Below are positions 1 to 64,000 of a DNA stretch of 64,000 bases, one piece after another. Below the pieces are notes generated by a model. That model was not told where the DNA came from. It ran no database searches and was given only the letters and a program-made list of their open reading frames with translations. This DNA comes from Chitinophagales bacterium. Lineage in GTDB: Bacteria > Bacteroidota > Bacteroidia > Chitinophagales > Saprospiraceae. The translations under genes and the position numbers were made by a program. Location: contig JAAFJN010000015.1 of assembly GCA_013298845.1 (NCBI GenBank), forward strand, positions 35,067 to 99,066. Reading direction: 5' to 3'. Position 1 is the first letter of the stretch. The number at the start of each line of letters is the position of its first letter.

Positions 1-2624
1 AAAGGCAATACTTTGGGCGACTTGGTATAACTTAAAGCGCGCAAAAGTGCTGTTTTATCGTTGAACTTTAATTTATCAAATTCCGGCGTATTGATCGTTG
101 CGGCGATTTTGTCAAAATCCTCTTTTTGGTAATTACTGGCCATAAATGAACGCATTTCAGCCAATGCTTTTTTGCCATCCAGGGTATCTTTTGAATAAAT
201 ACGGTCAAAAAACGAAATATCGCGACCGCCAAAAACGATCGGTTTACCCCGGCTGCTATCGGTTGGCATAAAAGTTTCAAACACTTTTTGCACAAACGGG
301 CTAAGCGGTGCGTCGCGGTTCACGTTCACCATAAGGGCGTAATGGCGATCGCGGGTGTAAAACACTTTAGACATGACGGCACGGTTGCTGTTCGTGTCGG
401 CAGCGGTATGCGTAATCACCAACAGGGTATCGTTCCGGTTTTCGAATTTGTAATTGTCCAAACGCAATTTTTTAAATTGACTGGCCATTTTTTCGCTCAC
501 CCGTTTCAACGAATCAAGGTCAGGAAAAGCATCGGAGTAAAATTTACCCGAACTAACGACAATGGATTCGCCCGTTGGTTTGTGTTCGAGGGTAGTAGCG
601 TACGTGCGGTAGTCTTCGTAAACATCGTAATCATCGTTGTACCGTCCGCGCGATTTTTTGACAATTTCGTCGTTGATTTTTTTGAGGTTGAGGTACAATT
701 GGCTCGGCTTTTTTTCCTCCGCCTGGGGAATAGTTACTGTAAACCTCCCGCTGGTATCGTTTTTGACCATCCAGCCTTCGGGCATGGCCGAGCGTTTAAT
801 TTCAAATGAATTAAAAAACGCGTCGGGAGATTTTCCCGTGCGGTTGCGCGCGCCCAAAAGGTAATATTGAGGGCCATCAATCACCAGTTTGCCGAAATAA
901 AACGACGAATCTTTGTCCGATTTGAACGAAAACAACTGCGTTGGATAAGGTGATAAAGTCACCGGCGTCAGTGTTGGGTTCTCTTTGGTAAACTGCGCGG
1001 CTACTTTTTCGGCAATGATGTTGAGTTCAAAACTATCCTCTTCGATGTAATAATAATCGTCGTAAGTTACCCTCGTCAGGAAGTAAAAACCTTCGTCGGG
1101 GTTCTTTTCCTGCCCCGCGATATAGGTATCTTTGGCGGCTTTATCAGTGGTTGTGTTTACAAAGGGCACCGTAGGAAACTGCACTTTAAACGAGCCGGAT
1201 ACCGGTTCTACCCAGGTTTTTTTCTCCTGTACGATGGTTTTTGCGGGATTCAGTTGGATGCTGTTAAAAAACCGCTGTCCTTCGTCACCACCAACGTAAT
1301 CACCGTTTCCGCCCATGATAAACATAAGGATTTCGGTGGCCGTGATATAAACTTTGTACCGTTGAATATCGCCCCGGCGGGTGCGGGTGGTAATATCGTA
1401 CCCCTGAAACGGCGTATTAATGCGTTTGCGTTCCTGAATTTTTCCGGGCACTTTTTCGTAAATCAGACTATCAATCCGGGTAGAAATATACTCCGGGGTT
1501 TGGCCCGTCCAGAGGCCATTGGTTTTTACGCGATAGACGGCGTAATAAGCGCCATTGCTCATGTCGGCACAAAGGCTTTGTTCGATACGCCACATTTCGG
1601 AGGTGGTGTAAAATTTGCCCGGTGCCTGGGCCGACCAAACGGAATCAGGTGCCCATTGGGTAGCAAAAGTGACGGGAAACCGCATTTTTTCAATTTCCTG
1701 TTTGTCTCTTTTATCGGTATCGAACGAAAACTGCACGGCGCGCACGGTGTAACCGCGTTTTCTCAACTGTTCAATGACGCCAATATCACCGGGTAAATGC
1801 GCCGCTCCCACGGCCGAAAACATGTTTTTGCCCATGCGCGCAATGGAATCAATCCCGTCGGCCATAACGATATTGCGTACTTCGAGCATCCATTTTTTAA
1901 AGTTTTTACCGGGGCTTAAAATCGCATTTAACGAGTCGAGGGCATTCAGGTCTTGTTTGCGGTAGGCATCGCGGATACTAAAGGGCGAAATGTAACGGTT
2001 GCTGTACACGTCTATTTCTTCGGCGTCATCGTCGGGGATACGGGCACGGGTAACGGATTCGTAACTGCCATCCATCGTTTCGAGGCCAATGACCTTTTTG
2101 CCCAATTTTTTACCGGCCTGAAAAATAAACAAATCAAGGTACGTATCTTCTTCAAAATCTTCGCCGTAACCATTGGAGCGGTAAAGGAATTCGTTTGCCA
2201 TAACGGGTTTATACGAAAACATGCCTTCAAACAACCGCGAATCGGGCGCATCAAACTTAAAATATTGACCGTAGAGGTCGCCATAGTTATTGTTTTTAGC
2301 GTAACTGGGGTAAAATGAATTCTCAGCGTAACCAAAAGTTTCGTTGTCTTCTTTCATTTTTTGCATAAACTCCTGCCAAACATCGTGGTCGGTTTCGAGG
2401 GAAACATAGTCGCAATTGCGCAATGCTACAAAAAAAGAATCGGACAAATTGTAGGCTAATTTTTCGGGAACGTGCATGGTACCATACAGGTAACTGGGTC
2501 GTGTTGTACCTTTACCACTGATTTCCCACAGAAGCCCTTGATATCGTTTGGTGGAACTGTTTTGTGCGTACATCTGCTGCCCGATAATGAGCAACAAAAA
2601 GAGATAAATTGTTCGGAGTTGCAT
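1..2624 (-). CDS. TraB/GumN-like secreted protein with long C-terminal extension (3' end cut by window)
   Basis: The reading frame is open from an ATG at 2624 to the window edge (about 874 codons), so the C-terminus is missing. Residues 1-20 form a signal peptide ending MYA-Q. Residues 25 to about 310 look like the TraB/GumN (PF01963) fold: the first motif is GTMH at residues 48-51 and the second GAAH at 273-276, the two His-containing motifs thought to bind metal in this family. The roughly 560 residues after the domain are acidic and Tyr-rich, with segments such as SGSFKVQFP and SGRFTVTIP that suggest repeated beta domains; I recognise no family there. Usual TraB/GumN proteins are about 300 residues, so this is a much longer architecture. 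It is divergent from kdsC. A peptidase-like role is only inferred. Confidence 0.8.
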   Translation of the reverse strand, partial: MQLRTIYLFLLLIIGQQMYAQNSSTKRYQGLLWEISGKGTTRPSYLYGTMHVPEKLAYNLSDSFFVALRNCDYVSLETDHDVWQEFMQKMKEDNETFGYAENSFYPSYAKNNNYGDLYGQYFKFDAPDSRLFEGMFSYKPVMANEFLYRSNGYGEDFEEDTYLDLFIFQAGKKLGKKVIGLETMDGSYESVTRARIPDDDAEEIDVYSNRYISPFSIRDAYRKQDLNALDSLNAILSPGKNFKKWMLEVRNIVMADGIDSIARMGKNMFSAVGAAHLPGDIGVIEQLRKRGYTVRAVQFSFDTDKRDKQEIEKMRFPVTFATQWAPDSVWSAQAPGKFYTTSEMWRIEQSLCADMSNGAYYAVYRVKTNGLWTGQTPEYISTRIDSLIYEKVPGKIQERKRINTPFQGYDITTRTRRGDIQRYKVYITATEILMFIMGGNGDYVGGDEGQRFFNSIQLNPAKTIVQEKKTWVEPVSGSFKVQFPTVPFVNTTTDKAAKDTYIAGQEKNPDEGFYFLTRVTYDDYYYIEEDSFELNIIAEKVAAQFTKENPTLTPVTLSPYPTQLFSFKSDKDSSFYFGKLVIDGPQYYLLGARNRTGKSPDAFFNSFEIKRSAMPEGWMVKNDTSGRFTVTIPQAEEKKPSQLYLNLKKINDEIVKKSRGRYNDDYDVYEDYRTYATTLEHKPTGESIVVSSGKFYSDAFPDLDSLKRVSEKMASQFKKLRLDNYKFENRNDTLLVITHTAADTNSNRAVMSKVFYTRDRHYALMVNVNRDAPLSPFVQKVFETFMPTDSSRGKPIVFGGRDISFFDRIYSKDTLDGKKALAEMRSFMASNYQKEDFDKIAATINTPEFDKLKFNDKTALLRALSYTKSPKVLP

Positions 2625-2773
2625 AAAATTAAATTCGTCTGTTTGAATTTTTTGAAAAATGGAGGTGGAGTGTACCAATTACAGTTTTGCCAGTGCTCAT
2701 AACGACTACTTTAACAATTTCGTTCGTTAACTGTTAAAAAATATTATCAAAATCAAACCATACAACTGTACTA

Positions 2774-3337
2774 ATGGACCAATTACAGGCGAACAGTACG
2801 TCGGGATTGCTGGAAAACCCGCAAATTGAACTGGTACACTTATTTGATCGGATAAAAGCCGTTCGCGCTTTTGTTTTGGACGTAGATGGTGTACTCACCA
2901 ATAATGACGTGTTGGTGACCGAAGCGGGCGAGTTTTTGCGCACCATGAACGTCCGCGACGGGCAAGCCATCAAATGGGCCACCGAACGCGGTTATCCCAT
3001 TTGTATCATCACCGGCGGACGCTCCGAAGGGGTCATTACACGCCTCAAAACGCTGGGCGTGCAACAAATATACACCGGCCGCCACGATAAACTCCCCGTT
3101 TTTGAACAGTTTATCCGCGAATTTCAGTTGTCTCCCATCGAAGTATGTTATATGGGCGACGATTTACCCGACCTTCCGGTGATGCGCAAGGTGGGTTTAC
3201 CCGCCTGCCCCGCCGACGCCGTTCCCGAAGTAATGCACGTCGCCCGCTACGTCTCCCCCCTTAATGGCGGAACAGGGTGCGTCCGTGATATTATTGAAAA
3301 AGTAATGAAACTACGCGGTCATTGGCCGATTTATTAA
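2774..3337 (+). CDS. kdsC: 3-deoxy-D-manno-octulosonate 8-phosphate phosphatase (HAD superfamily)
   Basis: This cytoplasmic HAD phosphatase dephosphorylates KDO-8-phosphate to KDO for the lipid A inner core. The DxD nucleophile motif is LDVDGVLT (Asp36, Asp38), followed by the IITGGRSE motif with the phosphate-binding Thr and the acidic MGDDLPD motif for Mg2+. The length of 187 aa is normal for the KdsC tetramer class, which lacks a cap domain. It is the first gene of a plus-strand run with the Gfo/Idh oxidoreductase (16 bp gap), polysaccharide deacetylase, mtgA and a DUF2007 gene, all with tiny gaps or overlaps, which fits an envelope-assembly operon. The ATG at 2774 is the only start that keeps the whole domain with a plausible leader. 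Confidence 0.92.
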   Translation: MDQLQANSTSGLLENPQIELVHLFDRIKAVRAFVLDVDGVLTNNDVLVTEAGEFLRTMNVRDGQAIKWATERGYPICIITGGRSEGVITRLKTLGVQQIYTGRHDKLPVFEQFIREFQLSPIEVCYMGDDLPDLPVMRKVGLPACPADAVPEVMHVARYVSPLNGGTGCVRDIIEKVMKLRGHWPIY

Positions 3338-3353
3338 AATCCAACCCTCAAAA

Positions 3354-4343
3354 ATGAACATAGGCATCCTTGGAGCGGGCCACCTTGGCAAAATACACAT
3401 GAGTTGTGCACTCAACAGCGGCGTTTGGAACGTCGTGGGTTTTTACGACCCCAACGACCAACACGCGGCGACGGCAATTGAAAAATTTGGGCTGCGACGG
3501 TTCGACAACCTCGAAGACCTGCTGGCCGCCTGCCACGCCGTAGACATTGTTACGCCCACCGTCACGCATTACGAACTGGCGATCCAGGCCTTGTCGGCTG
3601 GTTGCCACGCATTTATTGAAAAACCCGTCACTCAAACCGTGGAGGAAGGGCAAAAACTGCTCGAAATGGCCGAAAAAACCGGCCTCACCGTGCAGGTTGG
3701 CCACGTAGAACGTTTTAATCCGGCGTTTCAGGCGGTGCAAAAAGAACACCTGAACCCGATGTTTATCGAGGCGCATCGGCTTTCGGTGTTTCAGGCCCGG
3801 GGCACCGATGTATCCGTCGTACTCGATCTGATGATCCACGATCTCGATTTGATTTTACACCTGGTCAAAAGTGAGGTTAAAACCCTGAGCGCCGGGGGCG
3901 TAGCGGTATTGAGCAAAACACCCGACATCGCCAATGCCCGGATTGAGTTCGAAAATGGTTGCATTGCCAACCTGACCGCCAGCCGCATTTCGATGAAACA
4001 AATGCGAAAAATGCGCTTGTTTCAGCAAGACACCTACATTAGTCTCGATTTTTTGGAAAAACAAGCCCAAATGATTCGGTTGTTTGACCAGGAAGATCAA
4101 AACCTGCCGCCCCTCGATCAACTCATGGAATTTGAAACCCAGGAAGGCAAAAAATGGCTGCAATTACAAATGCCCGAAGCCCAATCGGTGAACGCCATTG
4201 AAGAGGAACTGCGCAGTTTTGCCACCGCCATCCGGGAAAAAACGCCACCGCCCGTTACCCTCAACGATGGTTACCGGGCGCTCCGGTTGGCGCACCAGAT
4301 TTTGGCCGAAATTGAATCTCGTTTGCAAAAACAATCCCTATGA
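3354..4343 (+). CDS. Gfo/Idh/MocA family NAD(P)-dependent oxidoreductase
   Basis: The N-terminal Rossmann fold starts at residue 1 with the dinucleotide loop GAGHLGKIH (residues 7-15). The family signature EKP lies near residue 95 in HAFIEKPVT, and the substrate-binding beta-sheet domain follows (GHVERFNP and DLMIHDLDLILHLV, with the usual His/Asp residues). At 329 aa it has typical family length. Members oxidise or reduce sugar derivatives, often nucleotide sugars. The position between kdsC and a polysaccharide deacetylase suggests a sugar of the cell envelope, but the substrate cannot be read from the sequence. Its stop overlaps the start of the next gene by 4 nt (ATGA), so translation is probably coupled. 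Confidence 0.88.
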   Translation: MNIGILGAGHLGKIHMSCALNSGVWNVVGFYDPNDQHAATAIEKFGLRRFDNLEDLLAACHAVDIVTPTVTHYELAIQALSAGCHAFIEKPVTQTVEEGQKLLEMAEKTGLTVQVGHVERFNPAFQAVQKEHLNPMFIEAHRLSVFQARGTDVSVVLDLMIHDLDLILHLVKSEVKTLSAGGVAVLSKTPDIANARIEFENGCIANLTASRISMKQMRKMRLFQQDTYISLDFLEKQAQMIRLFDQEDQNLPPLDQLMEFETQEGKKWLQLQMPEAQSVNAIEEELRSFATAIREKTPPPVTLNDGYRALRLAHQILAEIESRLQKQSL

Positions 4344-5662
4344 TTCAAATCATTGCGCCTCCCGGTTTTTTGCCCGAAAAAGCGTACACTTTCCGGATTT
4401 TGCTCGAAGAAATTCTGGGGCTACATTTCACCATTACTTACAGTGATACAACGACCAGTTACCAGTTGGTACTGCCCAATGCGCACGTACTGATATTGGC
4501 CGATTGTTTTTTTGGCCAAAAAAAAGAAGGCGAAGGCTACACCTTCAACGATTTGCCCGCCGAACCCGGCTATTTCCAACACCGCATTGCGCACCGCAGC
4601 GTCCCGGTATTGTACGGTAAGCCGGAGTTGCATCATTACGAATACTCCACTACCTGCGAAGCCGATCTGGTAGCGGCAACGTTTTTTATGACCACGCGTT
4701 GGGAAGAAGCCGTTAAACCCGAACGCGACCAACACGGGCGGTTTCCCGCCCACGCGGCCTACGCTGCCCAATATAACCTGCTGGACACCCCCGTCGTGCA
4801 CGAATGGGCCGAATTCATTTGGCAATGCCTGCTCGATTTGGGTTACCCGGAAAGCGCCCGTACTCAACGCGCTTACACGGTACAACTCAGTTGCGACGTG
4901 GACCACCCTTTTTTGTGGTGGCAACCCTGGGAGCGATTGCGTACCCTGGCCGGGGCCGTGCAACGCCCCTACCCCATTCGGGAATGGTCCTATTGGCTGC
5001 AACGCAATCGGTTGGGAGGAAAAGACCCGTTTGACACGTTTGACGAATTGATCCGATTAGCGTGTACCAGTACCGTTCAGTTTAATTTTTTGGGCCAAAG
5101 ACCACCGCATTTTGATTGTTGGTACGACCTTTCGCATCCCCGGATGGGGCAATTATTGCGGTATTTGGAAGAGCGAGGCCAAACCATCGGTTTTCACCCT
5201 TCCCGCGAAGCCGCTTTGGACCGGGCGCAGTTTGACCGCGAACTGGAAGGGCTTCGGCGGGCCACCACCGCCACCGTTACCACCGGACGGCACCATTACC
5301 TCTGTTTTTCGGCCCCCGATACCTGGCAAATGTGGGAAGACGCCGGAATGACGATGGATTCTACCGCCGGTTACCCCGAGTTGCCGGGGTTCCGAACGGG
5401 CATGTGTATAGAGTATCCGGTGTTTAATTTCCGCACCCGCCGCCCGTTACAACTCCGGGAGCAACCCTTAATCGCGATGGACGTGACTTTTTTGGAGTAT
5501 TTGAAAAAAGACGTAGCGGGAACCATGAATAAATTGCAATATTTGCGCCACCAAACACAATTGCACCAAGGGCAATTTACCCTGCTTTGGCACAACTCAT
5601 CAATTCATACACCCATTTGGCAACCTTATTGGGATGCCCTGACTAAAATAATGGTATGCTAA
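4340..5662 (+). CDS. Polysaccharide deacetylase family protein with DUF7033-like N-terminal domain
   Basis: The 440-aa protein has an N-terminal domain of about 170 residues seen in Bacteroidota polysaccharide deacetylases (DUF7033-like), then a NodB-like catalytic part beginning near residue 176 with VQLSCDVDHP, where the DVDH motif supplies the catalytic Asp and metal ligands. Further motifs are TIGFHPSREAA, YLCFSAPDTWQMWEDAGMTMDST and TLLWHNSS, the last providing a late catalytic His. No signal peptide is visible, so the protein probably acts in the cytoplasm or is exported by another route. It overlaps the genes on both sides (4 nt and 7 nt). The role is probably remodelling of an envelope glycan; the substrate is unknown. 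Confidence 0.82.
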   Translation: MIQIIAPPGFLPEKAYTFRILLEEILGLHFTITYSDTTTSYQLVLPNAHVLILADCFFGQKKEGEGYTFNDLPAEPGYFQHRIAHRSVPVLYGKPELHHYEYSTTCEADLVAATFFMTTRWEEAVKPERDQHGRFPAHAAYAAQYNLLDTPVVHEWAEFIWQCLLDLGYPESARTQRAYTVQLSCDVDHPFLWWQPWERLRTLAGAVQRPYPIREWSYWLQRNRLGGKDPFDTFDELIRLACTSTVQFNFLGQRPPHFDCWYDLSHPRMGQLLRYLEERGQTIGFHPSREAALDRAQFDRELEGLRRATTATVTTGRHHYLCFSAPDTWQMWEDAGMTMDSTAGYPELPGFRTGMCIEYPVFNFRTRRPLQLREQPLIAMDVTFLEYLKKDVAGTMNKLQYLRHQTQLHQGQFTLLWHNSSIHTPIWQPYWDALTKIMVC

Positions 5663-6453
5663 ACTGGATCAAACGCAAACTCCGAGCCTGGTACCGCGAC
5701 CTTCCCCGGACGGAAGCCGGTGATATTTCCTGGATGCGCTATTTCAGGCGATTGGTTATTCGCCTGACCCTGTGGTTTTTTGGTTTGACCATTGGCACCA
5801 CCGTTCTTTATCGGTTTTTGCCGGTGCCTTATACACCTTTGATGATTAGTCGCCTCTTTCAGCAGGCCGGTGACGCCGAACGCAGTGTACGCCTCGAAAA
5901 GGACTGGGTTTCGATTGATGAAATTTCGCCCCACCTGCAATTGGCCGTCGTTTGCTCCGAAGACCAGGAGTTTTTGGAACACGAAGGTTTTGATTTTAAC
6001 GCCATTAAAAAAGCGTACAAATACAATCAAACGCACAAAAAGAAACGGGGCGCGAGTACCATTAGCCAACAAACCGCCAAAAATGTGTTTTTGTGGGAAA
6101 CCCGTTCGTGGTTGCGCAAGGGCCTGGAAGTGTATTTTACCTTCCTGATCGAGATCATTTGGAGTAAAGAACGCATTATGGAGGTGTACCTCAACGTCAT
6201 TGAATTTGGCGATGGAGTATACGGTGCCGAAGCCGCCGCGCAGCATTTTTACAAAAAATCGGCCAAAGAACTCAATCGCCCCGAAGCCGCCATGCTCGCC
6301 GGTGTATTGCCCAGCCCATTGCGCTTAACCCCTTCTAACCCGACGCCCGATTTAAAAACCAAACAACAATGGATTATGCGCCAAATGCGGTACTGGAAAG
6401 GGCAAATTGACTACGAAGACCCCAATACGCCCACGACACCCGGCAAAAAATAA
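5656..6453 (+). CDS. mtgA: Monofunctional peptidoglycan glycosyltransferase (GT51)
   Basis: The enzyme polymerises lipid II into glycan strands at the outer face of the inner membrane. One membrane anchor lies at about residues 33-60 (RLTLWFFGLTIGTTVLYRFL). The GT51 motifs follow: SEDQEFLEHEGFD with the catalytic Glu, GASTISQQTAKN, and KERIMEVYLNVIEFG with GVYGAEAAAQHFY. At 265 aa and with no transpeptidase domain it is the monofunctional type. It starts inside the end of the deacetylase gene with a 7-nt overlap and is followed 5 bp later by the DUF2007 gene, in the same envelope operon as kdsC. Confidence 0.93.
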   Translation: MLNWIKRKLRAWYRDLPRTEAGDISWMRYFRRLVIRLTLWFFGLTIGTTVLYRFLPVPYTPLMISRLFQQAGDAERSVRLEKDWVSIDEISPHLQLAVVCSEDQEFLEHEGFDFNAIKKAYKYNQTHKKKRGASTISQQTAKNVFLWETRSWLRKGLEVYFTFLIEIIWSKERIMEVYLNVIEFGDGVYGAEAAAQHFYKKSAKELNRPEAAMLAGVLPSPLRLTPSNPTPDLKTKQQWIMRQMRYWKGQIDYEDPNTPTTPGKK

Positions 6454-6458
6454 TTTTG

Positions 6459-6839
6459 ATGACTTTTATGAACGATAATATTCTGGACGACTTTGACGAA
6501 CATCTTTACCTGGGTGAAGGCGATGACAACGAGGTAGTTGCCAAATATTTTTCGCCCTTAGAAGGAGACATTGCGGCCGCACGCCTGCGCAGTGAAGGTA
6601 TTCCCTGTTTTTTGGCCAATACGACCTCGCAGAGTCTTATGCCCCACCTGCAACTGGTAGCGCGCCTGCACGTGCGCCCGAAAGACATTGAACAAGCAAG
6701 GGAAATTTTGGGTGAAGCCGCCATTGATGCGGGTGTCCCGGACAATTCGGGGCCAATTAAATGGTCCACGGCAGTGATTCTGATTGTGGCCATTGTGATG
6801 GGTATGTACCTGGCCCTGTTATTGGTCAGGCAACTATAA
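6459..6839 (+). CDS. DUF2007-like protein with C-terminal membrane segment
   Basis: The protein of about 126 aa has a DUF2007-type domain (residues about 20-85) with the typical features of a segment that spans a domain boundary in two paths, GDIAAARLRSEGIPCFLAN followed by LQLVARLHVRPKDIEQAREIL. The C-terminus is a single hydrophobic helix (STAVILIVAIVMGMYLALLLV), so it is probably tail-anchored in the inner membrane. The function of the family is not established ('putative signal transducing' is only a label). The ATG at 6459 was chosen over the upstream TTG at 6456; an internal ATG at 6468 is possible. It is the last gene of the envelope operon and is followed by a strong bidirectional terminator. 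Confidence 0.7.
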   Translation: MTFMNDNILDDFDEHLYLGEGDDNEVVAKYFSPLEGDIAAARLRSEGIPCFLANTTSQSLMPHLQLVARLHVRPKDIEQAREILGEAAIDAGVPDNSGPIKWSTAVILIVAIVMGMYLALLLVRQL

Positions 6840-6842
6840 AAA

Positions 6843-6889
6843 AAGCCTTTTCAAAAAACCAATGGTGCATTGGAAATTTGAAAAGGCTT
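6843..6889. terminator. Bidirectional Rho-independent terminator
   Basis: A 13-bp perfect stem (AAGCCTTTTCAAA at 6843-6855 with its complement at 6877-6889) encloses an inner stem CCAATG/CATTGG at 6859-6864 and 6868-6873. A/T-rich flanks lie on both sides. It sits between the convergent DUF2007 gene (plus) and iscA (minus) and probably stops both transcripts. Confidence 0.85.
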
Positions 6890-6914
6890 AATTATATGGG
6901 TTAAAACGCCCGTT

Positions 6915-7241
6915 TTACACCGAAAATGACTCACCGCAACTACAAGTACGGGAAGCATTAGGATTGTTGAAGGCGAATCCTTTGCCGTCAAGACCACCGG
7001 AAAATTCGAGGGTCGTATTAAAGAGGTACAGAAAACTTTTCAGATCCGTTACTACTTTTACGCCGTTGTCCTCAAATACCTGGTCGTTGGGTTTGGATTC
7101 GTTATCGAAATCCAACTTATACGACAAACCAGAACATCCGCCGGAAACGACGCTGACGCGCAAAAAAAAGTTGTTGTCTAAATTCCCGGAAGTTCGGATT
7201 TCGCCAATTTTTTCACGGGCGCTATCGGCTACATAAATCAT
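6915..7241 (-). CDS. iscA: IscA/ErpA-type iron-sulfur cluster carrier (HesB family)
   Basis: An A-type carrier that receives clusters from IscU and passes them to apo-proteins. The three conserved cysteines are present: the first in SGGCSGLSY and the pair in the C-terminal CSCGESF. I take the ATG at 7241 (MIYVADSAREK, 108 aa) as start; an in-frame TTG 12 nt upstream would add four residues. It is the last gene of iscS-iscU-iscA, with 12 nt between the iscU stop and this start. No ferredoxin or Hsc genes follow; the bidirectional terminator is immediately downstream. Confidence 0.93.
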   Translation of the reverse strand: MIYVADSAREKIGEIRTSGNLDNNFFLRVSVVSGGCSGLSYKLDFDNESKPNDQVFEDNGVKVVTDLKSFLYLFNTTLEFSGGLDGKGFAFNNPNASRTCSCGESFSV

Positions 7242-7253
7242 GGTGTTGTTCAA

Positions 7254-7667
7254 TTAGTGGGCTGAAACCAATTCGGCGCTTACCGGAATACCATTTTTCT
7301 CTTGGTAATCTTTAATTGCGGCCTTAATTGCGTCTTCGGCAAGTACGGAACAGTGAATTTTAACGGGCGGGAGGGCCAATTCTTCCACAATATCCATATT
7401 GTCAATTTTTGCGGCTTCGTCGAGGCTTTTGCCTTTGAGCCATTCGGTGGCCAATGAAGAAGAAGCAATAGCCGAACCACAACCGAAAGTTTTGAATTTC
7501 GCGTCGCTGATTAAACCGGCTTCATCCACTTCGATTTGGAGGCGCATAACGTCGCCGCATTCAGGGGCACCTACCAAACCCGTACCCACTGTTTTAGAGT
7601 CTTTGTTCAAAGAACCTACGTTGCGCGGGTTTTTAAAATGGTCGAGTAATTTTTCGCTGTATGCCAT
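7254..7667 (-). CDS. iscU: Iron-sulfur cluster assembly scaffold IscU
   Basis: This scaffold builds [2Fe-2S] clusters using sulfur from IscS. The start MAYSEKLLDHFKNPRNVG is the classic IscU N-terminus. The three cluster cysteines are in GAPECGDVM, TFGCGSAIASSS and KIHCSVLAEDAI, with the conserved Asp after the first Cys. The HscA-recognition motif appears as LPPVKIHCS, close to the canonical LPPVK. The length of 137 aa is slightly longer than E. coli IscU. It lies between iscS (123 bp upstream, with a stem-loop in the gap) and iscA. Confidence 0.95.
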   Translation of the reverse strand: MAYSEKLLDHFKNPRNVGSLNKDSKTVGTGLVGAPECGDVMRLQIEVDEAGLISDAKFKTFGCGSAIASSSLATEWLKGKSLDEAAKIDNMDIVEELALPPVKIHCSVLAEDAIKAAIKDYQEKNGIPVSAELVSAH

Positions 7668-7697
7668 ATGTTTAGTTGTTTTTTTTATGTTGTTTTT

Positions 7698-7716
7698 AGC
7701 CGAAACATGTTCGGCT
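7698..7716. other. Stem-loop in the iscS-iscU intergenic gap
   Basis: A 7-bp stem (AGCCGAA / TTCGGCT) with a 5-nt loop lies in the 123-bp gap between iscS and iscU. The T-run follows on the plus strand (7716-7720), whereas the isc operon is read from the minus strand, where the hairpin is followed by A residues. It is therefore unlikely to terminate isc transcription. It may stabilise or separate the iscS and iscUA portions of the mRNA; that is inference. Confidence 0.4.
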
Positions 7717-7790
7717 TTTTATTCTTGTGGTACAAATTTCCCGTTCGGCTCTTGTCAAAATTGTTCGTCAAACGGGGTTTGACGGTACTT

Positions 7791-9011
7791 TTAGTGCGCG
7801 GCCCACTCGATTTTGGTAAGATCCACGCCGTCTTTGTACATTTCCCAAATGGGTGATAATTCGCGCATGTGGTTCACGCCGTTGGCAACGAGTTTAATGG
7901 CTTCGTCAATTTCTTCGTCGGAGGTGAAACGACCGAGGGAGAAACGGATGGAAGAGTGCGCCAGGTCATCGCCGAGGCCCATACCCACCAACACATAAGA
8001 AGGCTCTAAAGAAGCCGAAGTACAGGCCGAACCCGAGGAAACGGCAATACTTTGGTTAAATGTCATCATCAGACCTTCACCTTCTACGTGTTTGAAAGAA
8101 ATATTGGTTACGTGTGGCATCCGGCTGTTTTCGTTGCCGTTTACTTTCGTTTCTTCTAATTGCGTCAGTTCGGCTTGGAGGCGATCGCGCATTTTGCTGA
8201 GGCGTTCGGCGTCCTGGGCCATTTCGAGGCGGGCGATTTCGGCGGCTTTACCAAAACCAACAATACCCGGAACGTTGAGGGTACCGGAACGCATACCGCG
8301 CTCGTGGCCACCGCCGTCCATTTGGGCCGTTACTTTTACCCGTGGATTTTTACGGCTTACGTACAAGGCACCTACACCTTTGGGACCGTACATTTTGTGC
8401 GCGGTAAACGACATCAGGTGTACCCCGATTTCGCGCGCCAGCGTTGGTATTTTACCCACGGCCTGCGTTGCGTCGGAGTGGAAAAGAACACCGTGTTTTT
8501 CGCAAATGTCGGCAATACCTTTCATGTCCTGAATAACACCGGTTTCGTTGTTGGCCCACATAAACGACACCAAAATAGTCGTTGGACGCATGGCCGCTTC
8601 CAAATCGGTGAGGCTTACCATACCATCCTCCTGTACTTTGAGGTAGGTCACTTCAGCACCCACTTTTTCGAGGTGTTTGCAGGTATCCAATACCGCTTTG
8701 TGTTCGGTTTCGGCGGTAATAATGTGGTTGCCTTTTTTGGCGTACATTTCAAAAACCCCTTTGATAGCGAGGTTATTGCTCTCGGTAGCCCCGGAGGTAA
8801 AAATGATTTCTTTGTCTTCGGCACCGATCAACTGCGCCACTTGTTCGCGGGCGTAATCAACGGCATCTTCCGCTTCCCAGCCAAATTGGTGGCTGCGGCT
8901 GGCGGCATTACCATGCTTCTCGTAAAAATAAGGTATCATGGCATCAACTACCCGCGGATCACACGGCGTGGTAGAATTATTATCCAAATAAATCAGGCGA
9001 CGATTATTCAT
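7791..9011 (-). CDS. iscS: Cysteine desulfurase IscS
   Basis: This PLP-dependent enzyme removes sulfur from L-cysteine and delivers it to IscU. Visible features are the N-terminal [10 protein letters not shown] motif, the PLP Lys in [18 protein letters not shown], a His and Asp for the cofactor in [11 protein letters not shown], and the catalytic Cys in the flexible loop [14 protein letters not shown]. At 406 aa it has normal group I IscS length. It is the first gene of iscSUA, with a TAnnTTTG-type promoter at 9060-9067 on the minus strand. No iscR regulator gene is present upstream. Confidence 0.95.
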
Positions 9012-9059
9012 AATTGCTTAGTGTTATTCGCTATCTGGATTTAGTCCATTTTAGCGCTG

Positions 9060-9067
9060 CAAAGGTA
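9060..9067 (-). promoter_or_regulatory. Bacteroidota -7 promoter element of the isc operon
   Basis: The minus strand reads TACCTTTG about 49 bp upstream of the iscS start codon, matching the Bacteroidota -7 consensus TAnnTTTG. An A/T-rich -33 region lies upstream without a clear TTTG. Confidence 0.6.
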
Positions 9068-9219
9068 ACAGTATTGCTTTTAAATGGTTTAAAAATTGCC
9101 TCATAATTAGTCAAAAAAACTTTTGGCCAAAAACAACGCGAAAAAAACGAGTGTATTAAACCGGCGAAGCACACCAAAATACCATTGGGCCAAGGCTAAT
9201 TCGTTTCAAATGGTACCAC

Positions 9220-9227
9220 TATCTTTG
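9220..9227 (+). promoter_or_regulatory. Bacteroidota -7 promoter element before the GH5 gene
   Basis: TATCTTTG lies 58 bp upstream of the GH5 start codon in a 274-bp divergent gap between iscS and the glycosidase. No strong -33 element was seen, and the rest of the gap shows no coding potential. Confidence 0.55.
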
Positions 9228-9285
9228 GGCTTTTTTACAACGAGTTCGTTCTTTAATCTGAGTAACCTAAAACGTTTATTATAAC

Positions 9286-10293
9286 ATGCACCAAACTCTA
9301 TTCATTCTGTTTTTGGGCTTTTTAAGTCCTTTTTATGCTTTTTCTCAAAATACCGCCCCCGAACTCCCGCTCATTCGCGTACACGGCAACCATTTTATCA
9401 CACCCGACAGCCAAACCTTCGTGTTTAAAGGGCTTAATGCCAGTGACCCCGAAAATTTGATGAACGCCCAGCACTGGAATCAGGCGTATTTTAACACCAT
9501 GAAATCGTGGGGAGCAAACATCGTGCGTTTTCCCGTTCACCCGCGGGCTTGGCGCAAATTGGGCAAAACCAAATACATTCAACTCCTCGACGACGGGGTA
9601 AAAATGGCCCGCGAAGCCGGTCTTTACGTCATTATTGACTGGCACAGCATCGGCAATTTGCGCACCGAAATGTACCAGGACGACAACTACGATACCACCC
9701 AAAAGGAAACGTTCGATTTTTGGCGCACCATGGCCAAACATTACAAAGGAAACACCACGGTGGCGTTTTTTGAATTGTTTAATGAACCCACCACCTACAA
9801 CGGCCAATTGGGTACCTGCACCTGGGAAGAGTGGAAAAAACTCATGGAGGAAATCATCGGGATTATCCGGGCGAATGGCGGCACGGCAATTCCTTTAGTA
9901 GCCGGTTTCGACTGGGCCTACGACCTTACACCCATTTCCACCCAACCCATTGAGGCCGAGGGTATTGCCTATGTATCACACCCCTACCCCATGAAACGCA
10001 GCCAGCCCTGGGCCGAACAATGGGAGTCCGACTGGGGCTTTGTGCAGGAGAAATACCCGGTTATCCTCACCGAAATCGGGTTTTGCGGCGCGGAAGAAGA
10101 AGGGGCGCACATCCCCGTTATCAGCGATGAATCTTACGGCGATGCCATTACCCAATATTGTCAAAAAAAGGGCATTTCGTGGGTCGTTTGGGTGTTTGAC
10201 CCGCAGTGGGCGCCCCGTCTTTTCACCGATTGGAACTACACCCCCACGCGCCACGGGGTTTATTTCAAAAAAGTGTTGTCAGGTAAAAAATAA
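9286..10293 (+). CDS. Secreted glycoside hydrolase family 5 (cellulase-like)
   Basis: The signal peptide is residues 1-20 (ending FAFS-Q). The rest is a single GH5 (beta/alpha)8 barrel: the RFPVHP motif near residue 81, IDWHS near 117, the catalytic acid/base Glu167 in FELFNEP and the nucleophile Glu263 in ILTEIGF. At 335 aa there is no room for a carbohydrate-binding module or a T9SS tail, so it is probably periplasmic or released by another route. GH5 enzymes cut beta-1,4-glucans, mannans and related glycans; the exact substrate is not readable. Its stop lies 2 bp from the stop of the convergent amidohydrolase gene, with no terminator between. Confidence 0.9.
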   Translation: MHQTLFILFLGFLSPFYAFSQNTAPELPLIRVHGNHFITPDSQTFVFKGLNASDPENLMNAQHWNQAYFNTMKSWGANIVRFPVHPRAWRKLGKTKYIQLLDDGVKMAREAGLYVIIDWHSIGNLRTEMYQDDNYDTTQKETFDFWRTMAKHYKGNTTVAFFELFNEPTTYNGQLGTCTWEEWKKLMEEIIGIIRANGGTAIPLVAGFDWAYDLTPISTQPIEAEGIAYVSHPYPMKRSQPWAEQWESDWGFVQEKYPVILTEIGFCGAEEEGAHIPVISDESYGDAITQYCQKKGISWVVWVFDPQWAPRLFTDWNYTPTRHGVYFKKVLSGKK

Positions 10294-10295
10294 AA

Positions 10296-11588
10296 TCACT
10301 TTTCGGTTTTTACGCGCTCCCCGTTTTTCATCACCCAAATCACTTTTTCCATAACCCGAATTTCCTGCGTAGGGTCACCATCAACGGCGATGATATCGGC
10401 CCATTTTCCGGGTTCGATCGTGCCTATTTTGGAGGTCATATTGAGGAGTTCGGCGGCGTTAACGGTGGCGGAGCGCAAAATATCGGCGTTGGTCATACCG
10501 GCCCGCGCCATAAAGGCAAATTCCAAGTTGTTTTTGCCGTGCGGATACACCCCGGAATCGGTTCCAAAAACAATGGGTACCCCTTTTTTGTAAGCGCGGG
10601 AGAGGGTACCTTCAATTTTTGGGCCAATTTCGAGGGCTTTTACCCGCACCACTTCGGGGAAAAAACCTTTGGCGTATTTGGCACTGTCGGCCACGGCCCA
10701 CGCGGCGGTGAGTGTAGGAACGTACCAGGTTTTGTACTTTTTCATCAATTCCATGGTCGAATCGGACATGTACGTGCCGTGTTCGATGCTTTTTACCCCG
10801 GCGCGAATGGCGCGTTGTATCCCTTCATCGCCGTGTGCGTGAGCCGCCACCGGCACCCCAAGGTCTTTGGCCGTTTGTACAATGGTTTCGAGTTCATCGT
10901 AAGCGTAATGCGGCAAACTGCCGTCGCGGGCCAGACTGATGACACCACCGGTAGCGCAGACTTTAATCCAGTCGGCGCCGCGTTTTATCTGCGAACGAAC
11001 GGCAGTGCGGCACGCATCGGGGCCATCGGCGATACCTTCTTCGGCGGAAGGTGGCGGGTCGAACAAATCGTGTCTCGATCCGGTGGTAGCGTCGCCGTGC
11101 CCGCCGGTGATACTCAGGATGCGACCAGCGGTAAAAATGCGTGGTCCCGTTGCCCAGCCCTGGTTAATGGCGTTGCGCAGGGCAATATTGACGCCTTGTC
11201 CGCCCAAATCGCGCACCGAAGTGAACCCTTTATCGAGGGTGCGTTTGGCGTACACCGCCGACCGAAAGGCAATATCTTCGAGGTTGAGGGTGTATTTTTC
11301 GAGGTAAGTGGATTTGCTCTGCTCCCATTCCAGGTGCACGTGACAATCAATGAGGCCCGGCATAACGGTTGCGTTTTTCAGGTCCACCACGGTCGCATCA
11401 GCGGGGGCTTTGGAATAGCCATTTTCGACGCGTTCGATGGTATTTCCGTTGATGATAATGGTTTTTTGGATTTCGGTCGTTACCGCCGAATTGGCCATTG
11501 TCAGGAGTTTTCCGCAGTGGATATAAGTCTTTTGCGCGGTGAGGGTTTGGGCCAACAACAGCGCGAATAAGGTGAGTTTTTGCATCAT
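10296..11588 (-). CDS. Secreted amidohydrolase (imidazolonepropionase/prolidase-like)
   Basis: The N-terminus is a signal peptide (residues 1-18, TLTAQ). The metal-dependent amidohydrolase motifs are DCHVHLEW (HxH), ADWIKVCATGG (candidate carbamylated Lys), the His in AAHAHGDEG and EHGTYM, and the C-terminal Asp in VFGTDSGV. Near relatives in Bacteroidota are secreted Xaa-Pro dipeptidase-like or dipeptide hydrolases; the substrate is uncertain. At 430 aa it has usual length. It is the last gene of dcd-lipoprotein-amidohydrolase; its tandem ATG starts overlap the lipoprotein stop (TAATGATG), so translation is probably coupled. Confidence 0.88.
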   Translation of the reverse strand: MMQKLTLFALLLAQTLTAQKTYIHCGKLLTMANSAVTTEIQKTIIINGNTIERVENGYSKAPADATVVDLKNATVMPGLIDCHVHLEWEQSKSTYLEKYTLNLEDIAFRSAVYAKRTLDKGFTSVRDLGGQGVNIALRNAINQGWATGPRIFTAGRILSITGGHGDATTGSRHDLFDPPPSAEEGIADGPDACRTAVRSQIKRGADWIKVCATGGVISLARDGSLPHYAYDELETIVQTAKDLGVPVAAHAHGDEGIQRAIRAGVKSIEHGTYMSDSTMELMKKYKTWYVPTLTAAWAVADSAKYAKGFFPEVVRVKALEIGPKIEGTLSRAYKKGVPIVFGTDSGVYPHGKNNLEFAFMARAGMTNADILRSATVNAAELLNMTSKIGTIEPGKWADIIAVDGDPTQEIRVMEKVIWVMKNGERVKTEK

Positions 11589-11854
11589 TATTTGGGAATT
11601 GCTTTTAATTGTTCTTCAATCTGCTTTTTGCGCACCTGTTTGATAGAGTCAATCATTTGGGGCAAAACGGTGGTGTTTTGTACCTTGCAAAAACTATCAA
11701 TGACGCGACGTTCGTTGCCAATGTAAGCGGCGGAAAGGGAATCTACCATGCGGCGCGATTCAGCATCGAGCGGTACTTTGCTTTGGTCACAGCCGCCGGT
11801 ACCGAAGCCCGCCAACACAACAATAAACGTAAAAAACCGGATTTTCATGGGCAT
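11588..11854 (-). CDS. Small lipoprotein of unknown function
   Basis: An 88-aa product starting at the ATG at 11854, which overlaps the dcd stop as TAATG. Residues 1 to about 22 are a lipoprotein signal with a lipobox-like GTGGC, so the mature protein begins at that Cys and is about 65 residues. The mature part is charged and helical, with one further Cys (SFCKVQ) and a Lys/Glu-rich C-terminus (KQVRKKQIEEQLKAIPK). I do not recognise a family. The coupling on both sides shows it is really translated with dcd and the amidohydrolase. Confidence 0.7.
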   Translation of the reverse strand: MPMKIRFFTFIVVLAGFGTGGCDQSKVPLDAESRRMVDSLSAAYIGNERRVIDSFCKVQNTTVLPQMIDSIKQVRKKQIEEQLKAIPK

Positions 11855-12390
11855 TATAAAAAGTTTTTCCACATCATACTTTCCACCGGGCGGATGGTCC
11901 GCTCGTTGTATTTAGCATTTTGTTTACGGTTGTAATAGTTTTCAATTTCCCCGTCCACGAGGAAATAAATGAGTTGTCCCACGGGCATACCGGCGTACAC
12001 GCGCACGGGGTGCACGCACGAAATTTCGAGGGTCCAGGTATTGGAAAAACCCACGTCGCCTTTCCCGGCGGTGGCGTGAATATCAATGCCAAGGCGACCA
12101 ATGCTGCTTTTTCCTTCCAAAAACGGCACTGCGCCGTGGGTTTCGGTGTATTCTTCGGTAACGCCGAGGTAAAGCGTGCCGGGTTGCAACACAAAACCTT
12201 CTTCGGGAATTTCAAAATGATCCACTTGATTGTGTTTTTTGGCGTCCAAAACAGCGTCTTTGTACGTGGCTAAATATTTACCCAGGTGAACATCGTATGA
12301 GTTGGTGCCGAGGCATTCGGGGCGAAAAGGGTCAATCACAATTTCGCCGTTTTTAATACCTTCGAGTATCTTTTTGTCGGTTAAAATCAC
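11854..12390 (-). CDS. dcd: dCTP deaminase
   Basis: Converts dCTP to dUTP (and ammonia) to feed thymidylate synthesis in the cytoplasm. The trimeric dUTPase-like fold is recognised by MILTDKKILEGIKNGEIVIDPF at the N-terminus, GTNSYDVHLG, LEGKSSIGRLGI with the conserved Ser/Arg, and the catalytic region DIHATAGKGDVGFSNTWTLEI. At 178 aa it is of normal length. It heads a three-gene minus-strand operon with a TACCTTTG promoter element 21 bp upstream. Confidence 0.93.
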   Translation of the reverse strand: MILTDKKILEGIKNGEIVIDPFRPECLGTNSYDVHLGKYLATYKDAVLDAKKHNQVDHFEIPEEGFVLQPGTLYLGVTEEYTETHGAVPFLEGKSSIGRLGIDIHATAGKGDVGFSNTWTLEISCVHPVRVYAGMPVGQLIYFLVDGEIENYYNRKQNAKYNERTIRPVESMMWKNFL

Positions 12391-12410
12391 TTTTTATACG
12401 TTTTAAGCCG

Positions 12411-12418
12411 CAAAGGTA
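12411..12418 (-). promoter_or_regulatory. Bacteroidota -7 promoter element of the dcd operon
   Basis: The minus strand reads TACCTTTG, leaving a leader of only about 15-20 nt before the dcd ATG. A TTTG lies roughly 23 bp further upstream as a loose -33 candidate. Confidence 0.6.
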
Positions 12419-12504
12419 GTTTATAGCGGTAGTTAAACCCACAAAAAACCGTCAACAACTTTCGGAACGTGACCGTTACACGCACGTCCCGATACCCACC
12501 ACGC

Positions 12505-13683
12505 ATGAATAAAGAACGTAAAAGCAGTATAAAAGAAGGATTATTCGCCGGTTTTTGGCTGTATCACTTCATCCGGGCCTATATTTTCGACGTAGAACGT
12601 TATTGTTTCCAACGGTGGCACCTGTCGCAGGAATGGCTGCTCGATTACCGCTGGTTGCTGCTGTTACTGGGGTTTACGGGGCTTTGGCTGGCGCTCGGTA
12701 CCACGCGTTTTTGGATTAATTTCCTGCATCTTCTGGTGTACCCGCTGATATGGCTGTTTTGGCGCGTACCCGTGTTTTGTTTTTGGGGCATCCCGAAATA
12801 CTACTATACCCGGCGACAGTACATTTCGTTGTTTGTGTACGTGTATTTTTGGATCAATGTTTTCTCTAACCTCAAACAAACGTTGCTGAAGGGTCTGCTC
12901 CTGACATTGGCCGCCCTGGCTATTTATTACTCCAACCACGTTTATGTATTAAGTGGAAGCGCCGTTATTTTGGTGGTGTTGCTCATCTTGCACCTCAAAA
13001 AGCGATTTGATCAGGCATTTACCCCGGTCAATATGTTCCGACTGGGCATTGAAACGTTGAATATAAAGGCACTTACCCAACCCAGTACCGCATCGGACAC
13101 GGGTGAAGCAGCCCCAACGCCCAAGCAGCCGTTAGAAACTACAGCGTTGAGCGGTCAGTTGCTGGGCTTTTGGGGGCGAAAAATCAAAGGATTTTTGAAC
13201 CAACAAATTTACCTCAAATATTTTGTCCAAAAAATGGCGTTCACCATACCTTTGGTTGTTGGCTTATTAACGTGGGTGAATTGGGCATTGTACAAAATCA
13301 ACCCATTGTATTTTTCGGTGCCCACTCCGGTCGGCATTTTTGATGTTGTCCACTACACCATTTATTCCATCATCCCGGATGGCACACCTATGACGCCCGT
13401 CGCGGGTATTTCGATGGCCCTTCGGTGGTTTTGTACCTTTACCGGCGGGTTTATTTTGATTATTTTCGCGTCGGTTTGTGTGTCCACCAGTAGTGGTCGT
13501 TACCACAAAGACCTCACCGAAATGGTGGCCTTCAGTGACTACCAAATAAAAGCAATTCAAATTCATTTAACCGATAAATACGCCCGGCCGGCCTCAGAAA
13601 TGCTGGAAAAGTTACAAAAACTGAAAAAAACCGCGCAAGATGTCTTTCTCAAAAAAACAAAAGAAGGCACGAGTAATTTTTAA
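12505..13683 (+). CDS. Polytopic membrane protein of unknown function
   Basis: I do not recognise a family. From the ATG at 12505 the product is 392 aa; an in-frame GTG at 12469 would add 12 residues. At least six hydrophobic helices are visible (WLLLLLGFTGLWLAL, FLHLLVYPLIWLFW, YISLFVYVYFWINVF, LLLTLAALAIYYS, SAVILVVLLIL, FTIPLVVGLLTWVNWAL, and one near residue 310 in FTGGFILIIFASVCVS). The N-terminal part is rich in Trp, Tyr and Phe. A soluble loop of about 60 residues lies at 190-240, and the C-terminal 60 residues are charged and helical, probably cytoplasmic. It precedes the dynamin-like gene by 157 bp on the same strand; whether the two work together is open. Confidence 0.65.
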   Translation: MNKERKSSIKEGLFAGFWLYHFIRAYIFDVERYCFQRWHLSQEWLLDYRWLLLLLGFTGLWLALGTTRFWINFLHLLVYPLIWLFWRVPVFCFWGIPKYYYTRRQYISLFVYVYFWINVFSNLKQTLLKGLLLTLAALAIYYSNHVYVLSGSAVILVVLLILHLKKRFDQAFTPVNMFRLGIETLNIKALTQPSTASDTGEAAPTPKQPLETTALSGQLLGFWGRKIKGFLNQQIYLKYFVQKMAFTIPLVVGLLTWVNWALYKINPLYFSVPTPVGIFDVVHYTIYSIIPDGTPMTPVAGISMALRWFCTFTGGFILIIFASVCVSTSSGRYHKDLTEMVAFSDYQIKAIQIHLTDKYARPASEMLEKLQKLKKTAQDVFLKKTKEGTSNF

Positions 13684-13787
13684 AAAACAAACATGTATCT
13701 TTTATCCCCAAAACCCGTATTAATGGGGTGATGAACATCATTCACATAAGTTATGCTGGTGTCTACACCATATAAGCAGAAAATCCT

Positions 13788-13795
13788 TATCTTTG
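13788..13795 (+). promoter_or_regulatory. Bacteroidota -7 promoter element of the dynamin-like gene
   Basis: TATCTTTG lies 45 bp upstream of the ATG at 13841, so the GTPase gene probably has its own transcript rather than depending on the membrane-protein gene upstream. Confidence 0.55.
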
Positions 13796-13840
13796 TGAAC
13801 GTTCTTCATTCAACAATTCGATTATTTATTACACAATAAC

Positions 13841-15559
13841 ATGATACTAAACCAACGCACCTTAGCCCTGCGTGCACAATTAGAAGACACAGTAAAAGAA
13901 CTTCATCAACTAAGCCAGGAAATTGGACACAAAGATCTTGCTGCAATGGTAGGCGATTTGCGCAATCGTATGGCAGATCCGTTTATGTTTGTTATCGTGG
14001 GTGAAGTAAAAGCGGGTAAATCCAGTTTTGTTAATGCCCTTTTAGACACTGGCCGCGACATCTGTGCGGTGGCGCCGCAACCCATGACCGATACCATTCA
14101 ACAAATCGTTTATGGCGAAACCGAAACCATTACCGTTGTAAACCCTTACCTCAAAAAAATATTCCTCCCGGTGGATATCCTCAAGGAAATCGCCATCGTG
14201 GACACGCCCGGCACCAATAGCATTGTGGCACAACACCAGGAAGTGACCGAACGATTTGTGCCCGCCAGCGATTTGGTCTTGTTTGTTTTTGAAGCCAAAA
14301 ACCCCTACCGGCAATCGGCTTGGGAGTTTTTTGACTTTATTCACACCGACTGGCACAAAAAAGTGGTGTTTATCCTTCAACAAAAGGACCTCCTGTCGCC
14401 CGAGGACCTCGCCGTGAACGAAAAAGGTTTGTACGATTACGCCGTTAAAAAAGGAATCGCCGAACCGGTCATCTTTTGCACCAGCGCCAAAGCCGAACTC
14501 GACGGCGCATTTGACCAAAGTGGTTTTTCGCAGGTGCGCGACTATATCCGCACCCACGTTACCGGCGGACGCGGCGCGGCGCTCAAATTACGCAACAATA
14601 TCACCACCTCTTACGGTATTCTGGACCGCATTCACACCGACCTCGATACGCGCCGCGAACAGTTTAAACAAGATACCATTTTCCGCGACGATATTGTACA
14701 AACGCTGGAAAACCAGGAGCGAAAATCGAACCACCAGGCCAATATTCTGATCGAAAATATCCTGAACGGGTACGACCGGATTACCAAAAACGTGGGGCAG
14801 GAACTCAACGACGGCTTGTCGTTTCCGGCCATGCTCAAACGCTCGTTTATGGGCATTTTTAGCAAACAGGCCTCTATCACCGATTGGCTCAACGAATTGT
14901 CCCAAAAACTGGAAACCAACCTGAACGCCGAACTCAAAAGCAAACTCAGCGATGGCGTGGTGGATTTAGCCGATTCTGTGCAGCAAATGGCCAAAATGAT
15001 TGACCTCAAAGTGCGCCAGTCCAACACCGTGGTGCGCAACGACCAATATATTTTTGAAGATATTGCCGACAAACGTTCGGCCACCCTCAAAGACCTCCAG
15101 GAGGCTTTTGGGCGCTTTATGAGTCGCTCTGAAAACTTCACCGACGAGCGGCTTTTCCCCGAAAATGCCTCCGTTTCGCCCGGCATTGCGGCGGGCAGCG
15201 GCGCGGCTATCATCGGTCTGATTTTGGCCGGGGTTACCCACACCGCCGTTTTTGACATCACCGGCGGGGTGCTTACGGGATTGGGTATTTTGTTTGCGGG
15301 CATCACCGCCGGGGTACAACGCCGCAAAATTGTGTCGGGGTACAACACCGAAATTAACACCGGCCGCGAACGCATGAACCAAACGCTCGAGGAAAAATTA
15401 AAACTCTACGTGCGTTCCATTAAAGGTAAAATTGGGGATAATTTCCTGGAACTGAATATGATGCTCGAACGGGAAGAACAACAAATTGCGCATTTTGGCG
15501 AACGATACAAAGCCATCGAGGGCCGATTGATGGATATTGATGGCAATTTGGGCGTTTAA
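13841..15559 (+). CDS. Bacterial dynamin-like GTPase
   Basis: The dynamin-family G domain has a P-loop GEVKAGKSS at residues 54-62, a switch I Thr in PMTDTIQ near 83 and a DTPG switch II at 121-124; a G4-like QQKD follows near 185. Helical middle-domain and stalk-like sequence runs to about 440, and then a hydrophobic hairpin at about 450-490 (GSGAAIIGLILAGV and GGVLTGLGILFAGI) plays the part of the membrane paddle or anchor, followed by a final helical segment. At 572 aa it is single-copy here, not the tandem pair of many bacterial dynamins. Likely role: GTP-driven remodelling or protection of the inner membrane; this is family inference. Its 3' side runs into heptad repeat array A1. Confidence 0.87.
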   Translation: MILNQRTLALRAQLEDTVKELHQLSQEIGHKDLAAMVGDLRNRMADPFMFVIVGEVKAGKSSFVNALLDTGRDICAVAPQPMTDTIQQIVYGETETITVVNPYLKKIFLPVDILKEIAIVDTPGTNSIVAQHQEVTERFVPASDLVLFVFEAKNPYRQSAWEFFDFIHTDWHKKVVFILQQKDLLSPEDLAVNEKGLYDYAVKKGIAEPVIFCTSAKAELDGAFDQSGFSQVRDYIRTHVTGGRGAALKLRNNITTSYGILDRIHTDLDTRREQFKQDTIFRDDIVQTLENQERKSNHQANILIENILNGYDRITKNVGQELNDGLSFPAMLKRSFMGIFSKQASITDWLNELSQKLETNLNAELKSKLSDGVVDLADSVQQMAKMIDLKVRQSNTVVRNDQYIFEDIADKRSATLKDLQEAFGRFMSRSENFTDERLFPENASVSPGIAAGSGAAIIGLILAGVTHTAVFDITGGVLTGLGILFAGITAGVQRRKIVSGYNTEINTGRERMNQTLEEKLKLYVRSIKGKIGDNFLELNMMLEREEQQIAHFGERYKAIEGRLMDIDGNLGV

Positions 15560-15570
15560 AGCGGATAATT

Positions 15571-15690
15571 GAACATTTGAACACCGAACATTTGAACATC
15601 GAACATTTGAACACCGAACATTTGAACATCGAACATTTGAACACCGAACATCGAACACCGAATTTTAAACACCGAATATCGAATATTGAA
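15571..15690 (+). repeat. Heptad tandem array A1 (GAACATY/GAACACC units)
   Basis: The array starts 11 bp after the stop of the dynamin-like gene. It consists of degenerate 7-8 bp units read as GAACATTT, GAACACC and GAACATC, about sixteen copies, decaying to GAATATC/GAATATT at the right end. Together with A2 it forms an imperfect inverted repeat; the stretch GAACACCGAATTTT occurs in both arms. Confidence 0.85.
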
Positions 15691-15800
15691 ATAATGAAAA
15701 TACGCCGTAGAGCATTATTTGCCATTATCCCGGGTTTAAAATTATAAGGCCATTTAGGGCTGATAATGGAATGTGATCAGGTTCTCTTACACACAAATAC
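15691..15800. other. Spacer between heptad arrays A1 and A2
   Basis: No coding potential is seen. The spacer contains its own inverted pair CCATTATC (15722-15729) / GATAATGG (15762-15769), so the whole 15571-15890 stretch could fold as nested stems between the convergent dynamin-like and DUF2490 genes. Confidence 0.5.
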
Positions 15801-15890
15801 TTCAACATTCCATGTTCGGTTCGGTGTTCGATGTTCGGTGTTCGATGTTCGGTGTTCAAAATTCGGTGTTCAATTGTTCGATGTTCAAAA
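15801..15890 (-). repeat. Heptad tandem array A2 (inverted partner of A1)
   Basis: On the plus strand the units are TTCGGTG and TTCGATG (about eleven); on the minus strand they read GAACACC/GAACATC. On the minus strand the array begins 7 bp after the stop of the DUF2490 gene, so it too lies at a gene 3' end in sense orientation. Confidence 0.85.
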
Positions 15891-15897
15891 ATGCGCC

Positions 15898-16650
15898 TTA
15901 CAAACGCAAGTCCAAGGCAGAACTAAAGGCCAGCAACAAGGTGTGGTTATTTTCCACCCGGATACCGTCGCTTTTGAACACCAATTGATTCAGGTACCCC
16001 AGTTCCAGTCGGCCTACTTTGGGGAAACGGTACCCTACCCCGGCAAACGCCCGGTTTTGGTCAAAAATATTGTGCCCTACATTTTTTCCAAAAGCCACAA
16101 ACATCTCATCAAAGGCCGTAAAATACCAGGATTTCTCGGCAATAGTACGCCCGTGAAACGGCACCGAAGCCCGGTGCATTAACCGAAACCGGTTGCTGTA
16201 CACGGCGGGTCCCGGCTTGTATTCGGTACCTGAAGCCACCGGATTGTGCACGTTGCGTTGCTCCAACCGGAAACGGTGTACCAGTTCAAAACGCGCGTTG
16301 TTTTGCCGCAATTGAATTTGTTCCCAAAAACGGTGTTCGGGGAAACTGGTTTTGGCGGCAAAAGCCCCGTAAGGATAGGTTTCCACAAAACAATAACCAG
16401 CAGTGGCCACTGTACTGGTATTAAGGTGGTAATTCAGGCCACCGCGCAACAGGAGTTGTTGGGCATCCAATCCCCAATCGGCGCGGCGCAATTGCGCTTC
16501 GAGGTGAAGCCCCCATTGAGGCGCAAATTTGTGGGAGCCAGCGTACGAAATCCAGGTGTTGTTGTTTTGGGTAAACTGACGAGGGGTTGCGTTTTGAGCG
16601 CTGAGGATTTGGCCACTGACGAGCAGCAGCAAAATGAGTATTTTTTGCAT
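15898..16650 (-). CDS. DUF2490 outer-membrane beta-barrel protein
   Basis: A 250-aa product with a clear signal peptide (residues 1-18, ILSAQ) followed by alternating beta strands typical of DUF2490: WISYAGSHKFAPQWGLHLEAQLRRAD, LLLRGGLNYHLN, FWEQIQLRQNNARFELVHRFRLEQR, VYSNRFRLMHRASVPF and a final strand ending SSALDLRL. The family forms small outer-membrane barrels with no established role. It follows the SulP/Dab block on the same strand but is separated from it by a strong terminator at 16727-16792, so it is probably transcribed on its own. Confidence 0.8.
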   Translation of the reverse strand: MQKILILLLLVSGQILSAQNATPRQFTQNNNTWISYAGSHKFAPQWGLHLEAQLRRADWGLDAQQLLLRGGLNYHLNTSTVATAGYCFVETYPYGAFAAKTSFPEHRFWEQIQLRQNNARFELVHRFRLEQRNVHNPVASGTEYKPGPAVYSNRFRLMHRASVPFHGRTIAEKSWYFTAFDEMFVAFGKNVGHNIFDQNRAFAGVGYRFPKVGRLELGYLNQLVFKSDGIRVENNHTLLLAFSSALDLRL

Positions 16651-16726
16651 GATTTTTTTTAAATTTTAGCGTGTTTTTTTGCACGTACGACGATAGCCGA
16701 CGGCAATCGCCCACGCGCAAAAAAAC

Positions 16727-16792
16727 GGGCTACGCTTACCTGTTACAAACAAACATATATATAGGTAATAAAAAAAAACAGGTGCGTAGCCC
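16727..16792 (-). terminator. Terminator after the first SulP gene (copy 1 of a duplicated terminator)
   Basis: The 9-bp arms GGGCTACGC (16727-16735) and GCGTAGCCC (16784-16792) extend inward by ACCTGTT/AACAGGT. On the minus strand the hairpin is followed by a T-rich run. An almost identical hairpin, including the loop stretch TGTTACAAACAA, follows the second SulP gene at 23526-23580, so the terminator was copied with the gene. Confidence 0.82.
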
Positions 16793-16819
16793 TCTTACAG
16801 TACGAAATGATGAAGGTTA

Positions 16820-18418
16820 TTAGGCGAATGCCTTTTTCTTTTTACGAGCGGATAAATGGTGTTCTGATACCTGCGTGTGCTGTTCCAAACCCACTAACAT
16901 CACGGTACCGCCTTCGGCTTCGTAATCGTGTTTAAAATGGTGCAGGTTATCCATCACCGAGTGATCTACCAGGTGCGTGGCTTCCAAATCAATTTCCACT
17001 TCCATACCGGGCGGAATGGAGTCCAATTTGCGTTTAATACCGAGATAATTGGTAAAAACGGCGGCATCATTAATTTTGAGCAAATACTTGGTTTCGGTAA
17101 ACGATACTTCCGTGGGGGCTTTAAAAATCACGCTCAACGGTTTACCATTCAGGATATTGATCAAGATTTCGGTAAGAATACCGGCCGCAATACCAATCAG
17201 CAGGTCGGTCGCGAGGGTAAACACAATCGTGACCACAAAAATGAGCAGTTGTTCTTTGCCAATGTGCAAAGTGTGCATAAACTCCTTGGGGTGCGCCAAC
17301 CGAATCCCGACGGTAATCAGCATCGCCGCAAGGGCTGTATTGGGGATTAACTCGATCAAATGCACCGCCAACAACACAAAAACCAAGAGGAAAAAGCCGT
17401 GGAAAAAATTGGCCCAGCGGGTGCGTGCGCCGTTGGCCACGTTGGCCGATGAACGGGCCACTTCCGAAATCATGGGTAAACCACCGAGTATGCCCACTAA
17501 AATATTACCGGCCCCAACGGCAATCAAATCGCGGTTGGCATCCGACTTGCGGCGCATGGGATCCACCATGTCAATGGCTTTTACCGTCAGCAAAGATTCC
17601 AATGAACCCACCAAGGCAAACATCACCACGTATTTGAGAAAAATGCCCGTCATCGCAATACCGCTAAAATCCACGTTTATTTTAATGTTTTCCAACAAAT
17701 TACCGATGTGTACCAACGCGTAAGCCGGTTCGGTGTGCTGAAAATCGAGCATCAACTCGGCGGGAATGGCAAACATCAAAACGGCCAGCGGAGCGGGTAT
17801 TTTTTTAATGGGATGGGCAATAAACGGCCAAATCAGCATAATACTCAAACATACCAAACCCACCAACGTCGCCTTGGGGTCCATGTGCAGGACAAAATGC
17901 GGAATTTCGGCCAGCAATTCCAACGGCTCTTTGCCTTTGGTATCCGCCGGATTAATGTCAAGCAACACCGGAATTTGTTTGGCAATGATAATTAAACCAA
18001 TGGCCGCTAACATGCCGTGCACCGCCGAAAGTGGGAAAAAATCGACTAATTTACCCAGTTTCAGCACGCCAAACAACACCTGAATCACTCCGGCCACCAC
18101 AATTGCTCCCAGGGCCAGGTGCCAGCCTTGCTCACCGCCGCCAAACTCCCCAACGGCCCCAACGGCAATCACAATCAGGCCGGCTGCCGGACCCTTCACG
18201 GTCAGTTTTGAACCGGCAATCAAACTCACTACCAATCCTCCGATAATAGCGGTAACCAAACCCATCAGGGGCGGAAACTCGGAGGCTTTGGCAATCCCTA
18301 AACTCAAAGGTAAAGCCAGTAAAAAGACAATAAAACCCGAAATCGCGTCGGTACTGAAATGTTCTTTCAAACCGGCCAGGCCATCTGCTGGCAGTGTTTT
18401 TTTATTGTTATTTTTCAT
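16820..18418 (-). CDS. SulP-family anion transporter with STAS domain (copy 1; probable bicarbonate transporter)
   Basis: The 532-aa product has about 12-14 membrane helices in the SulP fold starting near residue 25 (TDAISGFIVFLLALPLSLGIA), the family signature GPAAGLIVI, and a cytoplasmic STAS domain from about residue 430 to 525 (LEATHLVDHSVMDNLHHF). The ATG at 18418 gives the same length as the second copy at 23598-25196. SulP proteins carry sulfate, bicarbonate or other anions; the adjacency to dabAB, with 63 bp between the dabB stop and this start, points to bicarbonate. It is almost certainly the third gene of dabA-dabB-sulP. Confidence 0.88.
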   Translation of the reverse strand: MKNNNKKTLPADGLAGLKEHFSTDAISGFIVFLLALPLSLGIAKASEFPPLMGLVTAIIGGLVVSLIAGSKLTVKGPAAGLIVIAVGAVGEFGGGEQGWHLALGAIVVAGVIQVLFGVLKLGKLVDFFPLSAVHGMLAAIGLIIIAKQIPVLLDINPADTKGKEPLELLAEIPHFVLHMDPKATLVGLVCLSIMLIWPFIAHPIKKIPAPLAVLMFAIPAELMLDFQHTEPAYALVHIGNLLENIKINVDFSGIAMTGIFLKYVVMFALVGSLESLLTVKAIDMVDPMRRKSDANRDLIAVGAGNILVGILGGLPMISEVARSSANVANGARTRWANFFHGFFLLVFVLLAVHLIELIPNTALAAMLITVGIRLAHPKEFMHTLHIGKEQLLIFVVTIVFTLATDLLIGIAAGILTEILINILNGKPLSVIFKAPTEVSFTETKYLLKINDAAVFTNYLGIKRKLDSIPPGMEVEIDLEATHLVDHSVMDNLHHFKHDYEAEGGTVMLVGLEQHTQVSEHHLSARKKKKAFA

Positions 18419-18481
18419 AAAAATCAATTTTAATAGAAGTAAATGGTACAGTGTAGTGGGTTAATAAAAATCGTTTAAGAA

Positions 18482-20350
18482 TTACGACGAGCGGTAGGCC
18501 ACCTCGTGGTAGTTTTTTTCGTGCGGGCCTAAAAACACCCGTGCGTACATCCGAAACACGCCAAGTCCGTCCAAAATCAGGCTGAGTGCAGTAATGCCCG
18601 TCAGCAAATATTGGTTGTGGTGAATATGACCCAAAATCAAATCTTCGCCGATAAAAGTGGGTGACACCGGAAAACCCGACAACCCTAAACTGGCCACCAA
18701 AAACACCACCGATAACCGGGGATGCTCGTACGAATGCCCGTGAAAACGATCCAGATTAATGGATTCACCCGCTTTTTTCAGTTGCCGTAAACAGGCAAAA
18801 CCAACCGCCCCAAAAACAATAATCCCACTCAAAAACAGGTGTATCTGATCGAAACCAAATTGTTCGTTAAAAGCAATGGACAACGATGTAAATAATTGAT
18901 TCACAATAACTAAAAACCATGCCGCCTGTGCGTTATTCCGCTCGGTAAATGCCCGTAAAGCGGCAACCAGACCAATGGCCCCAAAAACAGCGGGCAAATT
19001 ATGCTCGATGCCATCGGGTACCTGCTCTTTGTGGTAAACCATGTACAAACCCGCCGCAAAAACCGGCCACAAAAACACCGTTAACCACCGGTCTGGAATG
19101 AATTGAAACCATTGCCCAACCCGTTTGAGCGGTTGCCACAACCAGCGGTACATCAACCCATCAAGGTTCCATTCTTTGACCGATAGCACGTACAACGTTA
19201 ACTTTATTTTGCCCCAAAAACGATCTTTGTTGTCGTGTTGCGGCGGCGTAAAATGGAAAAACTGATCGTGCATCAGGTAGTTGAGCACCGAGGGCGATAC
19301 CAACAACTGGTAGGTCCGTAAAAAAGCATTGCAGGCAAAATGAAACAAGGCCAAAGCCTCTAATCCTAAACCAACTTCCATAAAAATAATGCCGATTTGG
19401 GCCACCGATGAATAGGCAATTTGGGTTTTGACCGATGACTGCACCCGCGAAATGGCCGTGGCCACGATACTGGTCGCGAACCCTAAAGCAATCACAATCG
19501 CCTGAAAAACGTGGTTATTTTCCCAAAAAGGATACGTGCGCAACAACAAAAACACCCCCATGTGCACCGACAACGATCCGTAAAATATCGCGCTTGAGGT
19601 TGTTGGGCCTTCCATCGCCCGGGGTAACCACGACGAGAAGGGCAATTGCGCCGATTTGATGGCCGCAACCAATAAAAACACCAGCGGAATGATCAACTGA
19701 AAAGCCGGTTGTTCGATAATGGCCGCGTGGTGCGCCTGCAAATTGTGCAATTCAAAAAAGGTAATGCTTTTTTCAAAGGCATGGTGGCACATCCAAATGG
19801 CCAGCAACATCCCGATATCGGCCAAACGGTACAACGACACCACTTTTAGGGCGTTTTTAACGGGCAAATACCGTTCGCGGTAAAACGCAATCAGGAAAAA
19901 AGAGGCCACCCCAATAATCTCCCAACCCACAAATAAAGTCTCGAAATTTCCGGAAAATATAATGCAGTTGATACCCAGATAAAACAGCAAAAGGTTGTTA
20001 AAAAAGCGTTTAAACCCTTTCTCCCGGTGCATATAATACCGGGAAAATACCGATACCAAAAACGTTAAGATCACCGAAACCAAACCGTAGACCATCGTAA
20101 TGCGGTCAAAAAACAAATCAATCGAAAAAGTGGTCGTGTTGTTGTGGTACAAGGTCGGCCCCTGATAATGTACATCCGGGAAGCCTTCCCCAATCCACGA
20201 AGCGGTAAAACCAATCATGGTTAAAAAATGCAGCCCAATGACTGTGATGGCCGTACCAAACAATAATTTTTCCTGTTTATTGGTCGGAAAAGCGGAAAGA
20301 ATCAGCCCAACCAAAGGAATCAAAACAAATAATGGAAGTAACTGGCTCAT
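18482..20350 (-). CDS. dabB: DabB: proton-conducting NuoL-like subunit of a DAB inorganic-carbon transporter
   Basis: The 622-aa NADH-quinone-oxidoreductase subunit 5-like membrane protein contains the antiporter-core helices, for example NCIIFSGNFETLFVGWEIIGVASF, the proton-channel region LLVAAIKSAQLPFSSWLPRAMEGPTTSSAIFYG and QSSVKTQIAYSSVAQIG. It is not taken as a complex I subunit because no other nuo or mrp gene is present and its start overlaps the dabA stop by ATGA. In Halothiobacillus DAB1 and staphylococcal MpsAB, the equivalent subunit carries the cation flux that energises CO2 hydration by the DabA partner. Here it is a little longer than the typical DabB/MpsA. Confidence 0.88.
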   Translation of the reverse strand: MSQLLPLFVLIPLVGLILSAFPTNKQEKLLFGTAITVIGLHFLTMIGFTASWIGEGFPDVHYQGPTLYHNNTTTFSIDLFFDRITMVYGLVSVILTFLVSVFSRYYMHREKGFKRFFNNLLLFYLGINCIIFSGNFETLFVGWEIIGVASFFLIAFYRERYLPVKNALKVVSLYRLADIGMLLAIWMCHHAFEKSITFFELHNLQAHHAAIIEQPAFQLIIPLVFLLVAAIKSAQLPFSSWLPRAMEGPTTSSAIFYGSLSVHMGVFLLLRTYPFWENNHVFQAIVIALGFATSIVATAISRVQSSVKTQIAYSSVAQIGIIFMEVGLGLEALALFHFACNAFLRTYQLLVSPSVLNYLMHDQFFHFTPPQHDNKDRFWGKIKLTLYVLSVKEWNLDGLMYRWLWQPLKRVGQWFQFIPDRWLTVFLWPVFAAGLYMVYHKEQVPDGIEHNLPAVFGAIGLVAALRAFTERNNAQAAWFLVIVNQLFTSLSIAFNEQFGFDQIHLFLSGIIVFGAVGFACLRQLKKAGESINLDRFHGHSYEHPRLSVVFLVASLGLSGFPVSPTFIGEDLILGHIHHNQYLLTGITALSLILDGLGVFRMYARVFLGPHEKNYHEVAYRSS

Positions 20351-22893
20351 AATGACGCTTCGTTGATAATGTGAACAGGTAAGTTTTCTAACGTTGAATC
20401 CGTAATATGGCTGGTCTCCATTTCTTTGGCCGATTCAATCAATTCCAGTACGTCGTTGGCAAACCGGGTTTGGGTTCCCAACGGTTCGTACAATTCAAAT
20501 GTACCGTTTTTAAAATAGTAAAATGCGCCCGTTTTGGGTCGAATGGCCAATAAATGCACCCATTCGTTGGCAAACCACTCGTATAAAGCGGGGTCAGATT
20601 GAATGGTCCGCAATACCACCTCCGGGTCGTGTTCTACCAAAATCATCAGCCGCACCGGGTCGTGTACCTCGACCGTTTGCAAAGGCAAACCGGGGCGCAA
20701 ATCACCGTCGCTGCTGTTGGCCACCCCAATTAACCCCATCACATTGTGGGGCAATTTGGTACCGGCGCCCATTTTTTGGTTATCCACCCGCGAAAAGTAA
20801 TATTCCAGATTAATACCGCCGCACACCGGGGGCAAAGGCCGCATTACGCCCAACAGCAAGGCACCATCGGGGTCCGTGCGGTAATCGTACGAGTTCATAA
20901 AAGCCCGGCGATCCAGAAACAGCCCTTTGGTCAGGTTGCGGTTGCCCACAAAACACAAAGCGTTGGTGCCGTGTCCAAATTCGGGGCGTGGTTCGAATAA
21001 CGAAACTGACCGTTTGCGAATGTCTTCCCGAATTTTTTTAATATCCTGTTTGGTATTGATGGACGCAAACCGGCGCGAGCGTTCTTTGGCGTTCATATCC
21101 AACGCTTTTTCAAAGGTCAGTTTGTGTTCCCGGTGCGCCGCCAACCCGGCTTCGGCTATCTTGTGCTCGTCGTAAAACACCACCACATCGGAAGCAGTAT
21201 CGTGCATGGCCCCCACAAAATGTGTACTGTCTGGAATCACCAGCCCGTTAGCGGCCAAAATAGCCCTTACCTTGGGGTGATTGGCCATAAAAGCGAATAC
21301 CCGGGCGTTAACGGCTCCGGGTCGGCCACTGCAAGCGCCGCAATTATAAGCCCCCTGGTGCGGGTTATTGGCGCTGCTGGAACCGTGCGCCATCACGTAC
21401 ACCAACGGCGCAAAGTGATCTATCATCCCGATACCCCGCAAAAGTGCCTCCACGCGGGTGGCCATTTCGGGCACGGTGAACCCCACTTGCCAGCCATTTT
21501 CGCGGTCATCGGGCGAAATATTTTCCACCTGCAACTCCCCCGTGATACTCATGTGGGTAAACGAATCGGCAAAAGCCGGGTGTTTTTTGGGGTTAAAAAT
21601 ATTCACCACCAATTGCACCGCCGCGACCAATCCCAACGACAACGACCAGAAAAAGCCCTCCAGAAACGTGTGCGTTTTTTTGTTGTACAACAGCGCGTTT
21701 TTGCGTTTTTGGGCAACGTTGTGCTCTTTAATCAAATATTTAGGGGTTACGGGCGCCGGACAAAGTTTTTCGTAAAACTTGCCATTTTCGGGTTGAAAGT
21801 AAAACTCTACCCCAAAAAAGCCGGGACAACCAAACGTGGCACAATGGGGCGCAACGGCTTCGGTGTGGCGGCGGAAGGAGCACTCCCGTTCATCAATGCA
21901 AAATATCGCCTGAAAGCCGTGATCTTGCTGCGGCTCTGTTCGCGGGCCACTGGCGTTCAGGTGTTTTAAACCAACCAATACCTCATCGTAATAATTCCAT
22001 TCAAAGGCATCTTGCCAAAGGGACAATACCTCTTCGCGTTCGGTGCGGGGCGACGGGGCAAACAAATCAATGGGAGCCATCGGGTAACGCTGCGCCAACG
22101 GCAGCCAATCTTCTCCCAACGCAGTGTTTAAGGCGTCAATTTCCATCACCAACTCCAGCATAATCAGGTCTTTGAGCGCAATCTTTTTGGAGTACAAAAT
22201 ACTGTCGGGTTGCGCCTCAATGGTGGCCACCATGCCCGACCAACCGCGGTGCGAAAACTGTTGATCGTACAGGTATTGTTCGTACAAAGCGCTGTCGCCC
22301 ACTACCCTGTTTAAGAGGTCTGGCAAAGAAATATTGGGATCAAGCAGTAGTTTTTGGGCGCTTTTTGTGTTGAAAAAACTGCTATAACTATTGGTCTCCA
22401 AAATCCGAACGGCGTTGAGCAAACCTTCGTTTTCGTACGGAAAATGTTTGATCGCAATGCCCTGATCGAGATAACTACACAAAATACGAAACAACAAAGG
22501 TTGTACTAAATTGTCCAGATTGAGGTGAAACGCTGCTTTCCAACCCATCCGAAGGCGGCCTACGCGTGGGTCTGGGGTGGGTTCGTATTGTTGCGTGAGT
22601 AGTTTTGAGGTCCAAATCCCTACGTTCGCACGACCTTTGCGTTGTTCCAAAATTTGCGCCAATACTTCCGGCCGAATGCGCCCGCTTTTGTACAAATTTC
22701 GGTATTCGTTCAGGTTGAACGTGGGTTGAAACCCAAAAATGGCAGCACCGGTAAATATCGCGTCGTAAAACTTCAGGTGCTGTAAGGCGTGTAAGGAATT
22801 GTGGTGAATAAAATCTTTGAGCGGTGTTTGAGCCGGCAAAAAATGCATCAACTCCTGTAACACATGGTGCTCATCAAATTCATTTGTGTGCAT
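20347..22893 (-). CDS. dabA: DabA (DUF2309): zinc-dependent subunit of a DAB inorganic-carbon transporter
   Basis: The 848-aa peripheral protein belongs to DUF2309 (UPF0753). The beta-carbonic-anhydrase-like zinc site known from H. neapolitanus DabA (Cys, Asp, His, Cys) is intact: Cys332 and Asp334 in FCIDERE, His503 in VMAHGSSS and Cys518 in YNCGACSGRPG. The His-to-Cys spacing of 15 equals that of the Halothiobacillus protein. The complex is thought to hydrate CO2 to bicarbonate one-way on the cytoplasmic side, driven by the DabB ion gradient. It is first in dabA-dabB-sulP and begins 142 bp after the small secreted-protein gene. No clear TAnnTTTG was found in that gap. Confidence 0.93.
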   Translation of the reverse strand: MHTNEFDEHHVLQELMHFLPAQTPLKDFIHHNSLHALQHLKFYDAIFTGAAIFGFQPTFNLNEYRNLYKSGRIRPEVLAQILEQRKGRANVGIWTSKLLTQQYEPTPDPRVGRLRMGWKAAFHLNLDNLVQPLLFRILCSYLDQGIAIKHFPYENEGLLNAVRILETNSYSSFFNTKSAQKLLLDPNISLPDLLNRVVGDSALYEQYLYDQQFSHRGWSGMVATIEAQPDSILYSKKIALKDLIMLELVMEIDALNTALGEDWLPLAQRYPMAPIDLFAPSPRTEREEVLSLWQDAFEWNYYDEVLVGLKHLNASGPRTEPQQDHGFQAIFCIDERECSFRRHTEAVAPHCATFGCPGFFGVEFYFQPENGKFYEKLCPAPVTPKYLIKEHNVAQKRKNALLYNKKTHTFLEGFFWSLSLGLVAAVQLVVNIFNPKKHPAFADSFTHMSITGELQVENISPDDRENGWQVGFTVPEMATRVEALLRGIGMIDHFAPLVYVMAHGSSSANNPHQGAYNCGACSGRPGAVNARVFAFMANHPKVRAILAANGLVIPDSTHFVGAMHDTASDVVVFYDEHKIAEAGLAAHREHKLTFEKALDMNAKERSRRFASINTKQDIKKIREDIRKRSVSLFEPRPEFGHGTNALCFVGNRNLTKGLFLDRRAFMNSYDYRTDPDGALLLGVMRPLPPVCGGINLEYYFSRVDNQKMGAGTKLPHNVMGLIGVANSSDGDLRPGLPLQTVEVHDPVRLMILVEHDPEVVLRTIQSDPALYEWFANEWVHLLAIRPKTGAFYYFKNGTFELYEPLGTQTRFANDVLELIESAKEMETSHITDSTLENLPVHIINEASL

Positions 22894-23035
22894 ACAAGAT
22901 GAATATTATAGTGCTTCTATTGCCCGACTTTGCGGCGCAATAAGACACGTTCGACAAAATAAAAAAAATGGGAAAAGCGGATGGCAACAATCCGCATGGG
23001 GCAAAAAAAGGTAAAAGCCCTAAAAAAAGGTAGGA

Positions 23036-23407
23036 TTAGGCCGGAAAGACCTTAAAATTACGGTGTAAAATAAATAGTGCAGGGCGCGAGAACGAGGTGG
23101 GATAAGCACCCGGCTCAATGGATACCGATGGCACTTCAAAGAGCGATACTCCACCCCACAACAGGTTTTGAAGGGGCCATTCGGGGAGCCAAAAGGAACC
23201 GTCCGAATCATCATCGCCGCCATCAACTTTGAATTTTGTAAAATCAAAATGATCATCACCATCACTGCGTTCTTCTCCATCTTCCAATTGCGCTACTGTT
23301 TCCATCGCCTCAACGGAGAAGGAATCGGTAACTGCTATCTGATTGATATTCAAGCCAATCAGATAACTAATTAAAAGACTAAAAAGAAATAGTGGTGTTT
23401 TTTTCAT
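23036..23407 (-). CDS. Small secreted or anchored protein of unknown function inside the Dab/SulP block
   Basis: A 123-aa product from the ATG at 23407 (an in-frame TTG lies 6 nt upstream). Residues 1-22 are a hydrophobic signal or anchor (KKTPLFLFSLLISYLIGLN). The middle is strongly acidic (EDGEERSDGDDHFDF, GGDDDSD), and the rest is Trp/Pro/Phe-rich. No family is recognised. It lies between sulP copy 2 and dabA on the same strand, so it may be exported with the transport module; the acidic stretch could bind cations. Whether it is conserved next to dabA elsewhere would show if it belongs to the system. Confidence 0.5.
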   Translation of the reverse strand: MKKTPLFLFSLLISYLIGLNINQIAVTDSFSVEAMETVAQLEDGEERSDGDDHFDFTKFKVDGGDDDSDGSFWLPEWPLQNLLWGGVSLFEVPSVSIEPGAYPTSFSRPALFILHRNFKVFPA

Positions 23408-23525
23408 ACCCAATTCGGCCGCAAAAGTACGACTTTCCTCGGTCCAAAGTATTAATTAACGTATTATTTGCACGCTCTGATTTTTTATTCATCCTTCAAT
23501 CCCCTCATCAACCGGTTAAAAAAAA

Positions 23526-23580
23526 GGGCTACGCGATCCTGTTACAAACAATCATATAAGGAAAATCAGGTGCGTAGCCC
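23526..23580 (-). terminator. Terminator after the second SulP gene (copy 2 of a duplicated terminator)
   Basis: Arms GGGCTACGC (23526-23534) and GCGTAGCCC (23572-23580) match the hairpin at 16727-16792, including the loop portion. On the minus strand a T-run follows (plus-strand A-run at 23518-23525). It separates sulP copy 2 from the downstream small gene and dabA. Confidence 0.82.
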
Positions 23581-23597
23581 TAAATTAGAGATGGGAT

Positions 23598-25196
23598 TCA
23601 GGCAAATGCCTTTTTCTTTTTCCGCGCCGATAAATGATGCCGTGATACCTGCACGTGTTGTTCCAGTCCCACCAGTTTCACCGTACCACCTCCGGCTTCG
23701 TAATCATCTTTAAACCGGTGTAAATTGTCCATGACCGAATAATCTACGAGGTGCGTAGCGGCCAAATCAATTTCCAGTTCCCTGCCCGGCGGAATGGCCT
23801 CCAACGCCCGTTTAATGCTAAGATAATTGGTGAAAACGGCGGCCCCTTTCACTTGTAGCAAATATTTGTTTTCCGAAACAATCACCTCCGTCACGGCCTT
23901 AAATACCGCCCCGGCCGGTTTGCCATTCAGGAAATTGACGATCATTTCGGTGAGGATACCAGCCCCGATACCCACCAGCAAATCGGTGGCGAGCGTAAAC
24001 ACAATTGTCACTACAAAAATGAGCAACTGTTCCTTACCAATGTGCAACGAGTGCATAAACTCCCTCGGATGCGCCAAACGAAGGCCCACGGTAATCAGCA
24101 TCGCCGCCAATGCCGTATTGGGAATCAACTCAATTAAATCAATGGCCAACAACACGAATGCCAGCAGGAAAAAGCCGTGGAAAAAATTGGCCCAGCGGGT
24201 ACGCGCACCATTCGCGACGTTGGCCGATGAACGGGCTACCTCCGAAATCATGGGCAAACCACCCAAAATCCCGGCGACAATATTCCCGGCCCCAACGGCA
24301 ATCAGATCGCGGTTGGCATCCGACTTGCGCCGCATCGGATCGCGCATGTCAATGGCTTTTACCGTCAACAAAGACTCTAATGATCCCACCAAGGCGAACA
24401 TGGCCACGTATTTGATAAAAACACCGGTCATGGCAGCCCCGCTAAAATCTACGTTGATTTTAATATTCTCCATCAAATCACCCACGTGTACCAACGCATA
24501 GGCGGCCTCGGTGTGTTGGAAATCGAGCATTAACTCGGCGGGAATGGCAAACATTAATACCGCCAACGGCGCCGGAATTTTTTTAATCGGATGTTCAATA
24601 AACGGCCAAATCAGCATAATACTCAAACATACCAAACCCACCAAGGTCGCCTGCGGATCAAGGTGCCGAATAAAATGAGGAATTTCGGCCAGCAATTCCA
24701 ATGGCTCTTTGCCTTTGGTTTCCGCCGGATTAATGTCCAGCAACACCGGAATTTGTTTGGCAATAATAATCAGCCCAATGGCCGCCAACATACCCTGTAC
24801 GGCCGATAACGGGAAAAAATCCACGAGTTTTCCCATTTTTAACAGCCCAAATAACACCTGCACGATCCCGGCTACCACAATGGCCCCCAATGCCAGGTGC
24901 CACCCCTGTTCACCGCCGCCAAATTCGCCCACTGCCCCCACCACAATCACAATCAGCCCCGCCGCCGGACCTTTGATGGTTAACGGAGAACCCGCCATAA
25001 AACTCACCACCAAACCACCAATAATCGCAGTCACCAAACCCATCAACGGCGGAAACTCGGAGGCTTTGGCAATGCCTAAACTCAAGGGTAACGCTAATAA
25101 AAAAACGATGAATCCCGAAATCGCGTCGGTACTAAAATTTTCTTTTAAACCCGCCAAGCCATCCGATGGCAATGTTTTTTTAGTATTTCTTTCCAT
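23598..25196 (-). CDS. SulP-family anion transporter with STAS domain (copy 2; probable bicarbonate transporter)
   Basis: The 532-aa protein is closely similar to the copy at 16820-18418 over its whole length. Long stretches of the transmembrane part are identical (for example ISEVARSSANVANGARTRW), while the linker before the STAS domain and the STAS domain itself (from about residue 425) differ most, for example IFKAPTEVSFTETKYLLKIN in copy 1 against VFKAVTEVIVSENKYLLQVK here. This suggests the same substrate with different regulation by STAS partners. It has its own promoter at 25273-25280 and its own terminator, so it is a separate transcript upstream of the small gene and dabAB. Confidence 0.88.
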   Translation of the reverse strand: MERNTKKTLPSDGLAGLKENFSTDAISGFIVFLLALPLSLGIAKASEFPPLMGLVTAIIGGLVVSFMAGSPLTIKGPAAGLIVIVVGAVGEFGGGEQGWHLALGAIVVAGIVQVLFGLLKMGKLVDFFPLSAVQGMLAAIGLIIIAKQIPVLLDINPAETKGKEPLELLAEIPHFIRHLDPQATLVGLVCLSIMLIWPFIEHPIKKIPAPLAVLMFAIPAELMLDFQHTEAAYALVHVGDLMENIKINVDFSGAAMTGVFIKYVAMFALVGSLESLLTVKAIDMRDPMRRKSDANRDLIAVGAGNIVAGILGGLPMISEVARSSANVANGARTRWANFFHGFFLLAFVLLAIDLIELIPNTALAAMLITVGLRLAHPREFMHSLHIGKEQLLIFVVTIVFTLATDLLVGIGAGILTEMIVNFLNGKPAGAVFKAVTEVIVSENKYLLQVKGAAVFTNYLSIKRALEAIPPGRELEIDLAATHLVDYSVMDNLHRFKDDYEAGGGTVKLVGLEQHVQVSRHHLSARKKKKAFA

Positions 25197-25272
25197 ACCT
25201 GTTTTTATGCAAAATCACCGGACAACCCTGTATTTTAAGTATTTGCCCATTTTTTTTACAAATTTTTCGCAA

Positions 25273-25280
25273 CAAAGGTA
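25273..25280 (-). promoter_or_regulatory. Bacteroidota -7 promoter element of sulP copy 2
   Basis: The minus strand reads TACCTTTG 77 bp upstream of the sulP copy 2 start, within the 141-bp divergent gap to the isocitrate dehydrogenase gene. Confidence 0.55.
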
Positions 25281-25337
25281 CGGCAAATTCCGTTTTCAAT
25301 AGTATTACTTTCATAAAAAATTGTAAAACTATTAATT

Positions 25338-26834
25338 ATGGACACCACGACACTCCTCAGCCCCGCCTCCACAAACCAACTTATAACCACCACCCCAGTC
25401 CCCATTACGGTTACCTACGGCGACGGAATTGGCCCCGAAATTACCGAGGCCGTTTTGCGCATTTTGCGCGCCGCCGGAGCGCAATTGGACGTTGAAACCA
25501 TCGAAATTGGGGAAAAAGTGTACCTCAGTGGCAATACATCGGGTATCCCCGACAGCGCGTGGGAATCATTGCAGCGCACCAAAATTTTGCTCAAAGGCCC
25601 CATTACTACCCCGCAGGGCAAGGGTTACAAAAGCCTGAACGTGACCATGCGCAAAGTATTGGGCTTGTACGCTAACGTGCGCCCCTGCGTGACTTACGCG
25701 CCATTTGTGGCCACCAACCAACCCAATATGGACGTGGTTATCGTGCGTGAAAATGAAGAAGACCTTTACGGCGGTATCGAACACCGCCAAACCGACGAAG
25801 TGGTGCAATGCCTCAAACTCATTTCCCGCCCCGGTACCGAAAAAATTATTCGTTACGCTTTTGAATACGCCCGCATCAATGGCCGCAAAAAAGTAACTTG
25901 TTTTACCAAAGACAATATTATGAAGGCCACCGACGGAATGTTCCACCAAATTTTCCGGGAAATTGGAGCCGAATACCCCGAACTGGAAAAAGAACACATG
26001 ATTATTGACATTGGTACGGCCAAATTAGCGGTACAACCCAGCCGCTTCGATGTTATTGTAACCCTCAACCTCTACGGTGATATTATTTCGGACGTTGCCG
26101 CCGAAGTGAGCGGATCGGTGGGATTGGCCGGTTCTTCCAACATTGGCGAAAATTTTGCCATGTTCGAGGCCATCCACGGTTCGGCACCCGATATTGCCGG
26201 CAAAAACATCGCCAACCCGTCGGGTTTGTTGGGCGGAGCGGTGCAAATGTTGTTGCACATTGGCCAAAAAGACGTGGCCGAAAAAATTCAAAATGCGTGG
26301 TTAAAAACCCTCGAAGACGGCCAGCACACCGCCGATATTTTTAACGAAGTACACAGCCGGGCGCGCCTCGGTACCCGCGAATTTGCCGATGCCGTTATCG
26401 CCCGATTGGGTCAAAAACCCCAAACCCTTCCCGCCGCCGCCTTTGGAAATAACCAACAGCAAACTATTTCGGTGGAACTGCGCACCTATCCGCCCGCCCA
26501 AAAAGACCTGATCGGGGTGGATGTGTTTTTGCACTGGCCCCAACGCGATGCCAACGTTTTGGGCGAACAAATCAAATCCATCAAAGTGGGTAACATGGAA
26601 TTAACCATGATCACCAACCGGGGCGTAAAAGTGTGGCCCAATGGCAATCCGGCTACTTTTTGCACCGATCATTGGCGTTGCCGCTTCAAGTCGGCGGATT
26701 ATAAAGTATCACCGTTCAGCGACGTTATGGACATTGTGCGGGAATTACACGCCCTGGGTTTTGATGTGATTAAAACCGAAAATCTTTACCTTTTCGACGG
26801 GGAACCGGGCTTTACGCTGGGTCAAGGACAGTAA
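25338..26834 (+). CDS. icd: Isocitrate dehydrogenase, Thermus-like long form
   Basis: TCA-cycle enzyme converting isocitrate to 2-oxoglutarate. The dehydrogenase core starts at residue 26 with VTYGDGIGPEI; the isocitrate-binding region is SLNVTMRKVLGLYANVRP, followed by IVRENEEDLYGGIEH, KDNIMKATDGMF and IHGSAPDIAGKNIANPSG with the coenzyme-binding part. The 498-aa length comes from an extra C-terminal domain of about 130 residues (from about 365) as in the Thermus thermophilus enzyme. The coenzyme (NAD or NADP) cannot be assigned safely by eye. The gene faces away from sulP copy 2, and its stop codon directly abuts heptad array B1. Confidence 0.9.
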   Translation: MDTTTLLSPASTNQLITTTPVPITVTYGDGIGPEITEAVLRILRAAGAQLDVETIEIGEKVYLSGNTSGIPDSAWESLQRTKILLKGPITTPQGKGYKSLNVTMRKVLGLYANVRPCVTYAPFVATNQPNMDVVIVRENEEDLYGGIEHRQTDEVVQCLKLISRPGTEKIIRYAFEYARINGRKKVTCFTKDNIMKATDGMFHQIFREIGAEYPELEKEHMIIDIGTAKLAVQPSRFDVIVTLNLYGDIISDVAAEVSGSVGLAGSSNIGENFAMFEAIHGSAPDIAGKNIANPSGLLGGAVQMLLHIGQKDVAEKIQNAWLKTLEDGQHTADIFNEVHSRARLGTREFADAVIARLGQKPQTLPAAAFGNNQQQTISVELRTYPPAQKDLIGVDVFLHWPQRDANVLGEQIKSIKVGNMELTMITNRGVKVWPNGNPATFCTDHWRCRFKSADYKVSPFSDVMDIVRELHALGFDVIKTENLYLFDGEPGFTLGQGQ

Positions 26835-26872
26835 GAACATCGAACACCGAACACCGAATGTCGAATACCGAA
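26835..26872 (+). repeat. Heptad tandem array B1
   Basis: The array starts at the very base after the icd stop codon: GAACATC, GAACACC, GAACACC, GAATGTC, GAATACC, GAAGG. It has the same sense orientation and unit family as A1, and is followed by a run of T residues (26875-26882). Confidence 0.82.
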
Positions 26873-26934
26873 GGTTTTTTTTAATGGTATAAGGATAAAA
26901 TGCTTCGCAAAGCAGTATGCGGACACATTCGGAT
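26873..26934. other. Spacer between heptad arrays B1 and B2
   Basis: Short A/T-rich spacer with a small hairpin (TGCTTCGCAAAGCA). An open frame starting at 26900 runs through array B2 into the MFS gene, but its product there is only a translation of the repeats, so I do not count it as coding. Confidence 0.5.
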
Positions 26935-27018
26935 TTCAACATTCGGTGTTCGGTGTTCGATGTTCGGTGTTCGACGGTTCGGTGTTCGACGGTTCGGTGT
27001 TCGATGTTCGGTGTTCAA
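26935..27018 (-). repeat. Heptad tandem array B2 (inverted partner of B1)
   Basis: Units on the plus strand are TTCGGTG and TTCGATG with two TTCGACGG variants, about eleven units. The lead-in TTCAACATTC is shared with array A2 at 15801-15810. A T-run (27020-27028) follows on the plus strand, so B1/B2 pairing would make a terminator for icd. Unlike the other arrays, it is not downstream of a minus-strand gene. Confidence 0.82.
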
Positions 27019-27142
27019 ATTTTTTTTTAGCATCTTTGGGAATTTTTTGGAAAGCGACGCCGTTGGAGGACTTGTGCCTTGCGGCAATTTCCGACCTTTG
27101 CGACGAGGTCGGGCGCTTTCCACAAAAATTCTTGCAAAAGTT

Positions 27143-28351
27143 ATGCTACAAAACATTTACAGCCATTGGCTCAATTCATTTAAAGGTTTACCGCGCGGCG
27201 TTTGGTTACTGGCCATCGTGAATTTTATCAACCGCTGCGGCAGTATGGTGCTCATTTTTTTGTCGGTTTACCTGACCAAACACCTCGGATACACCATCAA
27301 AGATGCCGGTTACGTCATGACCTTTTTCGGAGTGGGTGCCATTGTGGGGATTTGGCTGGGTGGCAAACTCACCGATATTATTGGTTATTACCGGGTACAA
27401 CTCATCTCCCTGCTCCTCAACGGCGTACTGCTGTTGTTGATGTTGCTCGTGGAAAGTTTTTGGGCCATGTGCCTGACCGTGTTTACGCTCAGTGTCATTT
27501 CGGAGGCATTCCGGCCTGCCAATCAGGTCGCCACGGTACTGTACACCGAACCGGAAACCCGCACCCGTTCCATATCGGTACTCCGGCTGGCCTTTAACCT
27601 CGGTTTTACGATTTCACCGGCGTTGGGCGGCATTATTGCGGGGCATTTTGGCTGGCATTGGTTGTTTTGGGCCGATGGTATTACGTGTATTGCGGCAGCG
27701 GTGGCGTTGCGGCTTTTGTTAAAACCCGTGGCGCAGAAAAAAACCGCCGAGGCCGTGGCCGCTTCCAATTTACCCAATATCCCCCCGTACAAAGACCGGA
27801 GTTTTCGGCCGTTTTTGTTGTTTACCTTTTTTGGAGCAATGGCCTTTATGCAAATGATATGGACGGTACCGGTATTTTTTAAAGACGTTTATTTATGGTC
27901 GGAAGATAAAATTGGTTGGGTAGTGGCCCTCAACGGCGCCATTGTATTTTTGGTCGAAATGCCGATGATATTTTACATTGAAAACCGCCGTTCCACGTTG
28001 TTTTACACCCAATTGGGGCTGCTGTTGTATTTTATCAGTTATCTTTGTTTTATCTTTCCGCTGGGTGGAATGCTGGCTGCCATTTTATTTATGGTATTCA
28101 TTTCGTTTGGTGAAATGTTTGTAATGCCCTTTAGTGGTAATATGGCCTACGCCAAAGCCTCGAATTACGCCAACAAGGGAAGTTATATGGCGGCTTACGG
28201 TTTATCGTATTCCTTTGCCAATATCTTTGCGCCGCTATTGGGCACCCAAATTATCGCCACCTGGGGTTTCAACTGGCACTGGACGGTAACGGGCATGTAC
28301 GCATTAGTGGCGCTGGTGGGTTTTCGGTATTGGGTGAGTGAAGAGCGTTAA
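27143..28351 (+). CDS. MFS transporter (DHA1/multidrug-type)
   Basis: I place the start at the ATG at 27143 (MLQNIYSHWLNSFKGLPRG), giving 402 aa and 12 membrane helices; the open frame continues upstream only by reading through heptad array B2. The MFS loop 2-3 motif is GIWLGGKLTDIIGYYRVQ (G-x-L-a-D variant), and the second half repeats the six-helix pattern. The substrate is unknown; the arrangement resembles sugar-efflux or multidrug exporters. The gene is flanked by the repeat region upstream and by the rpsP promoter region downstream. Confidence 0.85.
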   Translation: MLQNIYSHWLNSFKGLPRGVWLLAIVNFINRCGSMVLIFLSVYLTKHLGYTIKDAGYVMTFFGVGAIVGIWLGGKLTDIIGYYRVQLISLLLNGVLLLLMLLVESFWAMCLTVFTLSVISEAFRPANQVATVLYTEPETRTRSISVLRLAFNLGFTISPALGGIIAGHFGWHWLFWADGITCIAAAVALRLLLKPVAQKKTAEAVAASNLPNIPPYKDRSFRPFLLFTFFGAMAFMQMIWTVPVFFKDVYLWSEDKIGWVVALNGAIVFLVEMPMIFYIENRRSTLFYTQLGLLLYFISYLCFIFPLGGMLAAILFMVFISFGEMFVMPFSGNMAYAKASNYANKGSYMAAYGLSYSFANIFAPLLGTQIIATWGFNWHWTVTGMYALVALVGFRYWVSEER

Positions 28352-28381
28352 ACGCGTTTCTTCGGGAAAATTCAAAAAATA

Positions 28382-28414
28382 TTTGTCTAAATTAAAAACA
28401 TTGTTTTACCTTTG
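28382..28414 (+). promoter_or_regulatory. Bacteroidota promoter of rpsP
   Basis: TTTG at 28382-28385 (-33) and TACCTTTG at 28407-28414 (-7) with a 21-bp spacer, the best promoter match in the window. The predicted transcript has an untranslated leader of about 80 nt before rpsP, long enough for a regulatory structure; GCCGGATGCTACGTAGTGTAGG in it contains a short palindrome. Confidence 0.72.
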
Positions 28415-28499
28415 CGCCCCGATTGAAAAGCCGGATGCTACGTAGTGTAGGTAATTCGGCGAGATTCTATCTCATTTTTAAATTTTCTAAACTTAAACA

Positions 28500-29036
28500 A
28501 TGGCAGTAAAAATTCGTCTGCAACGCAAAGGCCGTAAAAAGGCACCATTTTACCACATCGTAGTCGCTGATGCGCGTTCACCCCGTGATGGTCGCTTCAT
28601 CGAAAAAATTGGTACGTACAACCCACTCACCGTTCCGGCTACCATCAGTCTCCAGAACGATCGCGCATTTCACTGGATCATGGTAGGTGCACAACCTACG
28701 GATACCGTTTCTGCCATCCTGAGTTTCAAAGGTGTAATGTACCAAAAACACCTTCAGGTGGGTGTAAACAAAGGTGCACTTACGCAAGAACAAGCCGATG
28801 CTAAACTCGCAGCGTGGATCGAAAATAAAGAAGGTGCAGTTGCAGCGCGTAAAGTTGCTACCGCAAAACAAAAAGAAGAATTCCGCGTTAAGGTGGACGG
28901 TATTGCTAAGGTAAAACCGAAACCCGTAGTGGAAGAGGTAGCACCAGTAGCCGAAGAAGCAGAAGCAGCAGCCGAAGCAACTGAAGAAACTGCGGCACCC
29001 GAAGCAGCAGCGGAAGAAACACCAGCGGCTGAATAA
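28500..29036 (+). CDS. rpsP: 30S ribosomal protein S16 with acidic C-terminal tail
   Basis: The first 80 residues are canonical bS16: [24 protein letters not shown], then [14 protein letters not shown] and the [17 protein letters not shown] segment. The 178-aa length is about twice that of E. coli S16. The extra part is a Lys-rich linker followed by an Ala/Glu tail ([34 protein letters not shown]), a form seen in Bacteroidota S16. Normally rimM follows rpsP; here a terminator and an unrelated helical-protein gene follow instead. Confidence 0.95.
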
Positions 29037-29140
29037 TTATACTTCGACTTAGCCGGTTTTGTGCGTAAGATTCTTGTCCGGCACAAAAGACGCTCAGTAT
29101 AAAATATCTTTTTAGGATAAAGACTCTATTCGAGTCGAAT

Positions 29141-29180
29141 AAGACCTGGTAAAGCGCCCTCGTGTGCTTTACCGGGTCTT
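29141..29180 (+). terminator. Rho-independent terminator after rpsP
   Basis: A 15-bp stem with one mismatch (AAGACCTGGTAAAGC at 29141-29155 and its partner at 29166-29180) with a 10-nt loop and a T-run (29179-29184). It ends about 46 bp before the next start codon at 29226. Confidence 0.88.
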
Positions 29181-29225
29181 TTTTCAATAATACACTCTTT
29201 TTGAACTCAATATACATTTCTCATT

Positions 29226-30611
29226 ATGCAGGAATTAGACGAAAAATATTACAACCGACTCCAGGAAATTGCGGGTGCAATTCAGGAATCCCCTACCCTC
29301 GCCCAATACATGGAAGAGGAAGAAGATGAACTTTACAATGAGTTGCGCCAACAGTTTGAGCCTTATCTCTCCGAACTGCACCACCTGGTAGCCGCCGAAG
29401 CACCGCTGCAATTGGTGACTTTTGAAAAATACCTGTTAAACGAACTTTTCGAAGGCTTATACCTTCCCCGCGTATTGGGTTACGCGGCGTTGCGCGGCGA
29501 AATCAGCGACCAATACCGCTACGTGCGCCCCAACGACCACTTTAAAGATGTGTTGATTGCAATTTGCAACAGCCCTCAATTTGAACAACTAAAAAAACGC
29601 ATTGGCCAAACCATTCAGGTGGGTTTTGCCCTGTCCAGCGACATCTGGATTACCAACCTCCTGAGCCTCGTGGACAACAAACGCGTCCGCGCATTTTTGG
29701 CCGCTCAAAAATCCGACCGCTTCCGCGATGTTCGCGACCGCCAGGAATTGTACACCCGTTACGCTCGTCAGTTGCGCAACGAAATGTACTTCTCCGCCGA
29801 TTTCCCAACGCAATTGGGTGAAATGAAAGCCAATTTCTCGGCTTTGCGCCAATTCCTGCTCAAGCGCTTCGAAGCCGGTGGCGACAACAGCAGTTTGCAC
29901 GCCCAAATTCAGGGTTTCCTCAACAACGAACTGTTTTTTAATACGGAAGAATACATGGAAATGCTCGCCATGTACGGCAATTACATGGACATGGACGCGC
30001 CCACGCGTGAATTGGTGTCAAAACACTTTGAGCGCGAGCGCAAATCATTCCCCGAATTTGCCGAAAAATTCCTGCGTTTCCTCCTGTACATGCACCGCAC
30101 CAACGGCATCAGCAGTACCAACGACGAGCGCATGAGCACTATCGTTAGCAAAACCGGCATTGATAAAATCAGCGATTATTACCGCATTGCCGATAAAATC
30201 CACAGCCTCGGTTACGTTCACCAGGACGCCATCGAAGCCGTACAGGATTTCTACTCCACCCACGAAGGTTTGTCGGTAGAAAGCGAATGCCTCCGCTACC
30301 TGATCCTCAATTATTTCAACCGCCTGATCAACGGCCTTACCGAGCGCGATTACGCCGACTACTTCGAACTCAACAAAATATTTGGGTTGTACATGCGTAT
30401 TTTCGACAACCAGCAGTTCAACCAGTCTATGGAGAAGTACTCTATGACGTACGTGAACAAACTTCTCAAAAAATATACAGACAAACGTAGCCGCGATTAC
30501 CAAGACATTAAGAAATTTGTGTCTCATAATTTCGTTGAATACGGTTTCTTAAAAGATAAAGAAGTCGTGGAAATGTTCAAAACCCGTCGTAAACGCAAAA
30601 AGGCGGAGTAG
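29226..30611 (+). CDS. Helical protein of unknown function
   Basis: A 461-aa soluble protein without signal peptide or membrane segment; I do not recognise a family. It is almost entirely alpha-helical by composition, acidic at the N-terminus (AQYMEEEEDELYNELRQQFEP) and basic at the C-terminus (MFKTRRKRKKAE), which could fit a nucleic-acid or ribosome-binding role, though this is only a guess. Codon use resembles that of the ribosomal gene upstream. It is 30 bp from lepB on the same strand and separated from rpsP by a terminator, so it is probably co-transcribed with lepB. Confidence 0.65.
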   Translation: MQELDEKYYNRLQEIAGAIQESPTLAQYMEEEEDELYNELRQQFEPYLSELHHLVAAEAPLQLVTFEKYLLNELFEGLYLPRVLGYAALRGEISDQYRYVRPNDHFKDVLIAICNSPQFEQLKKRIGQTIQVGFALSSDIWITNLLSLVDNKRVRAFLAAQKSDRFRDVRDRQELYTRYARQLRNEMYFSADFPTQLGEMKANFSALRQFLLKRFEAGGDNSSLHAQIQGFLNNELFFNTEEYMEMLAMYGNYMDMDAPTRELVSKHFERERKSFPEFAEKFLRFLLYMHRTNGISSTNDERMSTIVSKTGIDKISDYYRIADKIHSLGYVHQDAIEAVQDFYSTHEGLSVESECLRYLILNYFNRLINGLTERDYADYFELNKIFGLYMRIFDNQQFNQSMEKYSMTYVNKLLKKYTDKRSRDYQDIKKFVSHNFVEYGFLKDKEVVEMFKTRRKRKKAE

Positions 30612-30640
30612 TTATTCACAACAAATTCAACAAATAAAAC

Positions 30641-32245
30641 ATGTCAATACTCATTTTCTTGATATTGCTTTACGTGGGTAACAGTTTTACCCTGACCAAA
30701 CTGTTTGAAAAAGCAGGTGTTGATCCTAAAAAAGCGTGGATTCCGGGTGTTGCAGCGGTAGAATGGTGCAAAATTGTGGGTCGAAAGCCCGTTTATGCCC
30801 TTTGGTTATTGGTGCCGGTGGTGAACTTTTTTATTTACGCCGGTCTTTGCATTGACATGATTCGCTCTTTTGGCAAACATGGCTTTTGGGAATCGGTGGT
30901 GGCGGTAATTTTCGCGCCCCTACCCTTCTACCAAATTGGCAATGACCCCAACGCAAAATACGCTGGTCCGGTGCTGGAACAGGAAAAAGAGTACCATTTG
31001 CAGTACGTTGAGGCGGTGGAGAAAAAGGACAAGTTGGCCCTCAAAAAATTGGAGACCAACAATCCTTTTCGCAAGTCGGCCCTGCGCGAATGGGCCGAAG
31101 CGGTTATTTTTGCCGTTTTTGCGGCGGCGTTTATCCGTATGTTCATTTTTGAAGCCTACGTGATTCCCACGCCCTCGATGGAAGGCACCCTGAAAGTAGG
31201 TGACTTTTTGTTCGTGAGCAAACCCAGTTACGGTTTGCGCCTGCCCATGACGGTGATTCAATTCCCCTTGATTCACAACCGTTTTAGCAATGAAAAAGGT
31301 ATGTTGGGCCGCGAATCGTACCTCGAAAGTCCCTCGGTTCCTTATACCCGGTTGCCCGGTTGGGAAAGTTTGGAGCGCAATAAACCCGTGGTATTTAACC
31401 TGCCGGTGGGCGATAGCGTTATCGTTACGCCCGACCGTATCTGGGACGTGTACCAATGGCGCCGCGACCCGCGCAATGCCGCTAAAAAAGTAGAGGTGGT
31501 TTCCCGCCCGATTGATAAAAAAGACCACTACATCAAACGTTGCGTCGCCGTTGCCGGTGATAGTATCGTTATTCGGGGTGGACAATTGTACATCAATGGA
31601 CAAGCAGCCGCCAACCCGGAGCACATGCAGTTCATGTATCAAGTGACCACAAAAACCCCGCTGGATTATAAAAAAATTGCCGATTGGGGGGTTGCTGTGG
31701 GTGAATTAATGGGTAATGCCCGCAACCCAAATCAGGCATTTTTCTCCCTTGATGCTCAACAGGTGGAAAAAATCAAAAGCCTAAGCCCGGATGTTACGGT
31801 GCAGCGCGTTTCGATGAGTAACCCGGAACGCCCAACGCCACCAACCTACGTTTTCCCCAACGACGCCAAAGTAAGTGGCGGTTGGAGCGTGGACGATTAC
31901 GGCCCCATTTTTATTCCAAAAGCGGGCGCTACCGTTGAACTCAACGAGCGCAGTTTGGTGTTTTATCGCCGCCTGATTGAGGTGTACGAGAAGAACGAAT
32001 TTAAAATTGCGGGTGGGAAATACTACGTGAACGGCCAGGAAACAACCACTTATACCTTTAAACAAAACTATTACTGGATGATGGGCGATAACCGCCACAA
32101 CTCCGAAGATTCCCGGATCTGGGGGTATGTACCCGCCGATCACATCGTAGGAAAACCGGTTTTGGTGTGGTTTAGCACTAAAAGTGGCTCTATTCGCAAC
32201 GGCATCAACTGGGATCGCATATTCCTTTTGCCGGGAAACATGTAA
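30641..32245 (+). CDS. lepB: Signal peptidase I, long Bacteroidota form
   Basis: Cleaves signal peptides of exported proteins at the outer face of the inner membrane. At 534 aa it is far longer than E. coli LepB. Residues 1-105 hold several hydrophobic helices of a DUF5684-like domain (KKAWIPGVAAVEWCKIVGRKP), a second anchor lies at about 153-173, and the catalytic Ser179 is in PTPSMEGTL. The general base Lys299 is in DHYIKRCVAVAGD, and the conserved box MGDNRHNSEDSRIWGYVP lies near the C-terminus. A large insert between the catalytic boxes is usual for Bacteroidota. The stop is followed at once by heptad array C1. Confidence 0.92.
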   Translation: MSILIFLILLYVGNSFTLTKLFEKAGVDPKKAWIPGVAAVEWCKIVGRKPVYALWLLVPVVNFFIYAGLCIDMIRSFGKHGFWESVVAVIFAPLPFYQIGNDPNAKYAGPVLEQEKEYHLQYVEAVEKKDKLALKKLETNNPFRKSALREWAEAVIFAVFAAAFIRMFIFEAYVIPTPSMEGTLKVGDFLFVSKPSYGLRLPMTVIQFPLIHNRFSNEKGMLGRESYLESPSVPYTRLPGWESLERNKPVVFNLPVGDSVIVTPDRIWDVYQWRRDPRNAAKKVEVVSRPIDKKDHYIKRCVAVAGDSIVIRGGQLYINGQAAANPEHMQFMYQVTTKTPLDYKKIADWGVAVGELMGNARNPNQAFFSLDAQQVEKIKSLSPDVTVQRVSMSNPERPTPPTYVFPNDAKVSGGWSVDDYGPIFIPKAGATVELNERSLVFYRRLIEVYEKNEFKIAGGKYYVNGQETTTYTFKQNYYWMMGDNRHNSEDSRIWGYVPADHIVGKPVLVWFSTKSGSIRNGINWDRIFLLPGNM

Positions 32246-32249
32246 TTTT

Positions 32250-32299
32250 AGTGAAGAGTGAAGAGTGAAGAGTGAAAAACGAAGAGTGAAGAGTGAATA
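32250..32299 (+). repeat. Heptad tandem array C1 (GAAGAGT units)
   Basis: The array starts 5 bp after the lepB stop: AGTGAAG repeated about seven times with one GAAAAAC variant. A 28-bp stretch is repeated in inverted form with one mismatch in array C2, including the GAAWAAC variant unit at the same place. It has the same position and orientation logic as A1 and B1 but a different unit. Confidence 0.85.
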
Positions 32300-32306
32300 A
32301 TATATA

Positions 32307-32369
32307 GGGCCTCTCTGAGAATGCGCAGTTAATTGATAACCAGTTAATTGCGCATTTTTAGATAGGCCC
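32307..32369 (+). terminator. Long hairpin terminator after lepB
   Basis: A stem of about 21 bp with a few mismatches (GGGCCT and AATGCGCA on the left, TGCGCATT and AGGCCC on the right), extended inward by GTTAA/TTAAT, followed by a T-run (32370-32375). It lies just inside array C1. Confidence 0.82.
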
Positions 32370-32490
32370 TTTTTCTTTAAGTTTTCGCTACTTTTTGCAT
32401 TAAAAACCAAACGTTGCTGATTGTGCGTTTTTTAGGCAAAAATATTTGTTGATTTGGGTATCTCAGCACCGCAAACAAGCGTCCTGCGAC

Positions 32491-32669
32491 GAGATGTGCA
32501 TCCCGGAGGTACGGAGAGATGACATCTCAAAGCGGCCACTGCACCCAAAGTGAGCGATTTTTAAACCAGATAACAGTGGTATTCTCAAAAGTGAAATCTC
32601 AACTACCGACCCAAAATTATAACAGGCTCTGAGATGTCATCCACTCCGTACCTCCGGGATGCACATCTC
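32491..32669. repeat. REP-like palindromic doublet
   Basis: Two copies of a roughly 39-bp element in inverted orientation, 32491-32529 and 32630-32669, differing at about three positions. Each copy folds on itself (GAGATGT at one end, ACATCTC at the other, with CCGGAGGTACGG at the tip), like a REP hairpin, and the pair resembles a BIME doublet. The similarity extends outside both copies (ACCGCAAAC near 32469-32477 and its complement near 32680-32690). No transposase gene is nearby. This accounts for most of the 576-bp gap between lepB and the macA-like gene. Confidence 0.72.
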
Positions 32670-32769
32670 GCCGCCGGGCAGTTTGCGGTAGGTAAAAAAT
32701 CAGATTTTTTGACTCGAAACCGCCGACCAAGTTTTCACCCCAAAAAACACCCTACAACGGGCCAATTTT

Positions 32770-32838
32770 CAACTCTTCACTCTTCGTTATTCACTCTTCA
32801 CTATTCACTATTCACTCTTCACTATTCACTCTTCACTT
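32770..32838 (-). repeat. Heptad tandem array C2, running into the 3' end of the macA-like gene
   Basis: On the minus strand the units are GTGAAGA, GTGAATA and GTGAATAAC, about ten in period 7. The array covers the last codons and stop of the macA-like gene (stop at 32822-32824), whose final residues VKSE are read from repeat units. It is the inverted partner of C1. Confidence 0.85.
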
Positions 32839-34261
32839 TCGTGTTTTTATCAATAATCGTGATCTTTTTACCACTTTCGAGTTTGCGGGAAACGGCCGTG
32901 TACGGGCCGGTAACCACCTGATCGCCCTCGTTCAAACCGCTCAGCACTACAATGTGGTCATTGTCCTGAATCCCGGTTTTTACTTCCTTGATACCTACTG
33001 TATCACCCACTACGACAAACACAATTTCTTTGATATCGTCCATATCCAAAGCAACTTGCTTGGCTTCCGGGGCATCTTCATCGGGTTTGGGAGCGTCCTT
33101 TTTTTCGCGGGTAGTGACTGCAATCAAAGGCACACTAAGGACATCGTTAACGGTATTGGTAAAAATATCCACCGAGGCCGACATACCGGGACGGAACGGA
33201 TAGGTTTTACCGGGTTTAATCAAATCATTGTACGAGTCGGGATCAACGCGGATTTTAACGATAAAATTGGTCACCTGATCGGTGTTCAACGCCGCCGCTG
33301 AACCTGAACCAACGTTGCTGGCCGAGTTGGCAATTTCGGTGACTTTCCCTTTGAACTTACGCCCCAGGTAAGCATCCACTTCAATATCCGTGATATTGCC
33401 CAAAGCCACTTTATTGATGTCGTTTTCGCTCACATCCACCTGTACTTCCATACTTTGGAAATTAGCAATGCGCATCATTTCGGTACCGGTCATTTGCAGG
33501 GTACCTACCACACGCTCCCCTTTTTCGATGTTCAATTTACTGATGACACCACTCACCGGAGCCGTGATAATGGTTTTTTGTAAACTGGTGCGCAACTCTT
33601 TGAGGCGCGCGTTGGCACTGTTGATACCGTAATCGGCCACGCGCACATTTTCTTTGGCGTTGGACAGATTGGTTTCCCCCGATTTTAGGGCGGCTTCGGC
33701 CACTTTTACACCAGCCTCGGCAGAACGCAGGGTATTTTGAGCATTTTCAAACTCCGCGGAAGAAACAACCCCTTCTTTGTACAGTTTATCGCTGCGCTGA
33801 AAGGATTTTTGAGCAACCTCCAACTGGGCTTTGGCACGGCCGAGGTCGGCGCGCAATTGGTCCAATTGCGCCGATGCCCCGTTGATATTCCCGGAAGAAA
33901 TATCGCGTTGAGCACGGGCTGTGTTCACCGATGCCTGCCCCTGTTCGAGGGCCGATTGGTATTCATCGGGGCGAATTTTGGCCAATATTTGCCCAACTGT
34001 CACGGAATCGCCTTCTTTAACGTACAATTCAGTGACCTCACCGGACACGTCCGAACTGATTTTTACTTCTGTTTCGGGAAATATTTTACCACTGGCACTG
34101 ACCGTTTCGCTAATGGAGCGCTTTTGCGCTGCCTCTGCGTACACTTCAATACCTTTGGGTTTGGATTGAGCGCGGTAAATGGCCGCCCCCGTGAGGGCCA
34201 AAATGCCACCCACAATGGCAATCAATCGCCAGTTGCTTTTCTTCTTTGTCGTAGTACTCAT
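32822..34261 (-). CDS. RND-type efflux periplasmic adaptor (MacA/HlyD family)
   Basis: The 479-aa protein from the ATG at 34261 has an N-terminal membrane anchor (residues about 13-30, WRLIAIVGGILALTGAAIY), then the split biotinyl-lipoyl domain (ASGKIFPETEVKISSDVSGEV and TAPVSGVISKLNIEKGERV), a long alpha-helical hairpin between them (about 100-225), and beta-barrel and membrane-proximal domains to the end. It bridges an inner-membrane pump to a TolC channel. The tolC gene lies 13 bp upstream, but no MacB or RND permease gene follows; array C2 and the lepB gene take its place. The final four codons are made of repeat units. Confidence 0.88.
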   Translation of the reverse strand: MSTTTKKKSNWRLIAIVGGILALTGAAIYRAQSKPKGIEVYAEAAQKRSISETVSASGKIFPETEVKISSDVSGEVTELYVKEGDSVTVGQILAKIRPDEYQSALEQGQASVNTARAQRDISSGNINGASAQLDQLRADLGRAKAQLEVAQKSFQRSDKLYKEGVVSSAEFENAQNTLRSAEAGVKVAEAALKSGETNLSNAKENVRVADYGINSANARLKELRTSLQKTIITAPVSGVISKLNIEKGERVVGTLQMTGTEMMRIANFQSMEVQVDVSENDINKVALGNITDIEVDAYLGRKFKGKVTEIANSASNVGSGSAAALNTDQVTNFIVKIRVDPDSYNDLIKPGKTYPFRPGMSASVDIFTNTVNDVLSVPLIAVTTREKKDAPKPDEDAPEAKQVALDMDDIKEIVFVVVGDTVGIKEVKTGIQDNDHIVVLSGLNEGDQVVTGPYTAVSRKLESGKKITIIDKNTKVKSE

Positions 34262-34274
34262 ATCAATAGTTGTG

Positions 34275-35726
34275 TTATTTTTGATCAATCAGCAAGGGTT
34301 TGCCGAGGTAAAATTCCAGAATTTTTAAACGGAACAGGTAATCGTAACGCGCCTGCGTGCGGTTATTGGCGGCTACGTCCATGTTGTTTTTTGCGGTATT
34401 CAGGTCCAGGGCATTCACCGCACCGATAGCGTGGCGTTTTTCCATGTTGGTATAAGCCAATTGCGCTGCGTCGTACGTTTTTTGCGATGCTTCCAATTGT
34501 TTTTTAGCGTTGCGGGCACTGGCCAAGGCCGTCTGAATATCATTTTTTAACTGTTGCTGCGCCTGGTTTTGTTGCAATTGTGCGCTTAAAACGCCCAGTT
34601 TTGCGCGCTCCACCGCCAAACGAACGTTGCCATTTTGGTAAATAGGTACGTTCAGTTGCAAACCAAAACTTTGACCCTGCGTGCGGTCCAACTGATCGAA
34701 ATACGATACATTTTCAAAACTTCCACCGGGTTGCACAAAAGAGATGGTGGTTGGAAAACCACCCACAACAACCGGCGACGGCGTTCCTTCTACCAGCGGC
34801 GCATTCGGATCAACATTAAAAGTTTTGTTGGATGAAGAGTAAAAAGCACTCATGTTACCAAATAAACTCACCGTGGGCAAATAACCGGCTTTGGCGATAT
34901 CTACGCCTTTTTCTGAACTTCGGAGGCGGTATTCCGCGGCTTGCAGGGATGGTTGGGTGGTTTTGGCCGTTTCAAAGACCGTTGACAGTTTCATGGCCGT
35001 CAGGTTTTCCACGTCTTCGGGATTGATTTCGGGTTGTTCCACCTGAAGATCAAAATCCGGCTCCAACTGCATGAGTTGTTTAAGGTTCAGATAAGACAAC
35101 TCCAAATTATTTTCGGCGGTGATCACGGCTTGCTCTTCGCGGGCAATTTGTGCCTCCACGTTGTAGCGGTCGGCTAACGGCAAATTACCGGCGTCAATCA
35201 ATTTTAAGGTATTGCTTAATTGCCGTCGGCTCAGTGCCACTTGGTTTTGGGTATTTTCTAATTGTTCTTTGTTCAGCAAAATATTCAAATACGCCGTCGC
35301 CACTTGTAGGGCCAGCGTGTTGGTGGCCTGCGCCAAATCAGCACTCGCCGCTTTTTCGTCAAACTGCGCCTGCTTAATACTTTGGTTAATCCGGCCACCG
35401 GAATACACCGGTACACCAGCGTTTAAACTAAGGCTATTGGTGGTGATATTGGAAAACGCAAACTGACTCGTGGTGGGGTCAACCGTGGCACCCAACTGTT
35501 CACCGACATTAGCACTAAAACTCAGGTTAGGCAAACGGGAGGCCTTGGCCTGACTTTCGCTTAACTGCGCAGTTTTAACGCTTGCCTGCGACTGTTTAAT
35601 GGTCAGGTTTTGCTCCAAAGCATAACCTATGCAGCGCTGCAACGACCACACTTCCTGCGCCTGAACACGAGCGGCCAATAGTGAAACAATAAGAACAATG
35701 AGAGATGTAAAGGATTTCTTTTTCAT
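34275..35726 (-). CDS. TolC-family outer-membrane efflux channel
   Basis: A 483-aa outer-membrane factor. The start MKKKSFTSL at 35726 has a signal peptide to about residue 22 (ARVQAQ); the open frame extends 24 codons upstream without similarity. Two repeats of the TolC fold are visible, each with coiled-coil hairpins (IKQSQASVKTAQLSESQAKA, LEASQKTYDAAQLAYTNME) and a barrel strand pair (LSFSANVGEQLG and TVSLFGNMSAF). It forms an operon with the macA-like adaptor 13 bp downstream. The substrate is unknown. Confidence 0.9.
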   Translation of the reverse strand: MKKKSFTSLIVLIVSLLAARVQAQEVWSLQRCIGYALEQNLTIKQSQASVKTAQLSESQAKASRLPNLSFSANVGEQLGATVDPTTSQFAFSNITTNSLSLNAGVPVYSGGRINQSIKQAQFDEKAASADLAQATNTLALQVATAYLNILLNKEQLENTQNQVALSRRQLSNTLKLIDAGNLPLADRYNVEAQIAREEQAVITAENNLELSYLNLKQLMQLEPDFDLQVEQPEINPEDVENLTAMKLSTVFETAKTTQPSLQAAEYRLRSSEKGVDIAKAGYLPTVSLFGNMSAFYSSSNKTFNVDPNAPLVEGTPSPVVVGGFPTTISFVQPGGSFENVSYFDQLDRTQGQSFGLQLNVPIYQNGNVRLAVERAKLGVLSAQLQQNQAQQQLKNDIQTALASARNAKKQLEASQKTYDAAQLAYTNMEKRHAIGAVNALDLNTAKNNMDVAANNRTQARYDYLFRLKILEFYLGKPLLIDQK

Positions 35727-35872
35727 AAAAACGACTTTTTTTGTATTATAGCTTAATTGTTTTTGTACCGCAACGTTCGCTATAATGCCAATGTTCACAC
35801 TTTTTTTTCTATTAAAGAGACAAATACGTGGATGAAACAGAAGGAAGTATCGCTAAGTGATTAGTTTCACAT

Positions 35873-37618
35873 TCACTTCAGCAACCGCGCCACGGGATAT
35901 AAGCGGTGGGTGGGTTCGTACCACGGTGATTTTCGGTACACCCAATCCAACTGCTTGGCCCCATCGCTGGCAAATTCCGGGTCGGCCAATTTTTTGGCTT
36001 CCAGTTCCGCCCGAATGGCCGGATTTTCTTTCAGGAATTGCGCCGCCAAATCTTCAAATACATAATCGGAGAAATACTCCTTTTGCATCAGAATGGGATC
36101 AAAAAAGTTCCACGCAAACCACGAATCCGGCGCGTGCGGCTCCAATGTTTCCACCAAATAACGATTAGCCTCCTGATTGAGGTACACCACAACGTCGCCC
36201 TTGCGGAACGTACGCTCGTGGTTGATGGTTTCCAACTGCACCCGGGAATGGTAATAATGCCCTTCCCAGGCTTCCCGGTTTTTAAACGAACCAATGCGGT
36301 ACGACTGTACGGTCATGGTGGTGTCTTTTTGCAAAGGCTCCATCACTACCTGGTTGATTTTCAGGCGCTCCAACACATTTTCCCAAGCCTGCGGAATGAT
36401 GTAGGCGACCGGCTTTTCGACCGATACGGACGGGTTGAAATAGTTATAATACGGAATCATTTTCTCGTAGGGCGCACTGCGGTCGTACCAAAGGCGGGGC
36501 AGGCCGCTTACTTCCGAGGGTTTGTATTTGGCCTCGTACCCTTTGAACAAAATAGAATCGTGACGACTGGCATCCATGCTGTAATCGAGGTGAAACACGG
36601 CTTTATTTTTGGTTTGTTCAAATGCCTGAGCGCGTTTTTCGGCCAATTCCCGGTGGTTTTGGTGGATAAAACCCATTACGACCTCCATGAACTGGCGGGT
36701 ACTTTCCAGCCGATCGGCAAAAGGTTTTAACATGTGCGTCTCGGGCATAAACCCAATGGTATTCCACAACGCGGCGTAACCGGTGGAATAGCGGCCGTAA
36801 TCACAAAAATTGACGATACCCGTTTCGGGCGTGGGACCGGGCGTATCTACGTACGGAATCATTTCCCAACGGCGATTTTTCATTTCACGAAACAAATAAG
36901 GCAACATTTTAGTGCTCAAAAAATCGCCCAAAGGAGCCTCCAACTTGCTGTGCAGGGTGGGAATCAGGGTCATGGTGTACTGGTAATCGGCCCCGTTGCT
37001 CGTGTGGTTATCAATAAACACATCGGGCATCCAATGGCGGAAAACGGCGTTAAAAGCCCGGGCGTTCCGCGAATCACACTTTACAAAATCGCGGTTCAAG
37101 TCATAATTCCGCGCATTCCCCCGGAAACCGTATTGCTCCGGCCCGTTCTGGTTCGCCCGGCTAAAGCCACTTCGGTTAATACATCCGTCCACGTTGTACA
37201 CCGGAATAACCACAATCACCAGGTGTTCCAGGAACTTTTGGTAGTCGGGTTTGGTCAAAATATCGCGCAACAACAAAATGGTGGCGTCAATGCCTTCCGG
37301 CTCTCCCGGGTGAATACCGTTGTTGATGAGCAGGATACGGCGACCCGAACGACGGATTTTTTCCGCGTCAAATTCACCATCCGCCGAAAGTACCGCCACG
37401 TGCAAGGGTTCGCCAATGTCGGTCGTGCCCATTGTGCCCAATTGAAATTGTTGGGGGTAAGCGGCCGCCATTGTCTGGTAAGTGGTGATAATTTCTTCGT
37501 AAGTGAGGGTTTGGTTGGGATTTTGTTCGAATGGAATAGTTATTTTACCCATAAATACAGGATGGTTTTTTCGGCTACAGCCGACAAAAAGAAGGGCGAT
37601 GATAAGCCAAATGCGCAT
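35873..37618 (-). CDS. M14-family zinc carboxypeptidase, lipoprotein
   Basis: A 581-aa product with a lipobox (LLFVGC, Cys14). The M14 zinc site is His103 and Glu106 in GIHPGEPEG; the third ligand is the His in VFIDNHTSNGADY. YDLNRDFVK (Arg for substrate) and PETHM near residue 300, with the likely catalytic Glu, follow. The C-terminal 250 residues form an extra domain of unknown role. Related proteins with this architecture occur in many Bacteroidota. It lies 47 bp after mqnA, but a terminator sits at the end of mqnA, so it may have its own promoter. Confidence 0.85.
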   Translation of the reverse strand: MRIWLIIALLFVGCSRKNHPVFMGKITIPFEQNPNQTLTYEEIITTYQTMAAAYPQQFQLGTMGTTDIGEPLHVAVLSADGEFDAEKIRRSGRRILLINNGIHPGEPEGIDATILLLRDILTKPDYQKFLEHLVIVVIPVYNVDGCINRSGFSRANQNGPEQYGFRGNARNYDLNRDFVKCDSRNARAFNAVFRHWMPDVFIDNHTSNGADYQYTMTLIPTLHSKLEAPLGDFLSTKMLPYLFREMKNRRWEMIPYVDTPGPTPETGIVNFCDYGRYSTGYAALWNTIGFMPETHMLKPFADRLESTRQFMEVVMGFIHQNHRELAEKRAQAFEQTKNKAVFHLDYSMDASRHDSILFKGYEAKYKPSEVSGLPRLWYDRSAPYEKMIPYYNYFNPSVSVEKPVAYIIPQAWENVLERLKINQVVMEPLQKDTTMTVQSYRIGSFKNREAWEGHYYHSRVQLETINHERTFRKGDVVVYLNQEANRYLVETLEPHAPDSWFAWNFFDPILMQKEYFSDYVFEDLAAQFLKENPAIRAELEAKKLADPEFASDGAKQLDWVYRKSPWYEPTHRLYPVARLLK

Positions 37619-37644
37619 ATCAGGAAAGGGTTGAAAACAAAAAA

Positions 37645-37675
37645 AGCGCCTAACTGTGTAAAGATTTACGGCGCT
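37645..37675 (-). terminator. Terminator overlapping the 3' end of mqnA
   Basis: On the minus strand AGCGCC (complement of 37670-37675) lies within the last codons of mqnA and pairs with GGCGCT (complement of 37645-37650), followed by a run of T residues (plus-strand A-run 37639-37645). The inner TAA/TTA pairs extend the stem. Confidence 0.72.
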
Positions 37676-38439
37676 GTCTCTACGTTATCTACGAGGTGAA
37701 AGCCATTCTCACCCGCAATATAACTCAGGAACAAATGTAATGCTTTGCGTTTATCGGCGTTAAAATCGTAACTGATATTATTGCGATAATAAGCATTGAG
37801 GTCAAAACCGGGAATGGTAGGTAAAATTTTGATGAGTTCTGGCAAATGATCCAATCCGGCCTTTAGAGCCAGGTTAAACTCCTGCACAAACGCCTGGCTC
37901 ACGGGTTTAACGCTGATCCAGGCGGCAAATACAAAAGGAAGGCTGGTCCATTTCGTCCAGATTTCCCCTAAATCATACACGTAAGGGTATCGTTTATCGA
38001 GGCCAATGGTTCGGTCACCAATGACCAACCCCGCGGTTCGGCCGGTTAATTCGAGTTCAAACCCGGCGTATGAAGGCTCAAAAGCCATGTCTCTTTTCCA
38101 ATAATGCGAAAATAGAATCCGGGTTAAAGCCACCGAGGTTTTGGAGTGAAAATCAAGCAGCACCCGATCTACTTCCTCTAAAGGCACATTCGAGTACAAA
38201 CAAACGGTACCCACGGGGCCGTTGCTACCGATACAATAATTGGAAATAATATGCGCCTGCGGAAGTTCGGGGATAATGGCGACGGGCGTAAGGGCAATAT
38301 CAGCGGTACCGTTGAGCAGTTTTTGGGCGCACATCGAAGGAATATCGAGGCTGAGATCAATATGTTCGGAAATGGCGCTTCTAAAAATCCCGTAGATAAA
38401 TGGTTTGGTATTGAGGTAACTTACCGCTGATAACCGCAT
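37666..38439 (-). CDS. mqnA: Chorismate dehydratase MqnA (futalosine menaquinone route)
   Basis: MqnA converts chorismate to 3-enolpyruvylbenzoate, the first committed step of the futalosine route to menaquinone. The start is the ATG at 38439, giving 257 aa that open with the family signature RLSAVSYLNTKPFIYG; the solute-binding-protein-like fold continues with DIALTPVAIIPEL, HSKTSVALTRILF and AGLVIGDRTI. No other mqn gene is in the window. It follows the TrpF-like gene by 43 bp and is probably co-transcribed with it and the RNase G gene. Confidence 0.9.
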   Translation of the reverse strand: MRLSAVSYLNTKPFIYGIFRSAISEHIDLSLDIPSMCAQKLLNGTADIALTPVAIIPELPQAHIISNYCIGSNGPVGTVCLYSNVPLEEVDRVLLDFHSKTSVALTRILFSHYWKRDMAFEPSYAGFELELTGRTAGLVIGDRTIGLDKRYPYVYDLGEIWTKWTSLPFVFAAWISVKPVSQAFVQEFNLALKAGLDHLPELIKILPTIPGFDLNAYYRNNISYDFNADKRKALHLFLSYIAGENGFHLVDNVETAP

Positions 38440-38482
38440 GAAAGTGAGTTGAAAATGTTGAAAACAGCAAATTATACTTCGA

Positions 38483-39088
38483 CTATTGTCGCTCAGTATT
38501 AGCGGACTCGGCAATCCAATCAAAAATATCTTCCAGTTCGTCAAAAGATTTTATCCCAACGGCCTCTTCTTCACCTCCGGTCAGGCTCAAGCCGTATGCC
38601 CGGAGGAACTGCCCTGTTTCCTGCAACTCGGCCAAAGCGGCATCAAATTGTAAGAAACAGGGCAAAGTAACCGCCTCTAAAGTATCTTTTAACGAAATCC
38701 AGGCGCTATTTGCATCCGCTTTTTCCAATAACAACGCTGTAATACCGGTATTGTTCGCCGGTACCGGAATGGGCGTTGCGTTGTCAACGCGCAATTTTAC
38801 AATGACCAATGCGCCCTCCACGGCGGCGGCATCAATGGTGGATGGCACAATGACGGCGTCCAACTGATAAAACCGAATGGCTTCGTTGAGCACGGCCAAC
38901 GAGGTGGATTCGTCGAACTCGCCGGTAATGACCGGTCCTTCTACCCATTCCCGCATGGCTTGCATGTACATGGGATCAAGGTAACCCGGCGTACCTGCTT
39001 CGAGGTTAAAAGCCAAAAAATGAACCTCTTTGGCCGCAAAATAACGGGCATCGGTGAGGTTGGTGATATTGCGCGCAATAATTTGCAT
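38483..39088 (-). CDS. TrpF-like (beta/alpha)8-barrel protein of unknown function
   Basis: A 201-aa product. The N-terminus IIARNITNLTDARYFAAKEVHFLAFNL mirrors the start of phosphoribosylanthranilate isomerase (KxCGIxxxxDA...GxxxxGF), but the catalytic Cys of that motif is an Asn-Ile here and the catalytic Asp further on is not obvious, so TrpF activity is doubtful. The middle (VIVPSTI, VIVKLRV) and the end (YGLSLTGGEEEAVGIKSFDELEDIFDWI) keep the alternating barrel pattern, with GGEEEAVGIKSFDEL resembling the TrpF C-terminal phosphate site. Its ATG shares one base with the RNase G stop (TAATG), so translation is coupled. Confidence 0.7.
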   Translation of the reverse strand: MQIIARNITNLTDARYFAAKEVHFLAFNLEAGTPGYLDPMYMQAMREWVEGPVITGEFDESTSLAVLNEAIRFYQLDAVIVPSTIDAAAVEGALVIVKLRVDNATPIPVPANNTGITALLLEKADANSAWISLKDTLEAVTLPCFLQFDAALAELQETGQFLRAYGLSLTGGEEEAVGIKSFDELEDIFDWIAESANTERQ

Positions 39089-40644
39089 TAATTCAGCCTG
39101 ATTTCGTCTTCGTTATTGTCGTAAAAACGGTATTGATTAATGTGGAAATCGGATTTTGAAACGATACTAATCCACTTATGGAACTCCATAAACCACTTAA
39201 ACTGGCGGCTTCTGAACCACCCACCTTTTTTGAGGTAAGCCTCTATGTAGGGGTGGACGTGCAGTTCCACCTTGGTTTGTGGGCGCGATTGCATAATAAA
39301 TTGCAGGTCGCGGTAGATATCGTCGGCCAATAAAATCGTTGGATTGATGGTACCGGTACCGTTGCACGACGGGCATTCTTCGGCGGTATTCATCGCAATT
39401 TCCGGGCGGGTGCGCTCGCGGGTAATTTGCATGAGTCCAAATTTAGACAGAGGCAATACCGTATGTTGGGCGCGGTCTTTGCGCATAAAATCTTCCATAG
39501 CCTTGGCTAATTGTTTTTTATGCTCCGCATTTTTCATGTCGATGAAATCAATCACAATAAGGCCACCAATATCGCGCAGGCGAATTTGACGCGCAATTTC
39601 CTGGGCAGCCTCCAAATTGACCGAAAAGATGGTTTGTTCAACGTCGTTGGAGGTGATTTTATGCCCACTGTTCACATCAATAACGTGCATAGCCTCGGTT
39701 TTTTCGATCACGAGGTAGGCACCGCTGCTCATGGTAGCGGTTTTACCAAAGGAGGCTTTGATTTGTTTGGTGATACTAAACTGGTCAAAAATTGATTTGG
39801 TGCCGGAATAATGCTGAACAATCTTTACCTGATCCGGGCTAATGTTTGCCAGATAATTTTTAATATCGGCAAACATATCTTTGTCGTTAACTACAATTTT
39901 ACTGAAAGAATCGGTGAGTAAATCGCGCAAAATACTGCTGGTTTTGTCAATTTCGCTCAGCAGACGTTCGGGGGCATTTACCGTTTTGAGTTGTTTGTAA
40001 ATTTCCTCCCAACGGCTCATAATCTGAATCACCTCTTCGTGGAGTTCCTGCGTTTTTTTGCCTTCGGCGGCGGTACGCATAATAATACCGAACCCGCGTG
40101 GGCGGATACTTTCGGCGATGGTGTGCAGGCGTTTACGTTCTTCGTTGTCCGAGATTTTTTTCGACACCGAAACAACGTCGTTGAAAGGCGTAAGCACAAT
40201 GCTGCGGCCGGGTAAGGTAAGTTCGCACGACAACCGGGGACCTTTGGTAGAAATGGGTTCCTTCAGGATTTGAATAAGAATAGGGTTACGCTTATTTAAA
40301 ACCTGGTCCACTTTACCGGTTTTGATAATTTCTTCATCCAACTTAAAGTTGTCCAACTTGTGGGTATTAATGGAGCCATTGATAACACCGGTTGTCCATT
40401 TCACCACCGATTTGAGTTTTGGGCCTAAATCGGTGTAATGCAAAAAAGCATCTTTTCGGTGGCCAATATCAATAAAAGCGGCGTTCAAACCCGGCATCAT
40501 TTTCCGGATTTTGCCGATAAAAATGTCACCTACCGAGAAAGTATTGTCGTTTTTCTGGTAGTGAATTTCCGCGAGTTTGCCTCCTTCGAGCAGGGCCATT
40601 TCGATTCCCTTGTCTGAGGCATTAATGATTAGTTCTTTTTCCAC
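39088..40644 (-). CDS. rng: Ribonuclease G/E family endoribonuclease
   Basis: This enzyme processes rRNA and decays mRNA. I use the GTG at 40644 (VEKELIINASDKG, 518 aa) because family proteins start there; an ATG at 40704 would add 20 Cys-rich residues without family similarity. Domains: an S1 RNA-binding domain at about 35-125 (GDIFIGKIRKMMPGLNAAFIDIG), the RNase H-like and catalytic DNase I-like parts with VIDVNSGH and VIDFIDMKN (Mg2+ Asp residues), and the zinc-link CPSCNGTG that joins dimers. The E. coli RNase E scaffold is absent, so this is the short RNase G type. Confidence 0.9.
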   Translation of the reverse strand: MEKELIINASDKGIEMALLEGGKLAEIHYQKNDNTFSVGDIFIGKIRKMMPGLNAAFIDIGHRKDAFLHYTDLGPKLKSVVKWTTGVINGSINTHKLDNFKLDEEIIKTGKVDQVLNKRNPILIQILKEPISTKGPRLSCELTLPGRSIVLTPFNDVVSVSKKISDNEERKRLHTIAESIRPRGFGIIMRTAAEGKKTQELHEEVIQIMSRWEEIYKQLKTVNAPERLLSEIDKTSSILRDLLTDSFSKIVVNDKDMFADIKNYLANISPDQVKIVQHYSGTKSIFDQFSITKQIKASFGKTATMSSGAYLVIEKTEAMHVIDVNSGHKITSNDVEQTIFSVNLEAAQEIARQIRLRDIGGLIVIDFIDMKNAEHKKQLAKAMEDFMRKDRAQHTVLPLSKFGLMQITRERTRPEIAMNTAEECPSCNGTGTINPTILLADDIYRDLQFIMQSRPQTKVELHVHPYIEAYLKKGGWFRSRQFKWFMEFHKWISIVSKSDFHINQYRFYDNNEDEIRLN

Positions 40645-40704
40645 GTGTGGAATAATTTTAGGGGTGGTACACTTGCAACACCGATGATAGCCTGCTCTGA
40701 ACAC

Positions 40705-41218
40705 GAGGGTCGGGGGAGCAAACGAATCTGATTTGACGGAAAAAAGACTACTGCTGCGAAGAATTGCAATTGAGGAAACACTGGTTTAAGTACAAAGAGC
40801 AAGGAGGGTAACTAGATTCCGTTAGAGGGGATGGTTAAATTGGGTACCGAGGATATTTGGCTCAACGGGCGCGGAATGTGTTACAAAGTGTGGTTTTTAA
40901 CAACCAGAAAATTGCTTGCTTGTACTAAAAAACGGTGTAAAAGGGGGCTTGCTTTGGCCCAAGGCGGGAAAAGCGGTGCCGTTTGATTGAGAAATGAACC
41001 TAAAAATTGGTTAGGAATAAACTAAAAAAGGGCCGGTTACCGCTTTAGCGCCGCCAAATAGGAATTTCCGGGCATGCACAGAAATAAGCAATCAACAAGA
41101 AATATTGTACTGCACATCAATGTCATACTGCCACGGAAATTCCTGCAATTCGACGGAAGTAATCTATGTAATTTCCGGTATTTTTACACAAAAAGTGCAC
41201 CAATGCCCGGGTCAGACA
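40705..41218. other. Intergenic stretch of about 510 bp with an inverted repeat
   Basis: The region between the upstream limit of the RNase G frame and the bS22-like gene shows no credible protein gene on either strand. The one structure I see is an 11-bp inverted pair AGGAATTTCCG (41060-41070) / CGGAAATTCCT (41135-41145) around 64 bp of spacer. It could hold a leader for rng or a small RNA; nothing matches a known RNA family by eye. Confidence 0.45.
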
Positions 41219-41314
41219 CTAGCGATTCTTCTTCTTATGGCGGTTTTTGCGCAGGCGCTTTTTACGCTTGTGTGTGGCAATTTTGTGACGTTTACGTTTT
41301 TTTCCGCAAGGCAT
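41219..41314 (-). CDS. bS22/mS38-like ribosomal microprotein (AURKAIP1/COX24 domain)
   Basis: A 31-residue very basic protein, MPCGKKRKRHKIATHKRK followed by KRLRKNRHKKKNR, ending at a TAG. It has the Lys/Arg/His pattern of the AURKAIP1/COX24 family (the bacterial bS22 and mitochondrial mS38 ribosomal proteins), in which a short helix of this kind lies in the small subunit. Bacteroidota carry a near-identical 28-34 aa protein. It is too short for usual ORF cut-offs; a 104-aa frame on the opposite strand is only its shadow. It lies 114 bp after the TPR gene on the same strand. Confidence 0.8.
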   Translation of the reverse strand: MPCGKKRKRHKIATHKRKKRLRKNRHKKKNR

Positions 41315-41428
41315 ACTGCTACTTAATAAGTTTTGTAAGGAATCTTTCGGGGCATTTGTACGCCTCCGATCCGCTTCCTAAGTTATGAATAGATACCCTT
41401 CGTGGGTGTTACTGTAGTTTTTGTTGGT

Positions 41429-42208
41429 TTATTTGCATTTTTTTGCAAACTCACCGGCTTTATCCGCATTTCCTGCCCCTTCGTAAGCCTTTGCTAACAG
41501 GCACGGCGTATTTGGATTATTGGGGTCGAGCGAATACGCTTTTTCGAGGCGTTGAATCGCGCGATCCCACTGGTTTGTTTTAATGGCCAATCGGCCCAAG
41601 GCATTAAAAACCGAAGGCTCCTGTGGGTATTTGGCTTCTAAATCCCGCAGCATCAAAACGGCTTGCATTGGGTTATCAGCCGGCGGATTTTCGGCGTACA
41701 CCAAAGCCAAATTGACGCGGTGTTCTGCTTTATCCGGTGCCAATGACGCCGCACTTTCAAAGGCTTTTATGGCTTTAGAAGCGCAATAAGACTTCAATAC
41801 GGGTACATCTTTTGCAGCGACAAGACCATTGTAATACGTACCACCGGCAACCGACCACGCGTCAGGCGTATTTTCGATGAGCGCGACTGAATCTGCGTAG
41901 CCACCAGCAACGGCAATATTACCCGAACGATACCAAAAACCAGAAAGGGCTTTGTAAGCCTCTAATTTTTCCGATTCCTGCTGCGCTTTGTTGCTGGCAA
42001 GCACCAACGATGCCAATTGTTGGGACTGGGTACCCGTGAGATGCTCTTTCGCATCCGCAATTAAAGTAGAAAAATCGGTTGCTTCGCCCTGAATACTTCT
42101 TGAGCGATCTGTTGCTTTTTGTGCCTTGTTTTTTATGTCAAATCCTGACCACAGGATTAAAAATAAAAGGGCGGCTCCCCCTGCAACTATCCACTGTAGT
42201 TTGTTCAT
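41429..42208 (-). CDS. Membrane-anchored tetratricopeptide-repeat protein
   Basis: A 259-aa product with one N-terminal membrane anchor (residues 5-24, QWIVAGGAALLFLILWSGFD), so most of the chain lies in the periplasm. The C-terminal half has at least three TPR units (HRVNLALVYAENPP; EPSVFNALGRLAIKTNQWDRAIQRLEKAYSLDPNNPN; CLLAKAYEGAGNADKAGEFAKKC). The partner is unknown. It sits 39 bp after the HU gene and before the bS22-like gene on the same strand, a setting shared with growth-related genes. Confidence 0.78.
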   Translation of the reverse strand: MNKLQWIVAGGAALLFLILWSGFDIKNKAQKATDRSRSIQGEATDFSTLIADAKEHLTGTQSQQLASLVLASNKAQQESEKLEAYKALSGFWYRSGNIAVAGGYADSVALIENTPDAWSVAGGTYYNGLVAAKDVPVLKSYCASKAIKAFESAASLAPDKAEHRVNLALVYAENPPADNPMQAVLMLRDLEAKYPQEPSVFNALGRLAIKTNQWDRAIQRLEKAYSLDPNNPNTPCLLAKAYEGAGNADKAGEFAKKCK

Positions 42209-42247
42209 AGTGTTTTATTCCCGACAACAATAAGAGGCCGTGAATGT

Positions 42248-42559
42248 TTAATCTTCTGATTCGTCTTTCGGAAGTGCGTGTACTTTTTGTTTCACTTCTT
42301 CGGTAAACACTTTTGCGGGCTTGAAAGCCGGAATAAAGTGTTCTGGTATTTGAATGGACTTACCACGTTTGATGTTACGACCCACTTTAGCGGCCCTGCG
42401 CTTGATGATAAATGAACCAAAACCACGAACATAGACGTTCTCGCCTTGTTCCATAGTATTTTTGATTTCTTTAAAAAGCGCTTCGACTGTTACAAGTACA
42501 TCAACTTTTGAAATGCTTGTCTTTTCCGCTATAGCATTTACAAGGTCGGCCTTTCTCAT
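42248..42559 (-). CDS. HU/IHF-family DNA-binding protein
   Basis: A 103-aa nucleoid protein. It begins MRKADLVNAIAEKTSISKVDVLVTVEALFKEIK, and the DNA-binding arm is present as VYVRGFGSFIIKRRAAKVGRNIKRGKSIQIPEHFIPAFKPAK, with Pro at the intercalating tip (IQIPEHFIPAF). The C-terminus carries an extra acidic tail (PKDESED). Whether it acts as HU or IHF-beta cannot be told. It heads a minus-strand run with the TPR and bS22-like genes and lies 300 bp from the divergent yicC. Confidence 0.93.
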   Translation of the reverse strand: MRKADLVNAIAEKTSISKVDVLVTVEALFKEIKNTMEQGENVYVRGFGSFIIKRRAAKVGRNIKRGKSIQIPEHFIPAFKPAKVFTEEVKQKVHALPKDESED

Positions 42560-42815
42560 GATTTATCTTGTTGATTTTGAATAAATTATGAACAAAATGG
42601 GGTGCTCCCGAAAAACGAGGCACAAAGTTCCGATTATTTTTCATTCTACAAAGCATTTTTTACAAAAAAACATTAGTAAAATAAAAAAAATTTCCGACTC
42701 GCTGGTGTTTCGTTAATTCCCCGTGAAATTTGACCGCAAACTCCGTTGAGTTTATGAATTGACCAAATTTTCAACGATTTTTTTTTTGTTTTACTGATAT
42801 TTTATCGTTCATTTC

Positions 42816-42823
42816 TATCTTTG
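42816..42823 (+). promoter_or_regulatory. Bacteroidota -7 promoter element of yicC
   Basis: TATCTTTG lies 37 bp upstream of the yicC start codon. The rest of the 300-bp divergent HU-yicC gap is A/T-rich with T-runs and shows no gene. Confidence 0.6.
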
Positions 42824-42859
42824 CCCGGCGAAAAATACGCTAATTAATCCATATTATGT

Positions 42860-43735
42860 ATGCTTTTATCCATGACCGGCTTTGGGAGGTCAACTGGCTC
42901 TTTTAGTGAAAAGACCATCGTAGTTGAACTCCGATCCCTAAATAGTAAAATCACGGACGTAAAACTCCGTATCCCCGGTGAGTACCGGGACAAAGAATCA
43001 GAAATCCGTAAATTAATCACGGACCACGCTGAACGAGGAAAAATCGACCTGCTGATCGATATCCAAAATGCCGATGGTATTGCTCCTGTGTCACTCAACG
43101 AAGCATTGTTCCGGGGTTATCACGCAGCCCTCTCCAAATTGGCCGATGAACTTTCGCTCGACAAAAGCGAAATGCTCGCCGCTATTATGCGCATCCCCAG
43201 TGTCATGGGGTCGCAGGGCAATGAAACCGATGAAGAAGAATGGGGGTGCCTCAAAAACATTATCTCCAATGCATTGGAAAACCTCCGGGAATTCCGAAAA
43301 CACGAAGGTAAAATGCTGGAGCAAGACCTGCGCATGCGCGTCAACCTGATCACCGAAACCCTCGAAAAAATTACGCCTTACGAGCAAGAGCGCTTCCAAC
43401 GCATGCGCGAACGGATGCGCAACAACATGGAAGAGGTATTTGGTCGCGAAAACCTCGACACCAACCGCTTTGAACAGGAAGTTTTGTACTACCTCGAAAA
43501 AATGGACATGAGCGAGGAAAAATCCCGACTCACCCAACATTGCAATTTCTTTATCGAACAGGTTGCCGACAGCAAATTATCATCAGGCCGTTCGTTGGGT
43601 TTTATTACCCAGGAAATGGGGCGCGAAATCAACACCCTGGGCGCTAAAGCCTACGATGCTGATATTCAACGCTTTGTGGTGCAAATGAAGGATGAGTTGG
43701 AAAAAATTAAAGAGCAAATTGCCAACGTGCTTTAG
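42860..43735 (+). CDS. yicC: YicC-family endoribonuclease
   Basis: A 291-aa product with the YicC N-terminal domain (MLLSMTGFGRSTGSF, VELRSLNSKITDVKLRIP) and the C-terminal DUF1732 domain (EQERFQRMRERMRNNMEEV, LSSGRSLGFITQEMGREINTLGAKA). YicC proteins are RNA-cleaving stress-related enzymes conserved across bacteria. A second ATG at 42872 (MTGFG) is a possible start. Its stop overlaps by 4 nt the stop of the convergent outer-membrane protein gene. Confidence 0.92.
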   Translation: MLLSMTGFGRSTGSFSEKTIVVELRSLNSKITDVKLRIPGEYRDKESEIRKLITDHAERGKIDLLIDIQNADGIAPVSLNEALFRGYHAALSKLADELSLDKSEMLAAIMRIPSVMGSQGNETDEEEWGCLKNIISNALENLREFRKHEGKMLEQDLRMRVNLITETLEKITPYEQERFQRMRERMRNNMEEVFGRENLDTNRFEQEVLYYLEKMDMSEEKSRLTQHCNFFIEQVADSKLSSGRSLGFITQEMGREINTLGAKAYDADIQRFVVQMKDELEKIKEQIANVL

Positions 43736-44322
43736 TCTCTTCTTCCGCGCAAGTTGAAAAAGGTGCGAAATCCAAATTCAACCGCTACATTTTTAGATTT
43801 GATGAAATAATTACCGCTGCCAAACAACTCGGTGTTTCTGATGATGTCCCGAATGTAAAAATACCCGAACTCAGCACCAACGCTGTAATCAAATTGTCCC
43901 GAAGCCGTACCATCGGGCCGGTTTTTGGGCGTAAAAAAATCGTAACGCAGACCACCCTTTGCCATCATGGTAAAGGCTGGTCGGTGCGTTTTTGCGCATT
44001 TATTGCCATTGGAACGGTAACGCCCCGCGCCAATTTCCGCTTTTACAAAAGGGGTAGTCAGGAGGGTTTTTAATAAATCATTGTTCTGCGGGTCTACCGT
44101 AAACGTGGAACCGCCGCCAAAACGAATCACCCCGTTGTGGTTGGCAATATTCATGGTTAAATCGGTGCCCAAACCCAATAAATTACTGATTTCAGGTACA
44201 TCCGGAGCGACAAAATACACCGCCGGGCCGTCTAAAAACAAACGTGGCCCGTACTGAGACTGGGCGGTAAAAGATGCAAAAAGGCAAATAATCAGGGGGA
44301 TAAATACTTGGGATAAACGCAT
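43732..44322 (-). CDS. Outer-membrane beta-barrel-like protein of unknown function
   Basis: A 196-aa product from the ATG at 44322, signal peptide to about residue 21 (ASFTAQSQ). The mature chain has alternating strands (MNIANHNGVIRFGGGSTFTV, AFTMMAKGGLRYDFFTP, FDYSVGAEFGYFYI) and ends FGFRTFFNLRGRRD, with an aromatic third from the end region as in barrel proteins. No family is recognised. It diverges from the GNAT gene through overlapping promoters at 44337-44355 and converges on yicC with a 4-nt stop overlap. Confidence 0.68.
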   Translation of the reverse strand: MRLSQVFIPLIICLFASFTAQSQYGPRLFLDGPAVYFVAPDVPEISNLLGLGTDLTMNIANHNGVIRFGGGSTFTVDPQNNDLLKTLLTTPFVKAEIGAGRYRSNGNKCAKTHRPAFTMMAKGGLRYDFFTPKNRPDGTASGQFDYSVGAEFGYFYIRDIIRNTELFGSGNYFIKSKNVAVEFGFRTFFNLRGRRD

Positions 44323-44336
44323 ATGTCTAAATGTTG

Positions 44337-44344
44337 TAAGTTTG
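44337..44344 (+). promoter_or_regulatory. Bacteroidota -7 promoter element of the GNAT gene
   Basis: TAAGTTTG lies 41 bp upstream of the GNAT start at 44385 and only 3 bp from the opposing element at 44348-44355. Confidence 0.5.
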
Positions 44345-44347
44345 CCG

Positions 44348-44355
44348 CAAAGATA
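44348..44355 (-). promoter_or_regulatory. Bacteroidota -7 promoter element of the outer-membrane protein gene
   Basis: The minus strand reads TATCTTTG 26 bp upstream of the start at 44322. It interlocks with the plus-strand element at 44337-44344, so the two genes may compete for polymerase. Confidence 0.5.
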
Positions 44356-44384
44356 CACTCACAACTCATTGCGCTGCTTTACCT

Positions 44385-44816
44385 ATGTACACCTTCCGGA
44401 TACTGGAACATAAACCAGATATGCTTCCTTTGTGGCCGCTGCTCCAACAACTCAATCCCAATGTCACCGAAAATTATCTCAACTCGGTGCTCGACGACAT
44501 GATTGCCCACGGCTACACCATGATCACCATCTGGGAGGGCGATACCTGCGTGGGCCTTTCGGGTATTTGGGTATCCACCAAAATTTACAGTGGCAAATAC
44601 CTGGAAATGGACAATGTTGTCATTGATCATGATTACCGCTCCCGGGGCATCGGTACCTTACTCACCGACTATATTATTCAATACGCCCGGGAAAAAGGCT
44701 GCGCAACCATGATGTTGGACGCCTACATGGAAAATGATAAAGCCCACGCATTTTACGAACGCGTGGGCTTTGTACGGCGGGGATACCACTTTATTAAATC
44801 ACTTACCGGACAATAA
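44385..44816 (+). CDS. GNAT-family N-acetyltransferase
   Basis: A 143-aa cytoplasmic acetyltransferase. The acetyl-CoA-binding motif A is DNVVIDHDYRSRGIGTLLTDYIIQYA (R-x-x-G-x-G/A as RSRGIG near residue 84), followed by motif B KAHAFYERVGFVRRGYHFIKSL. The acceptor is unknown. It ends inside the convergent M14 carboxypeptidase gene (14-nt overlap of the 3' ends). Confidence 0.9.
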   Translation: MYTFRILEHKPDMLPLWPLLQQLNPNVTENYLNSVLDDMIAHGYTMITIWEGDTCVGLSGIWVSTKIYSGKYLEMDNVVIDHDYRSRGIGTLLTDYIIQYAREKGCATMMLDAYMENDKAHAFYERVGFVRRGYHFIKSLTGQ

Positions 44817-47187
44817 CGAGGCGTTTTGCCGGGGTTTTGCCCTGATTTGTTTGTAAATACGCGTAATAAATACCCGTTGGTACCGACACTACGGATATAC
44901 TTTGCTGACCGGCAACCGCAGCGGCACCGTTCAACTTCGATTCCAACACCTCCTGTCCCAAAGCGTTTGTCAAAACAAAATAAACGTCTTGGGGAAAAGA
45001 TTTACCCCAAGAAACGGTCACTTCCGCGCTGGTAACGGTGGGTTGAATACTAAAATCACCCTCGAACAGCAGTGCTTCCTGCGCGCCACTTATATTGGTG
45101 GTATCAATGTAGGACACTACCAGATCGTCGAAATAAAAACCGTCGTCGTTGACAAAGCCATCGCTGTACAAAGAGAAGTACAAATTAAACGTAGTGCCTA
45201 TCAATTGCTCCAAACTCACCTCTTCACTCACCCAATCCGGCTGAACACCATCCCAAACCGGTTGGTTAGGGGTTTGATTGGAGGAGCCGGGCTGCGACAA
45301 CTTACCACACAACTGATAAGTGGCATTGGCCGAAACTGCGTCTAATTGCACCCAGTCGTAGTCATTTTCGATGGCCCATTTTGCTTTAAACTCCAGTTTG
45401 GGGCGCATCGCATTGGCGGGCAAAGAGATCGGGGCAATTCCCTGGCAAATGGTTACCGTATTGTTGTTGTAATCCGATTGCTCCGAATCGGTAATACAGG
45501 TTGGCGCCGAAAACCAGGTACTGGTGGTAGATTGCCAATCGCCCCCCCAGACTTGCCCGGTGGCTGTTTGGTCGTTGAACACGACCTTTGTTGTACCTTT
45601 CAAAAAGGTTTTTGTAATGGTATCGGAGCGGGTATAAAGGCCATTATTAACGTCTATTCCGTATTTAAACGTAGATAAATTGACCATATTCGGGTTTATT
45701 TTTACCGTAAACTCCACCGTCTGGTTGTCCATTACGCCCAATGTCAGGTTGTAATTCGCGGGAGTTACTTCCACAACGTTGGGATCGAAGGCATTGAGCG
45801 TAACGGTACACGTGCTTTGGTTGGCGCTGACGTTGGTCAGTTGTACTGGTAAGGTGAAGGTCGTGGTACCAATGCTGTTCCCGCTGCGGTCTTCGGCCAG
45901 TACCAAATCAAGCAGGCTCCAGGCCAGCATCAGATTCATGTATTGGGTACCCGCGCTGAGGCTGTCAATAAGATTCGCCGGTGGCCAAAAACCCAATGAG
46001 CCGGGACCGGCTTCCGGGGTAAACGAAAAAACGTCTTTTTCGGCGTACATCCAATCGTCGGAAGTACCGTTGACGGCGTAGCCCACGGTCTGAGAAGTGG
46101 TGCCGGGGCGATAATTATTTTTTGAAGTTAAGTTTTGGGCCAAATGCGGCAAGTAAGGTTCGGCGGTAGCGTCGCTGTAACCAAAGGGATAAATGAGCAA
46201 ATTGCCAAACGTATGGTAATTAAATGCGTTCACAAATTGGTGTTGCAAACAAAAATCGCGTATCAGGCGGGTTTCTGGTTCCGAAAAAGCGCTTGGACCC
46301 CGGTAAGTATCACTGCCGGGATTGGGCGAAGACCCTTGGTTGTTATACCCCCATTCGTAACCATAGTTGCGGTTAAGGTCCACGCCGTATTGGTCATTTC
46401 CGCTATTCCGACGGTTTTTACGCCACAGTCCTCCCCCATTGGGATTGGTATTTTCATTAAAAATATAACCATCAGGGTTTACACAGGGAACAAAATAGAG
46501 TTCGGTATTTTCCAAAATAGCTTTAATACTGGCATCATTATCGTAGTTTTCCATCAAATACCACATAAAACGAATCAATTGTGTTAATCCCAATGGTTCG
46601 CGCGCGTGGTGCAAGGCGTTGTAAAAAGCCTCTGGTTCATTTTCATCCTGTTCGGGGTTGTCGGAAATCCGTACCCACCACAAAGGGCGACCTTCGTGCG
46701 TAAGCAACGTATCGCTGATGGTTTTACGGCTTGAAATAAACTGCGGAAACTTGGCATGCATGGAATCGAGGATAGCCAACATTTCGGCGTACGTATAATA
46801 ACCGCCCATGGAGCCGGTAGTCATATTCGCCGGAAGGGGATAATTGCCAAAATTAACGGGAACACCGCCATCGCACAAGGCAGCACCATTATCGGGGGCC
46901 GGCAGGGGGGGCGATTGTTTATTTTGATCAACGTACCATTGTTGCACGTCGGGAATAATTATTTCGGTTAAAAACCCGGCATTTTGAACCATTTCGATTT
47001 CCTGACGGGATAAATCGGTGATAAAATGACGTTTTTCGGCTAATTCGCCGTGATCCGTTTCGATACCTAATTGGGTTAAATCGGCAATAGACTTACCTTG
47101 AAGGAGTACTTTGCAACGAGCATAATTTTGAGCGATGAGCAAAGACGAAGGCAAAAAAAAGAGGATAATAAGTAGTTTTTTTAGCAT
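44803..47187 (-). CDS. Secreted M14 zinc carboxypeptidase with T9SS sorting domain
   Basis: A 794-aa product from the ATG at 47187, signal peptide to about residue 19 (LLIAQ). The M14 catalytic domain (about 120-430) has the zinc motif HHAREPLG (HxxE), VPCVNPDGYIF, the substrate Arg in DLNRNYGYEWG, the third ligand His in NAFNYHTFGN and the catalytic Glu in FTPEAGPG. Beta-rich domains follow, including a jelly-roll-like part (VWDGVQPDWVSEEVSLEQLIG), and the last 80 residues are a type A T9SS domain ending GIYYAYLQTNQGKTPAKRLVIVR. It is exported to the cell surface or medium to degrade peptides. Confidence 0.9.
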   Translation of the reverse strand: MLKKLLIILFFLPSSLLIAQNYARCKVLLQGKSIADLTQLGIETDHGELAEKRHFITDLSRQEIEMVQNAGFLTEIIIPDVQQWYVDQNKQSPPLPAPDNGAALCDGGVPVNFGNYPLPANMTTGSMGGYYTYAEMLAILDSMHAKFPQFISSRKTISDTLLTHEGRPLWWVRISDNPEQDENEPEAFYNALHHAREPLGLTQLIRFMWYLMENYDNDASIKAILENTELYFVPCVNPDGYIFNENTNPNGGGLWRKNRRNSGNDQYGVDLNRNYGYEWGYNNQGSSPNPGSDTYRGPSAFSEPETRLIRDFCLQHQFVNAFNYHTFGNLLIYPFGYSDATAEPYLPHLAQNLTSKNNYRPGTTSQTVGYAVNGTSDDWMYAEKDVFSFTPEAGPGSLGFWPPANLIDSLSAGTQYMNLMLAWSLLDLVLAEDRSGNSIGTTTFTLPVQLTNVSANQSTCTVTLNAFDPNVVEVTPANYNLTLGVMDNQTVEFTVKINPNMVNLSTFKYGIDVNNGLYTRSDTITKTFLKGTTKVVFNDQTATGQVWGGDWQSTTSTWFSAPTCITDSEQSDYNNNTVTICQGIAPISLPANAMRPKLEFKAKWAIENDYDWVQLDAVSANATYQLCGKLSQPGSSNQTPNQPVWDGVQPDWVSEEVSLEQLIGTTFNLYFSLYSDGFVNDDGFYFDDLVVSYIDTTNISGAQEALLFEGDFSIQPTVTSAEVTVSWGKSFPQDVYFVLTNALGQEVLESKLNGAAAVAGQQSISVVSVPTGIYYAYLQTNQGKTPAKRLVIVR

Positions 47188-47289
47188 GCTGTTATGATTT
47201 AAAAAAAGCAAAAAAACGCCAAAAAATCGACAAGGAGGTAAGATTTTAATGACTAAATGTAAAAAAGTGACTTTATTTAGCGAAAAAAA

Positions 47290-47319
47290 TTTGCTTTTTG
47301 AACGAACGCTTTATCTTTG
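47290..47319 (+). promoter_or_regulatory. Bacteroidota promoter of PA-domain gene 1
   Basis: TTTG at 47290-47293 and TATCTTTG at 47312-47319 with an 18-bp spacer, 43 bp upstream of the ATG. It is a good consensus match, in line with the codon use of a strongly expressed gene. Confidence 0.68.
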
Positions 47320-47361
47320 CCCCTCACAAACAATTCACATTTTATTTAAGATTGCTCAATC

Positions 47362-49101
47362 ATGAAAAAAAGTTTAACACTACTAGCTGCTCTATTTATG
47401 GCCATAACTGGCGTAATGGCTCAAACTCCGGGAACAAATACTGAGATATTTGTTCTTGACCTTAAAATCAATGGTACTGTTGTTTCAACATTCCGCAAAG
47501 GAGATTGTGGTTTTAGTGCTGCTGACCAATGGGGTGGTCTCGTTGTTGGTGATTTCTGCTTGCCAATCGTATGGGCTTACGACATTACACCAGACTCATT
47601 GGGTTGTGACTCTATCCCCAATATCTACGCTGGCAAGATGGTGATGATCCGTCGCGGTGCATGCGAATTTGGTTTGAAAGGTCTCAATGCTCAGAAAGGT
47701 GGTGCAAGTGCAGTAGCGATTGTAAACGCCACATTAGCGGCAAATCCTAATGCCGGTAACGACTGCTTGGCTCCTGGTATGGCTGCCGGTGTATCCGGTC
47801 CTTTTGTGACTATCCCACAGGTGATGTTCTCCCGCATTATGGCCGATCAAATTGACGCGGCGATCAAAGCAGGCCAACAACCAGAAATTTGTTTCCGTCG
47901 CTTGTCTTTGTACGACCCAACTGCTGAATACAGCTACGCTACGCCGGTTGGACAAGGTGTTTCATCTGACCTCATTGCTGTAAATTGCGTAAACCGCTCT
48001 GGTCTCGACCAAGAGTTTGTTGGCAAATGCGTTATTACTGACCCGGCCGGCACCGTTACAGAAATTCTTTCTGAACCCATCTTTATTGCTGCTGACGCTG
48101 ATTCCTCGATCACTTTTGCTACGTCCTATACACCACCAGCAGGTTTGACTGGTTTGTACAACCTTCAGTTCACGGCTGATAAATCTCCAGGCGAAAGTGT
48201 ATCGCGCTCATTCCGCATTACTCCGAACACTTGGGCAACAGATAACCTCGCGCGCAATGGTGGTGCATTCAACGATGCTTCGTTCCTTGCCGGTGGCAAC
48301 GTGTACCAAACTGCTTCAATTGTGGTAACGGGCACCGGTGGCGAAGTTAAACTGGCTACTTTTGGTATCGAAAACGCGGCTTCTATGGCCGATACTTTGA
48401 CACCAGAAACCAACATCGTTAACGTATTGCTGTACGACGCTGACGCTAACGACGACAATACTATCGACAACAGTAGCGTATCAGGTACTGGCATTTTTGA
48501 CGATCTTGCCATTGTTTCTTTTGCAGAGGTTCTTTTCGATCGCAATACCACCAACGAGTTACAAGACGTAGAATTGATTCCAATCGACGGTGACAATATT
48601 TTGAAACCCGACCACGCGTATTATATCTCTTTGAAATACGATGGTAGTTCAAACTCAACTTACCCTGGTAAATCAATTTCTTTCAGCACAACGTCACAAG
48701 TGTATTACGACCAGCGTATCGGTTTGCACACGCCATTGCGTTTGGACAATTCTTTCAGCGGCTGGGGGGGATCTACAGTAATCACTCGTTTGCACGAAGC
48801 GGCTTACGATCCAACAGTATCGGTTAATGCCAATGTATTGGACAAAGTAAAATACTCTGTTACGCCAAATCCAACGGCTGACTGGGTTAACCTGAACCTC
48901 GAGTTGAAAGGCGAAAACAAAACGGTGAACGTTGAAATCCTCGACAACACGGGTCGCACAATGACTTCACAAGCGAAGAAAAACTTCAAAAACGGTCGCG
49001 TTTCTTTCGACTCTCGCAGCCTCCCATCTGGTAACTACTACGTGTACGTTCGTACTTCTGACGAAGGTTCTGCAATGGTTCCAGTAATGATCTGCCACTA
49101 A
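47362..49101 (+). CDS. Secreted PA-domain protein with T9SS sorting domain (paralogue 1)
   Basis: A 579-aa product with a signal peptide (1-20, TGVMA-Q). Residues about 30-165 form a protease-associated (PA) domain (YAGKMVMIRRGACEFGLKGLNAQKGGASAVAIVN). No protease catalytic domain is present; a beta-rich region follows (about 200-490), and the end is a T9SS sorting domain (YSVTPNPTADWVNLNLELKG to VPVMICH). The codon third positions are rich in T, as in rpsP, which suggests high expression. It has a close paralogue at 50382-52091. The role is unknown; PA domains mediate protein binding. Confidence 0.85.
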   Translation: MKKSLTLLAALFMAITGVMAQTPGTNTEIFVLDLKINGTVVSTFRKGDCGFSAADQWGGLVVGDFCLPIVWAYDITPDSLGCDSIPNIYAGKMVMIRRGACEFGLKGLNAQKGGASAVAIVNATLAANPNAGNDCLAPGMAAGVSGPFVTIPQVMFSRIMADQIDAAIKAGQQPEICFRRLSLYDPTAEYSYATPVGQGVSSDLIAVNCVNRSGLDQEFVGKCVITDPAGTVTEILSEPIFIAADADSSITFATSYTPPAGLTGLYNLQFTADKSPGESVSRSFRITPNTWATDNLARNGGAFNDASFLAGGNVYQTASIVVTGTGGEVKLATFGIENAASMADTLTPETNIVNVLLYDADANDDNTIDNSSVSGTGIFDDLAIVSFAEVLFDRNTTNELQDVELIPIDGDNILKPDHAYYISLKYDGSSNSTYPGKSISFSTTSQVYYDQRIGLHTPLRLDNSFSGWGGSTVITRLHEAAYDPTVSVNANVLDKVKYSVTPNPTADWVNLNLELKGENKTVNVEILDNTGRTMTSQAKKNFKNGRVSFDSRSLPSGNYYVYVRTSDEGSAMVPVMICH

Positions 49102-49137
49102 TTGTAATTAAAGTTTTACCAACTTTAGTAGATATTG

Positions 49138-49172
49138 ACGGCGTACGGGGTGTTTCCTGTACGCCGTTTTTT
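49138..49172 (+). terminator. Rho-independent terminator after PA-domain gene 1
   Basis: A perfect 9-bp stem, ACGGCGTAC (49138-49146) and GTACGCCGT (49159-49167), with a 12-nt loop and a T-run to 49172, 37 bp after the stop. Confidence 0.88.
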
Positions 49173-49206
49173 CTCCCCATTTCTAATATTTCAACCTATA
49201 ATATTG

Positions 49207-49329
49207 ATGAAAAAACAATACTTACTTCTATTTTTATGCCTTGCTGCTTTTCAAGGTGTAACTGTGGCGCAAACCAACAAAGAGGGATTTGTAATTGGTT
49301 TGGGAATCGCTATCACCTTTTTATATTAA
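49207..49329 (+). CDS. 40-residue putative secreted peptide
   Basis: A short frame starting at ATG 49207: a clear signal peptide of 21 residues (MKKQYLLLFLCLAAFQGVTVAQ) and only about 19 mature residues, TNKEGFVIGLGIAITFLY, hydrophobic at the end. It may be a real small peptide, or the 5' remnant of a longer secreted-protein gene lost between the two PA paralogues. It lies after the terminator of PA gene 1, so it would need its own promoter, which I do not see clearly. Confidence 0.4.
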   Translation: MKKQYLLLFLCLAAFQGVTVAQTNKEGFVIGLGIAITFLY

Positions 49330-49491
49330 TTTCGTAAATCGCGCTTTTTACAGTCGCTACCGGCCCTATATTAAAATGTTTATCCTTCCTAAGTTTTTGC
49401 AGACGCTAGGCTCTATCTACTAAAAAACCAAACAAATCGTTAACAAATTGTTAATACGCCTTAAATTTTTTTTCGGCCTCAAAAAGTCTTG

Positions 49492-49499
49492 TAAGTTTG
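49492..49499 (+). promoter_or_regulatory. Bacteroidota -7 promoter element of the lipoprotein gene
   Basis: TAAGTTTG lies 61 bp upstream of the ATG at 49561 in a 231-bp A/T-rich gap after the 40-codon frame. No other feature is seen in that gap. Confidence 0.5.
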
Positions 49500-49560
49500 C
49501 ACTCGATAAACAACTACATTTATTTTAACAATTCTTTTCTTCATTTAAACATTTTTTCTT

Positions 49561-50109
49561 ATGCAAAAGAAACATCTTATTTTCGCAAATTTATTTATTT
49601 TAATTTGTGCCCTTACCTATTTAGCCTGCACAAAAGATCCTGTAACTAAAGCAGATTCACAAAGTGAAGTACAGCAATCAACATCATCAATTGAAGCATC
49701 TGATCGTTCAGTTGCTTTCTGTACGACAGGAGATTGCAATTTTACAGTTCAGGTACTCTCGGTTACTCCTGCTGGCTCACTTTTTGCTTTTGACATTAAT
49801 CGTTATTTTTGTCAAAACCCAAACGATATAGTGTGTGAAACCCTTTTCAACCAAGCAACTTTACCAATTGGTACATCCGCCACTTTTCCTGTTGCTCATG
49901 ACTCGAAACTTGGTTTCATTGGCTACGTTGCGAACAGTCAAGGTGCGCCCATTTCTGGCAATTTAGTTGTTCGGCTGACCTCCCCAAATGGCACTTCTCA
50001 AAACATTACACTTATATCAAATTCAAGTACTGAAGTTTTCCGATCTGTGCTTTGCCCTGGACTCCAGTGGAGACGTAGTTGTTCACTTCCTTCAGGAGGA
50101 AATGGCTAA
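49561..50109 (+). CDS. Lipoprotein of unknown function between the PA paralogues
   Basis: A 182-aa product; the lipobox ALTYLACT gives a lipidated Cys near residue 23. The mature chain has four or five further cysteines (FCTTGDCNF, YFCQNPNDIVCETLF, VLCPGLQ), which could form disulfides, and a beta-rich centre (GNLVVRLTSPNGTSQNITLIS). No family is recognised. Its base composition is visibly more A/T-rich than that of its neighbours, so it may have been inserted between the duplicated PA genes. Confidence 0.6.
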   Translation: MQKKHLIFANLFILICALTYLACTKDPVTKADSQSEVQQSTSSIEASDRSVAFCTTGDCNFTVQVLSVTPAGSLFAFDINRYFCQNPNDIVCETLFNQATLPIGTSATFPVAHDSKLGFIGYVANSQGAPISGNLVVRLTSPNGTSQNITLISNSSTEVFRSVLCPGLQWRRSCSLPSGGNG

Positions 50110-50266
50110 TCGCACAAAAACTTAGCCGTTTGCAATTCGTTTTAGAGAATGTTAATGTTTTTCATTCAAAAAGTTGAACTTAGAATTTTGCAAGTTCACT
50201 CGAAATGAAATGTTTAACATCGGCTTCACTTTTTGGAGATATTTGGCTATAATTTCTTCAGATAGG

Positions 50267-50290
50267 TTAGGTAAAGAAAAAATTACCTAA
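50267..50290. other. Small inverted repeat in the lipoprotein-PA2 gap
   Basis: TTAGGTAA (50267-50274) and TTACCTAA (50283-50290) form an 8-bp stem with an 8-nt A-rich loop. It lies 157 bp after the lipoprotein stop in an otherwise featureless stretch, before the larger terminator hairpin at 50316-50349. Confidence 0.45.
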
Positions 50291-50315
50291 TCAAACGATT
50301 GCATAACATTATTCA

Positions 50316-50353
50316 CCCCAATTGTGAGACGTGTTTCTCATAATTGGGGTTTT
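50316..50353 (+). terminator. Terminator or attenuator just upstream of PA-domain gene 2
   Basis: A stem of CCCCAATTGTGAGA (50316-50329) with its 13-of-14 matching complement ending at 50349, a short loop and a T-run (50350-50353). It ends only 28 bp before the PA gene 2 start codon, so besides ending the lipoprotein transcript it could attenuate transcription of PA gene 2. No promoter was recognised between it and the gene. Confidence 0.72.
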
Positions 50354-50381
50354 GAATTTAATTAAATTTAATATATTTTAA

Positions 50382-52091
50382 ATGAAAAAAACACTACTTT
50401 CCTTATATTTTATCATCACTGCGTTTTCAAACGCTACGGCACAATACACCAACTCAGAAAGATTTGTGCTGGACGTAAAAATAAATAACCAACGAATAGC
50501 CACGTTCAAAAAAGGGAATTGTGGGTTTATTGCGCCCTCAGACTGGGGCGGCCCCATCAACGAAGATATTTGTATGCCCATCGTGTGGGCCTATGATGAT
50601 ACCCCAGACTCCCTTTGCTGCAACCCCATTTCCAATGATTACACCGGAAAAATGGTGATGATCCGTCGGGGAGGATGTGAGTTCAGCCAAAAAGGCTTGC
50701 ACGCTCAACAAGCCGGTGCCGGAGCCGTGGCCATTGCCAACAACGCAACCAACGGGAACAATGAGTGCAATGCTTCAGAAATGAGCGCCGGAAGTTACGG
50801 TGCATTAGTTGACATTCCGCAACTGATGTTTTCGTACAAAATGGCCTATTTTATGGATAGTTTATTACAAGCCGGACAACAACCGGAAGTTTGTTTCCGG
50901 CGTTTAATGTTGCACAGCCCCACCGCTGAATACAGTTACGCTACCCCCGTTGCCCAAAAGGTGCCCGTTGAGCAAATATCCATGCGACTGATTAACCGAA
51001 CGGGGATCGGTCAGGAATTTGTTGGTAAATGCGTCATCACCGCCCCCAACTCCAGCACCGTTGAATATTACACCAACCCCGTGTTTGTGGCTGCCGACGC
51101 CGATTCACTCCTAAAATTCCCCAACGTGTACCAGCCGCCCGCTGGGCTATTGGGCAAATATACCTTACAGTTTTCGGCGGATAAAGTCACCGGATTGGGA
51201 GATAGTTTGCAACGTAAATTTGAAATCACGGAAAATATTTGGGCAAAAGATAACTTTAATCTGGTCCCCAATACGATGGCACTTGAACCTTTTTTCTCTT
51301 GGAAAATTACCCATGGCGTGCTTTATAAAACTGGAGCCGCTGGTAAATTTGAACTCGTCGGATTTGGCATTGAAAATGCGGCTGAAGTGGCTGATACCAT
51401 CGAGCCAGAGACAAATTTAGTAATCGGTATCATTTACGATGCCGACGCAGACAATGATCAGTTCAGCGACCTGACGCTGAATTCAGGCAACAACTTTGAA
51501 CATTTAGACGCTATCGCCTTTTTTGAAGTACCATTTGACCGTAATACGCCAAATAACTTGCTGTACGCTGGTTTAATATCCATAAACAGCCTTACATTTA
51601 AACCCAACCATCTTTATTACGTTACATTACAACACGATAACAGTAACAACTTAACACACCCTTCACGCCATATAAAATTTAAGGTAAGTGAAAAAGTGAA
51701 TTATGAAGATGATTTTGCAGGACTGCATACCCCCATGCAATTAAACGGGTCCGTGTATGACGGAATTGAACAAACCACTGTCATCCGGTTAAGAACGGAA
51801 TATAGTTCATCCACCCAAAATACACCACTTGAAAAAATAAAACACTCCGTTGCGCCTAATCCGGCCGATGGGATGGTAACCGTAAACCTGCAACTGGCGC
51901 ACACCAATGAACAAGTGGTGGTCCGGTTATTACATTACGACGGTTCGTTGGTTCAACTGGAAAAACATAACTATTTCCAGAGTGGGTCACTCGTATTGTC
52001 CACCAAAAATCTTCCGTCGGGTAAATACCTCGTTCACGTACAAACCTCCGACGAAGGTTCCGCGATGATTCCGGTCATGGTTTGCCATTGA
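50382..52091 (+). CDS. Secreted PA-domain protein with T9SS sorting domain (paralogue 2)
   Basis: A 569-aa product closely similar to PA paralogue 1 over its whole length: signal peptide to about residue 20 (SNATA-Q), PA domain (YTGKMVMIRRGGCEFSQKGLHAQQAGAGAVAIANN), the shared TAEYSYATPVAQ motif, and a T9SS domain ending DEGSAMIPVMVCH. Codon use differs from paralogue 1, with many more C-ending codons, so it is probably expressed at a lower level. The hairpin at 50316-50349 is immediately upstream. No catalytic domain is visible. Confidence 0.85.
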   Translation: MKKTLLSLYFIITAFSNATAQYTNSERFVLDVKINNQRIATFKKGNCGFIAPSDWGGPINEDICMPIVWAYDDTPDSLCCNPISNDYTGKMVMIRRGGCEFSQKGLHAQQAGAGAVAIANNATNGNNECNASEMSAGSYGALVDIPQLMFSYKMAYFMDSLLQAGQQPEVCFRRLMLHSPTAEYSYATPVAQKVPVEQISMRLINRTGIGQEFVGKCVITAPNSSTVEYYTNPVFVAADADSLLKFPNVYQPPAGLLGKYTLQFSADKVTGLGDSLQRKFEITENIWAKDNFNLVPNTMALEPFFSWKITHGVLYKTGAAGKFELVGFGIENAAEVADTIEPETNLVIGIIYDADADNDQFSDLTLNSGNNFEHLDAIAFFEVPFDRNTPNNLLYAGLISINSLTFKPNHLYYVTLQHDNSNNLTHPSRHIKFKVSEKVNYEDDFAGLHTPMQLNGSVYDGIEQTTVIRLRTEYSSSTQNTPLEKIKHSVAPNPADGMVTVNLQLAHTNEQVVVRLLHYDGSLVQLEKHNYFQSGSLVLSTKNLPSGKYLVHVQTSDEGSAMIPVMVCH

Positions 52092-52150
52092 TTTTTTACG
52101 ATTTTCCGCAAGGTTTTCCAAAATCAAACCGCCATTGTCGGAAAAACCAT

Positions 52151-52158
52151 TAATTTTG
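52151..52158 (+). promoter_or_regulatory. Bacteroidota -7 promoter element of the parA pair
   Basis: TAATTTTG lies 44 bp upstream of the parA ATG at 52202, matching TAnnTTTG. Confidence 0.5.
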
Positions 52159-52201
52159 CGCCTGATTGAAAAAGAAGGACCAATCAGGTTCATTCACACA
52201 C

Positions 52202-52954
52202 ATGGGTACAGTTATTTCATTATTAAACCATAAAGGAGGCGTAGGAAAAACCACCAGCGCCATTAACATCGGGGCCGGTTTGACGGAATTGGGGAAAAAA
52301 GTATTGCTCATTGACCTTGACCCACAAGCCAATTTAACCATTTCTCTTGGTATTCCACGCCAGAAAAGTACAATATACGAAGCGCTCAGGGGCGAAAGTG
52401 AACTGACCCCCTATCAGCATAAACCCAATATGGACATCATCACCTCCTCGCTGGATTTATCCGGGGCGGAGATGGAACTGATCAACGAAGCCGGACGCGA
52501 ATTTATCCTGCGCGAACTGATTAACCAGGTCATTGACGACTACGATTATATCCTGATTGATTGCCCGCCGTCACTGGGGTTATTGACTTTAAACGCTTTA
52601 ACCAGCAGTAAATGGGTACTTATCCCTTTACAAACCGAGTTTTTGGCGGTGCAGGGATTAGCCAAAATCAAACAGGTCATTGACAAAGTACGGTTTCGCC
52701 TGAACAAACAATTGGACATTGGAGGTGTGGTAGCAACCATGTACGATAGTCGCCGGGTACTGAACCGCGACGTCGTGGAAACCATCCACAAACACTTCGG
52801 GGAAAAAGTATTCAAAACGTATATCCGCGAAAATGTGGCGCTCGCCGAAGCCCCCGCTCAACGTAAAGATATTTTTGATTACAGTCCAAAATCCAGCGGA
52901 GCAATCGACTATATGGACCTTTGCAAAGAAATTTTGGCGCGTATCGAAGGCTAA
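52202..52954 (+). CDS. ParA/Soj-family ATPase
   Basis: A 250-aa Walker-type partition ATPase from the ATG at 52202; an in-frame TTG at 52166 would add 12 residues. The deviant Walker A motif is HKGGVGKTTS (residues 10-19), the A' region VLLIDLDPQANLT follows, and Walker B is YILIDCPPSLG near residue 112. The C-terminal part KYIREN...PAQRKDIFDYSP matches chromosomal Soj. No ParB/Spo0J gene with a CTP-binding domain is adjacent; instead a ribbon-helix-helix protein gene follows 26 bp later, so this may be a partition or cargo-positioning pair. Confidence 0.9.
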   Translation: MGTVISLLNHKGGVGKTTSAINIGAGLTELGKKVLLIDLDPQANLTISLGIPRQKSTIYEALRGESELTPYQHKPNMDIITSSLDLSGAEMELINEAGREFILRELINQVIDDYDYILIDCPPSLGLLTLNALTSSKWVLIPLQTEFLAVQGLAKIKQVIDKVRFRLNKQLDIGGVVATMYDSRRVLNRDVVETIHKHFGEKVFKTYIRENVALAEAPAQRKDIFDYSPKSSGAIDYMDLCKEILARIEG

Positions 52955-52980
52955 TTTTATCCCAACAATACCTCTGCAAC

Positions 52981-53475
52981 ATGAGTAAAAAGAAATTTAC
53001 AGATGGCTTGAATGACCTATTCTCCGATGACTACCGGTCACCGGAAGCCAGCGGCATTTCTGAATTCTCGGTTCGGCAGCCACAAGAACGCAAGCACCAC
53101 CCCGTAAAAAGTTTCGCCTCCGACCTTGATGCGCTGTTGCAGGACGCCATGGAAGAAAGTATGGAACGCCTCGAAACGCGGGATCAAAACCAACGCCAAA
53201 ACGCTTCTTCCAAAACCAAAAGCCGCTTCGCCGAAAAAATGGCTGGTGCGTTCTCCGGCCTCGATGCCCTTATCCGCGAAACCATTGACGTGCAGGAACT
53301 CACCCGCGAAGAAATTTCCGGGGTAAAAAGACTTACTGTGGCCGTGGATCGCTCCAAGTTGGAAAAATTAAAAACCATTGCCCGCCTTGAAAATGCTTTT
53401 CTCAAAGATCTGCTGGTGGATTTGATTGACGAATACATCACCGAGTACACCAAAGAAAAAGGCCTGGCGCTTTAG
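52981..53475 (+). CDS. Ribbon-helix-helix-like partner of the ParA ATPase
   Basis: A 164-aa product from the ATG at 52981; the open frame begins earlier but inside parA. The N-terminus has a short motif KKKFTDGLNDLFSDD, followed by a polar, probably disordered linker. The C-terminal 50 residues (VKRLTVAVDRSKLEKLKTIA then LLVDLIDEYITEYTKEKG) have the strand-helix-helix pattern of a ribbon-helix-helix DNA-binding domain as in plasmid ParG/CopG proteins. The layout, basic or disordered N-terminus plus RHH C-terminus next to parA, is that of a type Ib-like partition adaptor. This is inference from pattern and neighbourhood. Confidence 0.72.
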   Translation: MSKKKFTDGLNDLFSDDYRSPEASGISEFSVRQPQERKHHPVKSFASDLDALLQDAMEESMERLETRDQNQRQNASSKTKSRFAEKMAGAFSGLDALIRETIDVQELTREEISGVKRLTVAVDRSKLEKLKTIARLENAFLKDLLVDLIDEYITEYTKEKGLAL

Positions 53476-53489
53476 TAAAAATACTTACC

Positions 53490-54788
53490 ATGCAATTTAA
53501 TATTCCCCAAACTGAGCAAAAGCGCGTCGTAATTATCGGCGCCGGGTTTGCCGGGCTTAACCTTGCCCGCAAATTAGCCCGTCAAAAAAAACAATACCAG
53601 GTAGTACTCATTGATAAAAACAACTACCACCAGTTCCAGCCTTTATTTTACCAAGTGGCCATGGCCGGTTTGGAACCCAGCAGTATCGTGTTTCCACTGC
53701 GCAAAATGTTTCAACGAAACAAAAATGTATTTGTCCGCGTAACGCAGGTACAATCGGTGAATCCCGAAACGCGGGTAATTACCACCGAAATTGGGGAACT
53801 TTCGTACGATTATCTGGTCATTGCCATCGGGGCGGATACCAACTGGTACGGCAACGAACAAGTGCGCGCCAACGCCATTCCCATGAAATCGGTGAGTGAA
53901 GCCTTGTTTTTGCGCAATGCCATTTTTGAAGATTACGAACGCGCCGTGACCGCCGAAAACACCGAACGCCGCCAACGATACCTCGATATTGTTATCGTGG
54001 GTGGTGGCCCCACCGGCGTTGAAGTAGCCGGTGCACTGGCCGAAATGAAACACCTCATTATTCCCAAAGATTACCACGACCTGGACCGCGATGAAATTAA
54101 TATTCACCTCGTTCATGGCAACGAACGGGTGCTGAATACCATGTCGCCCGAAGCATCCGCTGCTTCCGAGCGTTTTTTGCGCGAACTGGGCGTTAACCTT
54201 CACCTCGATCAGGTGGTGAAAACCTACGACGGCGAAACGGTAACCATGGACAACGGCACCACCATGAAAGCCGATAAAGTGATTTGGGCCGCCGGTATTG
54301 TGGGCAATAAAATCAACGGCCTGCCCAGCGATGCCATTAGCCGAGGTAACCGCATTATCGTCAACGAATTTAACCAGGTAAAGGGCCTGGACAATGTATT
54401 TGCGCTGGGGGACATCGCGCTGCAAACCAACGAAGAGCCGTTCCCGGCGGGTCACCCGCAAGTGGCACAAGTGGCCATTCAACAGGCCGAATTATTGGCC
54501 AATAATTTGCAAAAAATCATTGATACCAAGGGGACATTGGTTCCTTTTAAATACAAAGACCTGGGCAGTATGGCCACCATTGGGCGGCACCGGGCAGTGG
54601 TAGATTTGCCATTTTGGAAATTCCAGGGCGCTTTCGCGTGGTTTACCTGGCTCTTTGTGCATCTTTTTGCGCTCATTGGTTCCAAAAACAAGGTATTTGT
54701 TTTTTTAAACTGGGTATGGAATTATTTTTCTTACGACCAGTCACTTCGTTTGGTGATTAAGCCCTGGCGACGCCAAAAAAGCGAATAA
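53490..54788 (+). CDS. ndh: Type II NADH:quinone oxidoreductase (NDH-2)
   Basis: A 432-aa membrane-attached flavoenzyme that passes electrons from NADH to menaquinone without pumping. The FAD motif is VVIIGAGFAGLNLARKLA (residues 13-30), the NADH motif VIVGGGPTGVEVAGALAEM near 172, and the FAD tail motif VFALGDIAL near 305. The C-terminus is hydrophobic and amphipathic (FAWFTWLFVHLFALIG and FVFLNWVWNYFSY), as in bacterial NDH-2 that docks on the membrane. It starts 14 bp after the RHH gene, so it may share its transcript. Confidence 0.9.
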   Translation: MQFNIPQTEQKRVVIIGAGFAGLNLARKLARQKKQYQVVLIDKNNYHQFQPLFYQVAMAGLEPSSIVFPLRKMFQRNKNVFVRVTQVQSVNPETRVITTEIGELSYDYLVIAIGADTNWYGNEQVRANAIPMKSVSEALFLRNAIFEDYERAVTAENTERRQRYLDIVIVGGGPTGVEVAGALAEMKHLIIPKDYHDLDRDEINIHLVHGNERVLNTMSPEASAASERFLRELGVNLHLDQVVKTYDGETVTMDNGTTMKADKVIWAAGIVGNKINGLPSDAISRGNRIIVNEFNQVKGLDNVFALGDIALQTNEEPFPAGHPQVAQVAIQQAELLANNLQKIIDTKGTLVPFKYKDLGSMATIGRHRAVVDLPFWKFQGAFAWFTWLFVHLFALIGSKNKVFVFLNWVWNYFSYDQSLRLVIKPWRRQKSE

Positions 54789-54852
54789 CCCGACGGCGGA
54801 AACCCTGTCACCCGGCCGGTAAAAGCGTAGGGAAATAAAGTAAATTGTTGCT

Positions 54853-54860
54853 TACATTTG
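54853..54860 (+). promoter_or_regulatory. Bacteroidota -7 promoter element of the esterase gene
   Basis: TACATTTG lies 66 bp upstream of the ATG at 54927. Confidence 0.45.
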
Positions 54861-54926
54861 CGAATTATACTTTGGCGTCAACAACGCTCCGTATAAAAAC
54901 CCGGTTCCACGCTCAAAACAGAACGT

Positions 54927-55834
54927 ATGCGTTATTTATTTACCTCCGTTTTCGCCCTGGCTTTTTGTTTCGCTTCGGCGCAAAAAGACTTTATCCCGCT
55001 TTGGCCCGACGGGCAAATTCCGTACAGCCTGCCCCACAAAGGCAAAGAAATATTTGAAATTAACCAAGACAGCATCCCACTTATCCGCAACGTAGTAACG
55101 CCGGGTTTGATTCCTTTTTTGGCCCCCGCCGCCAATAATACCGGGATGTCGGTGATTATTTGCCCCGGCGGCGCGTATATCGTGGAAGCCTACGATCACG
55201 AAGGCATTCAGGTGGCCCGCCAACTCAACGAATGGGGTATCAACGCTTTTGTGCTGCGTTACCGCTTGCCCAACGACTCCACCATGACCGAAAAAAAGTG
55301 GGTGCCACTCACCGATGCCTTGCAAGCCATTCGGCTGGTGCGCTCCAAAGGTGGAGCCTGGGGAATAAATACCCATAAAGTGGGCATTATGGGGTTTTCG
55401 GCGGGTGGACACCTGGCGCGACCGTTGCCACGCATTTCGACAACCGTGTACAAGACGGGTTCCAGACCGAAGAGGTCCGCCCCGATTTTGCGGTGTTGTG
55501 TTATCCCGTTATTTCGATGAAGGAAGAATACACCCACGGATGGTCAAAATACATGCTGTTGGGCCACGATCCTGCGTACAAAGATGTTCTGGAATTTTCC
55601 AACGAAGCCCAGGTAGATGCCCAAACACCACCCACCTTCCTTATCCATACCGCCGATGATTTTGTGGCCGTAGAAAACAGTTTATTGTACGCCGCCGCAT
55701 TAGCCCGCCACGATGTGCCTTTTGCCTGTCATATTTTGCCCAAAGGTGGCCACGGTTACGGTTTGGGTAAAGGCAATAAAGACGTTGAAAGTTGGGTACC
55801 CGCGTGGAAAGAATGGCTGTTTAACCTTAAATAA
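54927..55834 (+). pseudogene. Secreted alpha/beta-hydrolase (acetyl-xylan-esterase/BD-FAE-like), one-base frameshift
   Basis: The first part (54927 to about 55418) encodes a signal peptide (ending FASA-Q), VIICPGGAY and the nucleophile Ser in GFSAGGHLA. The frame is then lost: at 55419-55421 one base is missing, and +1 frame translation resumes the family sequence (TVATHFDN, VLCYPVISMKEEYTHGW) to the stop at 55834 with the catalytic Asp (HTADDFV) and His (KGGHGYG) intact. All three catalytic residues are present on either side, so either the inactivation is recent or this is a sequencing or assembly error. If intact it would be a surface carbohydrate esterase of about 302 aa. Confidence 0.8.
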
Positions 55835-55862
55835 TATTTTTACACAAAAAGACACTCATACC

Positions 55863-57437
55863 ATGAAAAAAACGCTATTCATCGCTGCATTGGCCGCTGT
55901 TAGTGGCAATTTGGCCGCCCAAAACGCCGCTCCCGTCGTTTCAGGAGTAACGGCAATGGCCAATTGGGACACTAAAATCCTTACCGTTCAATATGACGTA
56001 ACGGACGCCGAAAATGATCCACTGACCATTTCCGCCGAAATTTCCAACGACGGCGGAAATACCTACACGGCAACCAGCCAGGTGACTTTTTCGGGAGCCG
56101 TGGGCACTGGAATTTCATCCGGTACCGCCCAGGTGATTACCGCCGATTTGTCCAACCTCAACTTGCCCGTAGGTGCGGCCTTCAGGGTGCGGGTGATTGC
56201 TGTAGACGGACAACCGTTTGACCTTCAGGCATTGGTCAATGAGGTGGATAGCAATCGCCTCAAAAACGATTTGGCTTTTGTGGAAGGTATTCGGCACCGC
56301 ACCGCCGGATTGAACCACCTGAACGCCGTTAAAGATTCCATTCTTCAACTGTACGCCCAACACGGCTTGTACCAAAACGTTCAGAACTGGACGGTTACGG
56401 CCAATTATATGGGTAAAAACCTGATTGGTACCCACCGGGGCATTGGAGAATCCAACAAAGTAGTGATTGTAGATGCGCACTACGATACCGTAACGAACGC
56501 GCCCGGTGCCGACGATAATGGCTCCGGCGTGGTAGGATTTATGGAAATTGCGCGGTTATTATCGCGTTATCCGGCCAATAAAACCATTCGTTACATTGGT
56601 TTTGACATGGAAGAAGCCGGTCTGGTGGGCAGCCAGCGGTACGTGAATAACGGCGGTATCCCCACCGGTGAAACGATAGAAGGTGTATTGAATTTTGAAA
56701 TGATTGGCTATTATTCGGAGGAACCCAGCAGCCAATCGTTGCCCGCCGGTTTTGAAATTTTATTTCCAGCGGCCTACAACGAAGTGGCCAACAATGACTT
56801 CAAAGGCGATTTTATCACCAACGTGGGCAATACCAATTCCAACAGTTTATTGACCTTGTTCAAAAGCAGTGCTACCACGTACGTGCCTTCTTTGCGGGTA
56901 ATAAACGTAGAAGTGCCCGGCAACGGCACCATCGCCCCGGATCTGCTGCGCAGCGATCACGCGCCATTTTGGGCCACCAACCGCAAAGCCCTGATGATTA
57001 CCGACGGTGCCAATTTCCGCAATGAAGCCTACCATACCCCGCAGGATACCGCCGAAGGCTACCTCAATTTCACTTTTATGGCCAACGTCGTAAAAGCAAC
57101 CCTTGCCACGGCATTTCAATTGGCCGAAGTGCAGCACGGAGGCTGGGATGATGCACCTATCAATAGTCCGGTATCCGTCAACGATGTAAAAGGCTGCCAC
57201 CCCCAAATTGTTGTTCGCGACCACCGGATAAACATCGCCCAAGCCAACTGCACGTGGCAGAATATGCAGGTTTTATTGGTGAACAGCGAAGGCCGCACCG
57301 TGGCAGAACGCCAATACAGCGATGTTCCCAATCAATCGCTGGAATTTGACCTGCCCAAAGTACCCGCCGGAGTTTATTTTGTCCAAATTTCCGGTAACCA
57401 AGGTGTTTATTCTCAAAAAATCATTATCAAAAAATAA
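55863..57437 (+). CDS. Secreted M28 aminopeptidase with T9SS sorting domain
   Basis: A 524-aa product from the ATG at 55863; the open frame upstream overlaps the esterase. The signal peptide ends near residue 20 (GNLAAQ). An Ig/FN3-like beta domain (about 25-120) precedes the M28 catalytic domain (about 140-430): zinc ligands in VDAHYDTV, PGADDNGSG, MEEAGLVGS and RSDHAPFW, and the catalytic Glu in the same MEEAG motif. The T9SS tail ends AGVYFVQISGNQGVYSQKIIIKK. It is exported to cleave N-terminal amino acids from peptides, alongside the M14 enzymes in the window. Confidence 0.92.
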   Translation: MKKTLFIAALAAVSGNLAAQNAAPVVSGVTAMANWDTKILTVQYDVTDAENDPLTISAEISNDGGNTYTATSQVTFSGAVGTGISSGTAQVITADLSNLNLPVGAAFRVRVIAVDGQPFDLQALVNEVDSNRLKNDLAFVEGIRHRTAGLNHLNAVKDSILQLYAQHGLYQNVQNWTVTANYMGKNLIGTHRGIGESNKVVIVDAHYDTVTNAPGADDNGSGVVGFMEIARLLSRYPANKTIRYIGFDMEEAGLVGSQRYVNNGGIPTGETIEGVLNFEMIGYYSEEPSSQSLPAGFEILFPAAYNEVANNDFKGDFITNVGNTNSNSLLTLFKSSATTYVPSLRVINVEVPGNGTIAPDLLRSDHAPFWATNRKALMITDGANFRNEAYHTPQDTAEGYLNFTFMANVVKATLATAFQLAEVQHGGWDDAPINSPVSVNDVKGCHPQIVVRDHRINIAQANCTWQNMQVLLVNSEGRTVAERQYSDVPNQSLEFDLPKVPAGVYFVQISGNQGVYSQKIIIKK

Positions 57438-57466
57438 ATTATCACATCCATAAATCACACGTAAAT

Positions 57467-60040
57467 ATGTCTAAAAGCCCCCTCCTTTTCATCCTGCTGT
57501 TGTCCGTATGCACCCTACAGGCGCAGGTCGGAAAAGGTTTTGAAAAATTAGATGACCAGGCATTTGAAGAAGCGTTGGAAATTTTCCAGGCTGCGCGCAC
57601 CAATGAATCCGAAAAAATTCCCGCCCAATGGGGTATTGCCCAAATTTTGGCCAATAAGGAATATGCCCAACACGACTACGATTCGGCTTATGCCCTAAAA
57701 GTAATTGTGGAAACCGGGTTGCGCAAACACAAAGACAGTAAGGACAAAAAAAAGTGGAGTAAAAAGTACGACCTCAACGCCGAGGCGTTAAAAACATTGG
57801 CCAAACCGCTGCCCGAACAGCAATGGGGAGAACTGAATGGCACCAAATCGCTCCTTGAATTTGACAATTTCAAACGTATTTTGTATAAAAGAACGACCGA
57901 AAAAATTCGGAAAGCGTTTGATAAACAATACAATGCCGTTCGCCGTAACGCCGTTCAGGGCGGTGCCCAAACGTACGGAGAAATTGATTACGTGCTCGAT
58001 AACCACTTCAAATACCTTCAGGATTCTTTTCCCGGACGGTTAACGCCGTTACAAAATGCCTTATTTGAACGATTTATGGACGCACGGAGCGGGGCATTAG
58101 ACTCCATTCCGGCGTTTTTTAAACAACAGCCGAATCACCCGTACAGTAAACACACCGCCAAAAGTGGGCTGGAAACCAGTTTAAAAACCAATACCAGCGT
58201 CGCCTGGCTACAATTTTTAAACGCATACCCCGAATCGCCGTTCGAGGGTTACGTTTTGAAACACCTCGAACAAATATTGACCAGACAACCCATTGGTGAA
58301 GCCGAAAAAAACGCGCTGAGCGAAAGTGAACAATGGTTGTACGAAGACATTGTTACCGGTGTTCAAACGGGCGAGCGCATCAACGCCAAATCAACGTTTG
58401 ATGGTAAAAACGAAACGCAATGGGATCGGTTCATCCGTCGTCGCGCCGATAAACCGGATGGTTTGACCGCCGTAAAATCCATGTTGCGGTATTATATCAA
58501 CAAACGCAACTGGGAGGCCGCCGCCAAAGCACTGAAAGATTACGCCGCACTTTTCCCCAAAGAGGATAAATGGTTTAACAATATGACCAATTTGGTGGCT
58601 GGCCCGGACAACGGTATTCGCCCCGTTCCCATTGGCAATAATATCAATACAATGGGCGACGAGTACTCCCCTACCATCTCGTACGATGGCAAAACGATTG
58701 CATTTTGCGGGGCGTCGCGCAAAGAAACGATTTGGGGCGAAGACATTTATTTTTCGGATTTGAATGGCACCGAATGGAGCGGCGCCAAACTGTCGCGCGA
58801 TTTGTCGGGTACCAACCACGAGGCCCCTATGTGTTTTACCGCCGACGGTAATACCTTGATTTTTTTTAAAAACGGCAAAGTCTTCAGTTCTAACCGAAAC
58901 GCCACCGGATGGGGTCCCGCAAATCCATTTCCGGTGAATTTGGAAGAATTCGGCTGGGTATCCGACGTGCATTTTGTGCCCGGTGAACAACGGGTGTTTT
59001 TTGCCGGTCGTTTGAAAGGAATTGAGTGGGATTACACCAAAACAGATATTTACATGGTGGCCAAAAACGACGACGGCGACTGGGCTAAACCCGTTTTGAT
59101 GAATGCACCAATCAATACAGCCGCCTCTGACCGCTCGCCGTTTATCCACCCCGACCAAACAACCATGTATTTCAGTTCGGCCCGCGAAGGCGGTTTGGGA
59201 GACCTGGATGTGTACAAAACGGTCCGCCTCGATGAAACCTGGACGAACTGGAGTGAACCCGTTAACCTGGGGAAAAACATCAATTCGCCCGGCAACAACT
59301 GGGGGTACGTGGTCACCACCGATGGCAGCACGGCGTATTACTCCGCCAAAGTAGAAGGCCGTACCGACGAGGATATTTTTACCATTTTGCTCCCGCAGGA
59401 AGCCCGTCCGCAAAAAAAAGTAGTTCCCGTTTTAGTGCTTGTCACCGACGAGAACAAAAAGCCCGTTCCGAATGCTAAAGTGGAGGTGCGCAGTTCCCAA
59501 ACGGGAACCAACGTTGGGGAGTACCGCACGTCGCCGAAGGGTGGAAAAGTGACCGTGTACGTGCCCGAAGGCGACCGCTACACCATTTCATCCATTCAGC
59601 CCGGCTACTTTAGTGATCCGGTGGGCATTGACAGTAAGGATGAAGGTAAAACTGTGGAAATCGTGCTGCGCCCCATCAAAAAAATGATTGACGAAAAGGA
59701 AAAAACGTCCTTAAACGCGGATATTCTTTTTGACCTGAACAAATCGGAACTCAAACCCGAAGCGGCTGGCCAATTAAAATTTGTGGCAGATTTTGCCAAA
59801 AGAGAACAACTGATCATGTCGTTAGGTGGGCATACCGACCCAACCGGTTCAGATGAGGAAAACATGGTATTGTCCAAAGCCCGCGCCGAAGCCGTAAAAA
59901 CGGCGTTGGCGGCGTTGGGTATTAAAGCGGAAAATATCACTGCCGAAGGTTTTGGGGAATCCCGGTTAATTTGTACCGAAAACACCCCAACCTGCCATCA
60001 GCGCAACCGACGCGTAGAAATTATATTTGGCAAAAAATAG
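57467..60040 (+). CDS. PorE-like OmpA-family protein with TPR, PD40 and regulatory domains
   Basis: An 857-aa product. Signal peptide to about residue 20 (CTLQAQ), a TPR-like helical region (about 25-330), WD40/PD40 beta-propeller repeats from about 385 to 640 (GDEYSPTISYDGKTIAFCG, DRSPFIHPDQTTMYFSSAREGG), a carboxypeptidase regulatory-like domain at about 660-730 (LVTDENKKPVPNAKVEVRS), and an OmpA peptidoglycan-binding domain at about 745-857 (GHTDPTGSDEENMVLSKARAEAV, ending RRVEIIFG). This is the order found in PorE, a periplasmic T9SS component, but similar proteins exist outside T9SS. It is 29 bp after the M28 gene and converges on the EAD11-like gene. Confidence 0.82.
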   Translation: MSKSPLLFILLLSVCTLQAQVGKGFEKLDDQAFEEALEIFQAARTNESEKIPAQWGIAQILANKEYAQHDYDSAYALKVIVETGLRKHKDSKDKKKWSKKYDLNAEALKTLAKPLPEQQWGELNGTKSLLEFDNFKRILYKRTTEKIRKAFDKQYNAVRRNAVQGGAQTYGEIDYVLDNHFKYLQDSFPGRLTPLQNALFERFMDARSGALDSIPAFFKQQPNHPYSKHTAKSGLETSLKTNTSVAWLQFLNAYPESPFEGYVLKHLEQILTRQPIGEAEKNALSESEQWLYEDIVTGVQTGERINAKSTFDGKNETQWDRFIRRRADKPDGLTAVKSMLRYYINKRNWEAAAKALKDYAALFPKEDKWFNNMTNLVAGPDNGIRPVPIGNNINTMGDEYSPTISYDGKTIAFCGASRKETIWGEDIYFSDLNGTEWSGAKLSRDLSGTNHEAPMCFTADGNTLIFFKNGKVFSSNRNATGWGPANPFPVNLEEFGWVSDVHFVPGEQRVFFAGRLKGIEWDYTKTDIYMVAKNDDGDWAKPVLMNAPINTAASDRSPFIHPDQTTMYFSSAREGGLGDLDVYKTVRLDETWTNWSEPVNLGKNINSPGNNWGYVVTTDGSTAYYSAKVEGRTDEDIFTILLPQEARPQKKVVPVLVLVTDENKKPVPNAKVEVRSSQTGTNVGEYRTSPKGGKVTVYVPEGDRYTISSIQPGYFSDPVGIDSKDEGKTVEIVLRPIKKMIDEKEKTSLNADILFDLNKSELKPEAAGQLKFVADFAKREQLIMSLGGHTDPTGSDEENMVLSKARAEAVKTALAALGIKAENITAEGFGESRLICTENTPTCHQRNRRVEIIFGKK

Positions 60041-60048
60041 TTGAGTTC

Positions 60049-61683
60049 TTAATTTTTTTTGTCTATTGTTAAAGGCTGAACGGCGCCGGGCCGGTATTTC
60101 ACCGATTTGGTATCTGCCCCGCGCCGTTCGGCTTTATCAAAGGTTTCCTGGACTTTTTCTAAATCGGCTTTTTGGGTATAAGCCTCCAAAGTGGCCTCAA
60201 TAGCCCGGGTATTTTTGGGATTGGTCAGGTTAACCGATTCGCTGTATTTCACGGCCTCATCGGGTTTACCCAGGGCGATATTGGCTTTGGCAATCCTGAT
60301 TTTTGCATCCACATTTTTGCCGGGGGTTTTTAATGCGGCACTTTGGGCCTGTTCCAACCGCACTTCGTACACCTGAATACTATCCGTAATTTTCTTTTCG
60401 CGGTCTTTAATCCAGGCTTTATTGGTTTTGGCCGTGGTATCTTTTTTAATTTGTTCCAAATCGCGGCGCGCCATTTCGGGCCAGCCGCCTTTCAAATAAG
60501 CGTCGGTACGAATGCGCAATGTCGTGGGATCCACCTTGGATGGGTCCGGTTGCGCGATGTGCAAATCATGCACGGCAGCGGTGTAGTCCTTTTCTTTTAG
60601 GAAATAGAAACCCCGACCGCGCAACGCCCGGTAATTTTCGGGATAAACCGCTAACACATCGTTAAACAATTGGAGGGCCGAATCCTGTTTCGACGGAATT
60701 TGCAACAAAGCCTCGGCGTTGAGCAGTACCGTAGTGGTATCTAATTGCGCCATTGCCGCCGATTTGGTTAAACCACCCGCCGCAACGTCTTCATTCATCG
60801 CAATGGGCTGTAAGTCATTCAGCGCTTGCAAAGCCATATCATTGGAGCCTTCCTGCATGATGGCCACCATGTACAACATCCGGGCGACGGTTTGTACATC
60901 TCCTTTTAACACGCCTTCCATCCCCAAATCTTTGATGCTGTTGATATAATCGGGAATCCGGCTGGTATCGCGATACATGGCCAGAGCAGCGGGTTTTACA
61001 ACGCGATAACGCACTTCAATGATGTCTTTAGACGCGCCGGTTGTACCCCAAACCACGATTTCGACGCCACATTCGCGACCAATAACGGCGGCTTCGGAGG
61101 GATTAGGGTAATTTTTATTAATATCGTACGCCTGGTTCACATCGGCTTCGGCAAACTGCTTGTTATCTTTTAATACCAGTTCGTTAAAGGCGGTTGTGAG
61201 CAATATTTCTTGTTCGGTCTGGTTAGAACTATCCGTCTTTTTGAACGGGAGAATCATCACGCGTTGGCGGATTTGTTCCCCAAACGATGGACAAGCCTCT
61301 TTTTTGCCATTGAGAACATTCATAAACAGGAAAACAACCGCCAGGGCCACTACCCCACCGGCGGCGTAATAGCGCCAGGCCTGTTTAGGGGCCACAGGGG
61401 TGGCTTCCGGAGTGGGTTGATTGGCATTGATGCTTTTGGTAACACCCAATAACTTATCCCGGATTTGGTTGTACGCGGTACGCTCGTTATCGGCGGTAAT
61501 GGTCCCCCGGAGCGACTGTGATTTTATTTGAAAATAGTCGGCTTGAATAATCCGAACGGTTTGGTTAAGTTCTGCCCATTCCGGTTTAGATCCAAGTAAC
61601 GACAGCAGCAGTTCCAGCGCCTTTTCGGTGTCGCCTTCCCCAATGAATGCTTCGATTTCGGCAAGTGCCCTGGACTGTTCCAT
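60049..61683 (-). CDS. EAD11-like domain, membrane segment and periplasmic TPR protein
   Basis: A 544-aa product. Residues about 5-85 resemble effector-associated domain 11 (EAD11): helical, with ALELLLSLLGS, YFQIKSQSLRGTITADNERTAYNQIRDKLLGV, the segment before the final helix matching the EAD11 pattern. A membrane helix (103-124, WRYYAAGGVVALAVVFLF) follows. The periplasmic part begins with a CsgG/TolB-like segment (QRVMILPFKKTD, ECGVEIVVWGTT) and continues into TPR repeats (about 285-520). Such EADs usually couple signalling or conflict proteins; here one is joined to a transmembrane sensor-like chain. The assignment is by pattern only. Confidence 0.7.
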   Translation of the reverse strand: MEQSRALAEIEAFIGEGDTEKALELLLSLLGSKPEWAELNQTVRIIQADYFQIKSQSLRGTITADNERTAYNQIRDKLLGVTKSINANQPTPEATPVAPKQAWRYYAAGGVVALAVVFLFMNVLNGKKEACPSFGEQIRQRVMILPFKKTDSSNQTEQEILLTTAFNELVLKDNKQFAEADVNQAYDINKNYPNPSEAAVIGRECGVEIVVWGTTGASKDIIEVRYRVVKPAALAMYRDTSRIPDYINSIKDLGMEGVLKGDVQTVARMLYMVAIMQEGSNDMALQALNDLQPIAMNEDVAAGGLTKSAAMAQLDTTTVLLNAEALLQIPSKQDSALQLFNDVLAVYPENYRALRGRGFYFLKEKDYTAAVHDLHIAQPDPSKVDPTTLRIRTDAYLKGGWPEMARRDLEQIKKDTTAKTNKAWIKDREKKITDSIQVYEVRLEQAQSAALKTPGKNVDAKIRIAKANIALGKPDEAVKYSESVNLTNPKNTRAIEATLEAYTQKADLEKVQETFDKAERRGADTKSVKYRPGAVQPLTIDKKN

Positions 61684-61835
61684 AGTCGTAAGTTATCGAG
61701 TAAAAAAGATGGAATCTGGGATGTTTTTGTTTTCCAAAATAAAACGCCAACGGTTTAGAAATGTGCGTTAACGCGGGTAATTAGTATTTAATTAGGGGAT
61801 TTTCAAAGGAATTCTTAACAAACGGGCAAAAATAC

Positions 61836-61869
61836 CATGAGCCACCCCAAAAAAATGGAGTGACTCATG
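61836..61869 (-). terminator. Rho-independent terminator after infC
   Basis: On the minus strand CATGAGTCACTCCA pairs with TGGGGTGGCTCATG through a 6-nt loop, with two G-U pairs, followed by TATTTTTG. It ends infC transcription before the EAD11-like gene. Confidence 0.75.
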
Positions 61870-61897
61870 CATGTATTTTTCCGGAATAAAATTAGTG

Positions 61898-62704
61898 CTA
61901 AGACTTTTTACCGCCTTTTTTGGGCGACAAAATCACCATCATTTTTTTACCTTCTAATTTAGGCATTTGCTCGGCAACACCGTGGTCTTCCAATTCTTTA
62001 AGAAAGCGCAGCAGTAACAATTCGCCCCGGTCTTTAAATACAATGGCGCGACCGCGAAACTGAACGTAGGCTTTTACTTTATTACCTTCTTCCAAAAAAC
62101 TTTTGGCGTGGCGTAATTTGAACTCAAAATCGTGCTCGCCGGTTTCGGGTCCAAAACGGATTTCCTTAATTTGTTGTTTGACGGTATTCGCCTTAATTTC
62201 CTTTTCCTTTTTGCGTTTTTGGTAAAGGAATTTGTTGTAATCTACGATACGTGCAACCGGAGGAACGGCGTTGGGGGTAATTTCCACCAAATCCATGTCG
62301 CAGGTACTTGCCCATTCTTTCAATTGGGCGAAAGAGTAGATACCAGGCTCAATTTTGGCACTGGACAACTCGCTGAGTTCTTCGAGGTTATCACCAATCA
62401 GACGCATTTCCAGCACACCACGAATAAAATCGTTGATACGATGTTCTACTTGTGGAGGTGGGTTCTTCCCATAACGACGGTCAAACGTCGGTTTGGGTGT
62501 CCCTGAATTACCACCGGGGCGAGACCCAAAGCCGCCCGGTTTAGGGCCTCCTTGATAGCCGCCAGGGCGTGGTGCTCCGGGCGTGTTAGGTCGGTTAGAG
62601 TTATTACCCTGACCACCTGGTCTTTGCCCTCCAGGATTGTTTGGTTTGTTTGGACCGCCGCCGGGCTTATGGCCACCGGGCTTTGAAGAGGAATGTTCTG
62701 ACAA
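61898..62704 (-). CDS. infC: Translation initiation factor IF-3 with a glycine/proline-rich N-terminal extension
   Basis: The 268-aa product has a low-complexity first segment of about 85 residues (SKPGGHKPGGGPNKPNNPGG and similar), absent from usual 170-180 aa IF-3. The canonical factor begins near residue 86 (VEHRINDFIRGVLEMRLIGDNLEEL), with the N-domain, the linker KRKKEKEIKANTVKQQIKEI and the C-domain ending MPKLEGKKMMVILSP. The usual followers rpmI and rplT are absent: a terminator and the EAD11-like gene follow. The start at 62704 uses ATG. A promoter element lies at 62770-62777. Confidence 0.93.
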   Translation of the reverse strand: MSEHSSSKPGGHKPGGGPNKPNNPGGQRPGGQGNNSNRPNTPGAPRPGGYQGGPKPGGFGSRPGGNSGTPKPTFDRRYGKNPPPQVEHRINDFIRGVLEMRLIGDNLEELSELSSAKIEPGIYSFAQLKEWASTCDMDLVEITPNAVPPVARIVDYNKFLYQKRKKEKEIKANTVKQQIKEIRFGPETGEHDFEFKLRHAKSFLEEGNKVKAYVQFRGRAIVFKDRGELLLLRFLKELEDHGVAEQMPKLEGKKMMVILSPKKGGKKS

Positions 62705-62769
62705 ACGTTATTATAGTTTAATTATAAAAATACCGCCCCGGCTAAGGGCGATGGGTATAAATTTTGATG

Positions 62770-62777
62770 CAAAAATA
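62770..62777 (-). promoter_or_regulatory. Bacteroidota -7 promoter element of infC
   Basis: The minus strand reads TATTTTTG 66 bp upstream of the infC start, matching TAnnTTTG. Confidence 0.5.
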
Positions 62778-62817
62778 AGTATGTTTTGCACAAATTACGA
62801 ACTTCGGTCAAAAAAGT

Positions 62818-63555
62818 TTATTTTCCGGTGGCTGTTCGGCCCGAATCCTGTTTTGCAAATACCTTTTTCAGGAGTGCAGACGAGCGCGCAAGTTTGTTAT
62901 TCCGAATATTTTTTTCTTCATCTTCCACTTTAGCAAACAAACCTTTAAGGGCTTCTTTGGTAATATAATCATCTAAGTCGGTATTTATCTTGTTGGAAAT
63001 CAATGGTATTTTATTGTAAGCCTCGGTGGCTTTGCGCCAAAGATCGTTTGCGCCTACCTTATCCAACGACGCTACAATTTTGGGATTGAACTTATCGTAC
63101 AACTGTTGATTCGTGGTGCGCAACAAAAATGAGGTAGCGGCATTATCGCTGCCCATCAGGATATTTTTTGCGTCGCTGAAGGTCATACTCCGAATTGCAG
63201 AGACAAAAATAGGTTTGGCTTCCTTCGCCGCATCTTCGGCCCCCCGGTTGATGCGTTCGATCAGGTTATCTTCGAGACGGTCGAAACCGGGAATATTTTT
63301 GAGGCGGTCGGTTACTTTACGGGCTTCGGGGGGCAGCAAAATTTTGTACGCCGATTTGTAATAACCGTCTTTGGCCGACAACACATCTACCCCTTTGGAA
63401 ATACCATTGGTGAGGGCTTCTTTGAGGCCACGGGAAATTTCATCGAGGGTGGGTTCGGCCATCACATCTTTGGCAATCCCCTGCAAGGTGTCGCAAGAGG
63501 ATAAACCCAAAAGGCCAAAATAAAATAAGCAAAAGACAATGGCTGTTTTTTTCAT
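62818..63555 (-). CDS. DUF4197 lipoprotein
   Basis: A 245-aa product from the ATG at 63555. The signal ends in a lipobox (GLLGLSSC, Cys about 21), so it is lipid-anchored. The rest matches DUF4197: ISRGLKEALTNGISKGVDVLSAKDGYYKS, IPLPPEA-like ILLPPEARKVTDRLKNIPGFDRLEDNLIERINRGAEDAAKEAKPIF, and DYITKEALKGLFAKVEDEEKNIRNN. The domain has no known activity. It is divergent from cvpA and upstream of infC, from which it is separated by the infC promoter. Confidence 0.85.
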   Translation of the reverse strand: MKKTAIVFCLFYFGLLGLSSCDTLQGIAKDVMAEPTLDEISRGLKEALTNGISKGVDVLSAKDGYYKSAYKILLPPEARKVTDRLKNIPGFDRLEDNLIERINRGAEDAAKEAKPIFVSAIRSMTFSDAKNILMGSDNAATSFLLRTTNQQLYDKFNPKIVASLDKVGANDLWRKATEAYNKIPLISNKINTDLDDYITKEALKGLFAKVEDEEKNIRNNKLARSSALLKKVFAKQDSGRTATGK

Positions 63556-63633
63556 GTCAGTAAATATCATTGAAATGTTGTAAAGTTAAACGGTGCTTGG
63601 TCGAATAAGTAACGGGTTTCCCCGCAATAACCC

Positions 63634-63641
63634 TATATTTG
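63634..63641 (+). promoter_or_regulatory. Bacteroidota -7 promoter element of cvpA
   Basis: TATATTTG lies 27 bp upstream of the cvpA ATG at 63668, giving a short leader. Confidence 0.5.
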
Positions 63642-63667
63642 CGGTTATAAAACACTTTTATCAGTCT

Positions 63668-64000
63668 ATGTGGATAGACATTGTATTTTTGGTCGTTTTA
63701 CTGTATGGTTTTTGGCAAGGCTGGAACCAAGGTATCATTGGCACCCTTCTGAATTTGGCAATATACGCTTTTGGAATCGTTATTGCCTTTAAAATGGCTC
63801 CGGTGACCAGCGTTTTAATTGAGCGTTTCATGGACTCAAAACACCCGTTGTTATTCGTGGGTGGTTTTGCCCTCAATATGCTCGTTATTTACGTTGTTGT
63901 CAATTTGGCGTCCAAAAGTATGGAAGACGCCATGCACGGTGCCTATTTGGGCGCGGTTAACCGCTTTTTGGGTGGTGCTGCCGTTAGCGTATTTTACCTT
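63668..64000 (+). CDS. CvpA-family membrane protein (3' end cut by window)
   Basis: The ATG at 63668 opens a frame that runs to the window edge (111 codons). The CvpA pattern is visible: MWIDIVFLVVLLYGFWQGWNQGIIGTLLNLAIYAFGIVIAF and a later helix FVGGFALNMLVIYVVVNLASKSM, then GAVNRFLGGAAVSVFYL. CvpA proteins are small inner-membrane proteins linked to colicin V production and to envelope stress; the mechanism is not known. Confidence 0.82.
   Translation, partial: MWIDIVFLVVLLYGFWQGWNQGIIGTLLNLAIYAFGIVIAFKMAPVTSVLIERFMDSKHPLLFVGGFALNMLVIYVVVNLASKSMEDAMHGAYLGAVNRFLGGAAVSVFYL

What the first reader, a model, noticed from the sequence alone, without database searches (positions are those of the whole stretch)
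15571..32838. Degenerate heptad tandem arrays at gene 3' ends, arranged as inverted pairs
Seen: six arrays at three loci (A1/A2, B1/B2, C1/C2) made of 7-bp units. Units at loci A and B are GAACATC/GAACACC, at locus C GAAGAGT/GAATAGT, all led by GAA in sense orientation. Five of the six arrays begin 0-11 bp after, or overlap, a stop codon. At each locus the two arrays face each other as an imperfect inverted repeat over 60-470 bp of spacer. Known: heptanucleotide STRR repeats occur in cyanobacteria. Inference: a mobile or self-propagating 3'-end element or transcription-end structure not known to me in Bacteroidota.
Basis: partly seen in the sequence, partly recalled or inferred. Interest (0 to 1): 0.75.

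Follow-up and report, generated by a model that had tools for sequence, protein, structure and literature searches.

The report
Inverted heptad-repeat arms around swappable cores
Many gene ends in this bacterium carry paired, inward-facing strings of a degenerate seven-letter repeat around a short core; they look like small mobile fold-back elements that fill the gaps between genes, a little-noticed kind of bacterial repeat.

Summary
Lag-7 arrays: 115 in 1.61 Mb of this genome against 0-3 at lags 5, 6, 8, 10, 11; 141 of 144 lie outside called genes, and neighbours face inward 42 times against 4, 4 and 3 for other arrangements. Strictly measured, 36 of 51 arm edges next to a gene 3' end lie within 15 bp of the stop or past it, 23 at or past it; random points give 33% and 2%.

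GAACAYC arms (loci A, B) enclose a dispersed core: 46 whole or partial matches here, none in 41 other genomes of the genus; 27 of the 30 best have arms on both sides. In a 95%-identical relative pair, one heptad-armed element is a clean insertion with inverted ends and an 8-bp target duplication, one mismatch.

Best reading: non-autonomous, fold-back, MITE-like elements with expandable arms. Against: no target duplication in this genome; no partner transposase identified; locus C's interior is unlinked to other pairs' interiors. Convergent heptad pairs by stop codons are already described in Xanthomonas (PMC4692102). New: non-G-rich units, several arm families, swappable cores, an insertion event.

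The parts
15571..15676 (+). Locus A left arm: GAACATC/GAACACC heptads with 8-base variants (period 15)
15694..15803 (-). Locus A core: copy of the dispersed core, read on the minus strand
   Evidence: nhmmer E 1.3e-15; alignment A1; model hit C7:50741-50869
15808..15888 (-). Locus A right arm, facing inward
26835..26858 (+). Locus B left arm, directly after the stop codon; degenerate units run on for some 15 bp
26859..26927 (.). Locus B spacer, probably a remnant of a core: 43 bp at 79% to the interior of another GAACAYC pair (E41)
26928..27016 (-). Locus B right arm, facing inward; its outer side is a gene 5' end
32250..32297 (+). Locus C left arm: GTGAANA heptads
32307..32370 (+). Strong terminator-like hairpin inside locus C, followed by a T-run
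   Evidence: sequence; fold
32486..32674 (.). Two inverted copies of an independent, dispersed repeat of about 50 bp inside locus C
   Evidence: 24 hits in 18 groups in 1.61 Mb, many without arms nearby
32772..32837 (-). Locus C right arm, facing inward; supplies the last codons and the TAG stop of the HlyD-family gene 32822-34225

Best explanation
Locus A is a copy, and B probably a decayed copy, of a small non-autonomous fold-back element: two arms of tandem degenerate heptads facing inward around a short core with no gene. C has the same build with another arm family, but its interior is not linked to other pairs. SHOWN: architecture and number of arrays; a lineage-specific core that sits between GAACAYC arms; arms running up to stop codons; rarity in divergent gaps; arm length and unit differing at two orthologous sites of close relatives; one clean insertion of a heptad-armed element in a relative. 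INFERRED: copies spread in this genome by DNA transposition through their ends, with the arms as repeated binding sites or as a fold-back; arms then grow and shrink by unequal exchange and conversion while spacer and core decay, so that arms come to fill the gap between genes; copies survive mainly at 3' ends because promoters are spared, and for some units (GTGAANA, not GAACAYC) because every frame read into the arm meets a stop codon.
For: Inward pairs 42 against 4, 4, 3. Core: 46 whole or partial matches here, 0 of 41 other genus genomes (stricter filters); arms on both sides of 27 of the 30 best, one side of 3, control 96 of 3000; interiors of 12 of 13 GAACAYC pairs linked to another pair, some through leftover units. 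No RNA fold in 13 cores. Clean insertion in G009 against G007 with 12-bp inverted ends and CGTTCTTT/CATTCTTT flanks; the 6 paired elements with such ends have 8-bp duplications, 4 exact and 2 with one mismatch. Arms about 16 bp in G007 but 247 and 161 bp in G009 at one site, heptad against 9-mer units at another. Own arms match each other better than permuted ones: GAACAYC p < 1/5000, GTGAANA p = 0.03.
Against: No target duplication in G000: mean longest shared flank 4.18 in 38 pairs against 3.96 permuted, highest of 30 permutations also 4.18. PF03050 and PF01609 absent; 6 PF01797 matches, 2 contexts seen, both without heptads, 4 not seen. 12 of 25 GTGAANA interiors, window locus C among them, are unlinked to any other. 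The proven insertion is between divergent genes, not at a 3' end. In G007 and G009 period 7 is not exclusive: lags 8-10 give 2, 6, 6 and 7, 8, 11 segments against 7 and 11 at lag 7. 57 of 141 arrays are not in a called inward pair. GAACACC arrays in other genus genomes lack this core.
Confidence: 0.58

Rival explanations
1. A functional 3'-end module: the transcribed arms pair into a long stem that ends transcription, stops read-through between convergent genes or protects mRNA 3' ends.
For: Arm edges at stops; extreme predicted folds; arrays in 31 of 200 convergent gaps against 6 of 196 divergent; better matching of own arms.
Against: No U-run after the stem, T-runs lie before the arm; no excess of terminator-like sites; no conserved core fold; core confined to one genome of 42; the window's arrays are not kept beside the orthologous genes of relatives.
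Confidence: 0.2
2. Plain tandem-repeat dynamics: arrays grow in place by slippage from local seeds, inverted pairs arise by template switching in small hairpins, and shared interiors are incidental.
For: At one orthologous site G007 has heptads and G009 9-mers; arm lengths differ strongly between G007 and G009; a short hairpin in G007 faces a long two-armed array in G009.
Against: One unit vocabulary at hundreds of sites; a core with 46 matches, nearly always between arms in the sample; a clean insertion with target duplication.
Confidence: 0.12
3. Binding arrays for a sequence-specific DNA or RNA protein (nucleoid, regulatory or recombination factor) placed at gene ends for a cellular role.
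For: Fixed register with position-specific degeneracy: in 473 GTGA-anchored units position 6 is G 209, A 176, T 83, C 5 and position 7 is A in 469.
Against: Several unrelated unit families in one genome and others in relatives would each need a binder; no binder was sought.
Confidence: 0.07

Closest known systems
GGGAATC (GGGANTN) heptad repeats of Xanthomonas, Rehm 2015 (PMC4692102; sections 10 and 13 and passages read)
   Same: Degenerate heptads, over a hundred sites per genome, two sites in convergent orientation in 70 and 75 cases, mostly intergenic, on the coding strand within 50 bp of or overlapping the stop codon, less between divergent genes.
   Different: Units there are G-rich and can form quadruplexes; the paper generally found no association with mobile elements. 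Here units have no G-runs, several arm families coexist, and one family has a dispersed core.
TAACTGA heptad repeats of Beggiatoaceae, Cyanobacteria and Bacteroidetes, MacGregor 2015 (PMC4679880; abstract, section 12 and passages read)
   Same: Heptad arrays, stops in all frames in one orientation, overlap with ORF ends, absence from the same gaps of close relatives.
   Different: In its main genome mostly before start codons, short sets, one inverted case; no arms around a core described in what I read.
BrickBuilt MITE of Porphyromonas gingivalis (PMC4596501; outline and abstract read)
   Same: Bacteroidetes, intergenic, MITE with tandem repeats inside.
   Different: 23-base unit in one block between leader and tail, not two inward-facing arms.
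Foldback elements (recalled) and Galileo (PMC4168063; passages read) of Drosophila
   Same: Long inverted ends of variable length, extended by internal tandem repeats, around a variable middle.
   Different: Eukaryotic, with a transposase known for Galileo; no transposase found here and no sequence relation tested.
Cyanobacterial STRR heptads (recalled; search listing only)
   Same: Tandem degenerate heptanucleotides.
   Different: Published STRR sequences were not compared here.

Membership tests
MITE (non-autonomous DNA transposon) | Many dispersed copies of one short gene-less sequence | tested here: met
   GAACAYC core: 46 whole or partial matches in one genome; not shown for the GTGAANA interior of locus C
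MITE (non-autonomous DNA transposon) | Target-site duplication | tested here: not met
   38 pairs in this genome: 4.18 against 3.96 permuted. Met for a heptad-armed element of a relative
MITE (non-autonomous DNA transposon) | Terminal inverted repeats | tested here: inconclusive
   Arms are inverted arrays; no fixed terminal motif beyond a T-rich stretch before AGTGA in this genome; a 12-bp inverted end in G009
MITE (non-autonomous DNA transposon) | Partner transposase with the same ends | tested here: inconclusive
   PF03050 and PF01609 absent, PF01797 six matches with 2 contexts seen and no heptads; other families not searched
Foldback-type element | Inverted ends built of short tandem repeats, of variable length | tested here: met
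   length change in relatives
Xanthomonas GGGAATC-type repeats | Convergent degenerate-heptad pairs at gene 3' ends | tested here: met
Xanthomonas GGGAATC-type repeats | G-rich, quadruplex-capable unit | tested here: not met
   Dominant units GTGAANA, GAACAYC have no run of three G
Intrinsic terminator | Stem followed by a U-run | tested here: not met
   T-rich stretch precedes the arm; no excess of sites. Locus C has a separate terminator-like hairpin
Structured RNA | Conserved fold or known family | tested here: not met
   No RNAalifold pair in 13 cores; no Rfam match at gathering threshold in the window
REP/RAYT system | Short hairpins flanking a Y1 transposase gene, same as the dispersed repeat | tested here: inconclusive
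   The PF01797 gene at C5:100365 has its own hairpins and no heptads; 4 of 6 matches not inspected
Cyanobacterial STRR | Published STRR heptad sequences | not tested
   known to me by recall and a search listing only

The most novel reading that the evidence does not exclude
A cross-phylum class of heptad-armed elements (Saprospiraceae here; Xanthomonas, Nostoc and Beggiatoa from papers) is made and rewritten at gene ends by a dedicated, unit-indifferent machinery that fixes the seven-base register but not the letters; quadruplex formation would be incidental to it.
Probability: 0.12. Interest if true: 0.85.

Novelty: new variant of a known kind. Interest (0 to 1): 0.56.

Why it matters
An excess of heptad repeats in bacteria has been noted and left unexplained (PMC4692102, passages). 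This genome ties one arm family to a lineage-specific dispersed core, and a close-relative pair shows an insertion plus arm growth and unit replacement. Since these units lack G-runs, quadruplexes cannot be the general reason for paired heptads at gene ends. It gives testable predictions (joint gain of arms and core; fast change of arm length) and warns that C-termini and 3' gaps in such genomes are partly written by repeats.

Tried and rejected
Autonomous copy: the one inward same-family pair 0.6-12 kb apart that I found in 1.61 Mb (C5 3792-6687) holds ORFs that look ordinary by eye (the Pfam failed, so they were not scanned). IS66 as mover: the relatives' ends (GTAA.., 8-bp duplication) recall IS66 (from memory), but PF03050 is absent here. 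RAYT/REP as mover: the C5 PF01797 gene has its own hairpins, no heptads. Structured RNA: no fold. 'Stop in every frame' as the unit's purpose: fits GTGAANA and several others, not GAACAYC, so kept only as a possible advantage. Core direction fixed by genes: in 6 co-directional gaps it follows the genes in 5, too few. Locus C 50-bp repeat as the core of an arm family: rejected, it occurs with several arm types and often with none. First edge measurement (42 and 28 of 51): replaced, since could take a chance motif up to 40 bp further out.

Full report
OBSERVATION. The six arrays are present as described. Five of six begin 0-11 bp from, or overlap, a stop codon; B2 faces a gene start. The window is contig C7:35067-99066 of an unnamed 6.37-Mb genome, G000; the best matches of one window protein in named genomes are Saprospiraceae MAGs and close kin. 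I analysed 1.61 Mb of G000 (plus the window; 80 kb chosen because it held arrays). At 17 of 21 matches there are 115 lag-7 segments against 1, 3, 1, 1 and 0 at lags 5, 6, 8, 10, 11. Whole-genome pattern counts are 85 and 85 with control 0 and 0, and 344 and 416 with control 17 and 30.

ANATOMY. Genes were called with my own ORF and codon-usage caller, not an annotation. Of 144 arrays at 16 of 21, 141 lie outside genes; among neighbours less than 600 bp apart, 42 pairs face inward (+-), 4 outward (-+), 4 and 3 are parallel. 84 of the 141 arrays are in inward pairs, 57 are not; families are GTGAANA (72 arrays), GAACAYC (38), GATNTTN (18), TTAGAYN (8) and other (5). Units vary at fixed positions: in 473 units anchored on GTGA, position 6 is G 209, A 176, T 83, C 5, and position 7 is A in 469.

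PLACEMENT. Arrays occur in 31 of 200 convergent, 50 of 778 co-directional and 6 of 196 divergent gaps. On the outer side of an array the neighbour is a gene 3' end in 90 of 140 (median distance -2 bp) and a 5' end in 50 (median 66 bp); on the inner side the split is similar (87 and 52) but distances are large (medians 166 and 235.5 bp). For 38 of 43 inward pairs (5 with mixed or other arms dropped), with edges never moved outward from the detected array, 36 of 51 edges next to a 3' end lie within 15 bp of the stop or past it, and 23 of 51 at or past it, median 2 bp (strictest setting); next to 5' ends 8 of 25 lie within 15 bp, median 36. A looser edge rule gave 42 and 28 of 51. Random points in array-free, non-divergent gaps give 33% and 2%. 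In 14 convergent pairs the median leftover spacer is 5 bp, where array-free convergent gaps have a median of 47 bp. Array-free divergent gaps are longer (median 177 bp), so their low use is not for lack of room. At locus C the HlyD-family gene reads VKSE and its TAG stop out of the array; its long matches in the genus end at query residues 459-464 of 467, so the array has replaced only the last few codons.

CORE. Interiors of 12 of 13 GAACAYC pairs are linked to another pair by blastn, some through leftover units. A profile found 15 copies or parts in 1.61 Mb, locus A among them. A 147-position sequence model found 46 whole or partial matches in G000 and none in 41 other genomes of the genus (stricter filters were in use, so weak copies may be missed). 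Of the 30 best, 27 have at least two units on both sides and 3 on one; random intergenic spots 96 of 3000. RNAalifold gives no pair on 13 cores. Of 15 core places, 9 are in convergent, 6 in co-directional and none in divergent gaps, in both orientations. Of 25 GTGAANA pairs, 13 have an interior linked to another pair and 12, locus C included, do not; one interior family (E22, E23, E27) also occurs with a TTAGAYN left arm (E32). In other genus genomes GAACACC arrays exist (7 of 8 searched); in the 14 of 28 fetched loci that I printed they have other interiors or stand back-to-back (by eye).

MOBILITY IN A RELATIVE PAIR. G007 and G009 are about 95% identical. In 400 kb of each, lag-7 segments number 7 and 11, no longer exclusive (lags 8-10: 2, 6, 6 and 7, 8, 11). 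Of 54 length differences listed, one is a 647-bp heptad-armed element in G009 with ends GTAAAATCTTAG/CTAAGATTTTAC, flanked by CGTTCTTT and CATTCTTT, where G007 has one CATTCTTT and no element. The 6 paired elements with such ends in the two stretches all have 8-bp duplications, 4 exact and 2 with one mismatch; only this one holds lag-7 arrays by the detector. The insertion is in a divergent gap. At another shared site the arms are about 16 bp in G007 (by eye) but 247 and 161 bp in G009, and at a third the unit is a heptad in G007 and a 9-mer in G009. So an armed element has inserted, and arms change length and letters within about 5% divergence.

AGAINST. G000 shows no target duplication. PF03050 and PF01609 are absent; six PF01797 matches exist, and the two contexts I saw are heptad-free. 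No relative close to G000 was at hand (77% nucleotide identity at best in the dynamin region), so the window loci have no true empty-site test. The window's own arrays were not found beside orthologous genes, but relatives do have other heptad arrays there: G006 57 bp after its dynamin gene, and at the locus C gene L171 (GTCGTAA) and L176 (an inverted pair) 19-20 bp after its match. The window's far neighbour was not found beside the orthologue at A (0 of 26), B (0 of 25) or C (0 of 20, 11 of which keep the upstream neighbour); flanks were short (about 1.5 kb for A and B) and several contigs end early. That would also fit arrays as rearrangement joints, which I could not test.

MECHANISM. Best supported: fold-back, MITE-like elements whose inverted ends are heptad arrays. 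Shown: structure, numbers, core-arm linkage in one family, one insertion in a relative, arm turnover. Inferred: transposition in G000, arms as binding sites or fold-back, filling of the gap by arm growth plus loss of spacer. I do not file it as a MITE, because target duplication was tested in this genome and not met; it works like one. A 3'-end RNA role is the main rival: predicted folds are extreme and own arms match better than permuted ones, but the T-rich stretch is on the wrong side, terminator-like sites are not enriched, and the core is confined to one of 42 genomes.

LITERATURE. Rehm 2015 (PMC4692102; sections 10 and 13 and passages) describes the same outer architecture in Xanthomonas with G-rich units and generally no link to mobile elements. 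MacGregor 2015 (PMC4679880; abstract, section 12 and passages) reports TAACTGA heptads, stops in all forward frames, and heptamer assemblages in Bacteroidetes. BrickBuilt (PMC4596501; outline and abstract) is a minisatellite MITE in Porphyromonas. Galileo (PMC4168063; passages) has inverted ends extended by tandem repeats. The searches 'heptamer repeats' + Bacteroidetes (1 paper), MITE + Bacteroidetes + tandem repeats + intergenic (2), Saprospiraceae + tandem repeats + intergenic (0) and 'heptameric repeats' + bacteria + genome (19, listing) showed no description of paired heptad arms around cores in what I read; only this open-licence library was searched.

SPREAD. GTGAANA triplets occur in 9 of 60 genomes searched, G000 included. 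In 80 Bacteroidota loci (1.34 Mb, all centred on one gene) lag-7 segments number 43 (up to 2 of them runs of N) against 3-12 at lags 4-6 and 9-13, with lag 8 at 23. The nearest gene end is a 3' end in 9 of 12 Saprospiria-like cases but a 5' end in 14 of 23 elsewhere, so the 3' preference is not general.

VERDICT. Real, systematic and partly anticipated in print; a new variant of a known kind, with a mobile-element reading that the sequence supports but does not yet prove in this genome.

Noticed in passing
window 32486-32674; 24 hits in 18 groups in 1.61 Mb of G000: A dispersed repeat of about 50 bp (GAGATGTGCATCCCGGAGG..), single or as inverted pairs, sometimes beside AGAC or GAT-type heptads and often with no arms within 260 bp.
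   Followed up: partly
L066 (G000:C5), 100100-101000: A Y1 (RAYT-like) transposase gene flanked by its own ACCTC..GAGGT hairpins.
   Followed up: partly
L270-L289 (G007) and L290-L309 (G009): Many polymorphic small insertions between two 95%-identical genomes, several of repeated types (GTAAAAACTTAG ends with 8-bp duplications; TATACCCAGATTAAAG.. ends).
   Followed up: partly
L290-L309 (G009), about 95.8-96.5 kb and 303.3-303.5 kb: Arrays of period 8 (GGTTTGAR) and 9 (TTCGATTGG) take the place of short or heptad sequence at the orthologous G007 sites.
   Followed up: partly
L171 11571-11604; L176 11558-11764; Flavobacterium and Sphingobacterium loci L193, L197, L220, L237, L244, L246, L248, L250: Other heptad arrays lie shortly after the same signal-peptidase gene in several Bacteroidota, with different units.
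   Followed up: no
window 28500-29036 (+): Ribosomal protein S16 gene with a long C-terminal extension (178 aa; the Pfam domain covers residues 9-67) containing tandem repeats.
   Followed up: no
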